From Spirochaetaceae bacterium (GTDB taxonomy: Bacteria; Spirochaetota; Spirochaetia; WTKD01): a DNA stretch of 64,000 bases. Where the stretch lies: contig WTKD01000013.1 in assembly GCA_011524535.1 (NCBI GenBank), positions 1 through 64,000 on the forward strand, read 5' to 3'. The translations under genes and the position numbers were made by a program. The notes beneath the pieces were generated by a model. The model ran no database searches, had not been told where the DNA came from, and was given only the letters and a program-made list of their open reading frames with translations. Below are positions 1-64,000 of this stretch, piece after piece (position 1 is the stretch's first letter; each line of letters begins with the position of its first letter).

Positions 1-97
1 TCTCTTATTATTGACGTATCCCGCTCTCTCCCTTCCCTTCTTCTCTCATTGATCTATATATAGAGTATGTTCCAACGGCATTTTTGTCAATACCGTC

Positions 98-171
98 TGG
101 AGGCAAAGGGACTCGAACCCTCGACCCCTAGAATGCAAATCTAGTGCTCTAGCCAACTGAGCTATGCCCCC
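98..171 (-). tRNA. tRNA-Ala (anticodon TGC)
   Basis: Read on the minus strand this folds as a full cloverleaf. The acceptor GGGGGCA pairs with TGCCTCC, followed by discriminator A; the D-arm contains GCTCAGTTGGCTAGAGC. The anticodon loop is TTTGCAT, so the anticodon is TGC, reading GCA alanine codons. The T-arm contains GGTTCGAGTCC. The 3' CCA is not encoded, since GAC follows the discriminator. A good promoter lies just upstream (181-210). Confidence 0.95.
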
Positions 172-180
172 TGTAGCAAA

Positions 181-210
181 ACTATACATTGCCCTAAGGA
201 GACTCGTCAA
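181..210 (-). promoter_or_regulatory. sigma70-type promoter of tRNA-Ala
   Basis: On the minus strand: -35 TTGACG, an 18-nt spacer, -10 TATAGT, then 9 nt to the mature tRNA 5' end. This is a useful in-window reference for what the housekeeping promoter looks like here, because a tRNA promoter cannot be confused with a ribosome binding site. Confidence 0.75.
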
Positions 211-268
211 CCAATACCATGCTGTGTTTGTGAGTTTATCTATTTATTTTGTCTTCTGTACAAGGGAC

Positions 269-1165
269 TTAATCAGCGGTATCAAATTCAAACTCTCGTA
301 CAAGCGTAACTACACTATCAGGGTCAAATAAATCCACTGCAAGTAGCTGATCGATTCTTTGTTTGTCTCCGTACCCAGCAATGAATGCCTTACGAAGGTT
401 ATCAAGACCCGCTTGAAAGTCAATCCCTTGGACAAGTTGGATATAGGCTATCTCAAAGAGGTAATTTGTATCTAGCTCGTTTATTTCTATAAGCTTTTCA
501 TATATCGCAAGCAGACGTTCATAATCGCCAATATCGTTATAATATTGAATAACCGGGAGAAATTCTTCTTCGTTATCCTCAATAAGATCAACATACGTAG
601 AATAGAGTAACGTTGCTTCCGAAAGATCCCCAAGTTTCTTATGAGCATCCGCAAGTAACTGCAACACACCCGCCTTGGCTAGCACCGCAGTCTCTCCGTA
701 CAAATTTATAGTTGAGGAACTATCGCTTAGGTTTGAGTACAGCAATGCCGCGTTTTCTTTCATACGATCTTGATCAGCTCCACGGTTGCGCACATCAACA
801 TACAACCGGAGTGAGGCAATATAGAATCCCTTTTTGTATAGGAGCCATGCCTTCAATTCTTCTGCTAACAAATTCTCCGAATTTATTCTCAGGAGCCTCT
901 CAATTCTATCTTCTGCAACAATTAGATCTTCGTTTATCAGCGCTGTAACCGCAACATTGTACATAGCTTCTTCTTTCTGAGAAGCGGCAAGCTCTTCTGC
1001 CTTGGTGAAATATTGTTGCGCCCGTTCGTAATTGCCATCCTCAGAATAATCTCGAGCAATGCCAAAATACTCTAGTTCAAGTTCTTCGCGAGAAACCGTC
1101 TCGCAAGAAAAAAGAAAAAGCACCACAATAAACGCAAGGCTTCTATATAGATTGCGTTCGAGCAT
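269..1165 (-). CDS. TPR-repeat lipoprotein
   Basis: This is a probable outer-envelope or periplasmic lipoprotein built of tetratricopeptide repeats. From the chosen start the protein begins MLERNLYRSLAF and has a hydrophobic stretch ending in the lipobox LFLFSC, so the mature protein would start at Cys. The rest is alpha-helical with TPR-like spacing (for example YERAQQYFTKAEELA, YERLLAIYEKLIEI). The start was moved to the ATG at 1165, one base after the TAG of the upstream upp-like gene; the listed ORF start would overlap that gene by about 35 nt and push the signal peptide too far in. The two genes are probably co-transcribed. The specific role is unknown; such proteins are usually scaffolds. 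Confidence 0.75.
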   Translation of the reverse strand: MLERNLYRSLAFIVVLFLFSCETVSREELELEYFGIARDYSEDGNYERAQQYFTKAEELAASQKEEAMYNVAVTALINEDLIVAEDRIERLLRINSENLLAEELKAWLLYKKGFYIASLRLYVDVRNRGADQDRMKENAALLYSNLSDSSSTINLYGETAVLAKAGVLQLLADAHKKLGDLSEATLLYSTYVDLIEDNEEEFLPVIQYYNDIGDYERLLAIYEKLIEINELDTNYLFEIAYIQLVQGIDFQAGLDNLRKAFIAGYGDKQRIDQLLAVDLFDPDSVVTLVREFEFDTAD

Positions 1166-1166
1166 G

Positions 1167-2222
1167 CTAACTATTTCCAAAAACACTCTTTTCAATAGCA
1201 CGTACCTGGGCTCTGTACAAATTATTTACCCTAAGACCATAATCTGATATAAGCTGTATAATATTCCTCGGAGAATCTTCAGAATCTATGCCATTAATCC
1301 GGTCGCCCGCATCTCCTAAACCCGGCATAATATAGGATTTCTTATTAAGCATAGGGTCCATCCAAAGAGTATATATGTGAATGTTATCTATGTTTCTAAG
1401 AACGTTTAGCACGCCTCGAAGAGCCGATATGACCGTAAACAAACGAATCGAACGTGGGCGTATTTTTCTTTCTTCAAGATAGCGCAATATTGTTATGAGG
1501 CTTCCGCCTGTCGCATTCATGGGATCAGCAAACAATAAATGTTTATCATTGAGCGATTTAACCGAGAAAAAACTCGCATTCAGGTCCACCTGGTACCTCA
1601 GTGCTTCTTCGCTTTCGCTTTCATTCCGCCTAATTTTGAACAAAGAAAAAGGGGTAACATATCCCGTCGAGCTGTATTCTTGGATGGCCTTAGACATAAT
1701 CATCGAAGGAAGGAGTGCCCCTCGAAGCATGACACAGACCGCAGTATCTTGGATATCATCATCGACATTTGGTATTTTGTGCACCGCAAGATTTCCCACT
1801 GGCTCTGACACCGGCGTTGGGATGATGAAATAGTTCTTTTTACTATTCTGCGAGCCTAAGAACGTGAAATTAAACAACAGTTCATAAGCCCGTTGTGTGA
1901 AATAGACAAATTCCTCATTGTTTGTATTATGGCTTCTGAGTTTTGAAATAAGATACGAGGCCTCTCCGTGCATATCTCTGGGAGTTTCAAAAGAGTAAAC
2001 ATGAACGCGTTCTTCTTTTGAAACAAAATTTTGCAGAAAGTCTCCAATGCTCCCAAACGTTTCGATGAGTTTTTCACGTGCATCGGGGTTTTGCTTCAAT
2101 TCCTGCATCGAAGAAAGCGCCGAAGAGTATAGTGCTTCCACGTCATGGAGGGTCCTTCGATCCTCTTCACTAAGTCTGTTCTTGAGATCTTTATATTTTA
2201 ACAAAAACGAGTCTAGTGCCAT
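1167..2222 (-). CDS. uracil phosphoribosyltransferase-like protein with long N-terminal extension
   Basis: The C-terminal ~220 residues match the UPRTase family (uracil + PRPP to UMP + PPi, pyrimidine salvage). They carry the PRPP-binding loop FADPMNATGGS and the uracil-binding stretch YIMPGLGDAGDRING near the C-terminus. The first ~130 residues are an extra, mostly helical segment that I do not recognise; ordinary Upp proteins are about 208 residues and this one is 351. Whether the substrate is uracil or another base cannot be settled from sequence. The ATG has no Shine-Dalgarno sequence; a promoter-like element ends 6 nt upstream (see 2229-2256). The gene is followed directly by the TPR lipoprotein. 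Confidence 0.8.
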   Translation of the reverse strand: MALDSFLLKYKDLKNRLSEEDRRTLHDVEALYSSALSSMQELKQNPDAREKLIETFGSIGDFLQNFVSKEERVHVYSFETPRDMHGEASYLISKLRSHNTNNEEFVYFTQRAYELLFNFTFLGSQNSKKNYFIIPTPVSEPVGNLAVHKIPNVDDDIQDTAVCVMLRGALLPSMIMSKAIQEYSSTGYVTPFSLFKIRRNESESEEALRYQVDLNASFFSVKSLNDKHLLFADPMNATGGSLITILRYLEERKIRPRSIRLFTVISALRGVLNVLRNIDNIHIYTLWMDPMLNKKSYIMPGLGDAGDRINGIDSEDSPRNIIQLISDYGLRVNNLYRAQVRAIEKSVFGNS

Positions 2223-2228
2223 AAATTA

Positions 2229-2256
2229 TTGTTATCCCAGAATGATGAAAGGTCAA
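2229..2256 (-). promoter_or_regulatory. candidate near-leaderless promoter of the upp-like gene
   Basis: Minus strand: -35 TTGACC, a 16-nt spacer, -10 TAACAA, then only 6 nt (TAATTT) before the ATG. No purine-rich ribosome binding site exists between them. A transcript starting about 7 nt after the -10 would start at or within the start codon. Confidence 0.5.
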
Positions 2257-2329
2257 GAACGCGCCTTGAGAATCAAAGCCAAGCACTCAAGGGACACTAC
2301 TCGCGATATATTGCAACCGAGTGAAGATG

Positions 2330-2947
2330 TTATCTTTTTCCCTTTCCCCATTTATGTTTCTTTTTGTACTTGTATGACGTATCATCATCAAATAGTCCAA
2401 ATTCATTACGCCTTTCGCTAATGCGTGTCTGAGTAACAGAAATATCATAGCTCAAAAAATCACTCATTTCTTTATCATTTGAATCGATCAACAGTTCGAT
2501 TGTGCTTGTATTGTCGCCGGACACTTCTATTTGCATCGACCACTGGTATTCTTCATGTGCTTCGAGTCCATCAGGGGTTGTAACCTCGTGCGATCCATAC
2601 ATGGGACCCATTCCCGCTGAGCGATAATATACGGTCAGCGCATGCGGTTCTTCAAAATCTTCTCCATAGTTATTCCGAAGCAGAATCTGTACCTCAATCC
2701 AAACATTCATGACTTTGCGCACATACTCATCATGAATGTTGGCGCTCAACGCATAATCTGACCAATCTGAAGTATTATCCGATGATACGTTTTTGAGTTG
2801 CATGTCTTTTACTGAGATTAGATGTATAGGAGGGTCATGCACGATTATGTGCTCCTCTTCTCCGAAGAAAAAAGCGCATCCACCAAACAATCCTATTCCA
2901 ACAATGGACGTCATCAAAGTAAAAAGAATATATTTGAATGTATTCAC
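2330..2947 (-). CDS. hypothetical lipoprotein
   Basis: I do not recognise a family. The 205-residue product has a hydrophobic N-terminus ending in a lipobox-like GLFGGC, then an acidic stretch (FFGEEEH), a beta-rich middle and a strongly basic tail (KYKKKHKWGKGKR). The start codon is GTG, at 2947. It has no Shine-Dalgarno sequence but is preceded by a well-spaced promoter (2954-2982), which supports this start. The gene lies between the tRNA-Glu/Lys pair and the upp-like gene, and is probably monocistronic. Confidence 0.65.
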   Translation of the reverse strand: MNTFKYILFTLMTSIVGIGLFGGCAFFFGEEEHIIVHDPPIHLISVKDMQLKNVSSDNTSDWSDYALSANIHDEYVRKVMNVWIEVQILLRNNYGEDFEEPHALTVYYRSAGMGPMYGSHEVTTPDGLEAHEEYQWSMQIEVSGDNTSTIELLIDSNDKEMSDFLSYDISVTQTRISERRNEFGLFDDDTSYKYKKKHKWGKGKR

Positions 2948-2953
2948 AGAAAT

Positions 2954-2982
2954 ATGTTACACCTACCGATGGATGCATTCAA
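2954..2982 (-). promoter_or_regulatory. candidate leaderless promoter of the hypothetical lipoprotein
   Basis: Minus strand: -35 TTGAAT, a 17-nt spacer, -10 TAACAT, 6 nt (ATTTCT), then the GTG start. No Shine-Dalgarno sequence fits in the gap. Confidence 0.55.
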
Positions 2983-3051
2983 GTATGTATAGCACAGCGG
3001 CAAAAAACGACTCCTCCACATGTCGGTACAAGAGAGATGGAAGTGTAACAC

Positions 3052-3123
3052 TATCTCCTAGGGGAGTCGAACCCCTGTTGCTGGACTGAAAACCCAGAGT
3101 CCTAACCACTAGACGAAGGAGAC
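3052..3123 (-). tRNA. tRNA-Glu (anticodon TTC)
   Basis: Minus-strand cloverleaf. Acceptor GTCTCCT pairs with AGGAGAT, closing with a G-T pair, then discriminator A. The anticodon stem-loop CTGGG-TTTTCAG-TCCAG gives anticodon TTC (glutamate). The T-arm is AGGGGTTCGACTCCCCT. It lies 27 nt downstream of tRNA-Lys and is probably co-transcribed with it. CCA is not encoded. Confidence 0.95.
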
Positions 3124-3150
3124 AAACAAATTTTTTTGGAATAAATTCCT

Positions 3151-3223
3151 TGAGCCGCACAGGGTTCGAACCTGTGACCTTCGCCTTAAAAGGGCGTCGC
3201 TCTACCAACTGAGCTAGCGGCCC
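3151..3223 (-). tRNA. tRNA-Lys (anticodon TTT)
   Basis: Minus-strand cloverleaf. Acceptor GGGCCGC pairs with GCGGCTC, then discriminator A. The D-arm is GCTCAGTTGGTAGAGC. The anticodon loop CTTTTAA gives anticodon TTT (lysine). The T-arm contains CAGGTTCGAACCCTG. It is the first gene of a Lys-Glu tRNA pair with its own promoter upstream. CCA is not encoded. Confidence 0.95.
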
Positions 3224-3235
3224 GCTCAAATAGAG

Positions 3236-3263
3236 TGTATATATCCAAAATGATCCTTGTCAA
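3236..3263 (-). promoter_or_regulatory. sigma70-type promoter of the tRNA-Lys/tRNA-Glu pair
   Basis: Minus strand: consensus -35 TTGACA, a 16-nt spacer, -10 TATACA, then 12 nt to the mature tRNA-Lys 5' end. Confidence 0.65.
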
Positions 3264-3277
3264 CTGCTACATATATG

Positions 3278-3910
3278 TTAATTTGCATTTTCTTGCGTTA
3301 ATCTGTTTATCGCTTCGCGGGCAGCGTCAGAAGAACTATTTATTTCCAAAGCCCTTTGATAGGCGGTTATTGCACGATCAGATTCTCCTAAAGTTTCCCG
3401 TATCTGCCCCAAAAATTCCCACCAAACGGCATTCCCTGGGTTGTAGTACGTTGCAGCGCTGAGACTTATTTCTGCATTTCTTAGATTACCGAGCTCTGCA
3501 TAGGATATACCCATGTGATAGTGTATCTGATCGATATCATTTCCGTTTGGAGCAACTCGTAGATAGCGCAAACCAACATCAAGGGCTTGTTCAAAATTTT
3601 CAAGAGCTATATGAGCCTCAGCGAGAATATAAACAACTCGGCTGTCAAAAGAATTAACCAAAATGGCAGCATTCATATCTACTACGGCATCTTCGTAGCG
3701 GCGAAGAGCCAGTAGGCTCCAACCTCTCACGGTATAGGCATCCATGTTTCTAGGATTTGCTTCTAATTCCTGAGCCGTTACCGCAAGTGCATCCGTGTAT
3801 TGTCCGTTTCGATACATATTTAACGCATCGAGCTGAACTTCATCATTTTCTTGCCCAAATGCATAAAAACAAAGAAAAAAGAGACATACCAATACAGCTC
3901 TTGTTTTCAT
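3278..3910 (-). CDS. secreted TPR-repeat protein
   Basis: The 210-residue product starts with a signal peptide (MKTRAVLVCLFFLCFYAFGQ) with no lipobox at the cleavage site, so export to the periplasm is likely. The mature part is a run of TPR helix pairs (for example YTDALAVTAQELEANPRN, YEDAVVDMNAAILVNS, SDRAITAYQRALEINSS) covering most of the chain. It overlaps the end of the upstream bactofilin gene by 4 nt, so the two are translationally coupled. A scaffold or envelope role alongside the bactofilin is an inference from context. Confidence 0.8.
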   Translation of the reverse strand: MKTRAVLVCLFFLCFYAFGQENDEVQLDALNMYRNGQYTDALAVTAQELEANPRNMDAYTVRGWSLLALRRYEDAVVDMNAAILVNSFDSRVVYILAEAHIALENFEQALDVGLRYLRVAPNGNDIDQIHYHMGISYAELGNLRNAEISLSAATYYNPGNAVWWEFLGQIRETLGESDRAITAYQRALEINSSSDAAREAINRLTQENAN

Positions 3911-4278
3911 CTGGATGTCGTTACACCAGCATCTTCTGCTTGACCTACGATGTATTCACCACGCAACACAGCGCCCCGTTGCATTAAGACATGTTTCGCA
4001 CGAACGTTTCCAGAAATCTTTGCTGAGTCGTAAATTTCCACTGTGTCTTTGGCGTGAATATCTCCGTGTATGCTTCCATACGTGACCACGGTTTTTGCAT
4101 GAACATTCGCTTTTACCGTTGCATTCTTACTGACATATACCTCAACGGTAGAATCTACACTTCCTTCTACTACACCCTGTATTAACACCACTTCTTCTGT
4201 GTGTATACTCCCATCGAAGGATAAGTCACTTGAAAGAAGAGTATCATTGCTAATTTCTTTACTTTTCGATTTCGCCAT
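3907..4278 (-). CDS. bactofilin (polymer-forming cytoskeletal protein)
   Basis: The central part is the short beta-helical bactofilin repeat, with hydrophobic residues alternating every few positions (VEGSVDSTVEVYVSKNATVKANVHAKTVVTYGSIHGDIHAKD). Short polar tails flank it, as usual for this nucleotide-independent filament family. Length (~123 residues) is typical. The track start is a TTG; I prefer the ATG giving MAKSKSKE, preceded by GAGG at proper spacing. It overlaps the end of tyrA by 20 nt. In spirochetes bactofilins are linked to cell shape; that role here is family knowledge, not shown by the sequence. Confidence 0.85.
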   Translation of the reverse strand: MAKSKSKEISNDTLLSSDLSFDGSIHTEEVVLIQGVVEGSVDSTVEVYVSKNATVKANVHAKTVVTYGSIHGDIHAKDTVEIYDSAKISGNVRAKHVLMQRGAVLRGEYIVGQAEDAGVTTSR

Positions 4279-5092
4279 CTCGTGCCTCAAGTATATCGCT
4301 CATTTTTGAGTCGATCAATTCAACCAAGGAAGTCGTCTTGTCTAAAAAATGCTCGCGCATCGATTGTGCATGTGGATTATACATATGCATATCGTAAAAC
4401 AATTGCTCAGAATCATTGCCGGTTTGGGTTACTATTTCGGTGAGTGCCCTATATCCCTTCGTTGCGTAATCAATACCCCGCAATGGAAGGTCTCCAAGTA
4501 TTCGACCAACAAAATGCGTGAGACATTGCGTGTATGCCATCAACTTGTCATGTTCCTCTGGCTCCATTTCCTCTAATGTAAAAGGAAAAACAGAAAAAAA
4601 GTCGTGAAATCTTTGTTTTTGCTCGGCTGTTGCCCGCACTGAACACGTAATAACACGCATAGGAATATTCGGCTGGTAGGAGTCTGGACCAAATAGAGGG
4701 TGCGTTCCGATTACTGGTATATTTTCATCGAGGCAAGCAACGATGTTTTCAAGGGGATATTGTTTTACCGAACAAGTATCTGCAATGATAGTACCAGGTT
4801 CAATATACTGCGCCAGGCTCCGTATGACAGGCAGGGTTTCTGATATCGGGGTACAGAGAAAAATCAGATCACATTGCACAAAATCATTGACCGGTGACAT
4901 TCTATACCCGGCATTCTCAGAGACGGGTTTTGAAATAGACTTTATTGGATCAGCAACAAGAACTTCGTGCCGCTCGGAGAGTATCTGCGCCCATAATTTC
5001 CCAAATCTTCCGTACCCATATACACCGGCAATCATGACATATTGTATGGTGATAGTTCTTTTTTGCATATATAAGACCGACGACAGGCTCAT
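4259..5092 (-). CDS. tyrA: prephenate dehydrogenase
   Basis: This enzyme oxidatively decarboxylates prephenate with NAD(P) to 4-hydroxyphenylpyruvate for tyrosine synthesis. The N-terminal Rossmann motif GVYGYGRFGKLWA is followed by FLCTPISETLPV, ADTCSVKQYPL and IGTHPLFGPDS, the TyrA-family signature His-Pro-Leu-Phe-Gly-Pro. There is no fused chorismate mutase or ACT domain. The start is uncertain: the first ATG (5092) puts 22 residues before the Rossmann motif, while internal Met9 or Met20 would fit a typical TyrA better; none has a clear ribosome binding site. It is divergent from dapB. Confidence 0.85.
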   Translation of the reverse strand: MSLSSVLYMQKRTITIQYVMIAGVYGYGRFGKLWAQILSERHEVLVADPIKSISKPVSENAGYRMSPVNDFVQCDLIFLCTPISETLPVIRSLAQYIEPGTIIADTCSVKQYPLENIVACLDENIPVIGTHPLFGPDSYQPNIPMRVITCSVRATAEQKQRFHDFFSVFPFTLEEMEPEEHDKLMAYTQCLTHFVGRILGDLPLRGIDYATKGYRALTEIVTQTGNDSEQLFYDMHMYNPHAQSMREHFLDKTTSLVELIDSKMSDILEARDGEIEK

Positions 5093-5132
5093 CGTGTTGA
5101 CACTATTTTTGCGTAGTTATTCACTAAAACAT

Positions 5133-5885
5133 ATGCAAATAATATTGTGCGGATACGGCAGAATGGGAAGAGCCATTGAGTCTTTAATTGCACCAGAAGA
5201 CAATATTGTTGCACGCATAGATCCGCAGGCATCTGCTGAAACGACCCCTAGCTTGTCCTCTGAATTAGCCCAACAGGCCGATGTAATCATAGAGTTTTCT
5301 ACCCCAAATGCGGCTATAGATAATCTCAAACAATATGTAGAATATGGCCTTCCTGCGATTGTCGGTACAACTGGATGGGATGCATCAGAATATATGGAAA
5401 ATAACAGAGCCCTACCTATTCCCTATTTGTGGTCGAGCAATTTTTCCATCGGCGCCTATATGCTAAAAAAACTCAGTCAATACGTTGCTAAATGGACAAA
5501 TCTGTTACAAGAATACGACATTATGATGCATGAATATCATCATAAATTGAAGAAAGACAGCCCTTCAGGCACAGCACTTGCCATAGCACAGGCGATCCTT
5601 GCAGCCAGCGACAGAAAAAAGAAAATTTCCTCAGAACCCCTACAAACAGAAATTGATCCCTCGGTTCTTCACGTAACTGCAACTCGTGGAGGTTCTATCC
5701 CTGGAACCCATACTGTAACAATTGATAGCCCTGCGGATAGTATTCAGTTATCGCATATCGCAAGGACTCGCTATGGATTTGCTCTCGGAGCATTAAGAGC
5801 TGCTCGCTGGATAATTAACCAAGGAGCAGGATTTCATACAATTGAGCAGTTTATAGAGGAGACATTGTTTTCAGGAACAGAATAG
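5133..5885 (+). CDS. dapB: 4-hydroxy-tetrahydrodipicolinate reductase
   Basis: The second committed step of the lysine/diaminopimelate pathway: NAD(P)H reduction of the DapA product. The true start is the internal ATG giving MQIILCGYGRMGRAIE; the 130 residues before it in the ORF track have no family similarity and run antisense through tyrA. Diagnostic motifs are the nucleotide-binding GYGRMG, the catalytic block EYHHKLKKDSPSGTA and GGSIPGTHTV. At 250 residues it is normal size. There is no good Shine-Dalgarno sequence; TTGACA at 5097 with TATTCA 15 nt later is a weak promoter candidate. It is followed 10 nt later by dapA. Confidence 0.93.
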   Translation: MQIILCGYGRMGRAIESLIAPEDNIVARIDPQASAETTPSLSSELAQQADVIIEFSTPNAAIDNLKQYVEYGLPAIVGTTGWDASEYMENNRALPIPYLWSSNFSIGAYMLKKLSQYVAKWTNLLQEYDIMMHEYHHKLKKDSPSGTALAIAQAILAASDRKKKISSEPLQTEIDPSVLHVTATRGGSIPGTHTVTIDSPADSIQLSHIARTRYGFALGALRAARWIINQGAGFHTIEQFIEETLFSGTE

Positions 5886-5895
5886 GAGTCAAAAT

Positions 5896-6771
5896 ATGCT
5901 AGAAGGAAGCTATACAGCCATTGTAACCCCATTCAAAACATCGGGAGAAATCGATTTTTCCGCATTGGAAGCATTAACGGAGTATCAAGTAGAAAATGGA
6001 ATAGATGGTATCGTCGCTGTAGGAACAACTGGAGAGAGCCCTACTGTTAGCCACGAAGAAAATGTCGACATAGTAAAAAAAGTAGTTTCTTTTTCAGGCT
6101 CACGCACCAAGGTAATCGCAGGAACAGGCTCTAACTCGACCGCAGAAGCCATTTTTATGACCGAGCAAATTGCGGATACAGGCGCCTCTCATAGTCTACA
6201 GGTAAGTCCTTACTACAATAAACCAAACCAGGAAGGACTTTATCGGCATTTTTCTAGTATAGCAGACGCCTGCTCTATTCCGATTATTCTATACAACGTA
6301 CCAGGAAGGACCGGGAGCTCTATAGACAATGACACTATTTTACGACTTGCAAAGCATGAGAACATCGTTGCAGTCAAAGAAGCAAGCGGCGATTTGATAA
6401 AGGTATCCGATCTGATACAAAGAAAACCACCTGGATTTTCTGTTATCAGTGGGAACGATGATTCTGCCTTTATGCTGTGCGCCCTAGGAGGGCAAGGTGT
6501 TATTTCTGTTGCAAGCAATGTCGCCCCAGCACTTGTTATATCGATGATACGGGATATATTGGAAAATAATATTGAAAAATCGAGAATATTGCATCATAAG
6601 CTATCACCTCTTTTTTCCGTCTTGTTCTGCGATGCAAACCCTATTCCGGTAAAATATGCATTATCTATCATGAACCTTTGCGAGGAGAAATATCGACTCC
6701 CTCTGTGCGAACTTTCAAATGAAAAAAAGCAACTCGTCGCATCCGTGCTTCGATCACTCGATTTGGTTTGA
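5896..6771 (+). CDS. dapA: 4-hydroxy-tetrahydrodipicolinate synthase
   Basis: A class I aldolase condensing pyruvate with aspartate semialdehyde. Seen: AVGTTGESPT (substrate loop), YYNKPNQEGLYRHF, LYNVPGRTGSS and AVKEASGD, which contains the Schiff-base lysine. The length of 291 residues is standard. A clear Shine-Dalgarno (AGGAG) precedes the ATG by 8 nt. It forms a two-gene dapB-dapA operon supplying diaminopimelate for peptidoglycan and/or lysine. Confidence 0.95.
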   Translation: MLEGSYTAIVTPFKTSGEIDFSALEALTEYQVENGIDGIVAVGTTGESPTVSHEENVDIVKKVVSFSGSRTKVIAGTGSNSTAEAIFMTEQIADTGASHSLQVSPYYNKPNQEGLYRHFSSIADACSIPIILYNVPGRTGSSIDNDTILRLAKHENIVAVKEASGDLIKVSDLIQRKPPGFSVISGNDDSAFMLCALGGQGVISVASNVAPALVISMIRDILENNIEKSRILHHKLSPLFSVLFCDANPIPVKYALSIMNLCEEKYRLPLCELSNEKKQLVASVLRSLDLV

Positions 6772-6815
6772 TTGTATCAACCCTTTCTTAAATACCAGTG
6801 TTGTCTCTATAGAAT

Positions 6816-6837
6816 GCTCCATGGAGGTCTATGGAGC
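6816..6837 (+). terminator. possible terminator hairpin after dapA
   Basis: GCTCCAT-ggaggtct-ATGGAGC is a perfect 7-bp stem followed by TATATTTTGT on the plus strand. It lies between the converging dapA and ksgA-like genes and overlaps the 3' end of the latter. The T-tract is interrupted, so strength is uncertain. Confidence 0.4.
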
Positions 6838-7620
6838 TATATTTTGTACTTTCTCACACAAACGTTCCCATTCATCAAGCGTCAATGATTCCGCCCGCCT
6901 ATTTCCCAATGTAGTAAGGAGCCCTTGTTGCTCGTCGCCGACAATCCCTTTAAAATTGTTTTGGAGAGTTTTTCTTCTCATCCTAAATCCGATTTTTAGC
7001 AATTCTGCTGCATTAATACGCAAATCCAGCGGTACTGTGCTTTTTTTGGGAGAAAGAGTTATCGTAGAACACATTACGTTCGGCGGGGGTGAAAAAGCTC
7101 CAGGCGGAATAGTATATCCAACCTTTACCTCGTAATACATCTGTAAAAAAACGGAGATATGACCATAACTCTTCGTGCTTGGTCTGGCCGATATACGCTC
7201 TACCAACTCCTTCTGCAAAATTCCTTGTATTGGAATTAGTTTTTGTGAGCGCATAGTAAAGTCCATGAGGAAAGGAATTCCAATATCGAATGGAAAATTG
7301 GATACAATATAATCCGGTATTGGAGTGTTCTGCCATGTCTTGCAGGCATCTCCCGACACGATGGTACAACGCCCTTGGTCTATTTCATGGGCAAATCGCT
7401 CACGCAAATGCTTACACCACCGAAAATCGTATTCAAACAGATAAAGATTATGACCCATTGAAAGTAAATCCTGAGCAAGAAGCCCTGACCCTGCGCCGAT
7501 ATCCCAAATTACCGAGGAATTCCTCATCTGCATGGCCGTTAAGAATTTGCTGCGATGATTTTTATCGATTAGAAAGTGCTGCCCGAGATGTCTATATTTA
7601 CTAGGTTCGCTGCGACACAT
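6829..7620 (-). CDS. rsmA: 16S rRNA dimethyladenosine transferase (KsgA/RsmA family)
   Basis: A SAM-dependent rRNA adenine dimethylase, which in the family modifies two adjacent adenines near the 3' end of 16S rRNA. Seen: the N-terminal GQHFLIDKNHRSKF typical of KsgA, the SAM motif IWDIGAGSGLLAQDLL, YLFEYDFRWCKHL, VSGDACKTW, and the late-family block QKELVERISARPSTKSYGHISVF. The catalytic motif normally written NLPY reads SNFPFD here: the Asn is kept, but Leu and Tyr are both Phe. Length (263) is normal. The start overlaps the comEC-like gene by 20 nt. Confidence 0.85.
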   Translation of the reverse strand: MCRSEPSKYRHLGQHFLIDKNHRSKFLTAMQMRNSSVIWDIGAGSGLLAQDLLSMGHNLYLFEYDFRWCKHLRERFAHEIDQGRCTIVSGDACKTWQNTPIPDYIVSNFPFDIGIPFLMDFTMRSQKLIPIQGILQKELVERISARPSTKSYGHISVFLQMYYEVKVGYTIPPGAFSPPPNVMCSTITLSPKKSTVPLDLRINAAELLKIGFRMRRKTLQNNFKGIVGDEQQGLLTTLGNRRAESLTLDEWERLCEKVQNIAP

Positions 7621-9139
7621 TCTTTTCCGGAATTGTACTATGCGATAGCCTAAGCGTCGACATGAGGATTTTGATAGTCTTTTTTCTTTTTACATAAACG
7701 ATAGTTACGATCCCAATACAGACAAATAATAATAGAGAAAATCCAATCCAATCGAGCCTAGGGAAACGTTTTCCAAGCGAAACCAAGTAAAAGCTAAGAT
7801 CGTACACCCATTCGAGTAATATCGATATAACAGTAAACTCAGGAATAATAATATGTGCAAATCCCAAAACCATATAGACTGAGATCATCAATCCGAGGAT
7901 GACACTAGTGGCTATACCTCCAGTGCTTATTTCCCCAAATACCGCCAGAACAAATGGGGCTGTAGCAAGTATAGGAGCAATACTAATAGCGAAGGATGAT
8001 GCAAGAACCGACGGTAGTACATGTCTTAGGCATTTCAGTATGGGACCATAGGCATACGCAATGCCCAATATTGCCGCACTAGAAAGCAGAAATGAAAATT
8101 CTCTCAATATAGTTGGCACGAAAAGGCTACACAACAGTACCGACAGATATAACACTATATTGAGACGTAACTGGATACGAAATAGAACTGCAAATACATA
8201 CACAAGAACCATAAACAAGGCTCTCATTAAAGAAGGGATCGGTCCCACCATTATGCAATATCCTATAGAAAAAATAGCTGCGGTACATAAGGCGAATCTT
8301 CTACCAAAAAGAATACTCAGAAAAAACAGAATGATCGCAAAAATCAGAGAAAGATGCATACCAGATAATGCCAACACATGGGCATTCCCCGATTCACGGT
8401 ATCTCTGCACAACAATAGGATCTAATCTTGATCGATCGCCCAAGAACAAAGCTCGTAACAGAGAAGCCTCTTCTACACCAAGGATTTCAATTCGCTCGAG
8501 TATCCTAGTGAAAATACTACGGCGCAACGCAGGCAATCCATAACCCTTAGGTATTACATCGATATGTACAGGAAAAAAACGCCAGCGGACAGCGGTATTT
8601 ACATCGTCAGACGAATAATTATTTCTTGAATTTTCTGCAATAAACTCTCCCTGCATCCGAACACTATCTCCTCTGTAATACCGCGCAGAAGGAGACCAAT
8701 ACACTTCCACTATCCCAGACCCTGATACTTTCACCCCTTCCCCATTTTCCATCCAATCTATATCTACAACCATTCGAACGTTTTTATCACCTCGATACGT
8801 AATATCGTTGTGTAACCGCCCTTCTATATATTCAATCGATGTCACGGGCATAAGGAATATGGGCTCATGTGATTCATATCGACTCTGAACAAATATGGCC
8901 AAGGAACACCCGAGCAATATGTACCATCCCCAATGCGCATATGGATTCGACGATACGGTAAAAGTATTGTAGATACAAGACGTAATCAGGCATAATAGGC
9001 AAGCTATAATACATATAGTTATTGGCAACTTTCCATATACAACAATTCCCACCACACATACAATAATGCTAGGTGGTGATATTCGTTCAGTTATGCTAAC
9101 AACTCCCGAAACTAGCAATCCAGCCCCATCTTTTTCCAT
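7601..9139 (-). CDS. ComEC/Rec2-family competence membrane protein (without metallo-hydrolase domain)
   Basis: ComEC forms the inner-membrane channel for DNA uptake in naturally competent bacteria. Seen: an N-terminal hydrophobic region; an OB-like soluble part around IEYIEGRLHNDITYRGD and GDSVRMQGEF; the family signature YRESGNAHVLALSGMHLSL preceded by ALFLGDRSRL; and a run of membrane helices to the C-terminus. The C-terminal metallo-beta-lactamase-like domain of full ComEC is absent. The track start is unlikely, because those ~60 residues lie antisense within the CPBP gene. The ATG at 9139 is the only later upstream Met but still overlaps the CPBP start by ~47 nt, so a later GTG/TTG is possible. 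Confidence 0.75.
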   Translation of the reverse strand: MEKDGAGLLVSGVVSITERISPPSIIVCVVGIVVYGKLPITICIIACLLCLITSCIYNTFTVSSNPYAHWGWYILLGCSLAIFVQSRYESHEPIFLMPVTSIEYIEGRLHNDITYRGDKNVRMVVDIDWMENGEGVKVSGSGIVEVYWSPSARYYRGDSVRMQGEFIAENSRNNYSSDDVNTAVRWRFFPVHIDVIPKGYGLPALRRSIFTRILERIEILGVEEASLLRALFLGDRSRLDPIVVQRYRESGNAHVLALSGMHLSLIFAIILFFLSILFGRRFALCTAAIFSIGYCIMVGPIPSLMRALFMVLVYVFAVLFRIQLRLNIVLYLSVLLCSLFVPTILREFSFLLSSAAILGIAYAYGPILKCLRHVLPSVLASSFAISIAPILATAPFVLAVFGEISTGGIATSVILGLMISVYMVLGFAHIIIPEFTVISILLEWVYDLSFYLVSLGKRFPRLDWIGFSLLLFVCIGIVTIVYVKRKKTIKILMSTLRLSHSTIPEKNVSQRT

Positions 9140-9740
9140 ATTTAGACTTCTCTCATCGCTTGTTCTGTTCCTTGTTCTTCTATACATTCTCCCTATCCCA
9201 TTTTGGGAATCGCACTCGAAGACATTCACATTGTTCTTGCTAACAGTGCAACGGATATGTATAACTATTGTTTTCTTACTCTTCCTAAAAAAACATTTAC
9301 ATATTCCGCTCATGTCCGTCACACAGTTTTCCTACCGCCCCGCAATAGCCATTGGCGTTGGCGTACCCGTTGGCCTTCTTTGTGCATTTAGCCGCTTCTT
9401 ATTGCCTTACCCCGACATATCGATGCAGGAGTACATACAAACATCAGCGACCATGTTTGTTGTAACGCTCATTCTGACATCACTACTTGAGGAAGTAATA
9501 TTTCGCGGGATAACATATACTAGCCTAAAATTGTGTGGAATAACCTCCCTTTTTTCGGCGTGTATATGCTCAACAGTATTCGCTCTTTTTCATATGCAAT
9601 ATGGCCCCATTCAGATGATATTTGCATTTGTGGTGTCAATGATCTTTTTCGGTATGAATGCCCGTACAAAAAATATTCTATCTTCGATGACCGCACATAC
9701 AATGTATAATCTGTACATATTCATAGAGTTCGCACGATGA
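9093..9740 (+). CDS. CPBP-family intramembrane metalloprotease (Abi/CAAX protease-like)
   Basis: A multi-helix membrane protein of ~215 residues with the CPBP signature: the glutamate motif LEEVIFRGITYTSL, a second motif centred on FALFHMQYG, and a third near SSMTAHTMYN. In related proteins these residues form the membrane-embedded active site; substrates in bacteria are mostly unknown. I prefer the start giving MLTTPETSNPAPSF over the earlier Met. The gene is divergent from, and overlaps, the comEC-like gene. Its stop overlaps the ccdA start (ATGA), so it is coupled to the thiol-redox genes. Confidence 0.8.
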   Translation: MLTTPETSNPAPSFSIFRLLSSLVLFLVLLYILPIPFWESHSKTFTLFLLTVQRICITIVFLLFLKKHLHIPLMSVTQFSYRPAIAIGVGVPVGLLCAFSRFLLPYPDISMQEYIQTSATMFVVTLILTSLLEEVIFRGITYTSLKLCGITSLFSACICSTVFALFHMQYGPIQMIFAFVVSMIFFGMNARTKNILSSMTAHTMYNLYIFIEFAR

Positions 9741-10645
9741 TTATTGCAGTATCTGCATTCATAGCAGGACTACTATCCTTTCTATCTCCTTGTGTTCTTC
9801 CTCTTATCCCATCCTATCTTTCATTCTTGATGGACCCTGGCCTTCTCAAACAGCCCTGGTCACCCGCAATTCGCACAACGCTGTTAAAAAGAAGCTTGGG
9901 ATTTATTACAGGATTCAGCATCGTGTTTATTGCGCTCAGCGTTGTAATAACTCTTGGTGTTTCATTTATACCACAACAAGCTCTAAACATTATTTCAGGA
10001 GCATTGATTATACTATTTGCCTTGCATATATTGTTTAATATTCTGCCCTTCCTAAATTACGAACGTCGCCGAGCATTATACCAATCAAATTCCTTTTTTA
10101 CATCATTAGCATTGGGGGGAGCCTTTTCTGCAGGATGGAGTCCCTGTATTGGTCCTCTATTAGCTAGCATCTTGCTTCTTGCTGCCCAAGAAGGATCTCT
10201 CGTATGGTCAATAATTCTCCTTGCCGTATATAGTCTTGGATTTGCCGTTCCCTTTTTCCTATGTTCATTTTTTTATCCAACGATGAAAACAATTCTGAGA
10301 AAATCAACAGCATACATACGAATATTCAAAATAACTTCGGGGATTATCCTCCTTACTCTCGGACTTTCAATGTTACTTGGTCGCTTGCGATTCTTGAATG
10401 GATTTCTGTTTCGATCTTCGCAAAGGATAGCGAGCTTCTACACACAGTTTCAGCCAATAATCTCTAGCATTATATCGATCTGCTATTTCTTCGTGATCAT
10501 ATACGTCTTAAGAATAAAACGAATTGACTTTTGGATAAAGATTGGTATCACTGCTTTATTGACTTCGGGTATTGTACTTGAAATATTCTTTGAATTATCT
10601 ATTATTCAATTTATTGTTTGGTATCTACAATTCCAAGGAATTTAA
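9737..10645 (+). CDS. ccdA: CcdA/DsbD-type transmembrane thiol-disulfide transporter
   Basis: This protein passes electrons from cytoplasmic thioredoxin to extracytoplasmic thioredoxin-like partners. The two conserved motifs with paired membrane cysteines are visible: FLSPCVLPLIPSYLSFL near residue 18 and AGWSPCIGPLLAS near residue 137. There are six or more hydrophobic helices, and a C-terminal extension makes it 302 residues, longer than minimal CcdA (~220-240). The start overlaps the CPBP stop by 4 nt. Two TlpA-like proteins follow directly and are the likely recipients. Confidence 0.88.
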   Translation: MIIAVSAFIAGLLSFLSPCVLPLIPSYLSFLMDPGLLKQPWSPAIRTTLLKRSLGFITGFSIVFIALSVVITLGVSFIPQQALNIISGALIILFALHILFNILPFLNYERRRALYQSNSFFTSLALGGAFSAGWSPCIGPLLASILLLAAQEGSLVWSIILLAVYSLGFAVPFFLCSFFYPTMKTILRKSTAYIRIFKITSGIILLTLGLSMLLGRLRFLNGFLFRSSQRIASFYTQFQPIISSIISICYFFVIIYVLRIKRIDFWIKIGITALLTSGIVLEIFFELSIIQFIVWYLQFQGI

Positions 10646-10675
10646 GAATATCCCGCCTTGTAGTGACAATCATGA

Positions 10676-10705
10676 TTGACCATACCTACAATTTTACAAT
10701 ACAAT
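10676..10705 (+). promoter_or_regulatory. candidate near-leaderless promoter of the first TlpA gene
   Basis: -35 TTGACC, an 18-nt spacer, -10 TACAAT, 9 nt, then the ATG at 10715. No Shine-Dalgarno sequence lies before the ATG. It would give the first TlpA gene its own transcript apart from ccdA. Confidence 0.5.
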
Positions 10706-10714
10706 AATCTCGTT

Positions 10715-11296
10715 ATGATTAGTGGGAACCAGCACAGAACTTCTCTATTTTTTATTCGTAGAGTAATTTTTCTGTTGATCATTACTATAGCATTCATCTC
10801 TTGTGACAACTCCGAAGCTAAGCTCGATGAAATTCGCAGAATATTTGCCTCGATAGGCCTCGATAACCCGAGTGGTCAGGTATTTACAGATGCAGAAATC
10901 TTAAACTCTTCAGAATCCCGAGAATTTATTATCTCAGACCCAGATTCTTTTACATTTGTTTTTTTTGGAGCCTCTTGGTGTCCTAGCTGTCAAAAAGAAT
11001 TACCAACCATAGAGGCATTACAGCGATCACTCAGCGAAAACGTCGCAGTCAAATTTGTATTCATAAGCGAAAACCCCGGTACCGTTGCCAGATTTATGGA
11101 AAGCAATAACTATACTGTTCCATATATGTTAGACAGGCGGGCCCTTGCGGCCTCTTCAAATGCGGTTGAAAAATATCCAACCGCGTATTTAGTGTCCCCA
11201 AAAGGAAAGACCATTTTTCGTGTAGAAGGTCTTTTTGATTGGTCCGACCCTATTTTGCTGTCAGCCATTGAAGATTCACTAGAAATTTGGTATTGA
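10715..11296 (+). CDS. TlpA/ResA-like thioredoxin-fold lipoprotein
   Basis: A thioredoxin-fold protein with redox motif GASWCPSCQKELP and a late cis-Pro region (EKYPTAYLVSP). The start is set at the ATG giving MISGNQHRTSL; the track start, TTG at 10676, lies in the promoter -35 box. The N-terminus is basic then hydrophobic and ends in IAFISC, a lipobox, so it is probably membrane-anchored outside the cytoplasm. The segment LDEIRRIFASIGLDN before the redox domain is shared in pattern with the next gene (KVKRIFNDIGMNT), indicating tandem paralogs. The likely role is disulfide reduction with CcdA. Confidence 0.82.
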   Translation: MISGNQHRTSLFFIRRVIFLLIITIAFISCDNSEAKLDEIRRIFASIGLDNPSGQVFTDAEILNSSESREFIISDPDSFTFVFFGASWCPSCQKELPTIEALQRSLSENVAVKFVFISENPGTVARFMESNNYTVPYMLDRRALAASSNAVEKYPTAYLVSPKGKTIFRVEGLFDWSDPILLSAIEDSLEIWY

Positions 11297-11364
11297 TTTA
11301 TTAATTCTACTTTTAGAAACTATCGAAACCAAAAAATAATTTCATCTGTATCAAGGAGAACGTT

Positions 11365-11958
11365 GTGAAGAAACATATTTTTTCGCTATTTACATTGGTA
11401 TTTGTTCTTGGTTTTAGTATTTCTTTTCTACACGCCCAAGAAACTGACATGTCTTCAAAAGTAAAACGAATATTCAACGATATAGGTATGAACACCCAAA
11501 TTTCCGGTCCTTTTAGAGATGGAGAATTTATTGACCAACGTACCAATGAACCATTCTTTCTTAAAAATTTTTATGACGAGAAATTTCAACTTATTTCTTT
11601 TGGCGCTACATGGTGCCCTCCTTGTATTGAAGAATTACCAACTCTTCAACGTCTCACCGATGAACTTTCTGATGAAAAAGAATATTTTGCCTATCACATG
11701 GTGTACGTACAAGAAAACAAAAACGCTGTTAGCAATTTTCTAGCACAATACGATTATTCGTTTACAAACCTGCGCGATGAATCAGGAACTAGGGCCCTAC
11801 AAAATAATGTTCGAGGTATACCCACAACATTCTTAATAGATCCAGATGGGAATATTGTCTTTAGTTTTTTTGGAGGAAATGATTGGGGGAAAAGTAGTAT
11901 AGTTATGGCTATTCGAAACGCGATCAACACATGGTGGGATCTAGAGCCTTACTCGTAG
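11365..11958 (+). CDS. TlpA/ResA-like secreted thioredoxin-fold protein
   Basis: The second of two tandem TlpA-like proteins. The redox motif is GATWCPPCIEELP and the cis-Pro region is VRGIPTTFLIDPDGN. A signal peptide (MKKHIFSLFTLVFVLGFSISFLHAQ) with no lipobox suggests a soluble periplasmic protein, unlike its lipoprotein neighbour. The start codon is GTG with a good Shine-Dalgarno (AAGGAG) about 8 nt upstream. Length 197. It probably shares the CcdA electron supply; one protein could serve cytochrome c maturation and the other general disulfide reduction, but the sequence does not say which. Confidence 0.83.
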   Translation: MKKHIFSLFTLVFVLGFSISFLHAQETDMSSKVKRIFNDIGMNTQISGPFRDGEFIDQRTNEPFFLKNFYDEKFQLISFGATWCPPCIEELPTLQRLTDELSDEKEYFAYHMVYVQENKNAVSNFLAQYDYSFTNLRDESGTRALQNNVRGIPTTFLIDPDGNIVFSFFGGNDWGKSSIVMAIRNAINTWWDLEPYS

Positions 11959-12001
11959 CATAAGCTCAAAATCTATCTATTTTTCCCTAGAAGATTAGGG
12001 G

Positions 12002-13771
12002 TTAATTCTTCCCCAATCTTCTCATAATGCGTTTTGTGTTTGATGGTGCGCCCGCTTGGAAAACAGAACCATAAGACAACAACCTTTCCGATCTTTCTCT
12101 TAGTAACACATCGATCTTCTTTTTTTGAAGTTCCCTGAAAGCTCCCATAATTACTTCGCTAAGGGAAAAAGCAACCGACTCTGGGCTTTCTTGTGCTCCT
12201 TCGTCTGGTTCGGGTATGATCCCATCAATAAGTCCGAATCGAAGAAGGTCATGGGAAGTAAGTTTTAGCAATCGCGATCCCTCCTCTGCACGAACCGGGT
12301 CACGCAACAGAATAGAAGCAAATCCTTCTGGAGAAATAACCGAATAGATAGAATTCTCAAGCATATAGGTTCTATCGGAAACAGCTATTCCAAGGGCTCC
12401 TCCAGATCCCCCTTCCCCAATTATTATAGATATGACCGGAGTCTGAACAACCGATAGAAATTGTATACTCTCCGCTATGGCCGCGGAAATTCCACGTTCT
12501 TCAGAAGCTATGCCAGGATAAGCTCCAGACGTATCTACAAATGTAATGACCGGTCTACCGAATTTTTCAGCCTGTTTAACCAGGCGTACTGCCTTTCGAT
12601 ACCCTTCTGGATGAGGCATACCATAGTTTCGCTCTATATTCTCTCGCATATTGGAACCTTTCTGGTGTCCTAAAAATGTGAACCATATTCCGGCAATGCG
12701 ACATAATCCACCCACAAGAGCCTTGTCATCTCCAAAAGATCGGTCTCCATAAAACTCCATGTGTTCATCAGAAATGAGGGTAAGGTAGTCCAATGTACTC
12801 GGTCGATTGACATGCCTGGCTAACTGAACGATATCCCAGGAGGATTTTCTTAATTCAGGGCTTCGAATCATCGTCGTCGGAGTTGGAATAACCGTTGGAC
12901 TCTTTTTGGGTTTCACAGAACTATCAAGAATCGCAGAAAGCACCTCTCTTAGATTTTTTCGATCAACAACACGATCTACAAAGCCATGTTCTCGGAGAAA
13001 TTCTGAACGCTGAAACCCAGGGGGCAACTTTTGCCTGATGGTCCCTTCCACAACACGAGGTCCAGCAAATCCAATAAGCGCATTCGGTTCAGCGATCGTG
13101 ACATCTCCCAACATTGCAAAAGAAGCTGTTACGCCCCCAGTGGTAGGATCTGTTAAAACAACCAAAAAAGGTAAACGCTGTGCGTGTAATAGCGTAATTG
13201 CATGCGAAGTCTTCGCCATTTGAAACAAAGAAAATATCCCTTCATGCATACGAGCTCCACCACTCGCAGCAAAGAGGATACAAGGGAGCTTCTCTTCGAC
13301 CGAAAGGAGTATAGACCTTGCAATTTTTTCTCCAACAACAGAACCCATACTACCACCAAGGAATTGAAACGACATAGCTGTAACGACAACCCTTTTACCA
13401 TGTATATTTCCAATGGCCGTGCTTGCCGCCTCTGTTAGACCAGTCTTTGCCTGCGTTGATTCAATTTTCCGGGAGTATTCCGGGAAATTTATGGGGTTAC
13501 CCGGGCGGAGGTTGTCAAAAACTTCCACGTAATCATGTATGTCATCGAACAAGAATTGGAAGCGTTCGGTTGCCCCTATTCGAAAATGATAGGAACAATG
13601 CATGCAGATCATAAGATTTTTTTTTAAATCTTCGTATCCGAGATTTTGTTTACACGATGGGCATTGGTCATGTTGCCGGAGAAATAACTGATCATCATTG
13701 TCTTGAATAATTCGTGGACGGACAAATACCGACGAAATTTTTTGATAGATATTCCTGAACACATTCTTCAT
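12002..13771 (-). CDS. accDA: acetyl-CoA carboxylase carboxyltransferase, fused beta-alpha subunits (AccD-AccA)
   Basis: The product transfers the carboxyl group from biotin to acetyl-CoA, giving malonyl-CoA for fatty acid synthesis. The N-terminal half is AccD: zinc ribbon CPSCKQNLGYEDLKKNLMICMHC, then the crotonase-fold blocks SGGARMHEGI and TDPTTGGVTASFA. After a Pro/Thr-rich linker (about residues 275-300) the AccA half follows: DEHMEFYGDRSFGDDKALVGG, GMPHPEGYRKA, DTSGAYPGI, GEGGSGGALGI. The 589 residues equal roughly the sum of separate AccD and AccA, with no stop or frameshift between. It is last in the accB-accC-accDA operon. Confidence 0.93.
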   Translation of the reverse strand: MKNVFRNIYQKISSVFVRPRIIQDNDDQLFLRQHDQCPSCKQNLGYEDLKKNLMICMHCSYHFRIGATERFQFLFDDIHDYVEVFDNLRPGNPINFPEYSRKIESTQAKTGLTEAASTAIGNIHGKRVVVTAMSFQFLGGSMGSVVGEKIARSILLSVEEKLPCILFAASGGARMHEGIFSLFQMAKTSHAITLLHAQRLPFLVVLTDPTTGGVTASFAMLGDVTIAEPNALIGFAGPRVVEGTIRQKLPPGFQRSEFLREHGFVDRVVDRKNLREVLSAILDSSVKPKKSPTVIPTPTTMIRSPELRKSSWDIVQLARHVNRPSTLDYLTLISDEHMEFYGDRSFGDDKALVGGLCRIAGIWFTFLGHQKGSNMRENIERNYGMPHPEGYRKAVRLVKQAEKFGRPVITFVDTSGAYPGIASEERGISAAIAESIQFLSVVQTPVISIIIGEGGSGGALGIAVSDRTYMLENSIYSVISPEGFASILLRDPVRAEEGSRLLKLTSHDLLRFGLIDGIIPEPDEGAQESPESVAFSLSEVIMGAFRELQKKKIDVLLRERSERLLSYGSVFQAGAPSNTKRIMRRLGKN

Positions 13772-13780
13772 AGGGTTTCC

Positions 13781-15088
13781 TCAGAGTTGCTCAATAACCT
13801 TTGTGTCATATACGCCGCTCCTGAATATTTCACTGTCAATGATCTTCATTTGCATTTCTTTATTTGTTTGTATCCCCTCAATTTTCATTTCATCCAAGGT
13901 TCTCATCATTCTATTTATTGCTTCTTCTCTCGAATTACCAAAACAAAGTACCTTGGCTATTAGCGCATCGTAGAAGGGAGGGACAAAATATCCAGTGTAC
14001 AGAGCGGAATCAATACGAACTCCATATCCTCCTGGAGCATGGTACTGTTCTACACGACCAGGGGTTCGCGCATTTACTCGAGCCTCCAAAACACACAGGT
14101 CTTTCAAAGATAAATCTTGATCAATTGGTAAATGTTCACCCGAATGGGCCAAAAGCTGCATATGCACCAGGTCTACGCCGGTACGGAGCTCGGTCACAGG
14201 GTGTTCCACTTGGAGACGGGTATTTACTTCCATAAAAAAATAATTATCCCCTTCCACTAGAAATTCCACCGTTCCTGCTCCCACGTATTTGAGAGATAAA
14301 AAAAGCCGTTTTGCGTCTTCAAACATCCGCGCCAATACTTCGGGGCTTGTTTGCGGAGCCGGTGACTCCTCGAGTAATTTCTGGTGATTTTCTTGCACAG
14401 TGCAATCTCTTTCACCAAGATGCAATACTTTCCCATGGGTGTCTGCAATGAGTTGAACTTCTACGTGGCGCGGGTGCTCAAGGTAATGTTCCATATATAC
14501 CCGAGCATCTCCAAATGCTTTTTCTGCCTCTAGTTTGGTCGTCTCAAAGGCAGAATGCAATTCAGAAATATCACGAATAATTCTCATACCTTTTCCGCCT
14601 CCACCGCCCGCAGCTTTCAAAATAATTGGAAATCCAATACGCTCGGTTTCTTTAACGGCTTCTTCGACACTGTTTAAACTTTCTTTGGTGCCTGGAACAA
14701 GAGGTATGTGATTTTCTTCTGCTGCTTTTTTTGCCTGAATCTTATCACCAAGGAGTGCAATGATCGCCGACGGTGAACCTATAAATATCAAGCCAGCTTC
14801 GCTGACTCTGCGGGAAAATTCTGCGTTTTCACTGAGAAATCCAATGCCTGGATGAACCGCTTCGCATCTGGTAACCATCGCAGCGGTAATCAATGCATCC
14901 ATATTTAGATAACTCTGTTGAGATGATGGTGGCCCGATACACACGACGTGATCGGCCATACTAGCTCCCAAAGAATCGCGATCAGCTTCAGAACAAGCTA
15001 ACACCGATCGTATGCCATATTCCTTGCATGTGCGGATAATTCTTACGGCTATCTCTCCTCTATTTGCAATAAGCAAAGAAGAAATCAT
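13781..15088 (-). CDS. accC: acetyl-CoA carboxylase, biotin carboxylase subunit
   Basis: ATP-dependent carboxylation of the biotin on AccB. Seen: the N-terminal IANRGEIAVRIIRTC; the ATP-grasp glycine-rich loop ILKAAGGGGGKGMRII; HPRHVEVQLIAD; GERDCTVQENHQKLLEESP; and MEVNTRLQVEHPVTEL. At 435 residues it is slightly short of the usual ~447 but complete. It overlaps accB by 4 nt upstream and leaves 9 nt before accDA downstream. Confidence 0.95.
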   Translation of the reverse strand: MISSLLIANRGEIAVRIIRTCKEYGIRSVLACSEADRDSLGASMADHVVCIGPPSSQQSYLNMDALITAAMVTRCEAVHPGIGFLSENAEFSRRVSEAGLIFIGSPSAIIALLGDKIQAKKAAEENHIPLVPGTKESLNSVEEAVKETERIGFPIILKAAGGGGGKGMRIIRDISELHSAFETTKLEAEKAFGDARVYMEHYLEHPRHVEVQLIADTHGKVLHLGERDCTVQENHQKLLEESPAPQTSPEVLARMFEDAKRLFLSLKYVGAGTVEFLVEGDNYFFMEVNTRLQVEHPVTELRTGVDLVHMQLLAHSGEHLPIDQDLSLKDLCVLEARVNARTPGRVEQYHAPGGYGVRIDSALYTGYFVPPFYDALIAKVLCFGNSREEAINRMMRTLDEMKIEGIQTNKEMQMKIIDSEIFRSGVYDTKVIEQL

Positions 15089-15588
15089 GTCCGCCTAACC
15101 TCGAATAATAAGGATCCAAATTCAACCATATCACCGTTCCCACGATGAATAGTGACTATTTCCATGTCAAATTCCGCCTCAAAATGGTTCATGATCTTCA
15201 TGGCTTCTATGATAGCTATGCTCTGTCCCTTCTTCACTACATCGCCTTCAGAAACAAAGGGAGGAGAATCGGGTGATGGAGACCTGTAGAATGTGCCCAC
15301 CAACGGAGAAGTTATGTTTTCTGTGGGGCCAGATGCTGAAGAAGAATTCTTTGCTTTTTTGTTTTTTGCAATCATCTGAGGTTCCACAAGTGTCTCTTCC
15401 TGTGGAATAGATTCCACTTGACTAGGCAATTCAGCCTGTGCGGCTACCTGCCTTGCAGGAACTGCTTCTTTTTTTTCTTCCTTTTTTAGCCTTAACTCGG
15501 TATCCCCACTTTTCAAGTACAACTCAAAAACCGGAGAACTGGAAAATGAATCCATGAGTTTTATCACATCCTTAAATTCAATCTTCAT
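15085..15588 (-). CDS. accB: biotin carboxyl carrier protein of acetyl-CoA carboxylase
   Basis: The C-terminal ~80 residues are a biotinyl domain with the lysine motif IEAMKIMNHFEAE and upstream TSPLVGTFYRSPSPDSPPFV, which includes the thumb typical of AccB. The middle is a mobile Pro/Ala/Glu-rich linker. The N-terminal ~35 residues form the helical part that contacts the other subunits. Length 167. It has a clear GGAGG ribosome binding site and is the first gene of accB-accC-accDA, divergent from fabZ across a 99-nt shared control region. Confidence 0.93.
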   Translation of the reverse strand: MKIEFKDVIKLMDSFSSSPVFELYLKSGDTELRLKKEEKKEAVPARQVAAQAELPSQVESIPQEETLVEPQMIAKNKKAKNSSSASGPTENITSPLVGTFYRSPSPDSPPFVSEGDVVKKGQSIAIIEAMKIMNHFEAEFDMEIVTIHRGNGDMVEFGSLLFEVRRT

Positions 15589-15687
15589 GGTTCCTCCGCT
15601 GTATTATTTACATTACTAGACCTATCTTATAACGTTAAGTGTGTATGTTCCAGCATTATTCATGCGGTACATACGATCGGAGGTTCC

Positions 15688-16128
15688 ATGTCAAACATTA
15701 AACCGATTGAGGAGTTGATTCCGCATCGGTCACCTTTTTTATTTGTGGATAGCATTGATTCTGCTACCCGGGAAACAATCACTGGACATAAAACATTTCT
15801 ACCTACCGAGCCTTTTTTTGCCGGGCATTTTCCTGGTCACCCCGTTGTACCTGGGGTTATTCTTATAGAAGCGATGGCTCAATGCGGTGGAGCCGGTCTC
15901 AAAATATTGACCAGTGCAGGGAACGAAGGATTATTTTTTCTTGCGGAAGTTTCAAAAGCTCGATTTCGAAAGCAGGTGCTGCCTGGAGACAAAGTAACAT
16001 TTCGCATAACAAATCTTCGCTTGCCAGAAAAACCAATAATGATAAAACAAAAAGGAGTATGTTTTGTTCAAGACAGTGTCGCTTCAGAAGCTGAATGGAC
16101 ATGCCTTCTACAAAACACGGCAAAATAA
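15688..16128 (+). CDS. fabZ: 3-hydroxyacyl-ACP dehydratase FabZ
   Basis: Dehydrates beta-hydroxyacyl-ACP in type II fatty acid elongation. Seen: LIPHRSPFLFVDSI, then FFAGHFPGHPVVPGVILIEAMAQ, which holds the hot-dog-fold catalytic His and Glu. The length of 146 residues is typical. A strong GGAGG ribosome binding site precedes the ATG. Its TAA overlaps the ATG of the acyl-CoA synthetase (TAATG), coupling the two. Placement opposite the acc operon suggests coordinated lipid control. Confidence 0.93.
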   Translation: MSNIKPIEELIPHRSPFLFVDSIDSATRETITGHKTFLPTEPFFAGHFPGHPVVPGVILIEAMAQCGGAGLKILTSAGNEGLFFLAEVSKARFRKQVLPGDKVTFRITNLRLPEKPIMIKQKGVCFVQDSVASEAEWTCLLQNTAK

Positions 16129-18020
16129 TGATTTCACATAAAAATGAAACAATACCTCGTCTGCTATACGAAAAAAATAAGCAAAACCCACAAAACACCG
16201 CGCAATTGAAAAAAAATGACCAGGAAGAATTTGTCCCCATAACATTTCACCAATTGTGGCTCTCTATCAGAGAGGTCGCCGGAGGTTTTTTGGATATGGG
16301 AGTGAAAGAAGGCGACAGAATTCTACATGTAAGCGATAATAACGCCAATTGGATGAGCGTTTGCCTCGCGACAGGATCAATTGGCGCTGTTGACATGCCA
16401 ACCCCGGCAAATTCAACCAAGAAAGATATCGAATATATTATCAGTCATGCGACTCCAAAAATATGTGTGTTGGAATCTTACACTTTGTACGAGACCTTAC
16501 ACGATTGTATACCAAAGAAAACCGCTATAGTAATCACACAAGAACTCAAGCAAAACATACCGAATGATAAAAAACACACCGTACTCACTTTATCTGATGT
16601 AAAAAGTAAAAACGCGCTATCTGTTGAAGAGTTTGAAACCACTCTCGCAAAAGGAGCCCCACAAGATCTTTCAACTATCATCTACACTTCTGGTACTACC
16701 GGAACACCAAAGGGGGTCATGCTTACCCATAGAAATTTCACATTTCAATTGGAAGAACTCATCGAAAAACGTGTTATAGGTGTAGGCGATATAGTTTTGT
16801 GCATTTTGCCGATATGGCATAGCTTCGAACGCATTGCAAATCTTCTGACCTTGGTTTCCAGTGGGACTCTTGCGTATTCTCGCCCGGTCGCTTCTGTTCT
16901 AGTGCAGGATATGCAAAAAGTAAAACCAACCATACTACCGGCTGTACCACGCTTGTGGGATGCAATACGTTTGGGTGTTCTTAAGAGAGTAAACAAATCT
17001 TCTTTTATCAGAAAAATTCTCTTCTATGCGTTTCTTGGCGTAGGGTATGCAAATGCATTTTTATTCAACCTCCAATACGATCTCGCCCCCCGTATACACA
17101 AAGAAAAACCTTCTATTTTTCTAAGATTTCTTGCTGTCTTAGGCAGAATAGTTCTCTTTCCATTCTATGCGCTTGGAAACATACTTGTTTTTAAGAAAAT
17201 AAAAAGCAGGCTGGGTGGACGATTTCGACTTGGAGTATCTGGGGCCGGAGCTTTGCAATTAAAGACCTATTTATTTTATCAGGCAATTGGTATTACAATC
17301 TGTGAAGGATATGGACTCACCGAAACTGCTCCAGTAGTTTCAATCAATAATGTCAACCGGAATAGGGCCGGTACTGTAGGGCAAGTACTCAACCGTCTGG
17401 ATTACAAAATACTAAACACAGAAGGGAGCATCGTCGCTCAAGGGGAACAAGGGGAACTACTTGTTAAAGGTGAATCTATCATGCGTGGATATTACCAGGA
17501 CCCCGAAACAACGAGCAAAGTAGTAGCGGCGGATGGATGGTTACGTACTGGAGACCTTGTTCTTGAAACAAAACAAAAGGACCTGAAAATAATTGGAAGA
17601 TTGAAAGATACTATTGTTTTGAGTAATGGTAAAAATGTTGAACCAGGGCCTATCGAAAGTGCTATTTGCGAATCCCAACATATAAGCGATGCACTGGTCG
17701 TTGGACAAGATCAAAACAGTATTTGTGCTTTGATTTTTATCAATAAAGAATCCATACAGGAATTTGCAAACGAACGCGGGCTAGGCTTTACCGGTGATAT
17801 CAAAGAACTCTGCAGCAACCCTGAAATACATCATTTGATTAGAAACGAGATAAATTTTTCGGTTAATACCCATAATGGCTTCCATTTGTACGAACTTATC
17901 TCAAAATTTGCTATCCTTAGCGACACTCTTGAGATAGGCAAGGAACTGAGTAAAACTATGAAATTGAAAAGATTTTATGTAATAAAAAAATATGAATCAA
18001 TCATAGAATCATTGTATTAA
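16128..18020 (+). CDS. AMP-forming long-chain acyl-CoA (or acyl-ACP) synthetase
   Basis: An adenylate-forming enzyme activating fatty acids. Seen: P-loop-like IYTSGTTGTPKGVMLTHRNF, LPIWHSFERIAN, the substrate/AMP motif CEGYGLTETAPVVS, and the hinge block GRLKDTIVLSNGKNVEPGPIE. The start is the ATG overlapping the fabZ stop (product begins MISHKNETIPRLL), not the earlier ORF Met inside fabZ. About 630 residues, with hydrophobic stretches around KILFYAFLGVGYANAFLF and VLFPFYALGNIL, suggest membrane association as in the larger bacterial AMP-ligases. Acyl-ACP rather than acyl-CoA as product cannot be excluded. Confidence 0.85.
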   Translation: MISHKNETIPRLLYEKNKQNPQNTAQLKKNDQEEFVPITFHQLWLSIREVAGGFLDMGVKEGDRILHVSDNNANWMSVCLATGSIGAVDMPTPANSTKKDIEYIISHATPKICVLESYTLYETLHDCIPKKTAIVITQELKQNIPNDKKHTVLTLSDVKSKNALSVEEFETTLAKGAPQDLSTIIYTSGTTGTPKGVMLTHRNFTFQLEELIEKRVIGVGDIVLCILPIWHSFERIANLLTLVSSGTLAYSRPVASVLVQDMQKVKPTILPAVPRLWDAIRLGVLKRVNKSSFIRKILFYAFLGVGYANAFLFNLQYDLAPRIHKEKPSIFLRFLAVLGRIVLFPFYALGNILVFKKIKSRLGGRFRLGVSGAGALQLKTYLFYQAIGITICEGYGLTETAPVVSINNVNRNRAGTVGQVLNRLDYKILNTEGSIVAQGEQGELLVKGESIMRGYYQDPETTSKVVAADGWLRTGDLVLETKQKDLKIIGRLKDTIVLSNGKNVEPGPIESAICESQHISDALVVGQDQNSICALIFINKESIQEFANERGLGFTGDIKELCSNPEIHHLIRNEINFSVNTHNGFHLYELISKFAILSDTLEIGKELSKTMKLKRFYVIKKYESIIESLY

Positions 18021-19304
18021 CGGAAGAATATCCGCAGATGTCCGAACAAAAGCATCAGGATATCCGCTATTGCGAAGCGTATAGAGCAAAAGCCCTTTCT
18101 CATCTTCGATAACAGGTCCGACCAATACCAACTGTGTGTTCCCTTTCTCAACTATCATTCCTTCAAAATGAGGAGAAACGGATGATAGAACGGATTTTGC
18201 AAAGGCTGGGTCTCGAAAAGCACCTATTTGGATATAATCCCCTTCTCTCTCAACAAATTTCTGCTCGGTGAAAAGCTCTGGATTTCCATAATCCTCAACC
18301 GGTTCAGACTCAGGGATATCCTGATTCGGAATAACCAAAAAAGATTCCTCTGGAATTTCCGGTAGAATATCTGGTTCTTGTGTAATAACTCCTGGCACTT
18401 CAAAGTCATCAACAACAGGAGGAACCTCTTCAATCACTAGGCTATCTGGCACAATTAAAGCGACTTCTTCAGGGGCCTCTTCGACATCTGATTCCAAGAC
18501 ATCGGGTATATCTACTATCCCATCGTCATCTGATGGAGTTCGAATATTTGAAGGAAAGTCAGCGAGTACATCCGGGACAATAGTTTCAATTTCTTCTTCG
18601 GGTGCTTCACTAGCTTCTGGAATAACAAATTCCTCCACAGGCTGATTTTGAACAGATAGAAAAGTATCCGCAAACACATCGGGGCCTTGGAGCGCCTCCT
18701 CCACTGAAGATGCTTCGCTCACTTCGGGAATTGCAAAATCACTTTGGGAATCGCCCCCTTCCACCGGCACCTCATCATATACATCAATTTCAGGAACGAG
18801 GTCTTCATTAGCAGGTTCGGGTATTGGAATGCTTTCGGTGGTTTCAGCAAGCAAGATATCGTCCAGAATTTCGTAAGCATCACTCGATTTACTCAAGAAA
18901 TTAGATTCAAGGGGTATTTCGAGCTGAGCTATTTCTTCGACTGGCTCGGGTAATTCCTCCTGAAATGGTGTTTCATCTATGGTTGCAGAACTGGAATCTA
19001 TTCGTTCAACCTGAATGAGAGTTGGTTCGGTAACCTTCAATAACTCGGCAAGCTCCGGTGATAAAAGCATTGTGTTGCCGATTGGTCTTAATGGCGCGAG
19101 TACTCTTCCCTGACCAACAATATTATTAGCTCCATTGCGCATCGTTACTCGTGCTCCTTCTTCAAAGGCATAAGAGTAGAGAAAAAAACCAGGTTGGGCA
19201 AAATCAGACTGCAACCCTGGCGCCGCAAGAGTTCTATATACGGCCTGTGCATTGATAAAAAAAGTGCCACATAATAACGACACACAGATAGTTAAGACCT
19301 TCAT
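18009..19304 (-). CDS. secreted SPOR-domain protein with acidic Pro/Glu-rich repeat region
   Basis: A signal peptide (MKVLTICVSLLCGTFFINAQA) leads to an N-terminal domain of ~110 residues (EEGARVTMRNGANNIVGQGRVLAPL) that may be beta-barrel-like. A long low-complexity acidic part (~residues 120-350) has degenerate repeats such as IPEVSEASSVEE, IPEASEAPEEE and IPDVLESDVEEAPEE. The C-terminus is a SPOR domain (GDYIQIGAFRDPAFAKSVLSSV ... GPVIEDEKGLLLYTLRNSGYPDAFVR), which binds glycan strands stripped of stem peptides at division sites. It overlaps the convergent acyl-CoA synthetase gene by 12 nt. A TATAAC box sits 5 nt before the ATG. Confidence 0.8.
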   Translation of the reverse strand: MKVLTICVSLLCGTFFINAQAVYRTLAAPGLQSDFAQPGFFLYSYAFEEGARVTMRNGANNIVGQGRVLAPLRPIGNTMLLSPELAELLKVTEPTLIQVERIDSSSATIDETPFQEELPEPVEEIAQLEIPLESNFLSKSSDAYEILDDILLAETTESIPIPEPANEDLVPEIDVYDEVPVEGGDSQSDFAIPEVSEASSVEEALQGPDVFADTFLSVQNQPVEEFVIPEASEAPEEEIETIVPDVLADFPSNIRTPSDDDGIVDIPDVLESDVEEAPEEVALIVPDSLVIEEVPPVVDDFEVPGVITQEPDILPEIPEESFLVIPNQDIPESEPVEDYGNPELFTEQKFVEREGDYIQIGAFRDPAFAKSVLSSVSPHFEGMIVEKGNTQLVLVGPVIEDEKGLLLYTLRNSGYPDAFVRTSADILPLIQ

Positions 19305-19385
19305 AACTGGTTATAGTTTCGGATCAATATAATTATTGATTACATATTTAGTGCATATGTCACCAAATAAGGGTATACTCGATCT

Positions 19386-20819
19386 ATGAAACGCCTCCAT
19401 GTACTGGGTATGGGGAATGCGGGTCGCATTATTTTGGAAAAGATCGATGTTTTTTTTCCATCTGTTGAATCAATTTTCTGTTATGATGATGATACTCTGA
19501 AAATAGGCTCAACCATAGCAGGACATCGCGTAAAGGGCTCAATAGACAAAGAACTTCAGAATCAACGTTTCAATTCGATGGATGCCGCTATATTAGCAAT
19601 GCCCAGTGCGAAAAAACAACGGATAGCAGACCTCTATTTTATTTTGAGGAATTTATATTGCGAATGCATATACGTTCTCCCCAATTCTGCGACTATTTTA
19701 GAAGGCGATGTATTCAATGGAAACATTCATCGCATTCGTCCCGAAGACGTGATCGGGCGTCCTTTTCACCCTCTACAACTTGGACTACATCAAAAACAAG
19801 CAAATACAAAAACAGTTTTGATCACTGGGGCAGGAGGCAGTTTGGGTTCCGAATTGGCCAAGCAAGCGCTTTGGCTATCCTTCAAACATATCTACTTACT
19901 CGGACACGGGGAAACCAGTATTGTCCGCATCCTACGTACGTTGCAAAGTCTCCAACGCGAAGGATTATCGCCAGATACGCGTATCACGCCATTAATTGTT
20001 GATATGAAAGATAAGATGAATCTGCGTCATTGCTTGCATGAATCCAATCCCGACATCGTAATACATACAGCCGCTCATAAACATGTCCTATTGATGGAAT
20101 CAAATCCATATTCTGCATTTGCCAACAACATAGTATCAATGATACATCTTTTCGAAATTTTGAATGATATGAATGTAGACAGAATCCTTCATGTCTCAAC
20201 CGATAAAGCAACCCAGCCTCGATCAATATATGGGAAATCAAAAATCATTGCTGAAGAGCTGGCATTAAATACTGCTTTACCTACTACAGTTGTTCGTTTT
20301 GGAAATATATTATCTTCTCGAGGCAGCCTTTCGGAAGTAATCGAGAACCACTCGCCCTCGCAAAGCCTTCAACTTACCGATCCAGAATCAGAACGCTATT
20401 ATATGAGCGCTTCAGAAGCCGCATCCTTGATTCTCCGGGTCATCTTTGATGGCGATACACATACGATATATGGCCTCGAAATGGGAGAACCTGTAAAACT
20501 ACGTGATATGGCAGATATGCTTCTTAGATTCTTCTTTCCCCATGCCCATCGATCTATTGAAACATCGTACGAAGGTCTAGCAAAATCAGAAAATTTTTCT
20601 GAAATGATGACGGATACCGATGAAATCCGAAAGGATACCAATATTCCACGGGTGCAAATAATTGAACATCGTGATGGAACCACTAATATCCCTAACCCCT
20701 TGTATTATAAAGAGCTATGCGAACTCTTAATCGATACCATTGACCCAGGAACCAATTTTTCTGAATTGTTTCAAAAATGCACAGAGTTAAAAGTGACCAA
20801 TGTGCACCATGTCCACTAA
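19386..20819 (+). CDS. nucleotide-sugar 4,6-dehydratase/epimerase (CapD/FlaA1-like) with N-terminal nucleotide-binding-like domain
   Basis: The C-terminal ~330 residues are a short-chain dehydrogenase-fold sugar enzyme: LITGAGGSLGSELAKQ (NAD binding), HTAAHKHVLLMESNPY, VSTDKATQPRSIYGKSKIIAEEL. The YGKSK tyrosine-lysine pair is intact, as in inverting PseB-like dehydratases; long membrane CapD/WbpM proteins usually have Met at this Tyr. The first ~120 residues form a separate Rossmann-like domain (HVLGMGNAGRIILEKI) without the membrane helices of CapD. It is followed by an aminotransferase gene, so the pair probably makes an amino-deoxy sugar for surface glycan or flagellin. TATACT lies 6 nt before the ATG. 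Confidence 0.8.
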   Translation: MKRLHVLGMGNAGRIILEKIDVFFPSVESIFCYDDDTLKIGSTIAGHRVKGSIDKELQNQRFNSMDAAILAMPSAKKQRIADLYFILRNLYCECIYVLPNSATILEGDVFNGNIHRIRPEDVIGRPFHPLQLGLHQKQANTKTVLITGAGGSLGSELAKQALWLSFKHIYLLGHGETSIVRILRTLQSLQREGLSPDTRITPLIVDMKDKMNLRHCLHESNPDIVIHTAAHKHVLLMESNPYSAFANNIVSMIHLFEILNDMNVDRILHVSTDKATQPRSIYGKSKIIAEELALNTALPTTVVRFGNILSSRGSLSEVIENHSPSQSLQLTDPESERYYMSASEAASLILRVIFDGDTHTIYGLEMGEPVKLRDMADMLLRFFFPHAHRSIETSYEGLAKSENFSEMMTDTDEIRKDTNIPRVQIIEHRDGTTNIPNPLYYKELCELLIDTIDPGTNFSELFQKCTELKVTNVHHVH

Positions 20820-20890
20820 TACTATGATCATCCTATACCGTCCATATCACACAATATGCTCCAAAATACTATTATCCACAGGTAACTCTC

Positions 20891-22039
20891 ATGCAAAAAA
20901 TTCCTAATATCCCCTTCCACCGCCCAGTCATAGGTTCCGAGGAGCTAGCAGCTACACAACGTGTACTGGAAAGTGGGTGGATTACAACAGGAAATGAATG
21001 TACCCTACTCGAACGTGAATGTGCAGAGGCTCTAAAGGCACGGTTTGCGGTTTCACTTTCTAGTGCTACCGCAGGATTGCATGTGGCAATAAAGCTTGGG
21101 AATCTCCCCCAGCATTCGCGTATCGCGGTTTCTACTCTCACCTTCGCAGCTTGTGGTCACGTAATTATACAAGCGGGTCATATTCCTCTATTTGTTGATA
21201 TTGCACCAGATTCCTTTCATATGGACCCTAAGCTATTAGAAGCCCATATTATTCGATACCGGAACACCGACCATCCCGTATCATCGATTATGTGTGTACA
21301 TTATGCAGGGGAACCACGCTATATAGATGAATATGCCGGGCTTGCTACACAATATGGGTTATGGCTCATCGAGGATGCCGCTCATTGTGCTCCTCTCACG
21401 AATAAGGAACATAGCTATCCAAAAAAGGATGTTGCCGTATTTTCTTTCTATGCAACGAAACCCATGACCTCTGCAGAAGGTGGGCTCCTCTGTACCAACG
21501 AAGAGCAACCATACATACATGCCAAAATTCTTCGATCGCACGGAATTTCTCAAGAAACGTGGACGAGATACAAAAAAGAATCATCCGCATACGATGTCGT
21601 CTCTGATGGATACAAATACAATTTATCAGATGTACACGCCGCTATTGCAAGAGCTCAATTATTAAAACAGCACACCTTGCTCAAGGCCCGTGAAAGGATT
21701 GCAAACGAATACACCGCATTATTCACCGATGGTGAAGGTATTATACTCCCAAATCCGGTACATCCCGTTCATGCTTGGCATCTCTTTGTCATACGTATTG
21801 TCTCAAAAAACATATCTAGGGACACCCTTATGAAAACTCTTGCCAAGGCGGGGATTCAAACTTCCATCCATTTTCGCCCCCTTCATCACCATAGTTACTT
21901 CTCGCATTACGTAAAAGATACACTTCCTTATGCCGACAAACTTGCAGATGAAATACTCAGCCTCCCAATATATCCTGGCCTATCGCACAAAGACATAGAA
22001 TATATCGTAGATACGACAAAAAAGGCATTGGCCGAATAA
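20891..22039 (+). CDS. DegT/DnrJ/EryC1/StrS-family sugar aminotransferase
   Basis: A PLP-dependent transaminase acting on keto-sugars attached to nucleotides. Seen: IPFHRPVIGSEELAATQRVLESGWITTGNEC at the N-terminus, SATAGLHVAI, LIEDAAHCAPL (PLP contact Asp) and FSFYATKPMTSAEGGLL with the Schiff-base lysine. It ends with the usual FRPLHHHSYF and ILSLPIYPGLSHKDIEYI. The length of 382 is standard. With the preceding dehydratase it resembles PseB/PseC-like pairs; the exact sugar cannot be read from sequence. Confidence 0.88.
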   Translation: MQKIPNIPFHRPVIGSEELAATQRVLESGWITTGNECTLLERECAEALKARFAVSLSSATAGLHVAIKLGNLPQHSRIAVSTLTFAACGHVIIQAGHIPLFVDIAPDSFHMDPKLLEAHIIRYRNTDHPVSSIMCVHYAGEPRYIDEYAGLATQYGLWLIEDAAHCAPLTNKEHSYPKKDVAVFSFYATKPMTSAEGGLLCTNEEQPYIHAKILRSHGISQETWTRYKKESSAYDVVSDGYKYNLSDVHAAIARAQLLKQHTLLKARERIANEYTALFTDGEGIILPNPVHPVHAWHLFVIRIVSKNISRDTLMKTLAKAGIQTSIHFRPLHHHSYFSHYVKDTLPYADKLADEILSLPIYPGLSHKDIEYIVDTTKKALAE

Positions 22040-22099
22040 TTTTGTATTATTCATCGCTATTTCATACACACAGAGAATCCCGCCAATCTCCGCAAGTTC

Positions 22100-22129
22100 T
22101 TGACGTATCCACTCTCAAATAGCTACGTT
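22100..22129 (+). promoter_or_regulatory. candidate leaderless promoter of dnaE
   Basis: -35 TTGACG, an 18-nt spacer, weak -10 TACGTT, 5 nt (AACAT), then the GTG start at 22135. There is no Shine-Dalgarno sequence. Confidence 0.4.
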
Positions 22130-22134
22130 AACAT

Positions 22135-25100
22135 GTGCTCATTCCACTTCATGTTCATTCAGACTACAGTTTGCTGAGATCCCTCCTACGCGTTAAAGAA
22201 ATAGTTTCGCACGCAGTCGAACAAGGAAATACCCATGCATGCATATGCGATGAGGGCAATCTATTTGGTGTTATTCCTTTCGTGCGAGCCTGTTTATCAG
22301 AACAAATAACCCCAGTGATAGGATGCGAATTCGCCATCGCACCGCGTGGGCGAGACAAGAAATCAAAAATAGAAAACAAATCAATGGAAAATACGATTCA
22401 ACTTATTGCCCAGAGCAATGAGGGGTTCCAGAATCTTTCTATGCTTTCGTCCTATGCCTATACAGAAGGGTTTTATTACCGCCCGCGAATCGATGATGAA
22501 CTGCTTGCTAAATACAACAAAGACCTATTATGTATACAGGGTGCCGCCCGCAGCGATGTTGGCCTTGCTCTCCGAAAAAATCAGCCCGATACTGCCCACA
22601 AACGGATCGAGTGGTACATAAACCTATATGGTGCGGAGCATGTCTACCTTGCACTCTCGAAAAACGGTACGGCTGAGCAGGATACCCTCAATCTAGAACT
22701 TGAAAAACTTGCAATGGAATACAAGCTGGCTACTGTTATTTGTAACGAAGCCTATTATAAGCATCAGGATGACGCCGATGCACACGATATATTGATTCGC
22801 ATAGGGCAAAACAGAAAAAAAGAAGGGTCTGGAATTCTATTCCCATCCCGTGAATTTTATCTTAAAACCGAAGAAACAATACGCAAAGAATTTCCATCGC
22901 ACGAGGAAGCCATACATAACACTGTGAAAATTGCGGAATCTTGTACAACCGTCTTTGAACATCTCGAACCTCAGCTTCCCGAATACGCTATTCCCGAGGG
23001 GTTCAAAGACTCCGCCGAATATTTGAAACACCTTGCCTTTGCAGGTCTTTCAGAACGATACCCCGTTGTTACCGATACGCATCGAGAGCGTTTAGATTTT
23101 GAATTGAACACCATTATAACCATGGGCTTTGTGGGATATTTTTTGATTATTTGGGATTTCGTACAATATGCATTGGCTCAAGGCATACCCGTCGGCCCAG
23201 GCAGGGGTTCAGGAGCAGGTTCCCTGGTTGCCTATGCACTTCACATTACCGACATAGACCCCTTGCAGTACGGTCTTCTTTTCGAACGATTTTTGAACCC
23301 CGAGCGAATATCTATGCCCGATTTCGATATAGATTTCTGTATAGATGGGCGCCCTGACATTATTCAATATATAACAGAACGGTATGGTCAAAATAACGTC
23401 AGCCAAATTATCACATTTGGAACCCTAAAAGCTCGTGCTGCATTAAAGGACGTTGCAAGAGTCATGGGCCTTCCCTTTGGTGATGTGAATAATCTGGTAT
23501 CGTATATCCCTTACATACTAAATGAAAGCCTTGTTGATGTGTTTAAACATCAGAAATTCCTAAAAAAATACTATACGAATTCCGCTGATTATCGTAAATG
23601 CGTACATATTGCTGAGAAACTCATAGGACTAAATAGGCATGCTTCAACACATCCAGCCGGAATCGTAATAGGAAAAAAGAATATTATTGATTATCTCCCG
23701 TTATATCGGGATCCTCGATCTGGATTAATTTCGACTCAATATTCAATGGATGCTCTCGAAGAGTTTGGTCTAATAAAAATGGACATTCTCGGATTAAAAA
23801 CACTTACTATCATGAAGAATGCAGAAAAAATGATTAAGGAATATGCTCCTAGCTTTTCTCTCGAGAAATTAGACATACACGATGCCGAAACATACGCCAT
23901 GTTGTCCGAAGGAGAAAGTCGAGGCATCTTTCAACTTGAAAGCGCAGGCATGCAACAAATTTTGCGGCGAACAAAACCGGAACGCATCGAAGATATCACG
24001 GCAATCAATGCATTGTACCGCCCTGGCCCTATGCAGTTTATAGACATGTACATCGACAACAAAAAAAATAGTGGAGATTTTGAATATCTTATCCCCGAAG
24101 TGGAAGAAATACTCGAAGAAACCTATGGCATAATAGTATATCAAGAACAAGTCATGCAGATTGTCCAAAGAATTGGAGGGTTTTCTCTCGGCGAGGCTGA
24201 TATTATGCGAAGGGTTATGGGCAAAAAGAAGAAAAATGAGATGGCAGCCATTCGAAAAAAATTCGTACAAGGAGCCCTCAAACAAGGATACAAAAAAGTC
24301 CGTTCCGAAAAAATATTCGACATACTAGAGCCTTTCGCAGGGTATGGATTCAATAAATCTCACGCTGCAGCATATGCTCTTCTTGCGTTCAAGAATGCGT
24401 ATCTAAAAACTCATCACAAAGCATCCTTTTTTGCAGCGTGCTTGAACTGTGAATACAAATTCCCCGATAGCTTTGCATCTTTTATTGAGATGGTGCAAGA
24501 CTACCATATTCCACTCATTGCACCCGATGTAAACATTTCACACAGGGAGTTTACGGTTCGAGGCACCCAGGAAATAGTATTTGGGTTCATTGGAATAAAA
24601 ACAATAGCTGAATCTATTGCACAAGAAATTGTTAGAGCACGAAATTCACACCCTTTCACATCAATGAACGATTTTCTCACCCGTACGGATTTAAGCATAT
24701 TACGGAAATCGGCCATTACAACCCTTATTCGCATTGGAGCCTTCGATTCGATATCAAATAATCGAAAAAAACTGTTTTTAGAATTCGATTCATCCTACGA
24801 AGCCATTCAACAACAAAAACAACAAGTGAAAACTGGGCAGCCCTCATTATTTGATGTCGAGGAGCTTTCTGAGGAGAAAAACATCGTCATCGAAGACTGG
24901 ACGATGGAAGAAAAACTGCATCACGAAAAACAATTTCTTCATTATTACGTCAGTGGAAACCCTCTCGATAGATACTCTATCGCCCAAAAACAATTATTGT
25001 ATAGTTCATCTCAAAAAGATAGAGAATTAATCGGTGTATACGAAGAGAAAGGACGTTTCACAACCAAAAAAAATAAGGAAATAGTGACCGCAAAACTAGA

Positions 25101-25503
25101 AACAATCTATGGACACAAGCAACTGCGTATATTTTCCTCCCCTTATGAAAAATACCATGACCATCTCAAAAACGGAAAAGTAATACATATATCGGCGAGA
25201 CAAGACAGCCGAGACCCCACTCTCTACATACTAAATTCGGTTACTCGTGCTATCCCCGATGATGAGCACACCATAGAAACCGTACATATCCAAGTTGTAC
25301 CCATCCTTCCAGCGAAAACGATGGCAACCCTGCTGAAAGATCATATTCTCCCAAACAAAGGACTAAGCACCCTACATGTCCACGAAGAGGGGCAAAATAA
25401 TGAGGTGCTCATTTGCTCTCCTCAGTACTCTATTAGCCCCCGTGCCGAGGTACTCGAATCATTAAGAAAGCTTGTGTTTGTTTCTCATGTCTGGACCGAA
25501 TAA
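22135..25503 (+). CDS. dnaE: DNA polymerase III alpha subunit
   Basis: The replicative polymerase. The N-terminal PHP domain starts at once (IPLHVHSDYSLLRSLL), and the C-family palm motifs include GRGSGAGSLVAYAL and PDFDIDFC (catalytic aspartates, ~residues 395-400). Also seen: LNRHASTHPAGIV, YRPGPMQFID, MRRVMGKKKK and FAGYGFNKSHAAAYAL. The C-terminus contains a short QPSLFD-like clamp-binding peptide (~residue 900), followed by OB-fold-like sequence. Length 1122, typical. The start codon is GTG; a nearby ATG two bases earlier is out of frame. It is followed by recG with a 1-nt TAATG overlap. Confidence 0.95.
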   Translation: MLIPLHVHSDYSLLRSLLRVKEIVSHAVEQGNTHACICDEGNLFGVIPFVRACLSEQITPVIGCEFAIAPRGRDKKSKIENKSMENTIQLIAQSNEGFQNLSMLSSYAYTEGFYYRPRIDDELLAKYNKDLLCIQGAARSDVGLALRKNQPDTAHKRIEWYINLYGAEHVYLALSKNGTAEQDTLNLELEKLAMEYKLATVICNEAYYKHQDDADAHDILIRIGQNRKKEGSGILFPSREFYLKTEETIRKEFPSHEEAIHNTVKIAESCTTVFEHLEPQLPEYAIPEGFKDSAEYLKHLAFAGLSERYPVVTDTHRERLDFELNTIITMGFVGYFLIIWDFVQYALAQGIPVGPGRGSGAGSLVAYALHITDIDPLQYGLLFERFLNPERISMPDFDIDFCIDGRPDIIQYITERYGQNNVSQIITFGTLKARAALKDVARVMGLPFGDVNNLVSYIPYILNESLVDVFKHQKFLKKYYTNSADYRKCVHIAEKLIGLNRHASTHPAGIVIGKKNIIDYLPLYRDPRSGLISTQYSMDALEEFGLIKMDILGLKTLTIMKNAEKMIKEYAPSFSLEKLDIHDAETYAMLSEGESRGIFQLESAGMQQILRRTKPERIEDITAINALYRPGPMQFIDMYIDNKKNSGDFEYLIPEVEEILEETYGIIVYQEQVMQIVQRIGGFSLGEADIMRRVMGKKKKNEMAAIRKKFVQGALKQGYKKVRSEKIFDILEPFAGYGFNKSHAAAYALLAFKNAYLKTHHKASFFAACLNCEYKFPDSFASFIEMVQDYHIPLIAPDVNISHREFTVRGTQEIVFGFIGIKTIAESIAQEIVRARNSHPFTSMNDFLTRTDLSILRKSAITTLIRIGAFDSISNNRKKLFLEFDSSYEAIQQQKQQVKTGQPSLFDVEELSEEKNIVIEDWTMEEKLHHEKQFLHYYVSGNPLDRYSIAQKQLLYSSSQKDRELIGVYEEKGRFTTKKNKEIVTAKLETIYGHKQLRIFSSPYEKYHDHLKNGKVIHISARQDSRDPTLYILNSVTRAIPDDEHTIETVHIQVVPILPAKTMATLLKDHILPNKGLSTLHVHEEGQNNEVLICSPQYSISPRAEVLESLRKLVFVSHVWTE

Positions 25504-27554
25504 TGTTTCCCCGCGACCTATTAATGACCCCAATCTTATCGCTTTCTTTTCTCACTGATAGAAGAAAAGATATTTTAACTCAATTATCTTGCCTAACTGT
25601 ATGGGAAACTCTCATGTATCATCCCATGCGGTACGAAGATCGAACTCGTGTTGGGAAGATAACAAATCAATGCGGAGAAAAATCAACGTCTGCTGTGAAG
25701 ATTCTGAACCATGGCTATTTCCCATTTCGTGGAAAATCAACCCTCCAAATAACTGTGGGCGACGATTCAATGCAGGCTTATCTCCTTTGCTTCGGAAGAA
25801 ATTTTCTTGCTAAATATCTGCCCGTGGGTTCTTCTGTACTTCTTTATACACATTTTGTGAAATCCAGAGGGCGATGGGTCAGCAGCCAGTTTGAATATAC
25901 TCAAGAGGCGAACGCTTCCGATTTTCTGACCATAAAACCTGTATACCTACTCAGAAAAGGTATTCAACAAAAATCTCTTCACCTCCTCATGCAGAAGATC
26001 CTTATCAAATTCCTTCCTTCTCTCGAAGACGATATAGACACAAAATGGCTATTGGAATGCCTAGGAGCCGATGAACTTGCCTATTTTTCAACTACCAAGC
26101 AGATATACGCCCAAGTACTTCGCGCAATCCATCAGCCCAATTCCATAGAAACGGTGCCTATTGCAAAGAAAATTCTTGCATTCAGAAATTTAATTGGCAT
26201 ACACACTCGGTACTCACTCTATGCTGCAAATAATTACCACCCGCTGCCAGAACCCCTAGAATTGAAAAATGAAATATTCCAAAATATTCCATTTACACTT
26301 ACCGATTCACAGCATACCGCTTTGACCGAAAGTATTGCCCATCTTCAAAACAATAGAACTGGACGCCATCTTATTCAAGGAGATGTTGGCTGTGGAAAAA
26401 CAATCGTTGCTCTCATTATTGCAATATTGCTTGCAAAACTAGGACATAAAACAATTTTTCTTGCCCCAACGTATCTTCTTGCAATTCAACATGCGCAGAA
26501 GAACAAAAAACTGATCGAATCGTACAATTTGAGCTCTGACATAATGCATAGTGGGCTCACACAAAAAACACTAGATACTGTTCGTAAAAATTTCTCAGAT
26601 GGGAGTATCGACATATTGTTTGGTACCCACAAACTTATTTATGAAAGTATGCCTCAGAGTAAATTTACTTTATTGATCATCGATGAACAACAACGCTTTG
26701 GGGTGGAACAACGAAAAGCACTCCTCTCTACTCAATCGCCACCTCCTTTTGTACTGATGCTAAGCGCAACTCCTATACCTAGGAGTGTTGCCCATATCAT
26801 AAGTGGGTATGTTTCAGTTAGTACGATACAGGAAAAACCAGTCTATCAAAAGCCGGTAAAAACTCATCTATCTTCCCAAAAAAATATCGAGCAGGCGTAT
26901 CGACTCATCGAGAATGAATTAAAAAAAGGAAATCAGGCCTATATTGTGTTTCCAAGAATTCATGAAGCAAAAAATTTGCGTAGCATAGAATCAATGCTAC
27001 AAACCATAGAAAAAAGATTTAATCCCTATGCCTGCGGTATGGTTCATTCAAAAATGGATTCTAAAGATATTGTATCAGAAATGACACTCTTCTCCGAAGG
27101 AAAAACAAAGGTATTGCTTGCTAGTAGCATTATCGAAGTCGGGATAGATGTAAAAACTGCAACGGTTCTCCTCGTCGAACACGCAGAACTGTTTGGACTC
27201 TCGACCCTTCATCAACTAAGGGGGCGTGTTGGGCGGGGCACTCTGCAATCATATTGCTGTTATTCTTTTTCGGAAGAACTATCTGAGAACGCCAAGCAAC
27301 GATTGAAGATTCTATATGAGACCAATGATGGATTTACAATAGCCGAACAAGATTTACTTCTTCGCGGACCAGGAGATCTCGCAGGAACAAACCAGTCTGG
27401 ACACACTGCTCAGTCTTTTCAGTTGGCTTTGAAATATCCGGAAATACTTGAAGCTTCAAAAAAGATTGCAATACATTTACTGACCGATCCTGAAACCTTA
27501 CACCGTATGGATATGACAGAGACTCCACGAGAACTTGAAGGAGGTATTTTATGA
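25503..27554 (+). CDS. recG: ATP-dependent DNA helicase RecG
   Basis: Remodels stalled replication forks and Holliday junctions. An N-terminal OB/wedge domain is followed by helicase motifs: Walker A QGDVGCGKTIVAL (~residue 292), GTHKLIY, the DEAH-variant IIDEQQRFGVEQR (~393), LSATPIPRS, and VGIDVKTATVLLVEHAELFGLSTLHQLRGRVGRG. It ends with the family-specific FTIAEQDLLLRGPGDLAGTNQSG. 683 residues. It is translationally coupled to dnaE (TAATG); a second Met at residue 8 is also possible. Confidence 0.95.
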   Translation: MFPRDLLMTPILSLSFLTDRRKDILTQLSCLTVWETLMYHPMRYEDRTRVGKITNQCGEKSTSAVKILNHGYFPFRGKSTLQITVGDDSMQAYLLCFGRNFLAKYLPVGSSVLLYTHFVKSRGRWVSSQFEYTQEANASDFLTIKPVYLLRKGIQQKSLHLLMQKILIKFLPSLEDDIDTKWLLECLGADELAYFSTTKQIYAQVLRAIHQPNSIETVPIAKKILAFRNLIGIHTRYSLYAANNYHPLPEPLELKNEIFQNIPFTLTDSQHTALTESIAHLQNNRTGRHLIQGDVGCGKTIVALIIAILLAKLGHKTIFLAPTYLLAIQHAQKNKKLIESYNLSSDIMHSGLTQKTLDTVRKNFSDGSIDILFGTHKLIYESMPQSKFTLLIIDEQQRFGVEQRKALLSTQSPPPFVLMLSATPIPRSVAHIISGYVSVSTIQEKPVYQKPVKTHLSSQKNIEQAYRLIENELKKGNQAYIVFPRIHEAKNLRSIESMLQTIEKRFNPYACGMVHSKMDSKDIVSEMTLFSEGKTKVLLASSIIEVGIDVKTATVLLVEHAELFGLSTLHQLRGRVGRGTLQSYCCYSFSEELSENAKQRLKILYETNDGFTIAEQDLLLRGPGDLAGTNQSGHTAQSFQLALKYPEILEASKKIAIHLLTDPETLHRMDMTETPRELEGGIL

Positions 27555-28117
27555 GAGTTGTTCAGGGCCGATTGAAAAACCTCCGTATCCCCACCATACC
27601 CGGTCCTCACCGCCCTTTTACCGCAAAAGCTCGGGAATGGCTTTTTTATTGCTTAGGGGACATAATCGGTTTGGATTTTCTCGATTTATTTGCAGGAACT
27701 GGTATCGTCTCACTGGAAGCATTTTCAGCTGGAGCTTATCCCGTTTCAGTCGACCGCAATAAGCGCACCGCAGTACACGTTCGAGCCTTCTTGCAAAAAA
27801 ATGCTTTGTCCTGGCCCTATATCACTCAGCCAGCAGAAGCCTTTCTCAAACAAAAGAAGCGAACATTCGATATTGTCTTTTGCGATCCTCCGTTTGCTTA
27901 CAACTACACCGCCGATCTTCTTTTGCAATTACTAAATGCTTCCTTATTAAAAACGAATGCTCGTGTGATCATCCACACTACCAAAAAGGTCCCTATTACC
28001 ATTCCAAACCATTTCTTGGTAACTAAAGAAAAAGAATTTGGGTTTTCCTTGGTGAGAATTCTTGAACATAAGGGTAACATCTCTCATGTATCCACCACGA
28101 ACAATACTATAACCTGA
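27551..28117 (+). CDS. rsmD: 16S rRNA (guanine-966-N2)-methyltransferase RsmD
   Basis: Methylates a guanine in 16S rRNA on the assembled small subunit. Seen: N-terminal MRVVQGRLKNLRI, RPFTAKAREWLF, the SAM motif FLDLFAGTGIVSLEAFSAGA and the catalytic FCDPPFAYNY. 188 residues, normal. It overlaps the recG stop by 4 nt (ATGA). It is last in the dnaE-recG-rsmD operon. Confidence 0.92.
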   Translation: MRVVQGRLKNLRIPTIPGPHRPFTAKAREWLFYCLGDIIGLDFLDLFAGTGIVSLEAFSAGAYPVSVDRNKRTAVHVRAFLQKNALSWPYITQPAEAFLKQKKRTFDIVFCDPPFAYNYTADLLLQLLNASLLKTNARVIIHTTKKVPITIPNHFLVTKEKEFGFSLVRILEHKGNISHVSTTNNTIT

Positions 28118-28184
28118 TAATTTCTCTGAAAAATACTCCTCGATCTATCCTCAGAATTCAAGATAAGATAGATATCTAGAATTC

Positions 28185-28213
28185 TTGCCAGCAGCCGATC
28201 TGCACAGTATAGT
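28185..28213 (+). promoter_or_regulatory. candidate leaderless promoter of the HMA-like gene
   Basis: -35 TTGCCA, an exact 17-nt spacer, -10 TATAGT, then 5 nt (GAGTC) to the ATG at 28219. This is one of the clearest cases in the window; there is no space for a ribosome binding site. Confidence 0.6.
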
Positions 28214-28218
28214 GAGTC

Positions 28219-28464
28219 ATGAATAAACTTGTAGAATCAATCATTGATCTGAAGGGAGCGCAATGTACCTCCTGCAGCATAGCGATTTCACATATGGCTC
28301 GAAGATTGCCTGGCATTGAAGACGTTATCCACGATAAGCGCAGCAACACATTGCGTGTAGCACATTCTGGAGATAAAACAAACATACAAAAAATTTGTGA
28401 ATATGTACAAAGAATTGGCTACGAAGCATACCCTAGGGCAGAAGAAAAAAAGCTAAAAAATTGA
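28219..28464 (+). CDS. small heavy-metal-associated (HMA)-like domain protein
   Basis: An 81-residue protein with the ferredoxin-like HMA layout: metal-site motif GAQCTSCSIAIS (CxxC at residues ~15-18), GIEDVIHDKRSNTLRVAH, and the closing KICEYVQRIGYEAY. In copper chaperones and metal-ATPase N-domains the CxxC binds Cu(I) or similar metals. The usual Met before the first Cys (MxCxxC) is Gln here (AQC), so metal preference may differ. No metal ATPase is nearby. It is transcribed from its own promoter and followed by a hairpin terminator. Confidence 0.75.
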   Translation: MNKLVESIIDLKGAQCTSCSIAISHMARRLPGIEDVIHDKRSNTLRVAHSGDKTNIQKICEYVQRIGYEAYPRAEEKKLKN

Positions 28465-28505
28465 GCACCTGAAAACACAAAAAGACATGTTTCCAGATAA
28501 GGCGT

Positions 28506-28537
28506 AGCCATCCGAAAAATAATCCGAATGGCTTTTT
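28506..28537 (+). terminator. probable intrinsic terminator after the HMA-like gene
   Basis: AGCCATCCG ... CCGAATGGCT forms a hairpin with one mismatch, followed by TTTTT on the plus strand, 42 nt after the stop codon. It lies between converging genes. On the minus strand the stem is not followed by a T-run, so it would not terminate rpsD well. Confidence 0.6.
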
Positions 28538-28541
28538 AAGA

Positions 28542-29159
28542 CTATTTAGAGTAGTATTCTACGATCAATTGTATTTCAGCTATCACTGGTATTTTGTCGG
28601 CTGGAGGCACCGCATGCACAGATACGGTCAGATCGTCTGGCGACACGCCTATCCATTCTGGAATTTCACGTATTGAATTCTCAGACAACAACCTACGACA
28701 AAGATCTACAACATTCTTCTTCGGGCGAACCTTTAGAACATCTCCAGGACGAAGCTGGATAGAAGGTATATCTACACGGCGATCATTTAACAAGAACTGA
28801 CCATGCGTGGCAAGTTGCCTGGCTTGATTCCTACTACATGCAAATCCAGCGCGATACAACACGCTATCTAACCGTTGTTCGAGCATAACCAACATGTTAT
28901 CACCAGTAACCCCTTTCTTAGACTTTGCTTTAAAAAAGAGATTTCTAAACTGCTTCTCTGATAGGCCGTAAGAAAATTTTAGTTTTTGTTTTTCAATGAG
29001 TTGCTTACCAAATTCACTAATACGTTTACGACCCCTACGCATCTGCGCACCAGGTGGCTTTGGCTTCCTCTTGAGTAGCCTATCGTATTTAGCGTTTCCA
29101 AAAATATTCTGTCCGAATTTACGGACTAGTTTCCCGCGTTTAATGCTATTTCTTGCCAT
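28542..29159 (-). CDS. rpsD: 30S ribosomal protein S4
   Basis: A primary 16S rRNA-binding protein of the small subunit. Seen: the basic N-terminus MARNSIKRGKLVRKFG, GLSEKQFRNLFFKA, and the S4 RNA-binding domain LEQRLDSVLYRAGFACSRNQARQLATHGQFLLNDRRVDIPS. The length of 205 residues is standard. The N-terminal zinc-binding cysteines of some S4 forms are absent. It stands alone here, away from the alpha operon, with its own promoter just upstream. Confidence 0.97.
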   Translation of the reverse strand: MARNSIKRGKLVRKFGQNIFGNAKYDRLLKRKPKPPGAQMRRGRKRISEFGKQLIEKQKLKFSYGLSEKQFRNLFFKAKSKKGVTGDNMLVMLEQRLDSVLYRAGFACSRNQARQLATHGQFLLNDRRVDIPSIQLRPGDVLKVRPKKNVVDLCRRLLSENSIREIPEWIGVSPDDLTVSVHAVPPADKIPVIAEIQLIVEYYSK

Positions 29160-29170
29160 ACTGAATTAAA

Positions 29171-29199
29171 ATTCTAGCATATCAAAATAATAGAGTCAA
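29171..29199 (-). promoter_or_regulatory. candidate near-leaderless promoter of rpsD
   Basis: Minus strand: -35 TTGACT, a 17-nt spacer, -10 TAGAAT, 11 nt (TTTAATTCAGT), then ATG. No Shine-Dalgarno sequence is present. The predicted 5' leader is only about 4-5 nt, unusual for a ribosomal protein gene. Confidence 0.55.
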
Positions 29200-29200
29200 T

Positions 29201-30061
29201 TTATCCTTTTACCGATCCAAGCGTTAGCCCTGTGATGAGCCATCTTGCAGAAAATAAAAAAAGTGCCATAACAGGAACCGAAACCATCATCGCACCGGCT
29301 GCAAACAAACCCCATTGGGTTTGAAACTGCTCCTGTAATCGAGCTAATCCCAGAGGCCATGTGATCATACTCGGTGATTGTAAAAAAATCCTTGCTAACA
29401 AAAAGTCGTTCCAAATTTGAGTGAAATTGAACAGCAAAGCGATTGCAAGAGCCGGTGCAGAAAGAGGCAAGATAACCCGGTAGAACACCTGGAATCGGTT
29501 TAATCCATCAACCAATCCGGCTTGTTCCAATTCACGGGGAATAGTGTCGTAATATCCCTTTAAAATCCAGATTGAAAAAGGAACCGCTGTCACAGAATAC
29601 GCAAAAATGGTTCCATGCCACGTATTTATGAGCCCTGCCCTTGTTGCAATAATATATAGTGGCAATAGTAACATAGCGCCTGGAATCATCTGTGTTGCTA
29701 ACAACGTTATGATCATCAGTTTTCTGCCAGGAAAATACCAGCGTGAAATAGCATAGGCTGAACTTGCCGCAATCGAAACACCAATCAAGGAAGTAGATAT
29801 AGTCAATAACAGGCTGTTGGAGAGCCACTGTAAGAAATCACGTTCAACCAGCATACTCACATAATTATTCAACGTAGCATCCTCAGGAATAATGGCCATA
29901 TCTGTTGAAAGGAGTCTATTTGAAGGACGTATCGAGACAGAAGCAATCCGTAATACCGGATAAACGGTAATGATACACATACAAATAAGAACTGCATGGA
30001 TGAGTATCCGTTTAAAAGGAGAGTCTCCCCTCCTCGAAAAAAAGAATTGTCTGATTGTCAC
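29201..30061 (-). CDS. maltose/sugar-type ABC transporter permease (MalG-like)
   Basis: The inner-membrane permease of a carbohydrate importer. About six hydrophobic helices and the EAA loop ELEQAGLVDGLNRFQVFYRVILPLSAP, which docks the ATPase. It ends in FLFSARWLITGLTLGSVKG, the C-terminus typical of MalG. 286 residues. It overlaps the MalF-like gene by 4 nt. It is last in the binding protein-MalF-MalG operon; no ATPase gene is present, so a shared MsmK/MalK encoded elsewhere is expected. Confidence 0.88.
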   Translation of the reverse strand: MTIRQFFFSRRGDSPFKRILIHAVLICMCIITVYPVLRIASVSIRPSNRLLSTDMAIIPEDATLNNYVSMLVERDFLQWLSNSLLLTISTSLIGVSIAASSAYAISRWYFPGRKLMIITLLATQMIPGAMLLLPLYIIATRAGLINTWHGTIFAYSVTAVPFSIWILKGYYDTIPRELEQAGLVDGLNRFQVFYRVILPLSAPALAIALLFNFTQIWNDFLLARIFLQSPSMITWPLGLARLQEQFQTQWGLFAAGAMMVSVPVMALFLFSARWLITGLTLGSVKG

Positions 30062-31095
30062 AGTGTTTCTCCTTCCTTCAGGCGTTTTTTCTCTGATTGA
30101 AATTGTATGTCAGGCTTTGTTACTTTGAGAAGTATTAGGCTAATGCTCAACAAAATTAAGAAAATTATCAAAGCAAGAGCGGATGCAAATCCAATTCTAA
30201 ATTCCAAAAAAGCCGCACGAAACAGAGCTGTCACCAATATGTCTGTTGTTTCCAGTTCATTTTGGTTTAATAAGTACGGAACATTGAAATTGTTGAAGGT
30301 CCATACAACCCCAAGGATAATCGCTGGAACCATAACAGGTTTCATCAATGGGATGGTTACATTGGTAAGTCTTTGAAATTTTGATACTCCATCTATTTCT
30401 GCTGCATCGTAGAAAGTTGGATTTATTGATTGAAGTCCTCCAAGCAAAATGATCGCCATAAACGGTACACCAAGCCATATATTTGTTATATTGACCGCTA
30501 TAAAATTCCACACTCCGTCGGTTAGCCATCGAATTTTTTCGATGTCAAAATATCCAAGAATCGTGTTTATGTATCCATATTCGTAATTAAATTCGCCTCG
30601 GAATGCGAGTACAGCAATAACTTGAGGAACAGCCCAAGGGAATAACAGTAATGCACGATAGAGTCCACGCAACCTCATCGGACGATTAAGAAGTACAGCC
30701 ATAAAAAATCCAATAGAAACATGGAACGTGACCTGAATCGCTGTCCACAGCATTGTCCTGAGTAGTATTGGAAAAAAATACTGCTGTTTTAATATGGGAA
30801 CGGTGAAAATATTGGCTATATTTGTGAAGAATTGACCAATACTATGCGAAAGACCCGATGAGACCCGTAGATTTGAAAGGTTCATATTGCTGAACGAGAG
30901 CACGAAAGTATAGACAATTGGGTAGAGAATTAGAACAGCAATGCCAATAACCGCAGGAGCTATTAGAACGATGGGTAAAGCTTTTCGGAATTTTAGGGTT
31001 TTATGAAGAAAGAGGTAGAGAAGAACTTCCATCAGCACAATGGCACCGACTACCGCCAATACCGTAAAGCCAACGTTAGTTACATTGCGAAACAT
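30058..31095 (-). CDS. maltose/sugar-type ABC transporter permease (MalF-like)
   Basis: Partner permease of the MalG-like protein. Several hydrophobic helices, with the EAA loop FYDAAEIDGVSKFQRLTNVTIPLMKP. The 345 residues include an extra N-terminal hydrophobic segment (GFTVLAVVGAIVLMEVLLYLFL) before the core, as in MalF-type proteins, but without the very large periplasmic loop of E. coli MalF (514 residues). It lies 34 nt after the binding-protein gene. Confidence 0.87.
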   Translation of the reverse strand: MFRNVTNVGFTVLAVVGAIVLMEVLLYLFLHKTLKFRKALPIVLIAPAVIGIAVLILYPIVYTFVLSFSNMNLSNLRVSSGLSHSIGQFFTNIANIFTVPILKQQYFFPILLRTMLWTAIQVTFHVSIGFFMAVLLNRPMRLRGLYRALLLFPWAVPQVIAVLAFRGEFNYEYGYINTILGYFDIEKIRWLTDGVWNFIAVNITNIWLGVPFMAIILLGGLQSINPTFYDAAEIDGVSKFQRLTNVTIPLMKPVMVPAIILGVVWTFNNFNVPYLLNQNELETTDILVTALFRAAFLEFRIGFASALALIIFLILLSISLILLKVTKPDIQFQSEKKRLKEGETL

Positions 31096-31129
31096 ATTCG
31101 ACTCCCTATCTCTCGTCTTCGTAATCTAT

Positions 31130-32332
31130 CTATTGCAGGTTTTGTATACCCGCTTCTGCTGTTTCCTGCATAGCTCTTGCCGCGTCGTTCGGGGATTTCC
31201 CCGAAAAAAGTACTGCATTCATCTCTGGTTTTATGGCATCCCATACTGCACGCATTTCTATGACGGAAGGCATAGGAGTTCCATAAGACATCTGCTTACC
31301 TGAACTTGCAAGAATCGGATCATCGGCAACCAATGGTGAATCTAGAACAGATTTTCGTGCAGGAAGTCTTTTAAAGGCAGATACCATCTCTTCTTGCACT
31401 TCTGCAGAAAGAGCATACGCTATGAATTCCTTAATAAGTTCTCTTTTTTCTTCTGCCAATCCGGCGGTTACCATAAAGTATTTTCCACTAGTATATGGAG
31501 CTGGATATTCTCCCGTCTTGTTTATCATTGGAAGTGGAGCAATACCGAGATCGTCTCCAAATACACTTACATAATCGCTGAGCGACCAATCTCCATTTAC
31601 AATAAATCCAGCCTTCCCCTCTTTAAACAGAGTGTCTGCGGTTCCATAATCAGATTCTTCTGGAACAATTCCATACACTGTTTTTAAATCGCTCAGAAAT
31701 GCCAATGTATCTACCATGGCGCTGGTGTTTAAAGTTGGAGTCACACCATCCTCGGCAAAAACTTGACCGCCAAAACCACCAAGCCAAGGAACCAACCAAA
31801 ACGGTTCTATTTGGTTATATACCAATCCGTATACCCCATCGCCAGTAATAGACTCTGCGGCGTCAATGAATTCATTAACATCGTTTGGAGCAGAACTGAT
31901 TAGATTCTTATTGTACAAAAGCATGAGATGGTTTCCGGCTGAGATAGGAACGGCATACGCATCTCCATTAAATGTAACTGTGTCGACAAAAACATCTGCA
32001 TCGTACATATCATTTACGACATCAAGCAATCCAGCGGTTTTAAATGGCCCCGCATGGTCGTTTACCGTCCACAAAAAATCAGGAGGAGCGCCCGCTATAC
32101 TAGCACTAATGTAATCTTCTCTTAGCGCCTCTGTGTCTTTCGATACTATTTCAAGAGCAAATCCAGTTTGTTCCTCAAAACGTGCTGCCAATGTATTCAG
32201 CCAATCGAGAGCCTGCTCTGACTCACCTTCATTGGTCCACAAGACTATTGAATTTTGATCTTCACTAGCACCACCTGCGAATACAGGAAGAATGCAGACG
32301 AACAAAAAGAAAACAAGGATTTTTGACTTCAT
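31130..32332 (-). CDS. maltose/maltodextrin-type extracellular solute-binding protein (MalE-like)
   Basis: The substrate receptor of the importer. The signal peptide MKSKILVFFLFVCILPVFAGGASED has no lipobox cysteine, so it is probably released or held by the N-terminal segment. The mature protein has family-1 binding-protein features: IVLWTNEGESEQALDWLNTLAARFEEQTG, GDWSLSDYVSVFG, APYTSGKYFMVTAG, and the MalE-like end SYGTPMPSVIEMRAVWDAIKPEMNAVLFSG. That supports a maltodextrin-type ligand, though this is not proven. 400 residues, with a good AAGGAG ribosome binding site 8 nt before the ATG. It is the first gene of the operon. Confidence 0.88.
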   Translation of the reverse strand: MKSKILVFFLFVCILPVFAGGASEDQNSIVLWTNEGESEQALDWLNTLAARFEEQTGFALEIVSKDTEALREDYISASIAGAPPDFLWTVNDHAGPFKTAGLLDVVNDMYDADVFVDTVTFNGDAYAVPISAGNHLMLLYNKNLISSAPNDVNEFIDAAESITGDGVYGLVYNQIEPFWLVPWLGGFGGQVFAEDGVTPTLNTSAMVDTLAFLSDLKTVYGIVPEESDYGTADTLFKEGKAGFIVNGDWSLSDYVSVFGDDLGIAPLPMINKTGEYPAPYTSGKYFMVTAGLAEEKRELIKEFIAYALSAEVQEEMVSAFKRLPARKSVLDSPLVADDPILASSGKQMSYGTPMPSVIEMRAVWDAIKPEMNAVLFSGKSPNDAARAMQETAEAGIQNLQ

Positions 32333-32361
32333 ATAAGTAACTCCTTTGAAGGTATTATTCT

Positions 32362-32391
32362 ATTATATATTATATTAGTCTAGTAAGTCAA
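32362..32391 (-). promoter_or_regulatory. promoter of the sugar ABC transporter operon
   Basis: Minus strand: -35 TTGACT, an 18-nt AT-rich spacer, consensus -10 TATAAT, then a ~29-nt leader containing AAGGAG. Unlike several other promoters here, it leaves normal room for a leader and a ribosome binding site. Confidence 0.7.
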
Positions 32392-32407
32392 TAATATATA
32401 TATTATT
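32390..32407. promoter_or_regulatory. 18-bp perfect palindrome abutting the ABC operon -35 box
   Basis: AATAATATATATATTATT reads the same on both strands and overlaps the outer edge of the -35 box by 2 nt. It could be an operator or an AT-rich upstream promoter element. Being pure A/T, it may also be chance in an AT-rich spacer. Confidence 0.35.
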
Positions 32408-32511
32408 TCTCTCCGAGCTACAGACATCTAGATGTGAGATATTTGAATATCTGTAGTCCCCCAAAATATCTAAACACTATTATAACACGGTATGAACTGC
32501 TAGGATTACAC

Positions 32512-33798
32512 ATGATATCCGCACGAATTCCCAAGGGATTCCACGACAGCCTTCCCAAAGATGAATATAGACGCCAATCGCTAATAAGTTCTATTCGAAA
32601 TACGTGTTTTTTGATGGGTTATATGCCCATAGACACCCCTACCTTGGAATTTTCCGAGATTCTGCTAGGCAAGGGGGGTGGAGAAACCGACAAACAAGTC
32701 TATTCGTTTGTTGATCCGGGGGGGAGAAGTCTTTCACTGCGTTATGATCTAACCGTCCCATTGGCCAGATTTATATCGCAGCATAAACAAGACATAGTCA
32801 TGCCTTTTCGAAGATTTCATGTTGGAAAAGTGTTCCGAGGAGAGAAACCTCAAAAAGGACGTTACCGAGAGTTCTATCAATGCGACTGGGATCTCATCGC
32901 AGAATCTTCGCTGTGGGGAGACTGGGAAGTACTCCACTCAATTCTTGTTGTACTCGACGCACTCACCATCCCAGACTACCATGTGTCTTTTTCTCATCGA
33001 GGTATTCTTCCTTGTTTCTTGAAGAAGCTAGCCATTGAAGATTCGCATTCTGAACTTCTACGCATAATAGACAAACGCACAAAAATTGGGGATAAGGCTT
33101 GCCTGGAATTACTTGAAAACACCATAGGTAAAGAAAAAGCAAGCCCCCTGCTTAGATTGATTACAAAGGGTGCATCGAATGCTGACACTTTTGACCAATT
33201 ACAAGAATACCTTTCCGAAGAACTCAAAGACTACATGCGCGAAATATTTTCTCTCATCGATACAAGCGAATATACAAATCGAATACTATTCGACCCCAGC
33301 ATCACTCGAGGCTTGGATTATTATACAGGCATTGTTTTCGAAACTTTTTTTGACAAACTTCCTCGTATAGGTTCAATTTGCTCCGGCGGCCGGTATGATA
33401 ATCTTGCTGCACTGTATGGCGGTTCCGATATGCCGGGGGTGGGAGCATCGATAGGTCTAGACAGATTACTAGCCGGACTAGATGAAACTTCCTCTGCTCA
33501 GTCTAGTATTTCCTCGAAACATGTCCTTGTGTGCTACGAACACACAACTTCTGTCTCTCTTTCGCAAACATATCTGCGTACGCTTCGGGCTCAGGGCATC
33601 GTTGCGGAACAATATCCTAGTGAAAAGACTCTAAAAAAGCAATTTTTGTACGCAGAAAAATCAAATATTCCCTTTGTACTGCGCTTCGACGATGCCGACA
33701 ACGGAATATTGAAGCATCTAGCAACAGCACAAACAATCTCGGTCTCTGATCCACAGCAGTTATTCCCTTTTATCGAAACATATGCCGAATCCCGTTAA
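32512..33798 (+). CDS. hisS: histidyl-tRNA synthetase
   Basis: A class II synthetase charging tRNA-His. The start is set to the ATG giving MISARIPKGFHDSLP (weak SD AGGAT), because the 26 extra residues in the ORF track have no family match. Seen: TPTLEFSEILLGKGGGETDKQVYSF, YDLTVPLARFI, motif 2 FRGEKPQKGRYREFYQCD, the His-A loop GLDYYTGIVFE and motif 3 GASIGLDRLLAGL. The C-terminal anticodon-binding domain is present. 428 residues, normal; its active-site blocks favour HisS over the HisZ paralog. It overlaps the DEAH helicase by 17 nt. Confidence 0.92.
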   Translation: MISARIPKGFHDSLPKDEYRRQSLISSIRNTCFLMGYMPIDTPTLEFSEILLGKGGGETDKQVYSFVDPGGRSLSLRYDLTVPLARFISQHKQDIVMPFRRFHVGKVFRGEKPQKGRYREFYQCDWDLIAESSLWGDWEVLHSILVVLDALTIPDYHVSFSHRGILPCFLKKLAIEDSHSELLRIIDKRTKIGDKACLELLENTIGKEKASPLLRLITKGASNADTFDQLQEYLSEELKDYMREIFSLIDTSEYTNRILFDPSITRGLDYYTGIVFETFFDKLPRIGSICSGGRYDNLAALYGGSDMPGVGASIGLDRLLAGLDETSSAQSSISSKHVLVCYEHTTSVSLSQTYLRTLRAQGIVAEQYPSEKTLKKQFLYAEKSNIPFVLRFDDADNGILKHLATAQTISVSDPQQLFPFIETYAESR

Positions 33799-35791
33799 AT
33801 TACCGGTCTATACTCACAGAAGAAAGATTCTTTCTGCTTTAAAAAAGACCAAGGCCCTGGTTATTGAGAGTCCAACAGGATCCGGAAAAACGACACAGCT
33901 CCCAATTATACTACACAAAGCAAAATATACAAAAAAAGGCCTTATTGGTATAACCCAACCTCGTCGAATCGCCGTACTCAATGTACATCACTACATACGA
34001 GAATCTATTGATGAAAGAGACAAAGACATCGTCGGCTACAAAATGCGCTTCGAAGATGCCACAACACCCCTAACACGGTTAAAAATTATGACCGATGGCA
34101 TCTTACTCCAAGAAATCAAAAGCGACCCCTATCTGCTGCAATACAAAACAATCATTATTGACGAAGCCCATGAGCGCAGCATTACCATCGATTTTATATT
34201 GGGGCTGCTCAAGCGAGCTCTTGCAATTCGTTCGGATCTAAAGGTCATAATTTCTTCCGCGACAATAAATACTCAGACTTTTTCAAAATATTTTGACAAC
34301 TGTCCCATCATATCGGTCCCGGCAAAAACCTATCCAGTAAAGATGGTTTTCCGGAAAGAGCATCTTCAAGAAGATATACTAACCGAGGAAATCGTATCAA
34401 CGGTAAAAAAACTTGTAAAAGACCCTGCTCATCAAAATATTCTTGTATTTCTCCCAGGAGAAGCCGCGATCAAACAATGTCAGGCTGCGATTGTGAAAGA
34501 AGTCTGGAGCAAAAAAACCATGGTCTGCGTTTTGTATTCTCGTATCAGTTCAAGAATGCAAGAACGTGTGTTAGAACCCGTGCAAAAAGGGTACAAAAAG
34601 GTCGTTATAGCCACAAACATTGCTGAAACGAGTATTACCATAGATGGAATTACAGCGGTAATAGACTCAGGCTTAGCAAAAATTAATTCCTATAATCCCA
34701 TTAAACATAGTTCTACCCTCGAACTTACCCGTATTTCGCGTTCTTCTGCGATTCAGCGCATGGGAAGAGCCGGGAGAACCTCGCCTGGGGTTTGTATGTT
34801 TTTGTATACAGAAGAAGATTTTTTCCGTCGCCCCCTGCATACCCTTGAAGAAATATTGCGTACGGACCTTAGTGAAGTAGTGTTGAGGATGGCATTTCTT
34901 GGCATAAGAGATTTTGAAACTTTTCCATTGCTTCTTCCTCCAAAACTCACCGATGTTCGCAGTGCAATCGAAAATCTTATTGCTATGCACGCATTATCTG
35001 CGAATCATAGCTTGACCCAAATCGGAAAGTTGATGCTCCAATACCCGGTATCACCGAAGCACTCCCGCATTCTTATAGAAGCCATAAACAAATTTCCGGC
35101 AGCCCTTGATTCTATACTTACGATTATTTCTTTCTTAACCAACACAGGTCCATTCCTGCTTCCCTTTGGCGAGGAAATGAATGCCCGCAAGGCACATATG
35201 AAGTATGCACACCCATACGGCGATTTTCATGCCTGTATAAGACTGTTTCATGAATACAGCCATGCGCAGGATCAATCGGAGTTCTGCAAAAAATTCTACC
35301 TCGATGAACAGGTCATGCAAGAAATCGCGAACGTTCGGACCCAACTCTTAGAAATAACCGAAGACCTCGGTGTATTTATCAGCACCTCAAAAGCCTCCTA
35401 CGAAGAGGTTATGCTTTGTCTGTGTGCAGGGCTCTCACGCACAATTTGCACCAGAAAAGAGAAAAAATACCACAGTAAGACGTCACGGAATATCTTGATT
35501 CACCCTGGATCACTCTTGGAAGATAAGACATCTCAATGGATAATAGCCTCAGAAATAGTCACTACAACAAGAACATTTGCCCGAAACGTAGGCGTTTTGA
35601 CCGATTCGGTGATGCAAATGCACGATCCTGAATGGTTTAAATCAGAAAAAAAACAATATACCGCGAACAAATTGGGCACTCCACAAAAGAGAAAGAAATT
35701 GAGGAGTACGAGCACATCATCTAATCGAAAAAAACAAAGTACAGCAACTACGAGTAAACAATCAAGGTCTACCAAAAAGCGAAAATCCTAA
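33782..35791 (+). CDS. DEAH-box RNA helicase (HrpA-like, short form)
   Basis: A 3'-5' RNA helicase-like ATPase. Motifs in order: IESPTGSGKTTQLPI (I), TQPRRIAVLN (Ia), IIIDEAHERSITIDFILG (II), ISSATINTQTFSKYF (III), LVFLPGEAAI (IV), ATNIAETSITIDGITAVIDSG (V), QRMGRAGRTSPGVC (VI). HA2/OB-like regions follow. At 669 residues it is much shorter than E. coli HrpA (~1300) and shorter than HrpB (~800). It ends in a Lys/Ser/Thr-rich tail (KKLRSTSTSSNRKKQ ... STKKRKS) likely to bind nucleic acid. The RNA target is unknown. Confidence 0.87.
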   Translation: MPNPVKLPVYTHRRKILSALKKTKALVIESPTGSGKTTQLPIILHKAKYTKKGLIGITQPRRIAVLNVHHYIRESIDERDKDIVGYKMRFEDATTPLTRLKIMTDGILLQEIKSDPYLLQYKTIIIDEAHERSITIDFILGLLKRALAIRSDLKVIISSATINTQTFSKYFDNCPIISVPAKTYPVKMVFRKEHLQEDILTEEIVSTVKKLVKDPAHQNILVFLPGEAAIKQCQAAIVKEVWSKKTMVCVLYSRISSRMQERVLEPVQKGYKKVVIATNIAETSITIDGITAVIDSGLAKINSYNPIKHSSTLELTRISRSSAIQRMGRAGRTSPGVCMFLYTEEDFFRRPLHTLEEILRTDLSEVVLRMAFLGIRDFETFPLLLPPKLTDVRSAIENLIAMHALSANHSLTQIGKLMLQYPVSPKHSRILIEAINKFPAALDSILTIISFLTNTGPFLLPFGEEMNARKAHMKYAHPYGDFHACIRLFHEYSHAQDQSEFCKKFYLDEQVMQEIANVRTQLLEITEDLGVFISTSKASYEEVMLCLCAGLSRTICTRKEKKYHSKTSRNILIHPGSLLEDKTSQWIIASEIVTTTRTFARNVGVLTDSVMQMHDPEWFKSEKKQYTANKLGTPQKRKKLRSTSTSSNRKKQSTATTSKQSRSTKKRKS

Positions 35792-35826
35792 GGATCTATA
35801 CGGGATTCCTGGAAATATATGAAAGG

Positions 35827-36840
35827 TTATCGTGTGTGTTCGTTCAATATCGCCAATACGCTGTCTTCATCGGGCTCAACCATCGTGGTTTCCCCGATTG
35901 CTGACTGCAACACAAATCGCAATACATTACCGTGTTTCTTTTTATCATATTGCATGTGTGCATACAAAGATTCTGCGCTTGCAGACACCTTCGAAGGATA
36001 GTCATATATGTCTAGCAGTTCCCTGACTTTATCGTAGTATTCCTTTGTAGCAATATTTAAATATACACTGAGATGGGCAGCACAACGTAACCCCCAAGCA
36101 ACCGCAATTCCGTGAGAATATCTGCCTTCTTCGGCTTCAAGCGCGTGCGCAAAGGTATGGCCTAGATTAAGAAAGGCTCTCTTTCCTTGTTCTCTGGGGT
36201 CTTCCGTAACGATAGCATGTTTTACCGCAATGGCTCGCCAAACAATGTCTTCAAACGGTTCATCCGCTATTGTACCTGCAATGATATTCTTCCCTTGATC
36301 GCGTAGCATATCTAAAAGGAGGGCATCGCCGAGCAATCCAGCTTTCACTATTTCAGCAATACCTTCTGTAATAAGCTGATGAGGCTGCGATCTCAAAAAC
36401 AATGTATCTATGACAACTTCCTGGGCGAGGTAAAAGGTACCAACAAGATTCTTCTTTCCCTGAAAGTTTATTCCTGTTTTTCCTCCCACCGATGCATCAA
36501 CCATCGATAATAACGTAGTAGGAACCAGGTACAATGTGACACCACGCAAATAAATGCTTGCAGCAAATGCTCCAACATCGCAGACAGTCCCTCCACCTAT
36601 AACCGTTATCACTGCGTCGCGTACAAGTCTTTTTTCATACAGAAACGTCAAAACATTCTTTACTTGATCCCACTGCTTTGCAGATTCTCCACCTCGAAGC
36701 CAATATATAGAATCATCGGGGTAGTCTGCTAATGCCTCGTGTAATCCCGCTGCTGGTTTCTCAAAAACATCATCCACAATCAAAACTGCACTTTTAGATA
36801 AAATATCCCGCACATCGCCCTCACGAATAAGTGAGTTCAT
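35827..36840 (-). CDS. aroB: 3-dehydroquinate synthase
   Basis: The second shikimate-pathway step, converting DAHP to 3-dehydroquinate with NAD and a divalent metal. Seen: VIGGGTVCDVGAFAASIYLRGVTLYLVPTTLLSMVDASVGGKTGINFQGKKNLVGTFY, the AroB signature. The metal ligands include Glu in GIAEIVKAG and His in LNLGHTFAHALE. 337 residues, slightly short but complete. It is the distal gene of the long minus-strand block, convergent with the helicase gene. Confidence 0.93.
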   Translation of the reverse strand: MNSLIREGDVRDILSKSAVLIVDDVFEKPAAGLHEALADYPDDSIYWLRGGESAKQWDQVKNVLTFLYEKRLVRDAVITVIGGGTVCDVGAFAASIYLRGVTLYLVPTTLLSMVDASVGGKTGINFQGKKNLVGTFYLAQEVVIDTLFLRSQPHQLITEGIAEIVKAGLLGDALLLDMLRDQGKNIIAGTIADEPFEDIVWRAIAVKHAIVTEDPREQGKRAFLNLGHTFAHALEAEEGRYSHGIAVAWGLRCAAHLSVYLNIATKEYYDKVRELLDIYDYPSKVSASAESLYAHMQYDKKKHGNVLRFVLQSAIGETTMVEPDEDSVLAILNEHTR

Positions 36841-36874
36841 CTGTGTGGATGTATCGAGATGTAAATTCTTTGAA

Positions 36875-37105
36875 TTAGTTTTCTTTACTTGTTTGTTTTT
36901 CAGTGGATGCTCCAGATGGTTTTTTCCGGGAATCGGTTACGTAAAACCCTCCTCCCTTAAAATGAACCCCTATTCCGCTACTAATAATACGTTTCATTTT
37001 CTGTTGTCCACATTGTTCACATATTGGGACCGGCTCTTCATGAATCCCATGAAACACTTCGAGGACCACCCCACATTCGCTGCATTCATATTCGTATGTT
37101 GGCAT
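36875..37105 (-). CDS. FmdB-family zinc ribbon protein
   Basis: A 76-residue protein starting MPTYEYECSECGVVLEVFHGI, with a second pair CEQCGQQKMKRIIS. The two CxxC pairs define the FmdB/CxxC regulatory zinc ribbon family. Its tail GIGVHFKGGGFYVTDSRKK is family-typical. The function is not established; some members are annotated as regulators. An AGAGG ribosome binding site precedes the ATG. Confidence 0.87.
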   Translation of the reverse strand: MPTYEYECSECGVVLEVFHGIHEEPVPICEQCGQQKMKRIISSGIGVHFKGGGFYVTDSRKKPSGASTEKQTSKEN

Positions 37106-37155
37106 TATTTCTACCTCTTTTTATCATAATTATATCAAATTTATTAAATAATTTG

Positions 37156-37917
37156 CTACGACATTCGCACCGGTATGTCCTTCTCAAGTATATACCGTTT
37201 TATCTGTGGAATGGAGTGTGTACCGTAATGGACAATCGAAGCCACGAGAGCCGCATTTGCGTGACCAAGAACATCAACAATATGCTGTGCATTTCCTGCA
37301 CCTCCTGAAGCAACCGTTGGTATCGTCACTCGCTGGTTTATTTTTTGTGTCACTTCACAATCATATCCATCTTTTGTACCATCTGCATCGATGGAATTGA
37401 TGACTATCTCTCCCGCTCCCAATTCTTCCGCCCGGCCGGCCCACTCTAGAGCGTCTATTCCGGTCGCCTTTCTACCGCCATGGGTATACACCTCTATACC
37501 ACTGGATGTTGCATTGCTACGAGCAACATCCATTCCAAGAACTACGCATTGCGATCCAAAACGTCTTGCAATATCACCGATGAGTTGTGGATTTTGTACC
37601 GCCTGGGTATTCACACTTACCTTCTCAGCACCTGCAAGAAGAATCCTACGTGCAAATTCTACCGAAGCGACTCCTCCACCCGCACAAAAAGGAACAAATA
37701 CTTGTCGTGTAATTTTTTCAAGAACATCAATAAACAAGGTTCGGCGTTCCACTGAAGCGGTAATATCATAAAATACAAGTTCATCGACTCCCATTTCATA
37801 ATACTTCTTTGCCATGCTCACCGGATCACCCAAATCCTGATTATCCTGAAACTTTACGCCCTTGGTTGTTTTTCCGTCTCTCACATCGAGACATACGATC
37901 AATCGTTTACATAACAT
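37156..37917 (-). CDS. hisF: imidazole glycerol phosphate synthase, cyclase subunit
   Basis: A TIM barrel that uses ammonia from HisH to make imidazole glycerol phosphate and AICAR. Seen: KRLIVCLDVRDGKTTKGVKF (catalytic Asp near residue 11), LVFYDITAS, KVSVNTQAVQNP, VYTHGGRKATG, INSIDADGTKDGYD (second catalytic Asp) and ASGGAGNAQHIVD. The GGG loop is preceded by VPFCA rather than the more usual IPLTV. Length 253. It follows hisH by 11 nt. No other his biosynthetic gene is in the window, so a paralogous role in sugar amidation (WbpG-HisH2-HisF2 type) is an alternative. Confidence 0.87.
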   Translation of the reverse strand: MLCKRLIVCLDVRDGKTTKGVKFQDNQDLGDPVSMAKKYYEMGVDELVFYDITASVERRTLFIDVLEKITRQVFVPFCAGGGVASVEFARRILLAGAEKVSVNTQAVQNPQLIGDIARRFGSQCVVLGMDVARSNATSSGIEVYTHGGRKATGIDALEWAGRAEELGAGEIVINSIDADGTKDGYDCEVTQKINQRVTIPTVASGGAGNAQHIVDVLGHANAALVASIVHYGTHSIPQIKRYILEKDIPVRMS

Positions 37918-37928
37918 AGCAAATTAAA

Positions 37929-38540
37929 TCAATTCATCAGAAAATTATGCAATATTTTTAATCCAGTCATGCCCGATTTTTCGGTGTGAAACTGGGTTCC
38001 AAACACATTTTCGTGGGCAATCGATGAAGCAAACCGGATATTGTATTCTGTTTCTGTTACAATATGCTCCTTGTTCGAGGGGTCCATATAAAACGAATGT
38101 ACGAAATAAACTTCTTTTTCATTTGATACTTCATCCAATATAGGGTGTTCTTGTACAATAGCAATCTGATTCCAGCCCATATGCGGTATTTTTCCAACAC
38201 TTTTTGGAAAACGTTTCACTAGGCCCGGTATGATATCTAACCCTTTAGCCCCGCCTTCTTCAGAAGAAGATAAAAGCAACTGAGCACCCACACATACTCC
38301 GAGCAAGGGGTTTCCCGTTGCTACAAAGGCACGTATGGCATCGTATACCCCCGTACTTTGGATTGCTTCACTCGCAAATTGGGCATCGCCAACTCCGGGA
38401 AAAATGAGTCTATCACACAGTTCTATCTCTTCTACCTTAGAAATGATTCTAGGCTCGACACCCAGATACCTTACCGCAGAATACATACTTTGAATATTAC
38501 CAGCTTGATAATCCAAAATACAAACATTGCCTTGCGTCAT
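37929..38540 (-). CDS. hisH: imidazole glycerol phosphate synthase, glutaminase subunit
   Basis: A class I glutamine amidotransferase giving ammonia to HisF. Seen: CILDYQAGNIQSMYSAVRYLG at the start, IFPGVGDAQFA (oxyanion region), the nucleophile elbow GVCVGAQLLLSSSEEGG with Cys, PHMGWNQI, and GTQFHTEKSGMTGLKIL with catalytic His and Glu. Its length of 203 is typical. It overlaps the preceding lipoprotein gene by 4 nt, so the pair sits in the ileS-lipoprotein-hisH-hisF transcript. Confidence 0.9.
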   Translation of the reverse strand: MTQGNVCILDYQAGNIQSMYSAVRYLGVEPRIISKVEEIELCDRLIFPGVGDAQFASEAIQSTGVYDAIRAFVATGNPLLGVCVGAQLLLSSSEEGGAKGLDIIPGLVKRFPKSVGKIPHMGWNQIAIVQEHPILDEVSNEKEVYFVHSFYMDPSNKEHIVTETEYNIRFASSIAHENVFGTQFHTEKSGMTGLKILHNFLMN

Positions 38541-39322
38541 AGTTTTAGTATATCACCAAATGTAATCCCAAGCTCTTCGATGGATATGCTTTCATTACTA
38601 AGGATAATTTTATCTTTTCCAGCAAATAGCACATCGAACACATGTCGATTCTGACCAGTATCCAGTTCTATTCCAGCTTGATACAGGATTTCTAGTATTT
38701 TTGCCAAAGATCTGGCAACCCGGCTATCCTCAATATAGATAGCAATTGTGATAAACCCTTCTTCGGATATATGTACGATCGTTTCTTCAACTATAGAATG
38801 CAACATTTTTGGAATATTTGTGATTACCGGTGGAAGTGATGTATAGCGAATGGTCACAATGCCATCTTGCATTTCTGACATAAACCGCTGTGAAACTCCT
38901 TGAAGAGCAACGCCATTGGCTCTTTCCAATATATGAGGACTATGCATATACACGTACTCACCAAGAAATGGATGAATCCATGCGTTTTTTCTCATCATCT
39001 GAAACCCTTGTGATGCTAGGTCTTTTCTTATTAGGCCATTTGGGATAGTGTGCACAAGCAGCGTATTACGTATGCGACCATTTTGCGAAAATGCACCAGC
39101 TCTTATATAGCCTAGTAGGCGTTCATCAATAATCCCCCCTCCTGCGGATAAGAAGGTTTTCACGATAGCTGGATTAGCTGCAATATTGGCATATCCATAT
39201 ATCTGCGCGTCAGCATACATGTATTTGGATAGTTCTTGCCCACTTTCTAGATCATTTGGAACACTGGCACAGGAAACAACCAACGTACACGCAATACAAA
39301 CCTTGTAAAGGAGTTTACCCAT
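38537..39322 (-). CDS. hypothetical lipoprotein
   Basis: No family recognised. The 261-residue product starts MGKLLYKVCIACTLVVSCASVPND, with lipobox VVSC. After that it seems a mixed alpha/beta soluble domain with no cysteines and no obvious repeats; FGDILKL closes the chain. It overlaps ileS by 8 nt upstream and hisH by 4 nt downstream, so it is tightly embedded and probably translated from the same mRNA. A role linked to either neighbour is not indicated by its sequence. Confidence 0.7.
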   Translation of the reverse strand: MGKLLYKVCIACTLVVSCASVPNDLESGQELSKYMYADAQIYGYANIAANPAIVKTFLSAGGGIIDERLLGYIRAGAFSQNGRIRNTLLVHTIPNGLIRKDLASQGFQMMRKNAWIHPFLGEYVYMHSPHILERANGVALQGVSQRFMSEMQDGIVTIRYTSLPPVITNIPKMLHSIVEETIVHISEEGFITIAIYIEDSRVARSLAKILEILYQAGIELDTGQNRHVFDVLFAGKDKIILSNESISIEELGITFGDILKL

Positions 39323-42300
39323 CGACTTTTTTCTGGATTGTACAGCTTCCTTGATGTCCTCTTATTTCAAAGTTATGGGTTTGTTTTGTCCCTGTATAAG
39401 ATATGTCTTTGCATAATGTTTCTTGTTTGAACAAGGATTCAAAGGCCCGCAAAGCCTCTGCTTGATCTTCTGGCAATTGAATATGTAACGATATACGATC
39501 AGAGACCTCAAGTTCATCTGCTTTTCGGACAAGCTGAACCTGCCTAATAATATCCCGAACGATCCCTTCGCTTACCAATTCAGGTGTAATATATGCATCG
39601 AATCCGATAGTTAAGGAATCTTCATTGACGACAATAAGATTTTCTTTTTCCTGACGCCTAATTTCTATATCATCGAGCACCAATTCAAGTTGGAAATCTT
39701 CTTGGGAGAGATACAGGGTTCCTCCGTCCATCAAGGTTCTCACTTCACTCGAAGAAAGTCCGGAAATCAGTTTTGCTGCTACTTTCATATGCTTACCCAA
39801 TCTTTGACCAAGACGCTTGTAATTCGGATGAGCTCCATACGTAACCAAATCTTCTTCATTGTCCCGGAATTGGACCGTCTTAACATTGAGTTCATCTTCT
39901 ATGACATCAAGAAACTCGTGGAGTATCGTTTGTTCATTTTGATCAGTAGTAACCACGTACATAGTTGTGAGCGGTTGTCGTGCATTTATATTCTGTGCCT
40001 TACGCAGAGAATGTCCCATCCGTACACATTTACGAACCAATCTCATCCGAAGTTCGATATTTTTCTGCCTCAGGCTTAGTTTAACTTCCGGATAATCGCA
40101 TAAATGTATAGAAATCGGTGCACCTTTTTGGCGAAGATTCCTGTACATCGCCTCGGTGACAAATGGTATCACTGGTGCCAATAAGAAACAAAATGTGGAC
40201 AGGCAATAATACAGTGTTTCATATGCTAGTATTTTGTCCTGATCATTGTCGCTGCGCCAAAATCTCCTTCGTGAGCGACGTACATACCAATTGCTGAGCA
40301 TGTCTATATAGTCATCTACTGGCTCTAATGCAGAGCGAACATCGTATCTATCCAATGCGTTTCTCATAAGGCCCACGAGGCGCTCGGTTTCAGATACAAT
40401 CCACACATCGAGTGGGTTTTCGATCTGTGTTACATCACCCTTTGGATTAACGTTGTCAAGATTCGCATATGTGATAAAAAAACTATATGTATTCCAGATC
40501 GGTATGATAATTGTTTTGAGTACTTGCACTACGCCCATGTCGGAATATTTGAGATCTTCCCCTTGAACAACCGGAGATTGCATCAAATAATACCTGAGGG
40601 CATCCGCGCCGTGTGTGTTTATGACATCCATGGGGTCGGTATAGTTCCGCAAGGATTTGCTCATTTTCCTCGAATCTTTGCTCAAAACGAGCCCATTTAC
40701 TATCACATTTTTGAACGCAGGCTTATTATATAGGGCTCCAGCCAGCACCACCAAGGTATAAAACCAGCCCCTTGTCTGATCTAGACCTTCACAAATAAAA
40801 TCTGCAGGGAACCCGCTGTCAAAAGTTTCCTTGTTCTCAAAGGGATAGTGAACCTGCGCATAGGGCATAGAACCAGACTCAAACCAACAATCGAGAACAT
40901 CTGAAACTCGTCGCATAACAGCCTTACCATTTGGAGCTGGCCAAGTATGATCATCAACATAGTGTTTGTGGAGGTCTTCTACTTTTTTCCCTGAACGTTG
41001 CTCCAACTCTTCGATTGAACCAATAATTTCAACATGTGAATCATCGTCTGCTCGCCATACAGGTATTGGGTTCCCCCAAAATCTATTCCTGCTTATGGAC
41101 CAATCTCGAGCATTCTCCAACCATTTACCAAATCTTTTATCTCGGATATGTTCAGGAACCCACCGAATTGTACTATTGTTTTTAAGTAATATTTCCTTTA
41201 TTTTTTCAACATTAACAAAATACGAGGACACAGCGCGAAAAATAAGCGGCGTATTAGTCCTATAACAAAAAGGATAGCTATGCAGATAATTTTCCTTTCT
41301 TATGATAGCGCCTTTTTCTTCGAGATAATTAATAATAGGTTTGTCTGCATCCTTTACAAATAGGCCTGCAAAATCGCTAACTTCTTCTGTAAAACAGCAA
41401 TCCTCGTCTATAGGACATACAACAGGAATATCGGTATTTTTCAACACCTCAAAGTCCTCTTCTCCAAATCCAGAAGCAGTGTGTACTATTCCCGTTCCAT
41501 CCCCTGTCGTAACATGATCTCCCGTGAACACCGAGAACGCTCCCTTCATACTGAGGTTGGCAAAATACGGAAATAGGGGCTCATAGGATTCCCCCACCCA
41601 TTCTATCCCTTTTTTTCTCTCTAGGATTCGGTATGAGGTTTCGTCTGTAAAATATCGACTCAAAGCTTCTTCTGCCAGCACATATTCAATGTTATTTGCA
41701 GAAATGACAACATATGTGATGTCCGCACCCAGTGCCAACGCCAAATTTGATGGTAAGGTCCACGGCGTAGTCGTCCATACCAGAAAATATCGTTGAGTGT
41801 GCTGTTTTGAACGAAAGCATACGGTGATCGCAGGATCTCTAACATCACGATATCCTCCTAAATTCAGTTCAAAATTGGATAGAGGACTCGCAAGTTTTGG
41901 GCTGTAAGGAAGAATTCTATGCCCCTCATAAATAAGGTCTCGTTCGTACAAGGTCTTGAAGACCCACCACGTAGATTCCATATAATCTTTGTCCATGGTC
42001 TTGTACCCATGTTCAAAGTCGACCCATCGGCCCATTCGTTCAATAACCGATTGCCATTCCTTGGTATATCTAAGAACAATATCTCGGCAGGCCTCGTTGA
42101 ATTTTTCTACACCAAAATTCAGTATATCCTTATTGCCATTGAGTTCTAGAGATTTCTGCACTTCATTCTCAACGGGAAGCCCATGACAGTCCCAACCGAA
42201 TCTTCTTTGCACATAGCACCCCTTCATCGCATTGTATCGAGGGAATAAATCCTTCAATGTTCCAGGAACAAAGTGACCAAAATGCGGTAATCCAGTTGCA

Positions 42301-42449
42301 AAGGGTGGTCCATCATAAAAAACATAGGGCGATTGGTCTTTTCGTTGTTCAATCGAGTGATGGAATATGGATTCTGTTTTCCAGAAGGCTAAAACCTCTT
42401 CTTCTAATTTTGGAAAACTAACTTTTGTTTGTACGTCCTTAAATCTCAT
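39315..42449 (-). CDS. ileS: isoleucyl-tRNA synthetase, eukaryote/archaea-like type
   Basis: A class I synthetase. Seen: FYDGPPFATGLPHFGHFVPGTLKD (HIGH motif as HFGH, ~residue 54), RRFGWDCHGLPVENEVQ, editing-domain stretches TTTPWTLPSN and GTGIVHTASGFGEEDFEVL, FESGSMPYAQVHYP, DFICEGLDQTRGWFYTLVVL and KDSRKMSKSLRNYTDP (KMSKS, ~594). The 1044-residue length, the WDCHGLPVENEVQ form and the lack of a C-terminal Cys zinc finger place it with the eukaryote-type IleRS class known in spirochetes and often less sensitive to mupirocin. It is followed directly by the lipoprotein gene. Confidence 0.93.
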   Translation of the reverse strand: MRFKDVQTKVSFPKLEEEVLAFWKTESIFHHSIEQRKDQSPYVFYDGPPFATGLPHFGHFVPGTLKDLFPRYNAMKGCYVQRRFGWDCHGLPVENEVQKSLELNGNKDILNFGVEKFNEACRDIVLRYTKEWQSVIERMGRWVDFEHGYKTMDKDYMESTWWVFKTLYERDLIYEGHRILPYSPKLASPLSNFELNLGGYRDVRDPAITVCFRSKQHTQRYFLVWTTTPWTLPSNLALALGADITYVVISANNIEYVLAEEALSRYFTDETSYRILERKKGIEWVGESYEPLFPYFANLSMKGAFSVFTGDHVTTGDGTGIVHTASGFGEEDFEVLKNTDIPVVCPIDEDCCFTEEVSDFAGLFVKDADKPIINYLEEKGAIIRKENYLHSYPFCYRTNTPLIFRAVSSYFVNVEKIKEILLKNNSTIRWVPEHIRDKRFGKWLENARDWSISRNRFWGNPIPVWRADDDSHVEIIGSIEELEQRSGKKVEDLHKHYVDDHTWPAPNGKAVMRRVSDVLDCWFESGSMPYAQVHYPFENKETFDSGFPADFICEGLDQTRGWFYTLVVLAGALYNKPAFKNVIVNGLVLSKDSRKMSKSLRNYTDPMDVINTHGADALRYYLMQSPVVQGEDLKYSDMGVVQVLKTIIIPIWNTYSFFITYANLDNVNPKGDVTQIENPLDVWIVSETERLVGLMRNALDRYDVRSALEPVDDYIDMLSNWYVRRSRRRFWRSDNDQDKILAYETLYYCLSTFCFLLAPVIPFVTEAMYRNLRQKGAPISIHLCDYPEVKLSLRQKNIELRMRLVRKCVRMGHSLRKAQNINARQPLTTMYVVTTDQNEQTILHEFLDVIEDELNVKTVQFRDNEEDLVTYGAHPNYKRLGQRLGKHMKVAAKLISGLSSSEVRTLMDGGTLYLSQEDFQLELVLDDIEIRRQEKENLIVVNEDSLTIGFDAYITPELVSEGIVRDIIRQVQLVRKADELEVSDRISLHIQLPEDQAEALRAFESLFKQETLCKDISYTGTKQTHNFEIRGHQGSCTIQKKVDG

Positions 42450-42452
42450 ATA

Positions 42453-43523
42453 TTACCGTGTTACAACTTGTGTTTGGATCAATTCATTGCCTTGAAAAAA
42501 TTGCAATCGAGTCCCTTCATCTACCAAATAGGGAATAGTCAGCGCACCTCCAAAGAAAGACATAGTGAACAATTCCTCAGTGAGGTCGTCTTCAGAAACG
42601 GCAACCAATCGAACGGGCAGTTGAGCCGGTAGTAACGGCATCTCAACTTCAAAAAGACCAAACACTTGTTCTGTTTGATTGGGAGGGTTAACCGCTACAG
42701 TGACCTGCAATCCGGGAATATAGGCAGTTCCAGGAGAAGGAGACTGAGACTGAACCAATCCATCGCTGGTTTCACTTTCTATTTGCTGAAATTGGAATGG
42801 CACCCCATTGAGGGAGAGGCTAGAAAGAGCTGTAAATATGTTCATCCCAACATAATCACCAATCGTAATATCACGAAACTCTTCTCCCTTGCTCACCACA
42901 AAAGAAAATCCGACCTTTCCCGATGCTTCCGAATTTGGAGCTGGGGTCTGGGATAAAATGGTTCCAGCGGATTGATCACTAAAAATATACACTACTGATT
43001 CAAGCTTAACGCTTTCTTCATACGTTGCGTAATCGCGTAATATTTCATTCTTCACCTCGCCTATATCTCGACCAATATAATCTTTTATAGCTTCGATAAT
43101 AACACCCTTACTGACAAACAGGGTAACTCGGCGTCCAATTCTTACAACACTACCCGCTTTAGGCTGTTGCGTAAGTACGTGGTGAGTTAATAAGGGATCA
43201 AAATGATACCTCAACTGCACCTGTGCTATAAGCCCTCTTTCCTGTAAGGAGACCAAGGCATCAATGACATGTTTTTCTCGAAGTTCGGGAACATTAACCT
43301 TCTCTAAATTCTGTAGCACCGAAAAAAAGGCAATAAGGCCAACCAGTATAACAAAAACGGTAAAACCACTGACACCCAAAACTATATGCAATACAGTTCT
43401 TTTTTTCTCTTTGGCGGATTTTTCTACGCCGGTATTGTGATCCTCAGTCGTAGTTGTTACCGATGTTGTGTCTTTATCCGGAGCATATTTCTGCGAAAAA
43501 TGTTTATCCTTTTTTTTGTTCAT
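42453..43523 (-). CDS. membrane-anchored PASTA-domain protein without kinase domain
   Basis: A charged, Thr-rich cytoplasmic N-terminus (~45 residues) leads to one membrane helix (VLHIVLGVSGFTVFVILVGLIAFF). Three extracytoplasmic PASTA-like units follow: VNVPELREKHVIDALVSLQERGL, KDYIGRDIGEVKNEIL and ITIGDYVGMNIFTALSSLSLNG, with typical ends such as VLTQQPKAGSVVRIGRRVTLFVSKG and VQSQSPSPGTAYIPG. A C-terminal beta-rich tail ends the chain. PASTA domains bind peptidoglycan fragments or muropeptides. No Ser/Thr kinase or transpeptidase domain is attached. It lies 39 nt after fmt. Confidence 0.88.
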   Translation of the reverse strand: MNKKKDKHFSQKYAPDKDTTSVTTTTEDHNTGVEKSAKEKKRTVLHIVLGVSGFTVFVILVGLIAFFSVLQNLEKVNVPELREKHVIDALVSLQERGLIAQVQLRYHFDPLLTHHVLTQQPKAGSVVRIGRRVTLFVSKGVIIEAIKDYIGRDIGEVKNEILRDYATYEESVKLESVVYIFSDQSAGTILSQTPAPNSEASGKVGFSFVVSKGEEFRDITIGDYVGMNIFTALSSLSLNGVPFQFQQIESETSDGLVQSQSPSPGTAYIPGLQVTVAVNPPNQTEQVFGLFEVEMPLLPAQLPVRLVAVSEDDLTEELFTMSFFGGALTIPYLVDEGTRLQFFQGNELIQTQVVTR

Positions 43524-43562
43524 AGCTATAGGTGTTATTATATGGCATGTGGGGATAGTATT

Positions 43563-44498
43563 CTATGTGTCGCTGGAAACAAACACTTCTTCACAAAAAC
43601 GAGAGTGCCCATTCAAAAAGCTTTTTGCATCCATTTTTTTCTGTCCTTCATACTGTAATGTCTCTATGCTTAGGACCCCCTCCCCGCATTGTACCAGAAT
43701 TCTATCGTGTTTTTTGATCATTGCTCCAATCATTGAAGAAATATCAGGACCATCGTATACACTGGCCTCTATAATCTTGATACGCACATCACTCACAAAA
43801 GTATATGTTCCCGGCCATGGATGATATGCCCTAATCATTCGAGAGATGTAATCGGCGCTCAATGACCATGCAATTTCTCCAGATTTTTTTTCTATTCTAT
43901 AACAATAACTCACCCCGCGATCAGACTGAAGCATGCTTTTATATTCATTGTTTTGTATAGCAAGCAAAGCCTTGACCAATAATTCTCTTCCAATAATCGC
44001 GCTTTCTTCCACCAGATGCTCATAGGTTTCGTTTCCTTGTAGCGTTCTTTGTGCTTGAGACACAATATTCCCGGCATCCATTTCTTGGGCAATTTCTTGA
44101 ACCGTCACTCCGAACGTATCATCGCCCTGCAAAATAGCAGCCTGCAAAGGAGAACAGCCCCGATGTCGTGGCAACAGAGAAGGATGCAAATTCAATCCTC
44201 CCCAAGAAAATTGTTCCATGAATCGAGGTCCAAACTTTCTGCCAAATGCAACACTCACCAGCACATCTGGCTTGTATGATGCTACAACTTCTCTGGCGTC
44301 ACTTTTGAGATGATTTGTTTGGTATATTGGAATCGAAAGCGTTCGAGCTATATTGGATAATGTAGATTCCCGCTTTTTTCTTCCTCTTCCTACTCGCCGG
44401 TCTGGCTGAGTAATGAGTAATCCGAGTGGAATCCTCTGGTGAATATATGGAACCACCAAAGCACCCAGAGTATCACTGGCCGCACATACTATGGTCAT
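43563..44498 (-). CDS. fmt: methionyl-tRNA formyltransferase
   Basis: Formylates Met-tRNAi for initiation. Seen: the N-terminal SDTLGALVVPYIHQRIPLGLLITQPDRRVGRG, the formyl-folate site VSVAFGRKFGPRFMEQFSWGGLNLHPSLLPRHRGCSPLQAAILQGDDTFGVTVQEIAQEMDAGNI, and a smaller C-terminal OB-like part. 311 residues. It overlaps the def gene by 4 nt; the def-fmt pair forms the formyl cycle. Confidence 0.93.
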   Translation of the reverse strand: MTIVCAASDTLGALVVPYIHQRIPLGLLITQPDRRVGRGRKKRESTLSNIARTLSIPIYQTNHLKSDAREVVASYKPDVLVSVAFGRKFGPRFMEQFSWGGLNLHPSLLPRHRGCSPLQAAILQGDDTFGVTVQEIAQEMDAGNIVSQAQRTLQGNETYEHLVEESAIIGRELLVKALLAIQNNEYKSMLQSDRGVSYCYRIEKKSGEIAWSLSADYISRMIRAYHPWPGTYTFVSDVRIKIIEASVYDGPDISSMIGAMIKKHDRILVQCGEGVLSIETLQYEGQKKMDAKSFLNGHSRFCEEVFVSSDT

Positions 44499-44980
44499 CG
44501 TTCGATACTGTTGTATAGGATAAGTTGTTCTTCTCTCACGTCTTTAGAAAGATGATCAATAAATAGGACTCCATTTAAATGATCCATTTCATGAAGAATA
44601 ACTCTGCCCAGAAGACCATTAGCCTCCAATGTAAATTTTTTACCGAACTGATCCTGCGCCCGGACTAACACCGTTTGTGACCGCTGCACTGGGGCGTATA
44701 TCTCAGGTATGCTCAGACAGCCCTCTTCGTATTCCCAGGTATCGGCCGATGTTTCGAGTATTACAGGATTGACAAATAATCTCGCTTCTTTATCCTCAGG
44801 AATCTTCACAACAAACATACGCTGCGTCAAACCCACCTGTGGTGCTGCCAACCCAATACCGTAATTGTCGTGCATAACACCCACCATAGCCTGTAGAATA
44901 TTTTGCAACACTTCGTCAAACACACCGACATTGCCTGTCTCAGCAAACAATCTATCATCGGGATAATACACAAGTTCCAT
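44495..44980 (-). CDS. def: peptide deformylase
   Basis: Removes the N-formyl group from new proteins. The three metal-site motifs are present: GIGLAAPQVGL, EEGCLSIPE (Cys ligand) and ILHEMDHLNGVLF (HExxH-type, two His ligands). The length of 161 is normal. It lies 6 nt after priA and overlaps fmt by 4 nt. Confidence 0.95.
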   Translation of the reverse strand: MELVYYPDDRLFAETGNVGVFDEVLQNILQAMVGVMHDNYGIGLAAPQVGLTQRMFVVKIPEDKEARLFVNPVILETSADTWEYEEGCLSIPEIYAPVQRSQTVLVRAQDQFGKKFTLEANGLLGRVILHEMDHLNGVLFIDHLSKDVREEQLILYNSIER

Positions 44981-44986
44981 ATATAA

Positions 44987-46951
44987 TTATGACGTATGAA
45001 GAGGATCAACGTCCACTTCAACCCGAATGCTATGATTACTTCGTAGTATACCTAGAATATCCCTTATATGAGCGTGAAGATTTCCAAACTTTGGCGAAGA
45101 AAATATTATGTGCATTCGGTACTTGCCCGCAATCCTTTCAATGGGACACATCGCAGGACCTAACTGCTCTATGTCTGAGGGTGCTGGCAGGGCTGCGGCA
45201 ATGTCAGAAACCGCCTGTTGCAATTTCTGATTCGACGAAGCGGTGAATACTACTCGAATAAACCGGGTATATGGCGGAAATCCCAATGTCTTTCGCAGAG
45301 AAAGTTCGTGTTTGTAAAAAGAAGAATATTCATGAGCAATTGCATGCTGAATAGCATGATGTGAAGGTGTATGGGTTTGAACAAATACTTTCCCTTGCCT
45401 TGCTCTCCTCCCCGATCGACCAGAAACCTGTACTATTTGTGAGAAAATTCGTTCAGTGGCTCGAAAATCAGGTACATGTAAGCCGATATCCGCAGAAATG
45501 ATCGCAACAAGTTCCACTTCCGGAAAATCAAACCCCTTGGCAATCATCTGTGTTCCAAATAAGATGCTAATTTCTTCATTTCTGAAACGTTCTAAAATTG
45601 ATTGAACTTCACCACGTACAGCAGAAACGTCCCTATCCAGTCGTGCAATCTGAGTAGAAGGAAAATATCGATGCAATTCTTCTTCTATGAGCTGCGCCCC
45701 AAACCCCCTATAAAACATATTTACCGAATTACAGCTATGACAATAGCGCGGAACTCCACACGAATAGTTGCAATAATGACAAAGCATAATTCCTTTCTTT
45801 TTGTGATATACCAAGGGAATACTGCATTGCTGACACAGCAGAGTCGTTCTACAAAATTTGCATGTGAGAACATTTGCAAATCCACGTCTATTTATGAACA
45901 ATATGCTTTGTTTCTTTCGCTCAACTGTATCTTTGAGATGTTCGAGCAGCTCTTCCGAGAAAATTTTCTCTTCAAAATGCATGTCTACACTGCGTATTAC
46001 TGGGAGTCGCGAATCGCCAATTCGCTCTCGTAAATCATAGCGTGCGAATACACCCTGTTGCATAGCATACCAAGACTCAACAGAAGGAGTAGCTGAACCC
46101 ATGAGTAATACGGCGCTTTCTGTTTTTACTCGATGCATAGCAACCTGCCGGGCATGATAACGGGGAGAAGACTCTGATTTATACGAGGAATCTTGTTCTT
46201 CGTCGATGATGATGAGCCCCAGGCGCGTAAGAGGAGCAAAGACCGCACTTCTAGTTCCAAGAACTATATCAACATCCCCCCTTGCGATTCTTTGCCATTC
46301 CGACAATCGTTCAGATTCGGTTAATCGCGAATGTAAAACAGCATACCGAGATTGAAATCGAGGCAAAAGCATATGTTGCAACTGATAACTGAGTGCAATT
46401 TCAGGAACAAGATAGAGCACTTGTTTTCCCTGTTGTATATGATGTTCTGCGCATCGCAAAAATACCTCTGTCTTTCCCGATCCCGTAATGCCAAACAAAT
46501 AAAACCAGCCTTTCTCTTTCGTCATTAAGTCTTGAATAATAGCCAGTTGATCGTCACTCGCCGTCATACGCGCTTCGTGGCGCGAGGGTCCTTGCGCAAG
46601 CGATCGAGGTTTTTTTGCTTTCATTGTTGGCGACACGCAAGCCAAGGATTCTCCAAGCGATGCAAAATAAAAATCAGATACCCACTGTGCACGTGCTATG
46701 TCTTCGGGCCCCAAGATAGGATCTTTATCGATGAGAGAGCTGATCTGCAATATTTTTTTGATATCAAACTGCGGAGTATCATTGTGATACTCACGTACAA
46801 TGACGCCATACCGCAATTTTTTTCCAAAGGGAACCTTGACCCTCCTTCCAATGAAAGAGCCATGTGTATCTTCTTGGGTTATACATGCCTCGGGTACTCC
46901 ATAGGTAAATACCTGCTCTATGGGAATGGGTAAAGCAACATCAACATACAT
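44987..46951 (-). CDS. priA: primosomal protein N' (replication restart helicase PriA)
   Basis: Reloads the replisome at collapsed forks. Seen: an N-terminal 3'-DNA-binding part with VKVPFGKKLRYGVIV; Walker A GITGSGKTEVFLR; LVPEIALSYQL; IIDEEQDSSYK (DEEx box); MGSATPSVES; the Cys cluster CKFCRTTLLCQQCSIPL ... CHYCNYSCGVPRYCHSC (two zinc sites); GTQMIAKGFDFPEVELV; and QVSGRSGRRARQGKV. 654 residues. It follows the UDG gene by 4 nt. Confidence 0.95.
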   Translation of the reverse strand: MYVDVALPIPIEQVFTYGVPEACITQEDTHGSFIGRRVKVPFGKKLRYGVIVREYHNDTPQFDIKKILQISSLIDKDPILGPEDIARAQWVSDFYFASLGESLACVSPTMKAKKPRSLAQGPSRHEARMTASDDQLAIIQDLMTKEKGWFYLFGITGSGKTEVFLRCAEHHIQQGKQVLYLVPEIALSYQLQHMLLPRFQSRYAVLHSRLTESERLSEWQRIARGDVDIVLGTRSAVFAPLTRLGLIIIDEEQDSSYKSESSPRYHARQVAMHRVKTESAVLLMGSATPSVESWYAMQQGVFARYDLRERIGDSRLPVIRSVDMHFEEKIFSEELLEHLKDTVERKKQSILFINRRGFANVLTCKFCRTTLLCQQCSIPLVYHKKKGIMLCHYCNYSCGVPRYCHSCNSVNMFYRGFGAQLIEEELHRYFPSTQIARLDRDVSAVRGEVQSILERFRNEEISILFGTQMIAKGFDFPEVELVAIISADIGLHVPDFRATERIFSQIVQVSGRSGRRARQGKVFVQTHTPSHHAIQHAIAHEYSSFYKHELSLRKTLGFPPYTRFIRVVFTASSNQKLQQAVSDIAAALPAPSDIEQLGPAMCPIERIAGKYRMHIIFSSPKFGNLHAHIRDILGILRSNHSIRVEVDVDPLHTS

Positions 46952-46955
46952 GAGT

Positions 46956-47690
46956 TTACAATAGCTCTTTCAGCATCTGAAGATCGTTCCACACTGGTCT
47001 TCTCAGCGAGGGGTCTCTAAGCACCGCACTCGGATGATAACTCACAAGCAGCGGGATTCTATCGTTATAACGATGTATATGTGTTCTTAATTCTCGAAGA
47101 CTCGCCCCTGTATCGAGAATAGCATGCGCTGCTACCCGCCCAAGGACAAATATCACATCTGGTTGTACTAAGGTTATCTGTTCATGAAGATACCCAATGC
47201 AGGCCTGTACTTCTGTCGCAGATGGATTTCTATTCTGAGGGGGCCTACATTTTGCAATATTGGTTATGAACACATCTCTCTCTCGATTAAGAGGAATTGT
47301 AGCCAACCACTTATTCAGGTATTGCCCCGAAGCCCCAACGAACGGCACTCCTTCTTTGTCTTCTGCCATTCCTGGAGCTTCTCCTATCACAAACACCCGT
47401 GCATCTAAAGAACCATGTCCAGGAACCGTATTTTTTCTGTGTTCCGCCAGAGGACATTTCCTGCAATGGGAAATGGTTTCATGCACCCGTTGCAAGGAAG
47501 TTTTCCTAAGTTCAGGGGTATCATTATTCAATGCGCTGTTATCATTAGCAGGCGCATTATCCTCGTTGCGTGTTGGTGTGGGAACTTCGTCAGTCTCTTG
47601 TTGCGATGACGGAATTTTTGTGATCACGCCATATCGTTGTGACGTATGGCGCAGCAGGTTAATCGCTAGCTTTTGTATCAATTTCTTCAT
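46956..47690 (-). CDS. type 4 uracil-DNA glycosylase (Fe-S)
   Basis: Excises uracil from DNA. The core shows VIGEAPGMAEDKEGVPFVGASGQYLNKWL, FITNIAKCRPPQNRNPSATEVQAC and LVSYHPSAVLRDP. Cysteines CRKC, AKC and QAC are placed as for the 4Fe-4S cluster of family 4. The first ~75 residues (SSQQETDEVPTPTRNEDNAPAND) are an extra low-complexity segment not needed for the fold. The start overlaps truA by 32 nt, and a later start within the extension is possible. Members related to phage polymerase subunits exist, but this one fits the repair enzyme. Confidence 0.88.
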   Translation of the reverse strand: MKKLIQKLAINLLRHTSQRYGVITKIPSSQQETDEVPTPTRNEDNAPANDNSALNNDTPELRKTSLQRVHETISHCRKCPLAEHRKNTVPGHGSLDARVFVIGEAPGMAEDKEGVPFVGASGQYLNKWLATIPLNRERDVFITNIAKCRPPQNRNPSATEVQACIGYLHEQITLVQPDVIFVLGRVAAHAILDTGASLRELRTHIHRYNDRIPLLVSYHPSAVLRDPSLRRPVWNDLQMLKELL

Positions 47691-48429
47691 ACTCGATTGC
47701 GTGCAAACATAGCCCTCGTGCGGGCGCTGTTCGCCCGACCTCTGATCTATCTCGATGCGCTATAATATCTGCAATAGAAAGAGGGTTTCCACCACGCAGG
47801 CGTTTTTTTTCCCATTCGCATAACGTTCCGACTATAGATCTGACCATTCGTCGTAAAAATCCATTCGCCGTGATCGTAAACAACAAAAATTCCCCCGAAT
47901 TACAAAAAGATGCCCGATACACCGTTCTAACCGTAGCCATCTCCGGATCGTATTTGGCAAATGAAAAAAAATCATGCGTGCCAATAAGCCGAGTTGCATC
48001 ATTTTGCATCCGTACCAAATTATACTCTTGAAGCCATGGAACAGCAAAATGGCGTGCCATCGGAGGAACCAGTCGATCACGATACAATGTATATACATAG
48101 GTTCGTTTCAATGCTGAAAAACGAGCATGAAATGCATCGGACACATCATAACTATGTATAATGCGTATGTCTTCGGGTAAATAGGTATTCAAAGCCGCTC
48201 CCAGACGCTGTGTCTGAATTCTCGCATTTGGAGGATCGAAATGGATAAATTGTGCACGAGCATGTACCCCCGTATCCGTTCTTCCGGCTGCAACTATGTC
48301 AATCCGTCGATCGTATAATGCATATAAGGCGTCCATAAGCATCGAAGCAACCGTTGTAGCATTGTTTTGTATTTGAAACCCTGCATAGGAAGTTCCATCA
48401 TAAGATACTTGTAATGCTATGCGTGACAC
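47659..48429 (-). CDS. truA: tRNA pseudouridine synthase A
   Basis: Converts U38-40 in tRNA anticodon stems to pseudouridine. Seen: VSYDGTSYAGFQIQ at the start; the catalytic AAGRTDTGVHARAQFIHFD with Asp; FHARFSALKRTYVYTLY; and NGFLRRMVRSIVGTL near the end. 256 residues. It starts on the last base of the DUF2225 gene's stop region (1-nt contact at 48429) and overlaps the UDG gene downstream. Confidence 0.94.
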   Translation of the reverse strand: MSRIALQVSYDGTSYAGFQIQNNATTVASMLMDALYALYDRRIDIVAAGRTDTGVHARAQFIHFDPPNARIQTQRLGAALNTYLPEDIRIIHSYDVSDAFHARFSALKRTYVYTLYRDRLVPPMARHFAVPWLQEYNLVRMQNDATRLIGTHDFFSFAKYDPEMATVRTVYRASFCNSGEFLLFTITANGFLRRMVRSIVGTLCEWEKKRLRGGNPLSIADIIAHRDRSEVGRTAPARGLCLHAIEYEEIDTKASD

Positions 48430-49313
48430 TATTGGGATACTTGCAGCAATTCCACTTCGTTTGACACCGAATCAAAGAGGCGTCTTGCCATATCGAGAAT
48501 AGCGGATGGCTTTTCTCTGGAAGCTCCTCCAAACCCGAACAGTTTTCCTATGTTCATTTTTATTCTTGATAATTTTTCTAGACGTTTTTGTGAGTTTTCC
48601 CGCATTCCATATCTAAACTCAAGCATACCATGTAAATATACAACTCCATCGTATCCATAATTGCGGTCTACATCAGGGCCAAGAAAAAAAGTGGCTGGAA
48701 TAATCTGCTTTTTCTTTATTTCAAGCTCCAAAGAATAATCATATAAAAACGTAGCCTTGCGAAGAAAATGCTTGCTTAGATAGAGATATTGTTGATCTGG
48801 CATTTGTCTATGCAGATATACGCAAAGCCAACCCGCTCTTAATGCGCATAATCCTTGCTTAAATACTGGAAAAGCATCGTCTTGGTAAAAATCATAACAA
48901 GCAATTGCCAAGACATAACTTGCCAAACCCTCCTGTAATCTCCGATTATCTGTAAAATCAACATCTGGCAAAATGTTAACAAGAAGCTTTTTTCGCGCAT
49001 CACGATGATTTTTCAATTGATCGATGGGTACCAGAGGGTTCGAAAAATCCTGATTAAATCCAGCAAAATAGCATGAAGGACAAACGTAAATAGGGTAAAT
49101 TAATGGATATACAGCACCGTATTTCGGGGATGGATCATATATTCTGTGTAGTTCATCCGTCAAATCAGCAGAAATTAATCTCCCATCCCCCCTTCGTAGA
49201 TCCTCATGAAGATGTTCGTACTCACATACGGGGCATACAAAGTCTTTTTTTGAATAGAATGTTAGCGAAAGCTTATTATTCTCTAACCCTTTTGATCTAT
49301 CTCTTATATTCAT
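48429..49313 (-). CDS. DUF2225 family protein
   Basis: Starts with a zinc-ribbon-like part: FVCPVCEYEH, then RYDP-like YDPSPKYGAVYPLIYPIYVCPSCYFAGFNQDF, two CxxC pairs. A helical region resembling TPR-type packing follows (for example LSKHFLRKATFLYDYSLELE). This layout is the DUF2225 family, of unknown function, seen in spirochetes and clostridia. The 294-residue gene sits between acpS and truA in the conserved block and overlaps acpS by 4 nt. Confidence 0.85.
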   Translation of the reverse strand: MNIRDRSKGLENNKLSLTFYSKKDFVCPVCEYEHLHEDLRRGDGRLISADLTDELHRIYDPSPKYGAVYPLIYPIYVCPSCYFAGFNQDFSNPLVPIDQLKNHRDARKKLLVNILPDVDFTDNRRLQEGLASYVLAIACYDFYQDDAFPVFKQGLCALRAGWLCVYLHRQMPDQQYLYLSKHFLRKATFLYDYSLELEIKKKQIIPATFFLGPDVDRNYGYDGVVYLHGMLEFRYGMRENSQKRLEKLSRIKMNIGKLFGFGGASREKPSAILDMARRLFDSVSNEVELLQVSQ

Positions 49314-49687
49314 GATGATTCAATGATTACTATTGCAATAGCTAACTCACCCTCATGGGTGATAGAAATTTTAGGAGATTCGATCAATGCAGTAGGGAAA
49401 TGTTTCTTCAGCGTTTTCACAAGATTCGCGCTGAGTACTATATAAGGAGCTCCGCTGCTATGATTCAATAATTGTATCTCTCGCAATGGCATACCAAATA
49501 ATCCTGTGCCTAGAGCTTTGCCAAAGGCTTCTTTTGCTGCAAAACAAGCAGCATAGGATGCGTGGGGTGATGACTTTTTGCTCGCATTGGATAATTCATC
49601 TTCTCCCAGAAACCGCTCTCGCAAGCCCTTGCTCCATTTCGAAGCCCGAGGAATTTTCACGCTGTCTATACCAACACCGAATAACAT
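49310..49687 (-). CDS. acpS: holo-[acyl-carrier-protein] synthase
   Basis: Attaches 4'-phosphopantetheine from CoA to ACP. Seen: FGVGIDSVKIPRAS (metal-binding Asp), RFLGEDEL, AACFAAKEAFGKALGTG (metal-binding Glu and catalytic Lys) and SITHEGELAIAIVII at the end. The length of 125 is standard. It follows the YbbR-like gene directly, with no intergenic base. Confidence 0.93.
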   Translation of the reverse strand: MLFGVGIDSVKIPRASKWSKGLRERFLGEDELSNASKKSSPHASYAACFAAKEAFGKALGTGLFGMPLREIQLLNHSSGAPYIVLSANLVKTLKKHFPTALIESPKISITHEGELAIAIVIIESS

Positions 49688-50632
49688 CTAGCCTCCCGAA
49701 TCAACAACGACGTCTACTCGCTCGGGCTCAACTCCGAGTAAATTTACACCTTCCGGTAGTTGCACCTCTGTTGCCAAACTATACGTTCCGGACTCGGTGA
49801 TTCTCGATGCATCTACTGTGACTTGAACATCCCCAAGTGTCAATTTTTCTATTGTTTCTACGCGAGCTTGTACTCGCACAGCCGCAGCAGGCAATGGTCT
49901 TGTTATTCTTAAATTTTCATTGAGGTCTATCACTACAATATCAATAGCTTCAAAAGTATTAAGAATGGGAGTTTCTTCGATAGTAGCACGAAATTCTACT
50001 AGGGAGCCGCTTGGAAACGAAATAAGAGGGTTTTCATGCTCAACCCTCACCCTCTGAACAATACTAGATCGTCTCTCCGTCATAGATATTTCTGATGTGC
50101 CCAAACTCGATATGCTAGAAACAAGAGATTCAGGACCTTCTATCTGGATGATTGCAGGGTTCAATGTGGCGCTGACAAGTTTGTAGCCCGTAGCAGGAAA
50201 TCCAATAATTGTACTTTCAACTGGGACCGATTTACGCAACTTTCTTTCAAGCGACACATTCAATTCTGGTGGATCTACCTGTAGCTCCACAGGATCCAAA
50301 GCGAGCGCATCATCAATACGTTGAACAATTATTCGCCTACTATAGGTCCCTGGTGCTTCAATACTGGAAAAATCCACCGTTGTTCTAAAATCCTCATTAC
50401 GCACACCGCTGATTTTTCGTCCTTCAGCTCGTATTAGAATACGGATACTTGGTTGTACTTGTTCCCCGAGTACCATCGAATTGTGAAGTAATACATTCAG
50501 TGGAACCGTATAGATACGGTCTTCCAACAATAAACTACGATTCAAGATAATGAGCAAAGCTGCCAACAACGTGGAACCTATCTTTGCCTTCCAGTTGGAA
50601 GTTAGAAAACCTAGTTTTTTGCCTTTTTTCAT
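49688..50632 (-). CDS. cdaR: YbbR-domain protein (CdaR-like regulator of diadenylate cyclase)
   Basis: One N-terminal membrane helix (NWKAKIGSTLLAALLIILNRSLLL) is followed by beta-rich YbbR repeats in the envelope. These show as the family blocks YTVPLNVLLHN, VRNEDFRTTVDFSSIEAPGTYSRRI, LQVDPPELNVSLERKLRKSVPVE and, last, VTVDASRITESGTYSLATEVQLPEGVNLLGVEPERVDVVVD. In Firmicutes CdaR modulates CdaA. The 4-nt overlap with cdaA supports that partnership. Confidence 0.88.
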   Translation of the reverse strand: MKKGKKLGFLTSNWKAKIGSTLLAALLIILNRSLLLEDRIYTVPLNVLLHNSMVLGEQVQPSIRILIRAEGRKISGVRNEDFRTTVDFSSIEAPGTYSRRIIVQRIDDALALDPVELQVDPPELNVSLERKLRKSVPVESTIIGFPATGYKLVSATLNPAIIQIEGPESLVSSISSLGTSEISMTERRSSIVQRVRVEHENPLISFPSGSLVEFRATIEETPILNTFEAIDIVVIDLNENLRITRPLPAAAVRVQARVETIEKLTLGDVQVTVDASRITESGTYSLATEVQLPEGVNLLGVEPERVDVVVDSGG

Positions 50633-51417
50633 TGTCGTGTTTCCATCTTGTTCGATAACAATTCTTGCAAACGAGCTTTCATGACGGTCCGGACTAAAGA
50701 ATTATATAAGACCCCTTGAACAGCCAAACTGACGGTCCCTCGTTCTTCTGAAACCACAAGAACGATCGCATCGGAGTCTTCAGACATCCCCAGCGCTGCC
50801 CTATGACGGGTACCAAAATCTTGATGAAGATTATGTTGGTCGGACAAAGGCAAAAGACACGCTGCAGCCAACAAACGTGATTTTTCAATAAGTATAGCTC
50901 CATCGTGCAATTTTGTGTCGTGAGAAAATATTGAATGGATTAACTCCGAGCTCACCGAAGCATCCATATGTATGCCCGAATCACTAACACTTTCGATGGT
51001 GGCTTGTCGCGCAATCACTACAAGAGCACCTCGCTTTTGTTCAGCCAGCAAGTATAACGCATCTAATATGGGGTCTATCAATCCATGAAGGCTTAATCTT
51101 TTTCCCCAGGGAAGTGTGCCTTGACTCAAACGAGAAAAAATTCTCCGAATCTCTGGTTGAAAAATGATAGCAAGTGCGATCACTAAACTGGGAGCCAACA
51201 GGTTTAATAGCCAGAGTAAAGTTTGAAATTGAAAGAAATAAGATATCGAATATAGGATACCTATATACAGAGCTCCACGTACCAATAGAGTAGCTCTTGT
51301 CTGAGACAACAAACGATACAAAACATAAATCAAAAGCGATAGAAGTATAACCTCTATTAAGGGCGTTACGTATGATTGTACTAATGATAAAAGACTATTC
51401 AGACTCATAGGTACCAC
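50629..51417 (-). CDS. cdaA: membrane diadenylate cyclase (c-di-AMP synthase)
   Basis: Makes the second messenger c-di-AMP from ATP. Hydrophobic helices lie in the first ~90 residues (LIEVILLSLLIYVLYRLL, ALYIGILYSISYFF, LLNLLAPSLVIALAIIF). The DAC domain then follows with KLHDGAILIEKSRLLAAACLLPLS (DGA), FGTRHRAALGMSEDSDA (RHR) and VVSEERGTVSLAVQG. 262 residues. It overlaps folP by 23 nt if the first Met is used; the Met4 start reduces this to 14. Confidence 0.93.
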   Translation of the reverse strand: MVPMSLNSLLSLVQSYVTPLIEVILLSLLIYVLYRLLSQTRATLLVRGALYIGILYSISYFFQFQTLLWLLNLLAPSLVIALAIIFQPEIRRIFSRLSQGTLPWGKRLSLHGLIDPILDALYLLAEQKRGALVVIARQATIESVSDSGIHMDASVSSELIHSIFSHDTKLHDGAILIEKSRLLAAACLLPLSDQHNLHQDFGTRHRAALGMSEDSDAIVLVVSEERGTVSLAVQGVLYNSLVRTVMKARLQELLSNKMETRQ

Positions 51418-52324
51418 TCAACGCAGACATGACGGTCACGCAGTCACAACAGGCTTTCACATCGTGAACCCGAAGATACTGTACTCCCTTCTGCATGCAC
51501 CAAACATGACAGGTCGTACTGCCATGCAAGCGCTTTCCAGGATTATCGGCAGCATTCAATATGTTTCCAAGAAAACTTTTTCGTGATAACCCGATAAGGA
51601 CAGGAAATCCCATAGAGACGAATTCTTCCAAATAGCGAAGTATGTCAAGATTATCTTGAACCCGTTTTCCGAAACCAATACCTGGATCAATGATAATATT
51701 ATCCTCCGAAATACCTGCTGCTAGGGCTGCATCGATCCTTGTAAACAGGTAATCTCGAATTTCCCCAAGAACATTGCGGTACTGGGGACTAACTTGCATA
51801 GTCTGGGGAGTACCTTGCATATGCATAAGAACGATTTGCACTCCATTACTAGCAGCAACAGAGTACATGTCTTCATCAAAAGATCCTGCTGAAATATCAT
51901 TTATTATTGTCGCTCCTGCCTCTATCGAGGCAGCAGCAACCTTTGATTTTTGAGTATCAATCGATATTGGTATATCAGAACTATGTCTGATTCGCCTGAT
52001 GAGAGGCAAAACTCGATGAAGCTCCTCCTCGACGGGAACTCCAGAACTACCAGGGCGTGTCGATTCTCCACCGATATCAAGTATATCGGCTCCATCTGAT
52101 ATCATTTTCTTCGCACGCGCTTCACCATCCTCCACTTCGCCGATCCGACTATTTTCATAGAAGGAATCCGGTGTCGCATTTAAGATCCCCATGATCAATG
52201 GCACAGAAATATTATTTCTTTTTGTGGCGATTTTTTCGTAGTTTTTTCTTACGTTTATGTGTCGCAATCTTATGTCGCTTTCGTTTTCGACCGCAGGGCA
52301 CTCATCTCTCCTTTTTCGCACCAA
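51395..52324 (-). CDS. folP: dihydropteroate synthase
   Basis: A folate-pathway enzyme joining p-aminobenzoate to the pterin pyrophosphate, and the sulfonamide target class. Seen: IMGILNATPDSFYENSR, ADILDIGGESTRPGSSGV, IPISIDTQKSKVAAASIEAGATIINDISAG, VLMHMQGTP, IIIDPGIGFGKRVQDNL and LIGLSRKSFLG. The ~40 residues before the first motif are more than usual, so a later non-ATG start is possible. It follows miaA by 12 nt. Confidence 0.93.
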   Translation of the reverse strand: MVRKRRDECPAVENESDIRLRHINVRKNYEKIATKRNNISVPLIMGILNATPDSFYENSRIGEVEDGEARAKKMISDGADILDIGGESTRPGSSGVPVEEELHRVLPLIRRIRHSSDIPISIDTQKSKVAAASIEAGATIINDISAGSFDEDMYSVAASNGVQIVLMHMQGTPQTMQVSPQYRNVLGEIRDYLFTRIDAALAAGISEDNIIIDPGIGFGKRVQDNLDILRYLEEFVSMGFPVLIGLSRKSFLGNILNAADNPGKRLHGSTTCHVWCMQKGVQYLRVHDVKACCDCVTVMSALSGTYESE

Positions 52325-52336
52325 GGTGCACCAAAT

Positions 52337-53260
52337 TCAGTTCATCATTGCTTTGATATAAGATAACAGCTTCTCCGAATCTTGGATATCAAACCATTTC
52401 GCATTCGAAAACTGTTTAAAAAACACACGTTGCCTTTTGGCATACTTGATTGTGTGTACAATAATATTGTTCTTAATCGTATCAAAAAGACTCGAACTAT
52501 GCGAGCCATTACACCATTCTTTTTCAACAAAAAATTCTTTATATCCAATGCACCTCATCGCATGATCCTTCAATGAATATCCTTCATGCCGTAGGTCTGC
52601 CAATTCATCAACAAGACCTGCCTGAAACATAGCCTCGACACGAGTTTTAATTCGATCGACAAGTATGTCTTGCGAACATCGTAATCCCACTATTTCGTGA
52701 GGAAATACTCCCGCAGGATTGCTCATTATGGGATATTCAGAGCGAGGGATTCCCGTTTGTTCATAAATTTCCAATGCACGGCTAATGCGATATGTATCGT
52801 TTTTATGTATTTTACACGCTGAAACCGAATCTATCTCGCTCAACCGTACATGAGCTGCGTGTGATCCCACTTCTTGCAAATAACAAACAATCTGTTCACG
52901 AATGGCGGGGTCAACTTCCTCTGTATGGGGCAACCCATACAGCAAATGACGAATATAGAACCCACTCCCTCCGGCAATCACGCATGGCAATTCTGAAGAA
53001 TTAATAGCATCCAAAACCAATTCAACAAATGACCCCACATCAAAGCGTGTATCGGGAGATACAACATTAATACCAACATGGGGGTGACGTGCGAGTAATG
53101 CCTTATCTGGTTTTGCGGTTCCAATATCCATTTTCTTGTATACTTGGCGAGAATCCGCATTGATAATTAATGTCTTTTGTTCAAGTTGTTCGAGTAATTC
53201 TGTTTTGCCAGTGGCGGTGACTCCAATGAGCACCGGGATAATCGGTTCCTGTTTAACCAA
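52337..53260 (-). CDS. miaA: tRNA dimethylallyltransferase
   Basis: Adds an isopentenyl group to A37 of tRNAs reading UNN codons. Seen: P-loop IGVTATGKTELLEQL, IINADSRQVYKKMDIGTAKP, VIAGGSGFYIRHLLYGLP, HKNDTYRISRALEIYEQTG, and AMRCIGYKEFF near the end. The track start lies well inside rpoZ. I chose the TTG at 53260, which leaves the usual ~12 residues before the P-loop and overlaps the rpoZ stop by 8 nt; ATG 53296 is the alternative. Confidence 0.88.
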   Translation of the reverse strand: MVKQEPIIPVLIGVTATGKTELLEQLEQKTLIINADSRQVYKKMDIGTAKPDKALLARHPHVGINVVSPDTRFDVGSFVELVLDAINSSELPCVIAGGSGFYIRHLLYGLPHTEEVDPAIREQIVCYLQEVGSHAAHVRLSEIDSVSACKIHKNDTYRISRALEIYEQTGIPRSEYPIMSNPAGVFPHEIVGLRCSQDILVDRIKTRVEAMFQAGLVDELADLRHEGYSLKDHAMRCIGYKEFFVEKEWCNGSHSSSLFDTIKNNIIVHTIKYAKRQRVFFKQFSNAKWFDIQDSEKLLSYIKAMMN

Positions 53261-53471
53261 CGTGTTTATAGAGTACTTCACCAGAAAGAACTTCATCGAG
53301 TGCGATAATAACAGCCTTGACGTTTTTATCAACACGCCTCGAAGTTCCAATCAGTTCTTTTCCGTATATTTTCCGGAGCTTGGTAACCTGTGTAGCTCTG
53401 GTTATCACCGCAGACGTTATTTCATACACGTTACTATCAAAATCAACTAATTGACCTAGTGGAAGTTTCAT
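53253..53471 (-). CDS. rpoZ: RNA polymerase omega subunit
   Basis: A 72-residue protein with the omega pattern: LVDFDSNVYEITSAVITRATQVTKLRK followed by NVKAVIIALDEVLSGEV. Omega assists beta' folding and (p)ppGpp response in many bacteria. It is first in the long minus-strand block, with a near-consensus promoter whose -10 ends 7 nt before the ATG and no Shine-Dalgarno sequence. Its stop is overlapped by miaA. Confidence 0.85.
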   Translation of the reverse strand: MKLPLGQLVDFDSNVYEITSAVITRATQVTKLRKIYGKELIGTSRRVDKNVKAVIIALDEVLSGEVLYKHVG

Positions 53472-53478
53472 TATAATA

Positions 53479-53507
53479 AATATACAAAGAAAACAGGTTC
53501 ATGTCAA
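53479..53507 (-). promoter_or_regulatory. leaderless-type promoter of rpoZ
   Basis: Minus strand: consensus -35 TTGACA, an exact 17-nt spacer, -10 TATATT, 7 nt (TATTATA), then ATG. This is the strongest promoter match in the window. A start site at the normal distance would fall on the first base of the start codon. Confidence 0.65.
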
Positions 53508-53663
53508 TAATTTGCAATGCTCACACCATATATTGCGCCCTATTGCCAGTATCAATCATACACAGTATATCAGACCACAAAAAACAACCAATCCAATTGT
53601 GAAATACACACATAGCCAATGCATGAATATATAATAGTAGTAACATTCTCCGATTATGATATA

Positions 53664-53686
53664 ATTACTACGTTATAACGTGTAAT
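53664..53686. promoter_or_regulatory. palindromic candidate operator
   Basis: ATTAC-T-ACGTTATAACGT-GTAAT: a perfect 12-bp palindrome flanked by 5-nt arms that also match, offset by one T. It sits between the divergent rpoZ and topA genes and does not precede a T-run in either direction, so it is more like a protein-binding site than a terminator. Confidence 0.4.
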
Positions 53687-53832
53687 GAACTGTTTTCGAA
53701 TGAATAGAGTATCTCGAATTAACCAGCTCAAAATTTGTACACATAAGGATGTCAATAAGCATGAAGGAAAGAAATTTACTTCCTTCTGACATTAACTTGA
53801 CTATATCTTGAATTTTTTACACAGTCTATATC

Positions 53833-56142
53833 ATGAAGTTTCTCGTTATTGTGGAATCACCCACCAAGGCTAAGACTATTTCAAAATTTTTGTCTGATGA
53901 CTACATCATCGAGGCAAGTGTTGGTCATATTCGCGACCTCCCCCAAACCGCAAAGGATGTTCCCGAAGATATGAAGCAAATCAAATGGGCACGTCTTGGG
54001 ATCGATGTTGAAAATAAATTCCAACCACTATATGTAATTCCAAAATCAAAAAAGCGAATCATCAACAAAATTTCAGAAAGCATAAAAAACGTCGATATGT
54101 TGCTCCTAGCAACCGACGAAGACCGTGAAGGAGAGAGCATTTGTTGGCATCTCCTTGAGGTACTGAACCCAAAAATTCCTGTAAAGCGTATGGTATTTCA
54201 TGAAATCACCAAAACAGCAATCGATGAAGCCCTACGAACAGCCCGAGCGGTAGATATGCAATTGGTCAAAGCACAAGAAACGCGACGTTTCCTGGACAGG
54301 CTATATGGATATACACTTTCACCACTCTTATGGAAAAAAATAAGCTTTGGATTATCCGCTGGACGGGTTCAATCTCCTGCCCTGCGTATGATAGTCCATA
54401 GAGAATACCAACGTATGCGCTTTAAGAAAAACACATATTGGGACATCGTTGCCACTATTTCAGATCCAGTTGATTTCCAAGCAAAACTTATACGCTACAA
54501 AGAAAAAACAATCGCACAAAGCAGACATTTTGATTCAATTACCGGAAGCTATATTGGTTCCGACGATATCATTCATATACACGAATCACTTGCCCAAAAA
54601 ATTATTAAGGAACTACCCAAAACCTGGGAAATACTTTCAAACGAGGCAAAATTTACAACACAGCGCCCAACCCCCCCCTATATCACATCTACGCTTCAAC
54701 AAGATGCCCATAGAAAATTATTTTTGAACTCACGACAATCCATGCGCGTCGCACAATCCTTGTATGAAGCTGGATATATCACTTATATGCGTACCGACTC
54801 ACCATTTCTCTCACAAGAAGCCCTACAAGCAATTCGAAAAGATATCAAGGATAATTTTGGTGAAGAATATCTACCCGAAGAACCTCGTGAATATCGACCA
54901 CGTTCAACAACCAGTCAAGAAGCTCACGAAGCTATTCGCCCTGCAGGTGCCGTATTCAGACACCCTCTATCAACTTCTCTTGCAGGAACTGAATTAAAAC
55001 TCTACACCCTCATATATAATCGAACCATTGCATCCCAAATGACTAATGCTCGGAAACGAACGCTACGCATACGAATAGCCGCGGCAGATTGTATCTTCAG
55101 TGCATCTGCAACAACGGTTGAATTTCCTGGCTTTTTGGCCGCCTACGGCACCGAAAAAACACAGTCCCCCCTCATCGAATCCCTAGAAAAGGGCGAAACT
55201 CTCTCACCGGATATCGTTCTTCCCGATAAACACGACACAAAACCACCCGCAAGGTACAACGAAGCATCGATCATCGAAGCACTCGAAGAAAGAGGTATTG
55301 GCAGACCCTCTACCTATGCAAACATCATTAACACACTGTATGAGCGCAAATATGTTATGAAGAAAGATTCTGCTATGGCCCCTACCTTCGTTGGGCTAGT
55401 AGTCAGCGAACTACTCCAGGATCATTTTCCAGAATTGGTAACCGACAAATTTACTCGCGATATGGAGGAAAGCCTCGATTTCATTGCATTAGGAAAACTC
55501 GACTCTGTTGAATACCTTTCAAACTTTTTTCTTGGTGATAAGGGCCTCAAAAATTGGATAAAACAAGTAGAACCAACTATTGAAGCAGACCAGGCGAGAA
55601 AAATCGAAATACCCCTCATCTCAGAAGAAATTCGTGTCAGTAGATACGGAGCATATATTGGATCCCCCGACGATGACGACGAAAAAATAAACTTTCCTCC
55701 TGACCTGCCCCCTGCAGATATCACAAAAGATATCGTAGATGAACTTGCCCGCACGAATAACACCGCTCCATCCTTACTCGGAATTCACCCTGACACAAAT
55801 CAGAACATTTATTATGCCATCGGACCATACGGTGCCTACCTTCAATTGGGAGAGAAAACAGATAAAAGCATGAAACGACAACGAGTCACCCTCGAAAAAG
55901 ACGAAGTGTCGGTAGAAGATGCAGTTAGATTATTATCTCTCCCTCGAAAACTTGGAAAGCACCCAGAACAAAAAAAAGATGTGTTTGTAACTATCGGCCC
56001 CTACGGACCTTATGTTGGTTGTGTAAAAGAGTATCGCCCTCTTGAAGAAGAGGATGATGTGTTTGAATTAACACTCGAACGAGCTCTTGAATTACTAAAA
56101 AAGCCAAAAAAAAGACGAAGTCGACAGCCGAAGAAAGACTAA
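53833..56142 (+). CDS. topA: DNA topoisomerase I
   Basis: Relaxes negative supercoils. The N-terminal TOPRIM domain (LVIVESPTKAKTISKFL, TDEDREGESICWHL) leads to SAGRVQSPALRMI and catalytic Tyr318 in GYITYMRTDSP. The gate domain includes YNEASIIEALEERGIGRPSTYANII. The C-terminus lacks four-Cys zinc fingers and instead has two repeats with IGPYGAYLQLG and IGPYGPYVGC, then a basic tail (KKPKKRRSRQPKKD). 769 residues, single-gene transcript. Confidence 0.95.
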   Translation: MKFLVIVESPTKAKTISKFLSDDYIIEASVGHIRDLPQTAKDVPEDMKQIKWARLGIDVENKFQPLYVIPKSKKRIINKISESIKNVDMLLLATDEDREGESICWHLLEVLNPKIPVKRMVFHEITKTAIDEALRTARAVDMQLVKAQETRRFLDRLYGYTLSPLLWKKISFGLSAGRVQSPALRMIVHREYQRMRFKKNTYWDIVATISDPVDFQAKLIRYKEKTIAQSRHFDSITGSYIGSDDIIHIHESLAQKIIKELPKTWEILSNEAKFTTQRPTPPYITSTLQQDAHRKLFLNSRQSMRVAQSLYEAGYITYMRTDSPFLSQEALQAIRKDIKDNFGEEYLPEEPREYRPRSTTSQEAHEAIRPAGAVFRHPLSTSLAGTELKLYTLIYNRTIASQMTNARKRTLRIRIAAADCIFSASATTVEFPGFLAAYGTEKTQSPLIESLEKGETLSPDIVLPDKHDTKPPARYNEASIIEALEERGIGRPSTYANIINTLYERKYVMKKDSAMAPTFVGLVVSELLQDHFPELVTDKFTRDMEESLDFIALGKLDSVEYLSNFFLGDKGLKNWIKQVEPTIEADQARKIEIPLISEEIRVSRYGAYIGSPDDDDEKINFPPDLPPADITKDIVDELARTNNTAPSLLGIHPDTNQNIYYAIGPYGAYLQLGEKTDKSMKRQRVTLEKDEVSVEDAVRLLSLPRKLGKHPEQKKDVFVTIGPYGPYVGCVKEYRPLEEEDDVFELTLERALELLKKPKKRRSRQPKKD

Positions 56143-56286
56143 TCTTGTGCTACCACCACGTTCTTAGGCACATATAGTAGTTTTTATATGATGTAATGCT
56201 TAAAGTATACTCTATCCAGAAAGAGCGTTAACAAAGGTCTAGACTCACTAAAATAATATATCTTGTCTTATACTCACATGTTTTAT

Positions 56287-57183
56287 CTACAAAAATGTCA
56301 AAATAATGATACTGACGACGATAATCCCAGCCCCAATTAATTCATGTGCATATAGGGTCTCTCGAAATACAAATCGGGAATAGGCAATCGACAAGGGCAT
56401 TTGTATCTGACCCAGTGCGGTAACATAGGATGCATTTATGAGTCCAAAAGCAAGGTACCAAGTGACCGAAGAGAGACAATTTGTCAGTCCAATGATACTT
56501 GCTTTTCCCATATTACGCCTCACCGAAGCCAATGCTCCCTTATCCCATATCAAAAAACGCAGCGATAGAACAATTACCTGCAGAATAATTGTAACCAGTA
56601 ATGTTGTACTCGACGCCATGAGTATACTACTTGCTTCCAATTGTAAAATAGACTGACGAATACAGAGAGCGGTCAATGAAAAAAAAGTTCCTATGAGGAG
56701 CCCGATTCTCGTACTCTCATTTTTTCTTATATCAAAAAAACTTCGAATGCTCATCGATTCTTTTTTTAGGGATATCAGCAAAATCCCAGAAAAACTGGTA
56801 CAGATAACCACAAAAGCCCATGGGTTCAACGCTTCTGAAAACAAAATCCACCCCAGCAATGCAGTCTGGATACTATCAGATTTACCGTAGCAACTTCCAA
56901 TCATAAAGCTACGCAAGGCAAATGCCTTCAGCATTAATGTTGATGCAATAATCTGAAACGTGCCCCCGGCAATAGCAAATAACCAAAATTGCCAAGTATA
57001 TGCATATACAGCTTCCCCCAGAACAATAACTAGAACGACATAATATATACTCAAAAAGGGAAGTGCAAAGACACATCGAATCCAAGTGACAACAAGGCGG
57101 GGTATTGATTGTGCCAATTCTTTTTGTATAGCATTTCGCGTGGTTTGGAGAACAACTGCGATCAAACCATAAATCATCCACAT
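56287..57183 (-). CDS. EamA/DMT-superfamily membrane transporter
   Basis: About ten hydrophobic helices arranged as two repeats, as in EamA/RhaT-like exporters of metabolites. Seen: WMIYGLIAVVLQTTRNAIQKEL at the N-terminus, ALLGWILFSEALNPWAFVVICTSFSGILLISL closing the first half and YSRFVFRETLYAHELIGAGIIVVSIIILTFL closing the second. The start is the ATG giving MWMIYGL, which has a leaderless-type promoter immediately upstream; the track start would add 25 residues across that promoter. Substrate unknown. Confidence 0.8.
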   Translation of the reverse strand: MWMIYGLIAVVLQTTRNAIQKELAQSIPRLVVTWIRCVFALPFLSIYYVVLVIVLGEAVYAYTWQFWLFAIAGGTFQIIASTLMLKAFALRSFMIGSCYGKSDSIQTALLGWILFSEALNPWAFVVICTSFSGILLISLKKESMSIRSFFDIRKNESTRIGLLIGTFFSLTALCIRQSILQLEASSILMASSTTLLVTIILQVIVLSLRFLIWDKGALASVRRNMGKASIIGLTNCLSSVTWYLAFGLINASYVTALGQIQMPLSIAYSRFVFRETLYAHELIGAGIIVVSIIILTFL

Positions 57184-57189
57184 TCTGTG

Positions 57190-57218
57190 AGTATATCGGT
57201 GAGATATGTCTCTCTCAA
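57190..57218 (-). promoter_or_regulatory. leaderless-type promoter of the EamA transporter gene
   Basis: Minus strand: -35 TTGAGA, a 17-nt spacer, -10 TATACT, 6 nt (CACAGA), then ATG at 57183. There is no Shine-Dalgarno sequence. Confidence 0.58.
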
Positions 57219-57410
57219 TCGAACGTAACACGAGGGCAACTGCGTAGAGCAAGCGCAAATCTACTATTACTCATGCAGAAAAATAGAAATAGTTAGAGAA
57301 ATTCTTTCTAGTGATGGCGGTTAAAGAATCTTTACAGGCATCTCCCCAAGACATGCCAAAATGGGGGAAAGCGATACAGAATGCTGTATTTGATATCTAG
57401 TGGAATTTAT

Positions 57411-57563
57411 TTATTGACAGCTTTCGCAGTCTTCTGCATCCCCATTGTACCGGCAAACACCCAAAAGAAAGTCTTCATCTTCTTCTAACTGCACTTGGGA
57501 CACATCTTGCTGCTCTACCGCATTCTCAGTAGTTGATTCATTCGTTATTGCATCTTTACTCAT
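57411..57563 (-). CDS. 50-residue acidic Cys-containing small protein
   Basis: Too short for the ORF track. It begins MSKDAITNEST and ends GVCRYNGDAEDCESCQ, with three cysteines in the last 14 residues and an acidic middle (QLEEDEDF). Its ATG overlaps the TGA of the cyclic-nucleotide-domain gene in the ATGA arrangement used by many true genes in this window, which is the main evidence for translation. No family is recognised; the C-x9-CxxC-type ending may bind a metal or form a disulfide. There is no signal peptide. Confidence 0.55.
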   Translation of the reverse strand: MSKDAITNESTTENAVEQQDVSQVQLEEDEDFLLGVCRYNGDAEDCESCQ

Positions 57564-58792
57564 CTGTTTTCTGCCTTTCTTGTTGCTATTTTCCTGTAAT
57601 ATTGTGCTTGTTTTTTCAATTCTTCGATACTCAAGATATGCAATTTTCCATCTGATATAGTTATTGTCCTATCATTTAGCAATTCCTGAATGAGATGGCT
57701 TCCATCGGTTTGAGAAATCCCCGTCCAACTGATGAGTTCTTTCGGTCCAAATGTGAGTGTATGAGCAACATCCTGATTCATATCTACATGACTTCGCTCT
57801 AATTGGACTATGATAGCATCATAGAGTCTTCCAAGTTTATTCAAAATGGTTGTATTTGCAAGTTGTCTGTACAGCACCCAAATACGCTCTGCAAGCAATG
57901 TCGTCAATCTCGATATAATCTGGGATTGAGTGTGTACAATTCTCTCAAAGTTTGCTTTGTTTACGGATAACAACACCGAATCTTCGAATGCTATTGCCGA
58001 TGCTGATCTGGGTTTTTCTTCTAGAAGAGCCATCTCACCAAAGATGTCCCCGGGTCTCAACAAGGCAAGCATGATTTCGTTTCCATTAGATATTTTCGTA
58101 ATCTTTACGCTGCCGCTTTGGATAATGAAAAGTTCCTGACCCTTCATATGTTCGAGAAATATCGCCGTATCATGAAGAAATTGATGTGTAAATCCATCTC
58201 GCCTGGGCACAAAAACATCAGGAATAGTGATGTTTTGTTCAGCTAGTTCTGCGAGTTCCTTTTTTGCTCGTTCGACATTTGGATCATTTGGGCATAATCT
58301 AACAAACTCGCTATACGCCTGACCTGCAAGAACCGGCTTATTGTGCTTCATATAATAACCAGCAATTTCGAAGATACCCGTCGGACTTGAGTCAGTATCT
58401 GCTTTACCTTCTATCTTTGTCAAAGCGGTATCAAGAAGGCGCATACGTCGGGAAAAACTCTCGATAATTTTCATGGCAATACGCGTATTTTGTACAATAA
58501 GCCGACTATATTCTTCTCGAGGCACAACAATAAGTGTACATTCGGTTAAAGAACGAGCTGTTTCTATGCGTCTTTGAGAAGCCATCGCAGAAATAACCCC
58601 GAAAAAATCACCCGGGCCAAGAATGTTGCTGCTTTCTTCTTGCACTACTTCCGTAGATTTATTTATCTGGACCCTTCCCTCTCGGATAATATAGAAATGG
58701 TCATTATCAGACTTACCCTCAACCGTTATATAGGCCCCTTTGTTAAATCTGACCATCTGTAGGCGAGTTTGTCTGTTATCTTTACTTTGCAT
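57560..58792 (-). CDS. regulator with two cyclic-nucleotide-binding domains and C-terminal winged helix
   Basis: Domain order: a first CNB domain (~residues 10-120, GAYITVEGKSDNDHFYIIREGRVQIN ... GPGDFFGVISAMASQRRIETARS); a TPR-like helical linker (GYYMKHNKPVLAGQAYSEFVRLCPND); a second CNB domain with canonical GDIFGEMALLEEKPRSASAIA; then a Crp-like winged helix (LTFGPKELISWTGISQTDGSHLIQELLNDRTITISDGKLHI). The first CNB lacks the phosphate-cassette Glu (FGV for FGE) and is probably degenerate. The start is the ATG giving MQSKDN, overlapping the glyA stop by 11 nt. A transcription factor or sensor role is inferred. Confidence 0.85.
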   Translation of the reverse strand: MQSKDNRQTRLQMVRFNKGAYITVEGKSDNDHFYIIREGRVQINKSTEVVQEESSNILGPGDFFGVISAMASQRRIETARSLTECTLIVVPREEYSRLIVQNTRIAMKIIESFSRRMRLLDTALTKIEGKADTDSSPTGIFEIAGYYMKHNKPVLAGQAYSEFVRLCPNDPNVERAKKELAELAEQNITIPDVFVPRRDGFTHQFLHDTAIFLEHMKGQELFIIQSGSVKITKISNGNEIMLALLRPGDIFGEMALLEEKPRSASAIAFEDSVLLSVNKANFERIVHTQSQIISRLTTLLAERIWVLYRQLANTTILNKLGRLYDAIIVQLERSHVDMNQDVAHTLTFGPKELISWTGISQTDGSHLIQELLNDRTITISDGKLHILSIEELKKQAQYYRKIATRKAENR

Positions 58793-60080
58793 ATACTTCC
58801 TCGGAAACTTCAAGAAACAATGGAAAATGCGAAGCAAACTCACGTACCGTCTTTCGTATCGAGTCCAAATCGTCTCCCTGAAGCGTTCTTGAAATAAGTT
58901 CTGCTATGGTGTGCATATCCGTTTCCTTCATTCCCCGTGTCGTTACAGCGGGAGTACCCAAACGTATTCCTGAAGTCGTTAATGGACCATTTGGGTCGTA
59001 GGGAATCATATTTTTATTTACTGTAATACCAACTGAATCAAGAATGCGCTCGGCGTCCCTGCCTGTAATTTTTTGACTCCGTAAATCTAATAATACAATA
59101 TGGTTATCGGTACCACCACTCACAGCCATCATCCCTTTACTCTCGCAAGCTTCAGCAAGTGCCTGTGCATTTGCACAGACCTGGTGTTGGTATTGAACAA
59201 AGGCCGGTGTAGCCGCTTCACTAGCACATACTCCCTTCGCTGCAATAATGTGCAGAAGAGGTCCTCCCTGGATGCCTGGAATTATCGAAGCATCGAGTAA
59301 TTCCGACATGCGTTTTGTTCGTCCTGATTTTTGAGCAACAACGCCAAATGGGTTATCAAAATCTTTTCCCATAAGAATAATGCCGCCTCGTGGTCCTCGA
59401 AGGGTTTTATGCGTCGTACTCGTAACAAAATGTGCATGCTCTACGGGAGAGGGGTGGAGACCGGCTGCAACGAGTCCCGCAATGTGTGCCATGTCTACCA
59501 ACAAAAGAGTATCAAACTCATCGGCCAATGTTCTGAATGCGGCAAAATCTATAATCCGTGAATAACTCGAAGCGCCAGCAATAAGAATTTTCGGACGATG
59601 CTTCGCAAGTTTTGCCCGAACATCATCAAAATCGATAGTATGAGAGATCCGGTCGACCGTGTAAGAAACCGCATGAAACCATTTACCCGAAATGCTTACG
59701 GAAGAACCGTGCGTAAGATGACCTCCATGCGCTAAATCCATTCCCAAAATGGTATCTCCAGGTTTGAGAGACGCAAAATATACCGCAAGGTTTGCACTAC
59801 TTCCAGAATGAGGCTGGACATTGACGTATTCTGCCTGAAATAAAGCCTTAAATTGCTCTTGAACTTCGTGTTCGATCTTATCAACTACCTCACACCCTCC
59901 ATAATAACGCTTTCCTGGGTATCCTTCAGCGTATTTATGCGTCAACACCGAGCCACACACCGACCGGATCGTGGGAGAGACGAAATTTTCAGAAGCTATG
60001 AGCTCCAGTCCATTTTTCTGTCGCTCTTCTTCTTCCATTATGAGAGATTGAAAATAATTAATAGTGTTACGGTTCACCAC
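58782..60080 (-). CDS. glyA: serine hydroxymethyltransferase
   Basis: A PLP enzyme interconverting serine and glycine with tetrahydrofolate. Seen: NGLELIASENFVSP, LTHKYAEGYPGKRYYGGCEVVD, DLAHGGHLTHG, LLVDMAHIAGL and the PLP-lysine motif TSTTHKTLRGPRGG (~residue 226). 432 residues, normal. The start codon is GTG at 60080 (a second GTG follows at once), with no ribosome binding site but a promoter ending 7 nt upstream. The regulator gene overlaps its stop. Confidence 0.94.
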   Translation of the reverse strand: MVNRNTINYFQSLIMEEEERQKNGLELIASENFVSPTIRSVCGSVLTHKYAEGYPGKRYYGGCEVVDKIEHEVQEQFKALFQAEYVNVQPHSGSSANLAVYFASLKPGDTILGMDLAHGGHLTHGSSVSISGKWFHAVSYTVDRISHTIDFDDVRAKLAKHRPKILIAGASSYSRIIDFAAFRTLADEFDTLLLVDMAHIAGLVAAGLHPSPVEHAHFVTSTTHKTLRGPRGGIILMGKDFDNPFGVVAQKSGRTKRMSELLDASIIPGIQGGPLLHIIAAKGVCASEAATPAFVQYQHQVCANAQALAEACESKGMMAVSGGTDNHIVLLDLRSQKITGRDAERILDSVGITVNKNMIPYDPNGPLTTSGIRLGTPAVTTRGMKETDMHTIAELISRTLQGDDLDSIRKTVREFASHFPLFLEVSEEVYAK

Positions 60081-60087
60081 TGTGAGA

Positions 60088-60117
60088 ATAGTAATTCTTA
60101 ACGTATCTATTGGTCAA
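60088..60117 (-). promoter_or_regulatory. leaderless-type promoter of glyA
   Basis: Minus strand: -35 TTGACC, an 18-nt spacer, -10 TACTAT, 7 nt (TCTCACA), then GTG. The -35 box lies within the 3' end of the upstream gene. Confidence 0.52.
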
Positions 60118-61531
60118 TATTACCCTGTGGTAATCCATCGGTAACAAAGAAATATCTACCATTCGCAGAATATGCATACTCGGTTGGCGGTAGTAGTTGA
60201 ACGGTGTGTCTAACGTCTTCACCAGCTTCTGATACAAAAAAATCATGAAGTTCGAGCCTAATATGTCTGTTACTAGAGAAAAAAAATGTTTCAACACCTG
60301 CTAGGTCCGAATCCTGTACAAGCATGCGAGTAAAATATATATCAAATGGAACCCAACCCACTCCAAATACAAAATATTCGGTCCATTGATAAGGGATTAA
60401 GCGTGTATCAAATATATACCCTGACACACGCCTGGCTGGTATCCCAAGTCTCCTCAAAGATTGCAGTGTAATTAAAGAAGCATCATTCGATGAAATAATA
60501 TGCTCTTCTATAAAAGCAACATCCATACGCTCCGCAATCGTAATGACATCTTCCAAATCAGAACCATCTAGCCCTCTAACTAGAGTATCAACCAATGATT
60601 CTAACTCCTCACCTAGAAATTCCTCACGTGTATATGTTTGATAGAATTTTGACGCATACTGATTTTCGACTTCTAATGCCTCTATCTGCCACACCGCTCG
60701 CTGCCTTACAACATGCACCGACATATGCTCATGGACAGGTTCTGAGATGTAGTAAATGGGAGGCAAAACTTCCGACATACTGGGATCAACAAACTGGAGT
60801 TCTGGATGATTAAGTAATCGCGGAACAAGAATTCCTACTCGACTCCCACCCATATCTTTCTCCGTTACCATGATCGTTTGCACCAAAAAATATGCTCGTG
60901 GTAGATCATATATAACTGGGATTTCATCCGTATAGGACACATTTATTTCAAACTCCTTCGCAGGGGTATGGATAGAAATTTTTTGAGGTTGCGTAGCGGG
61001 AACTTGAATAGATATTTCATCATCTGTTTTGTAATCAATATATATGTCATCAAGAACTTCTATTCTGCCATCTCCAAAATGCATATATACCCGCAGGGGT
61101 TTACTTATCACTGTAGAAGACAAGGAAATATTCACGAGATCCCCTATGCTTACTTCCTCTTCTCCAAGTGAAACAACAGACTCCTCTTCCTCACGCACCG
61201 TAATGGCCTCATTCCTCAAAAAGAGGACCTCGTTACTTCTTCGTGTTTTTTGTTTAATAGAAATCAGTCCAGAAGAAAAGGATTCTGGAATTAAAAATCG
61301 AATTTCGTCATCATTCCATTCAACGATGCTTTTTCTATCGAGTGGTTGGGCATTTAAGAAAATATCGCTTGGTTCACTACCGAAATGTCTTCCTCTAAGC
61401 GCAACCATACCCTGATAAGTGTATTCAACACCTAGTGTCTCTATCCAAGGTTTTCGAGCATCAACAATAACCCAAATCATTATTGCAAACACACAGATCG
61501 ACGTCAAAAGATAGATGCCACGTCGAACCAT
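60107..61531 (-). CDS. transglutaminase-like protein with IPT/TIG-like domain, catalytic residues lost
   Basis: One N-terminal membrane helix (GIYLLTSICVFAIMIWVIV) leads to an extracytoplasmic chain. Residues ~35-105 look like an IPT/TIG beta-sandwich (LGVEYTYQGMVALRGRHFGSEPSDIFL), with a second beta-rich part after it. Residues ~345-410 match the transglutaminase-like core: LQSLRRLGIPARRVSGY ... YQWTEYFVFGVGWVPFDIYF. By position the catalytic Cys is Ser (SSNDASLI) and the His is Tyr (YQW for HAW), while the Asp is kept. It is therefore probably a non-catalytic binding or scaffold protein. Last gene of the ECF sigma operon. Confidence 0.75.
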   Translation of the reverse strand: MVRRGIYLLTSICVFAIMIWVIVDARKPWIETLGVEYTYQGMVALRGRHFGSEPSDIFLNAQPLDRKSIVEWNDDEIRFLIPESFSSGLISIKQKTRRSNEVLFLRNEAITVREEEESVVSLGEEEVSIGDLVNISLSSTVISKPLRVYMHFGDGRIEVLDDIYIDYKTDDEISIQVPATQPQKISIHTPAKEFEINVSYTDEIPVIYDLPRAYFLVQTIMVTEKDMGGSRVGILVPRLLNHPELQFVDPSMSEVLPPIYYISEPVHEHMSVHVVRQRAVWQIEALEVENQYASKFYQTYTREEFLGEELESLVDTLVRGLDGSDLEDVITIAERMDVAFIEEHIISSNDASLITLQSLRRLGIPARRVSGYIFDTRLIPYQWTEYFVFGVGWVPFDIYFTRMLVQDSDLAGVETFFFSSNRHIRLELHDFFVSEAGEDVRHTVQLLPPTEYAYSANGRYFFVTDGLPQGNIDQ

Positions 61532-61533
61532 AG

Positions 61534-62139
61534 TTAATTACCAATATCTATTTTTAACACTAATGTATAATCGGTGGTCTTGGGCGAATCACTAGAGCTC
61601 ACGTCTTGTGATAATAAATTTTCAAGCTCTCTCCCCATTCGAGAAATAAAATCAGAAAACAGCGTTCTCGCACTGTTTGTATCGTTCGTATCCCCCAAGG
61701 GGTATATTTCGACCGTCGTTCCCCTCTTTACAGGCAGACTTCTGCGAAACGTTCTAACGGTTATTTCTTCTTTTGTTTTATTTTCTACAAATATTTTCAT
61801 ATTTGTAAGGAGAACATATTCACCATTCATTTTTATAACAGAAAGATTTGCTTGCATCTTCACATTCGTCCCGGAAATATTTAATCGAACTGGTCGCTCT
61901 TCTCTCGAAACACCAGCACGTTTTGCGATATCCTCAACGACAACTCCTTTATCGTTGAGTACTCTTACCGAGATTTCCAAAGGGAGTGCAACAAAGCTCT
62001 CCGCTGGAGAAATACCGTATTCAAGAAGGTATATTCTTCCCTGAAAAAACTCGGATGGGCTCTGCAAGCCTCCCTCCATGGCAAAAGAACCAGAGACTAC
62101 CATCACTATCAAAACACCAATAATGATTGATATTCTCAT
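61534..62139 (-). CDS. hypothetical secreted protein of the ECF sigma operon
   Basis: No family recognised. A signal peptide (MRISIIIGVLIVMVVSGSFA) precedes ~180 mostly beta-forming residues (VALPLEISVRVLNDKGVVVEDIAKRAGV, VRLNISGTNVKMQANLSVIKMNGEYVLLTNMKIFVEN) and ends LVLKIDIGN. There are no cysteines in the mature part. It overlaps the upstream membrane protein gene by 4 nt and lies 2 nt before the pseudo-transglutaminase gene, so all are co-translated; an envelope partner of both is the best guess. Confidence 0.65.
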   Translation of the reverse strand: MRISIIIGVLIVMVVSGSFAMEGGLQSPSEFFQGRIYLLEYGISPAESFVALPLEISVRVLNDKGVVVEDIAKRAGVSREERPVRLNISGTNVKMQANLSVIKMNGEYVLLTNMKIFVENKTKEEITVRTFRRSLPVKRGTTVEIYPLGDTNDTNSARTLFSDFISRMGRELENLLSQDVSSSDSPKTTDYTLVLKIDIGN

Positions 62140-62606
62140 GGACGGGAGACGGAGGGAGTTCCTTTTATAAAGAATTCTGTTTCATCAGGGAGAATTATCT
62201 CCAATGCTTCACCATCCGGGAATAAGTCATCTACATGAGAAAAAGATATTTCATCCAACTCCACATCCTGAAACTGCGCTTGGATCTCAAGTTGTTGAAA
62301 AGGAAATATGTATAGAAAAAAAGCACCTGCAACGCAAGTTCCGAGAAATATATAACTAAGTCTCTCAAAATGGAATTTCACTACAGACAAAAAGCGTGTC
62401 CACATAGACCGCCGTTTTCTTTCCTGAGCTTTGACAAGATGTTTTACTCGGTTCCATACCTCCGATCGAGAACGTTCTACACGCAATCCATCCGCGTCAT
62501 GTGAGCAATCAGTTCGATTTAGATGGGCGATATATGATTCGTACAAATCATCTACCGATGATTTTGTTTTTCTACGACGTGAGTCTTTCATATGCTTCCG
62601 AACCAT
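62136..62606 (-). CDS. single-pass membrane protein, candidate anti-sigma factor
   Basis: A basic cytoplasmic N-terminal part of ~75 residues (RRRKTKSSVDDLYESYIAHLNR, RSRSEVWNRVKHLVKAQERKRR), one helix (LSYIFLGTCVAGAFFLYIFPF), then ~55 acidic extracytoplasmic residues. Position directly after an ECF sigma gene, with overlap, and this topology are typical for anti-sigma factors. However, the HxxxCxxC zinc motif of common anti-sigma proteins is missing, so the role is inferred from context only. Start may be Met1 or Met6 (62591). Confidence 0.6.
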   Translation of the reverse strand: MVRKHMKDSRRRKTKSSVDDLYESYIAHLNRTDCSHDADGLRVERSRSEVWNRVKHLVKAQERKRRSMWTRFLSVVKFHFERLSYIFLGTCVAGAFFLYIFPFQQLEIQAQFQDVELDEISFSHVDDLFPDGEALEIILPDETEFFIKGTPSVSRP

Positions 62607-63108
62607 AATACTTTAAAACAAGTTCAGCGATTTTTTTTCGCGCACGAAACATCCTTACCTTTACATTGCCTATACTTACACGGAGCGTTTTAGCTATTTC
62701 TTTATAAGAAAAACCTCCATACTCATACATCACAAGAATTTCCCTATAACGAGTTGGCAATAAGTCTATTGCCGTTTTCACCATGTCTGCGGTTTCATGG
62801 CGAAGAAATTCTTCATCAACACTTTTCGTAGTTTGAGAACTTTGAAAAAATAGTTTCTTGTAACTAACCTTTTCTCTCTCTTTACGTTTGGATAAGTTAA
62901 TCGCTAAATTCTTAGAGACTCGCATCAACCAGTACTTGGCATAATCCGTTTTCGAAAGTCGATCGTGGTGATCAGCATATCGTATAAACACTTCCTGCGC
63001 CACGTCCTCAGCTTGATCATAACTTCTAAGGATGGCATATGCAGTTTTATACACAACCGAGAAATGTTCTTTATATGCGTCTTCTATTGATAATAACGTG
63101 CTCTTCAT
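62572..63108 (-). CDS. ECF-type RNA polymerase sigma factor
   Basis: 178 residues with sigma region 2 (YDQAEDVAQEVFIRYADHHDRL, YAKYWLMRVSKNLAINLSKR) and region 4 (LPTRYREILVMYEYGGFSYKEIAKTLRVSIGNVKVRMFRARKKI, a helix-turn-helix). Regions 1 and 3 are missing, as in ECF sigmas. Head of a four-gene operon: sigma, membrane protein, secreted protein, pseudo-transglutaminase. Divergent from murB across 67 bp containing the 10-bp palindrome CCAACGTTGG (63131-63140), a possible control site. Confidence 0.88.
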   Translation of the reverse strand: MKSTLLSIEDAYKEHFSVVYKTAYAILRSYDQAEDVAQEVFIRYADHHDRLSKTDYAKYWLMRVSKNLAINLSKRKEREKVSYKKLFFQSSQTTKSVDEEFLRHETADMVKTAIDLLPTRYREILVMYEYGGFSYKEIAKTLRVSIGNVKVRMFRARKKIAELVLKYYGSEAYERLTS

Positions 63109-63136
63109 CTCTGATGTTTTATAAACTACTCCAACG

Positions 63137-63166
63137 TTGGTAATGTTACACCTTTTTTATGATAAT
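63137..63166 (+). promoter_or_regulatory. candidate near-leaderless promoter of murB
   Basis: -35 TTGGTA, an 18-nt spacer, -10 GATAAT, 9 nt, then ATG at 63176. There is no Shine-Dalgarno sequence. It overlaps the CCAACGTTGG palindrome in the ECF sigma/murB intergenic region. Confidence 0.4.
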
Positions 63167-63175
63167 ATACACAGT

Positions 63176-64000
63176 ATGAAGGGTAATAAGGACATTTTTT
63201 CCCTCGCCCGCACCCATTGTGGAGTATATACCGATGAAGATGTTTCGCTAGGCACCGCTTCATACTTCAAAATCGGTGGGTTCGCCACGATTATTCATCA
63301 TGAATCGTATTCGACCCTTGCAAAAGCAATACGTTTTTTTCACGAAGAAGGATGCCATTACGAAATAATCGGCGATACTTCAAATATGTTATTTGCAGAC
63401 ATTGAGTATTCCGTTCCACTGGTGTCAACCAGAGATCTCCAACAATGGTCGATTTACGGCACTCAGCTTCGTGCAGAATCCGGTGTATCTATTTCCTTAC
63501 TCGCTCAAAAAACTTCAGAGATGGGGCTAAAGGGGCTGGAGAACTTTTTTTCAATGCCAGGTAGCATAGGTGGCGCTGTGTACATGAATGCTCGATGCTT
63601 TGGTTCGGAAATTTCTGACTCATTACACACCGTAGAATACATAGATACAACGGGCGCTCTTTGTGCATATACCATGAAAGAGGGTGATTTTTTCTATAAA
63701 CATTCTCCTTTCCAAGATATTTCTGGTGCATGTATAGTGTCCTGTACGCTAAATCTTACCAAAGATGACTCGAATTCTCTTGTTTCCTATGCCAAGCAAT
63801 GCCAAGCACAACGTATCGAAAGAGGCCATTTTGATTATCCTTGTGCTGGTTCAATATTCAAAAATAACAGGGCATTCGGTTCTCCCACAGGCAAAATACT
63901 AGATACATTGGGGATGAAAGAATTAAGCGTTGGAGGCGCCCGCGTCTCTTCAAAGAATGCAAATATCATACAAAACGTAGAAAATGCACGATCCCAGGAT
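63176..64000 (+). CDS. murB: UDP-N-acetylenolpyruvoylglucosamine reductase (3' end outside window)
   Basis: Not in the ORF track because it runs off the right edge. I translated it by hand: MKGNKDIFSLARTHCG, then TASYFKIGGFATII, YEIIGDTSNMLFAD, GLENFFSMPGSIGGAVYMNARCFGSEISD, EGDFFYKHSPFQD and PCAGSIFKNNRAFGSPTGKILDTLGMKELSVGGARVS. These are the FAD-binding and substrate blocks of MurB, which reduces UDP-GlcNAc-enolpyruvate to UDP-MurNAc with NADPH. 275 codons are visible; the end with the last catalytic Glu is cut off. It is divergent from the ECF sigma gene. Confidence 0.92.
   Translation, partial: MKGNKDIFSLARTHCGVYTDEDVSLGTASYFKIGGFATIIHHESYSTLAKAIRFFHEEGCHYEIIGDTSNMLFADIEYSVPLVSTRDLQQWSIYGTQLRAESGVSISLLAQKTSEMGLKGLENFFSMPGSIGGAVYMNARCFGSEISDSLHTVEYIDTTGALCAYTMKEGDFFYKHSPFQDISGACIVSCTLNLTKDDSNSLVSYAKQCQAQRIERGHFDYPCAGSIFKNNRAFGSPTGKILDTLGMKELSVGGARVSSKNANIIQNVENARSQD

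Follow-up and report, generated by a model that had tools for sequence, protein, structure and literature searches.

Promoters at start codons and a predicted leaderless gene class in a deep-branching Spirochaetia lineage

About one-sixth of the operon-leading genes in the uncultured Spirochaetia genome analyzed here (G000), or about 10% of all its genes, are predicted to be leaderless or near-leaderless and to be transcribed from housekeeping-sigma promoters at the start codon; we put the probability of this reading at roughly 0.88. A -10 box with -35 elements ends 5–8 nt before the starts of these leading genes so that transcription, given normal sigma70 spacing, would begin at the start codon or a few nucleotides from it. 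The resulting mRNA would have no leader and no Shine-Dalgarno (SD) site, and it would presumably be translated by 70S ribosomes that directly recognize the 5'-terminal AUG or GUG, a mode of recognition established for transcripts of this kind elsewhere among bacteria. SD-led genes coexist in the same genome, and the habit would be this lineage's version of one found in much of Spirochaetia.

The source genome is a 1.42-Mb draft in 14 contigs, 96% complete. The window, a 64-kb stretch comprising positions 1–64,000 of contig 6 (C6), was included in a genome sample of 864 kb (61% of G000). For comparison, we used about 200 kb from each of eight Spirochaetia genomes, all from families other than that of G000, and from each of two genomes outside the class. 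The DnaE protein of G000 showed a best full-length identity of about 43–44% to other Spirochaetia DnaE proteins. Starts in the 864 kb were assigned by an iterated coding-versus-intergenic model that was blind to promoters and ribosome-binding sites, yielding 673 genes, 389 of them operon-leading; the gene finder was home-made, and several starts in the window were misplaced by it. Throughout, the gap is the number of nucleotides between the end of the -10 hexamer and the start codon, and the -10 box in the genome-wide counts is TANNNT unless another pattern is named.

Near-start promoters in the window

A sequence-only reading of the window had listed ten genes preceded by a TTG element, a spacer of 16–18 nt, a -10 hexamer and a gap of 5–11. 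When re-read in the sequence, all ten sets of -35, spacer, -10 and gap were literally correct, and the -10 boxes it had placed ahead of the capD-like and SPOR genes were present as read; one further case, at 5035, lies beyond that list (Table 1). This pattern, with a -10 match to TATAAT at four or more of six positions, was found at 10 of 32 leading starts, as compared with 1.1 in shuffled sequences (maximum 5 in 500 shuffles), a count that rests on the starts chosen in that reading and thus carries selection.

Table 1. Promoter elements ahead of start codons in the 64-kb window
Gene	Span	Strand	-35	Spacer (nt)	-10	Gap (nt)	Start codon	Remark
UPRTase-domain (upp-like)	2222..2256	-	TTGACC (2251-2256)	16	TAACAA (2229-2234)	6	ATG 2222	
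Lipoprotein-like	2947..2982	-	TTGAAT (2977-2982)	17	TAACAT (2954-2959)	6	GTG 2947	
Additional case	5035..5046	-			TACAAT (5041-5046)	5	ATG 5035	no TTG -35
TlpA-like (tlpA1)	10676..10715	+	TTGACC (10676-10681)	18	TACAAT (10700-10705)	9	ATG 10715	
SPOR gene	19304..19315	-			TATAAC (19310-19315)	5	ATG 19304	-10-like, weak
capD-like	19374..19386	+			TATACT (19374-19379)	6	ATG 19386	no TTG -35
dnaE	22100..22135	+	TTGACG (22100-22105)	18	TACGTT (22124-22129)	5	GTG 22135	
HMA-like	28185..28219	+	TTGCCA (28185-28190)	17	TATAGT (28208-28213)	5	ATG 28219	
rpsD	29159..29199	-	TTGACT (29194-29199)	17	TAGAAT (29171-29176)	11	ATG 29159	
rpoZ-like	53471..53507	-	TTGACA (53502-53507)	17	TATATT (53479-53484)	7	ATG 53471	
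EamA transporter (eamA)	57183..57218	-	TTGAGA (57213-57218)	17	TATACT (57190-57195)	6	ATG 57183	
glyA	60080..60117	-	TTGACC (60112-60117)	18	TACTAT (60088-60093)	7	GTG 60080	
murB	63137..63176	+	TTGGTA (63137-63142)	18	GATAAT (63161-63166)	9	ATG 63176	

The starts of dnaE, rpsD, eamA and glyA are supported because the encoded domains begin at the first residues. The GTG of dnaE is fixed by an in-frame TAA immediately upstream and by a PHP domain running from residue 5, and a joint start-and-signal model gave this gene P(TA-led) = 0.81. For rpsD, the conserved S4 N-terminus (S4 domain from residue 7) fixes the start. The EamA domain extends from residue 2 of the transporter, whose P(TA-led) was 0.92. 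The GTG of glyA is favored over an ATG at 60038, because the SHMT alignment starts at residue 12 of the protein, which corresponds to position 10 of the profile.

The remaining cases varied in strength. The -10 box of the upp-like gene is weak, with P(TA-led) = 0.70. This gene (1167–2222, minus strand) encodes 351 amino acids, with a Pfam UPRTase match at residues 89–309; typical Upp proteins are about 208 amino acids long, and the roughly 88 residues N-terminal to the domain indicate that the product is not a plain uracil phosphoribosyltransferase. The HMA match of the HMA-like gene and the Rpb6/omega match of the rpoZ-like gene both fell slightly below the Pfam cut-off. No Pfam family matched the lipoprotein-like gene, the GTG start of which is not independently fixed, the gene finder having favored a later one. 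P(TA-led) was 0.66 for the capD-like gene and 0.10 for the SPOR gene, which the joint model classed as having no signal.

Spacing of -10 boxes across the genome sample

In the 864 kb of G000, 44 of the 389 leading genes (11.3%) had TANNNT at gap 5, where the box begins 11 nt upstream of the start codon, as compared with 3.3% in the control (p = 2e-12) and 3.8% in operon-internal genes. The peak was sharp, with no excess at gap 4. Boxes at gaps 5–7 bore the hallmark of sigma70 promoters, a TTGACA-like -35 element 16–18 bp upstream of the -10: TTG was present at that spacing for 24 of 81 boxes versus 102 of 1,086 box-free positions (p = 1e-6). In the gap-5 set, TTG near -34 and an extended -10 TG were visible, and G was absent from position -1 (0 of 47 versus 39 of 291; p = 0.003), which fits an initiator located at the start codon.

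Other ways of counting gave the same picture. A generic E. coli-like -10/-35 matrix found a promoter at gaps 5–7 in 11.6% of leading genes versus 2.8% at control gaps, an excess of 8.8% (bootstrap 5.7–12.1%). When called starts were disregarded and TTG-(16–18)-TANNNT sites were taken anywhere in the sequence, an ATG that begins an ORF of 50 codons or more lay 5 nt after such a site in 28 cases, against 11.1 per position (z = 5.1). For the 80 G000 genes with unambiguous starts, boxes at gaps 5–7 were found in 20.0% versus 9.7%, and gap 8 was also high; each relative had too few such genes. The joint model classed 25.2% of leading genes as -10-led, as compared with 8.7% after shuffling and 8.1% of operon-internal genes (p = 4e-8 for leading versus internal). 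We estimate the excess at about 64 of the 389 leading genes (about 16%), or roughly 10% of the 673 genes, with about one in three individual -10-led calls expected as background.

The reading of a recurrent leaderless or near-leaderless architecture held in part. When the pattern of that reading was tallied in the 864 kb against shuffled sequence, gaps 5–8 were strongly supported as a class (33 versus 8.4; p = 5e-11), whereas gaps 9–11 were not clearly enriched (12 versus 6.6; p = 0.04). The clearly enriched spacing therefore does not cover tlpA1, rpsD and murB, three of the ten listed genes. Of these, tlpA1 and murB are near-leaderless only, and the gap of 11 at rpsD implies a predicted leader of about 5 nt. 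We also observed a smaller second TANNNT excess at gap 8, in 6.9% of leading genes and 15% of the 80 fixed-start genes, with weaker -35 elements; part of it may reflect overlapping TATA registers.

Alternative readings and Shine-Dalgarno usage

One alternative is that the near-start boxes are real but secondary promoters, and that most transcripts begin farther upstream and carry normal leaders. Promoter-like hexamers do occur farther upstream, at the background rate, and Leptospira has a median 5'UTR of 91–97 nt alongside its leaderless set (PMC5243855). However, selection on a distant leader leaves the tight positioning of box and start, with its peak at gap 5 and nothing at gap 4, unexplained, and it is mainly leading genes that show the excess; we consider this alternative improbable.

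Slightly less probable still is that the start codons are wrong, in which case the true starts would lie farther downstream and each promoter would be followed by a short leader of the normal kind. Start calls are indeed uncertain for some window genes, such as tlpA1 and the lipoprotein-like gene. By contrast, the domains of dnaE, rpsD, eamA and glyA begin at the proposed starts, and a downstream in-frame start preceded by an SD was found in none of the 98 -10-led genes. On this count, we rejected for the set the possibility that starts were mis-called and that an SD-led start lies downstream. Chance or composition, by which AT-rich, low-structure sequence ahead of starts would imitate -10 boxes in a genome of 42% GC with A+T-rich upstream regions, is scarcely credible, given that dinucleotide-preserving shuffles and other gaps yield about three- to fourfold fewer matches, that the boxes are accompanied by -35 elements, and that more AT-rich genomes (G018, 29% GC; G121, 34% GC) show no excess. 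For the entire gene set, this reading is refuted; single genes may still be chance matches, as the shuffled rate of 8.7% against 25.2% implies.

An SD was present in 0% of genes with a near-start promoter versus 20% of leading genes, an absence that is partly forced, because SD and -10 boxes would overlap and compete for the same bases. Operon-internal genes of G000 had an SD in only 35% of cases, versus 44–80% in the other sampled Spirochaetia. This low usage even within operons indicates that many genes have neither an SD nor a near-start promoter. No 16S rRNA was found in the G000 assembly by an Rfam search or a 3'-end pattern, and so the anti-SD sequence is not readable there. Gene callers that rely on the SD will misplace starts of the predicted leaderless kind, and such calls can be corrected with the help of the -10 box.

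Relatives and known systems

Run through the same pipeline, 200 kb of E. coli K-12 had no promoter at gaps 5–7 in 97 leading genes and no excess of -10-led genes (3.1% versus 5.2% shuffled), and Deinococcus deserti plasmid 2 gave 9.5% versus 2.9%. Among the Spirochaetia, -10-led leading genes versus shuffled sequence amounted to 22.4 versus 4.7% in G026, 20.6 versus 7.2% in G024, 18.5 versus 5.9% in G047, 14.9 versus 4.7% in G076, 13.1 versus 6.9% in G007, 11.8 versus 6.5% in G006 and 11.3 versus 6.0% in G020. There was no excess in the Borrelia-sized genome G018 (7.5 versus 5.7%). Outside the class, values were 16.0 versus 3.8% in G168 (54% GC) and 3.0 versus 3.4%, without excess, in G121. 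The bootstrap interval of the promoter excess excluded zero for G000, G024, G026, G047 and G168, and barely for G076. Because the signal was seen across several sampled Spirochaetia, it appears to be common in the class.

Ahead of dnaE, three relatives from families other than that of G000 (L002, L123 and L124) carry TTGA.. and TATCAT separated by 18 nt, with a gap of 6 before a GTG, the same layout as at 22100–22135 of the window, suggesting that the dnaE promoter may be conserved across families. A near-start -10 box also precedes dnaE in L125, L130 and L132; in several further relatives, an SD occupies this place.

The only lineage-specific feature that we found is that G000 favors gap 5 over 6–7. 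Gap 5 accounted for 47 of the 98 -10-led genes in G000, whereas gaps 6–7 accounted for 47 of 57 in G024, G026 and G047 combined, which represent three other families (chi-square p = 7e-8). This difference suggests either a slightly shorter distance from -10 box to start site in G000 or another register of the motif. With the dominant gap, the A of the start codon is the sixth nucleotide past the -10 box, closer than the usual 7 or so, which counts against the leaderless reading. A tentative scenario, which we hold to be possible but doubtful, is that leaderless starts are ancestral and common in Spirochaetia and were lost in Borrelia-like lineages, and that the deep-branching order of G000 picks a start site one base nearer the -10 box. 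The one-base difference between families raises the small question of how RNA polymerase chooses its start site.

Leaderless starts in spirochaetes have already been reported, and G000 adds another lineage of a known kind; with it, a deep-branching uncultured Spirochaetia lineage would join the bacteria with a sizeable leaderless class. In the unrelated phylum of Mycobacterium, a large leaderless class reportedly stands beside SD-led genes, as predicted here, on the basis of experimental start sites. Leptospira belongs to a different class from Spirochaetia, and the habit is indicated in much of the latter and is not special to Leptospira. Differential RNA-seq of Leptospira interrogans, which like G000 belongs to Spirochaetota and combines leaderless with leadered genes, mapped start sites no more than 10 nt away from the start codon for about 440 genes (PMC5243855). 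There, the starts were measured and did not yield a general -10 motif (PMC5243855), whereas in G000 the starts are predicted and -35 and -10 elements are recognizable. A 2011 survey of 953 bacterial genomes, which treated TA-led genes, with TANNNT about 12 bp before the start, as leaderless, predicted such genes in 6 of 18 Spirochaetes genomes, at a mean of 3.9% and a maximum of 6.9% of genes (PMC3160421). By comparison, the share of about 10% in G000 is somewhat higher, although the methods differ, and the preferred spacing is one base shorter. The sequence-only reading had suggested that leaderless mRNAs may not be standard in spirochetes; this is not supported, given the Leptospira data, that prediction and the signal in several of the sampled Spirochaetia. 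In Deinococcus-Thermus, experiments have validated that a -10 hexamer lying a few base pairs ahead of the ORF drives leaderless expression; in Deinococcus, the -10 works alone and adding a -35 merely makes it stronger (PMC12340547), whereas in G000 the TTG of the -35 element is enriched.
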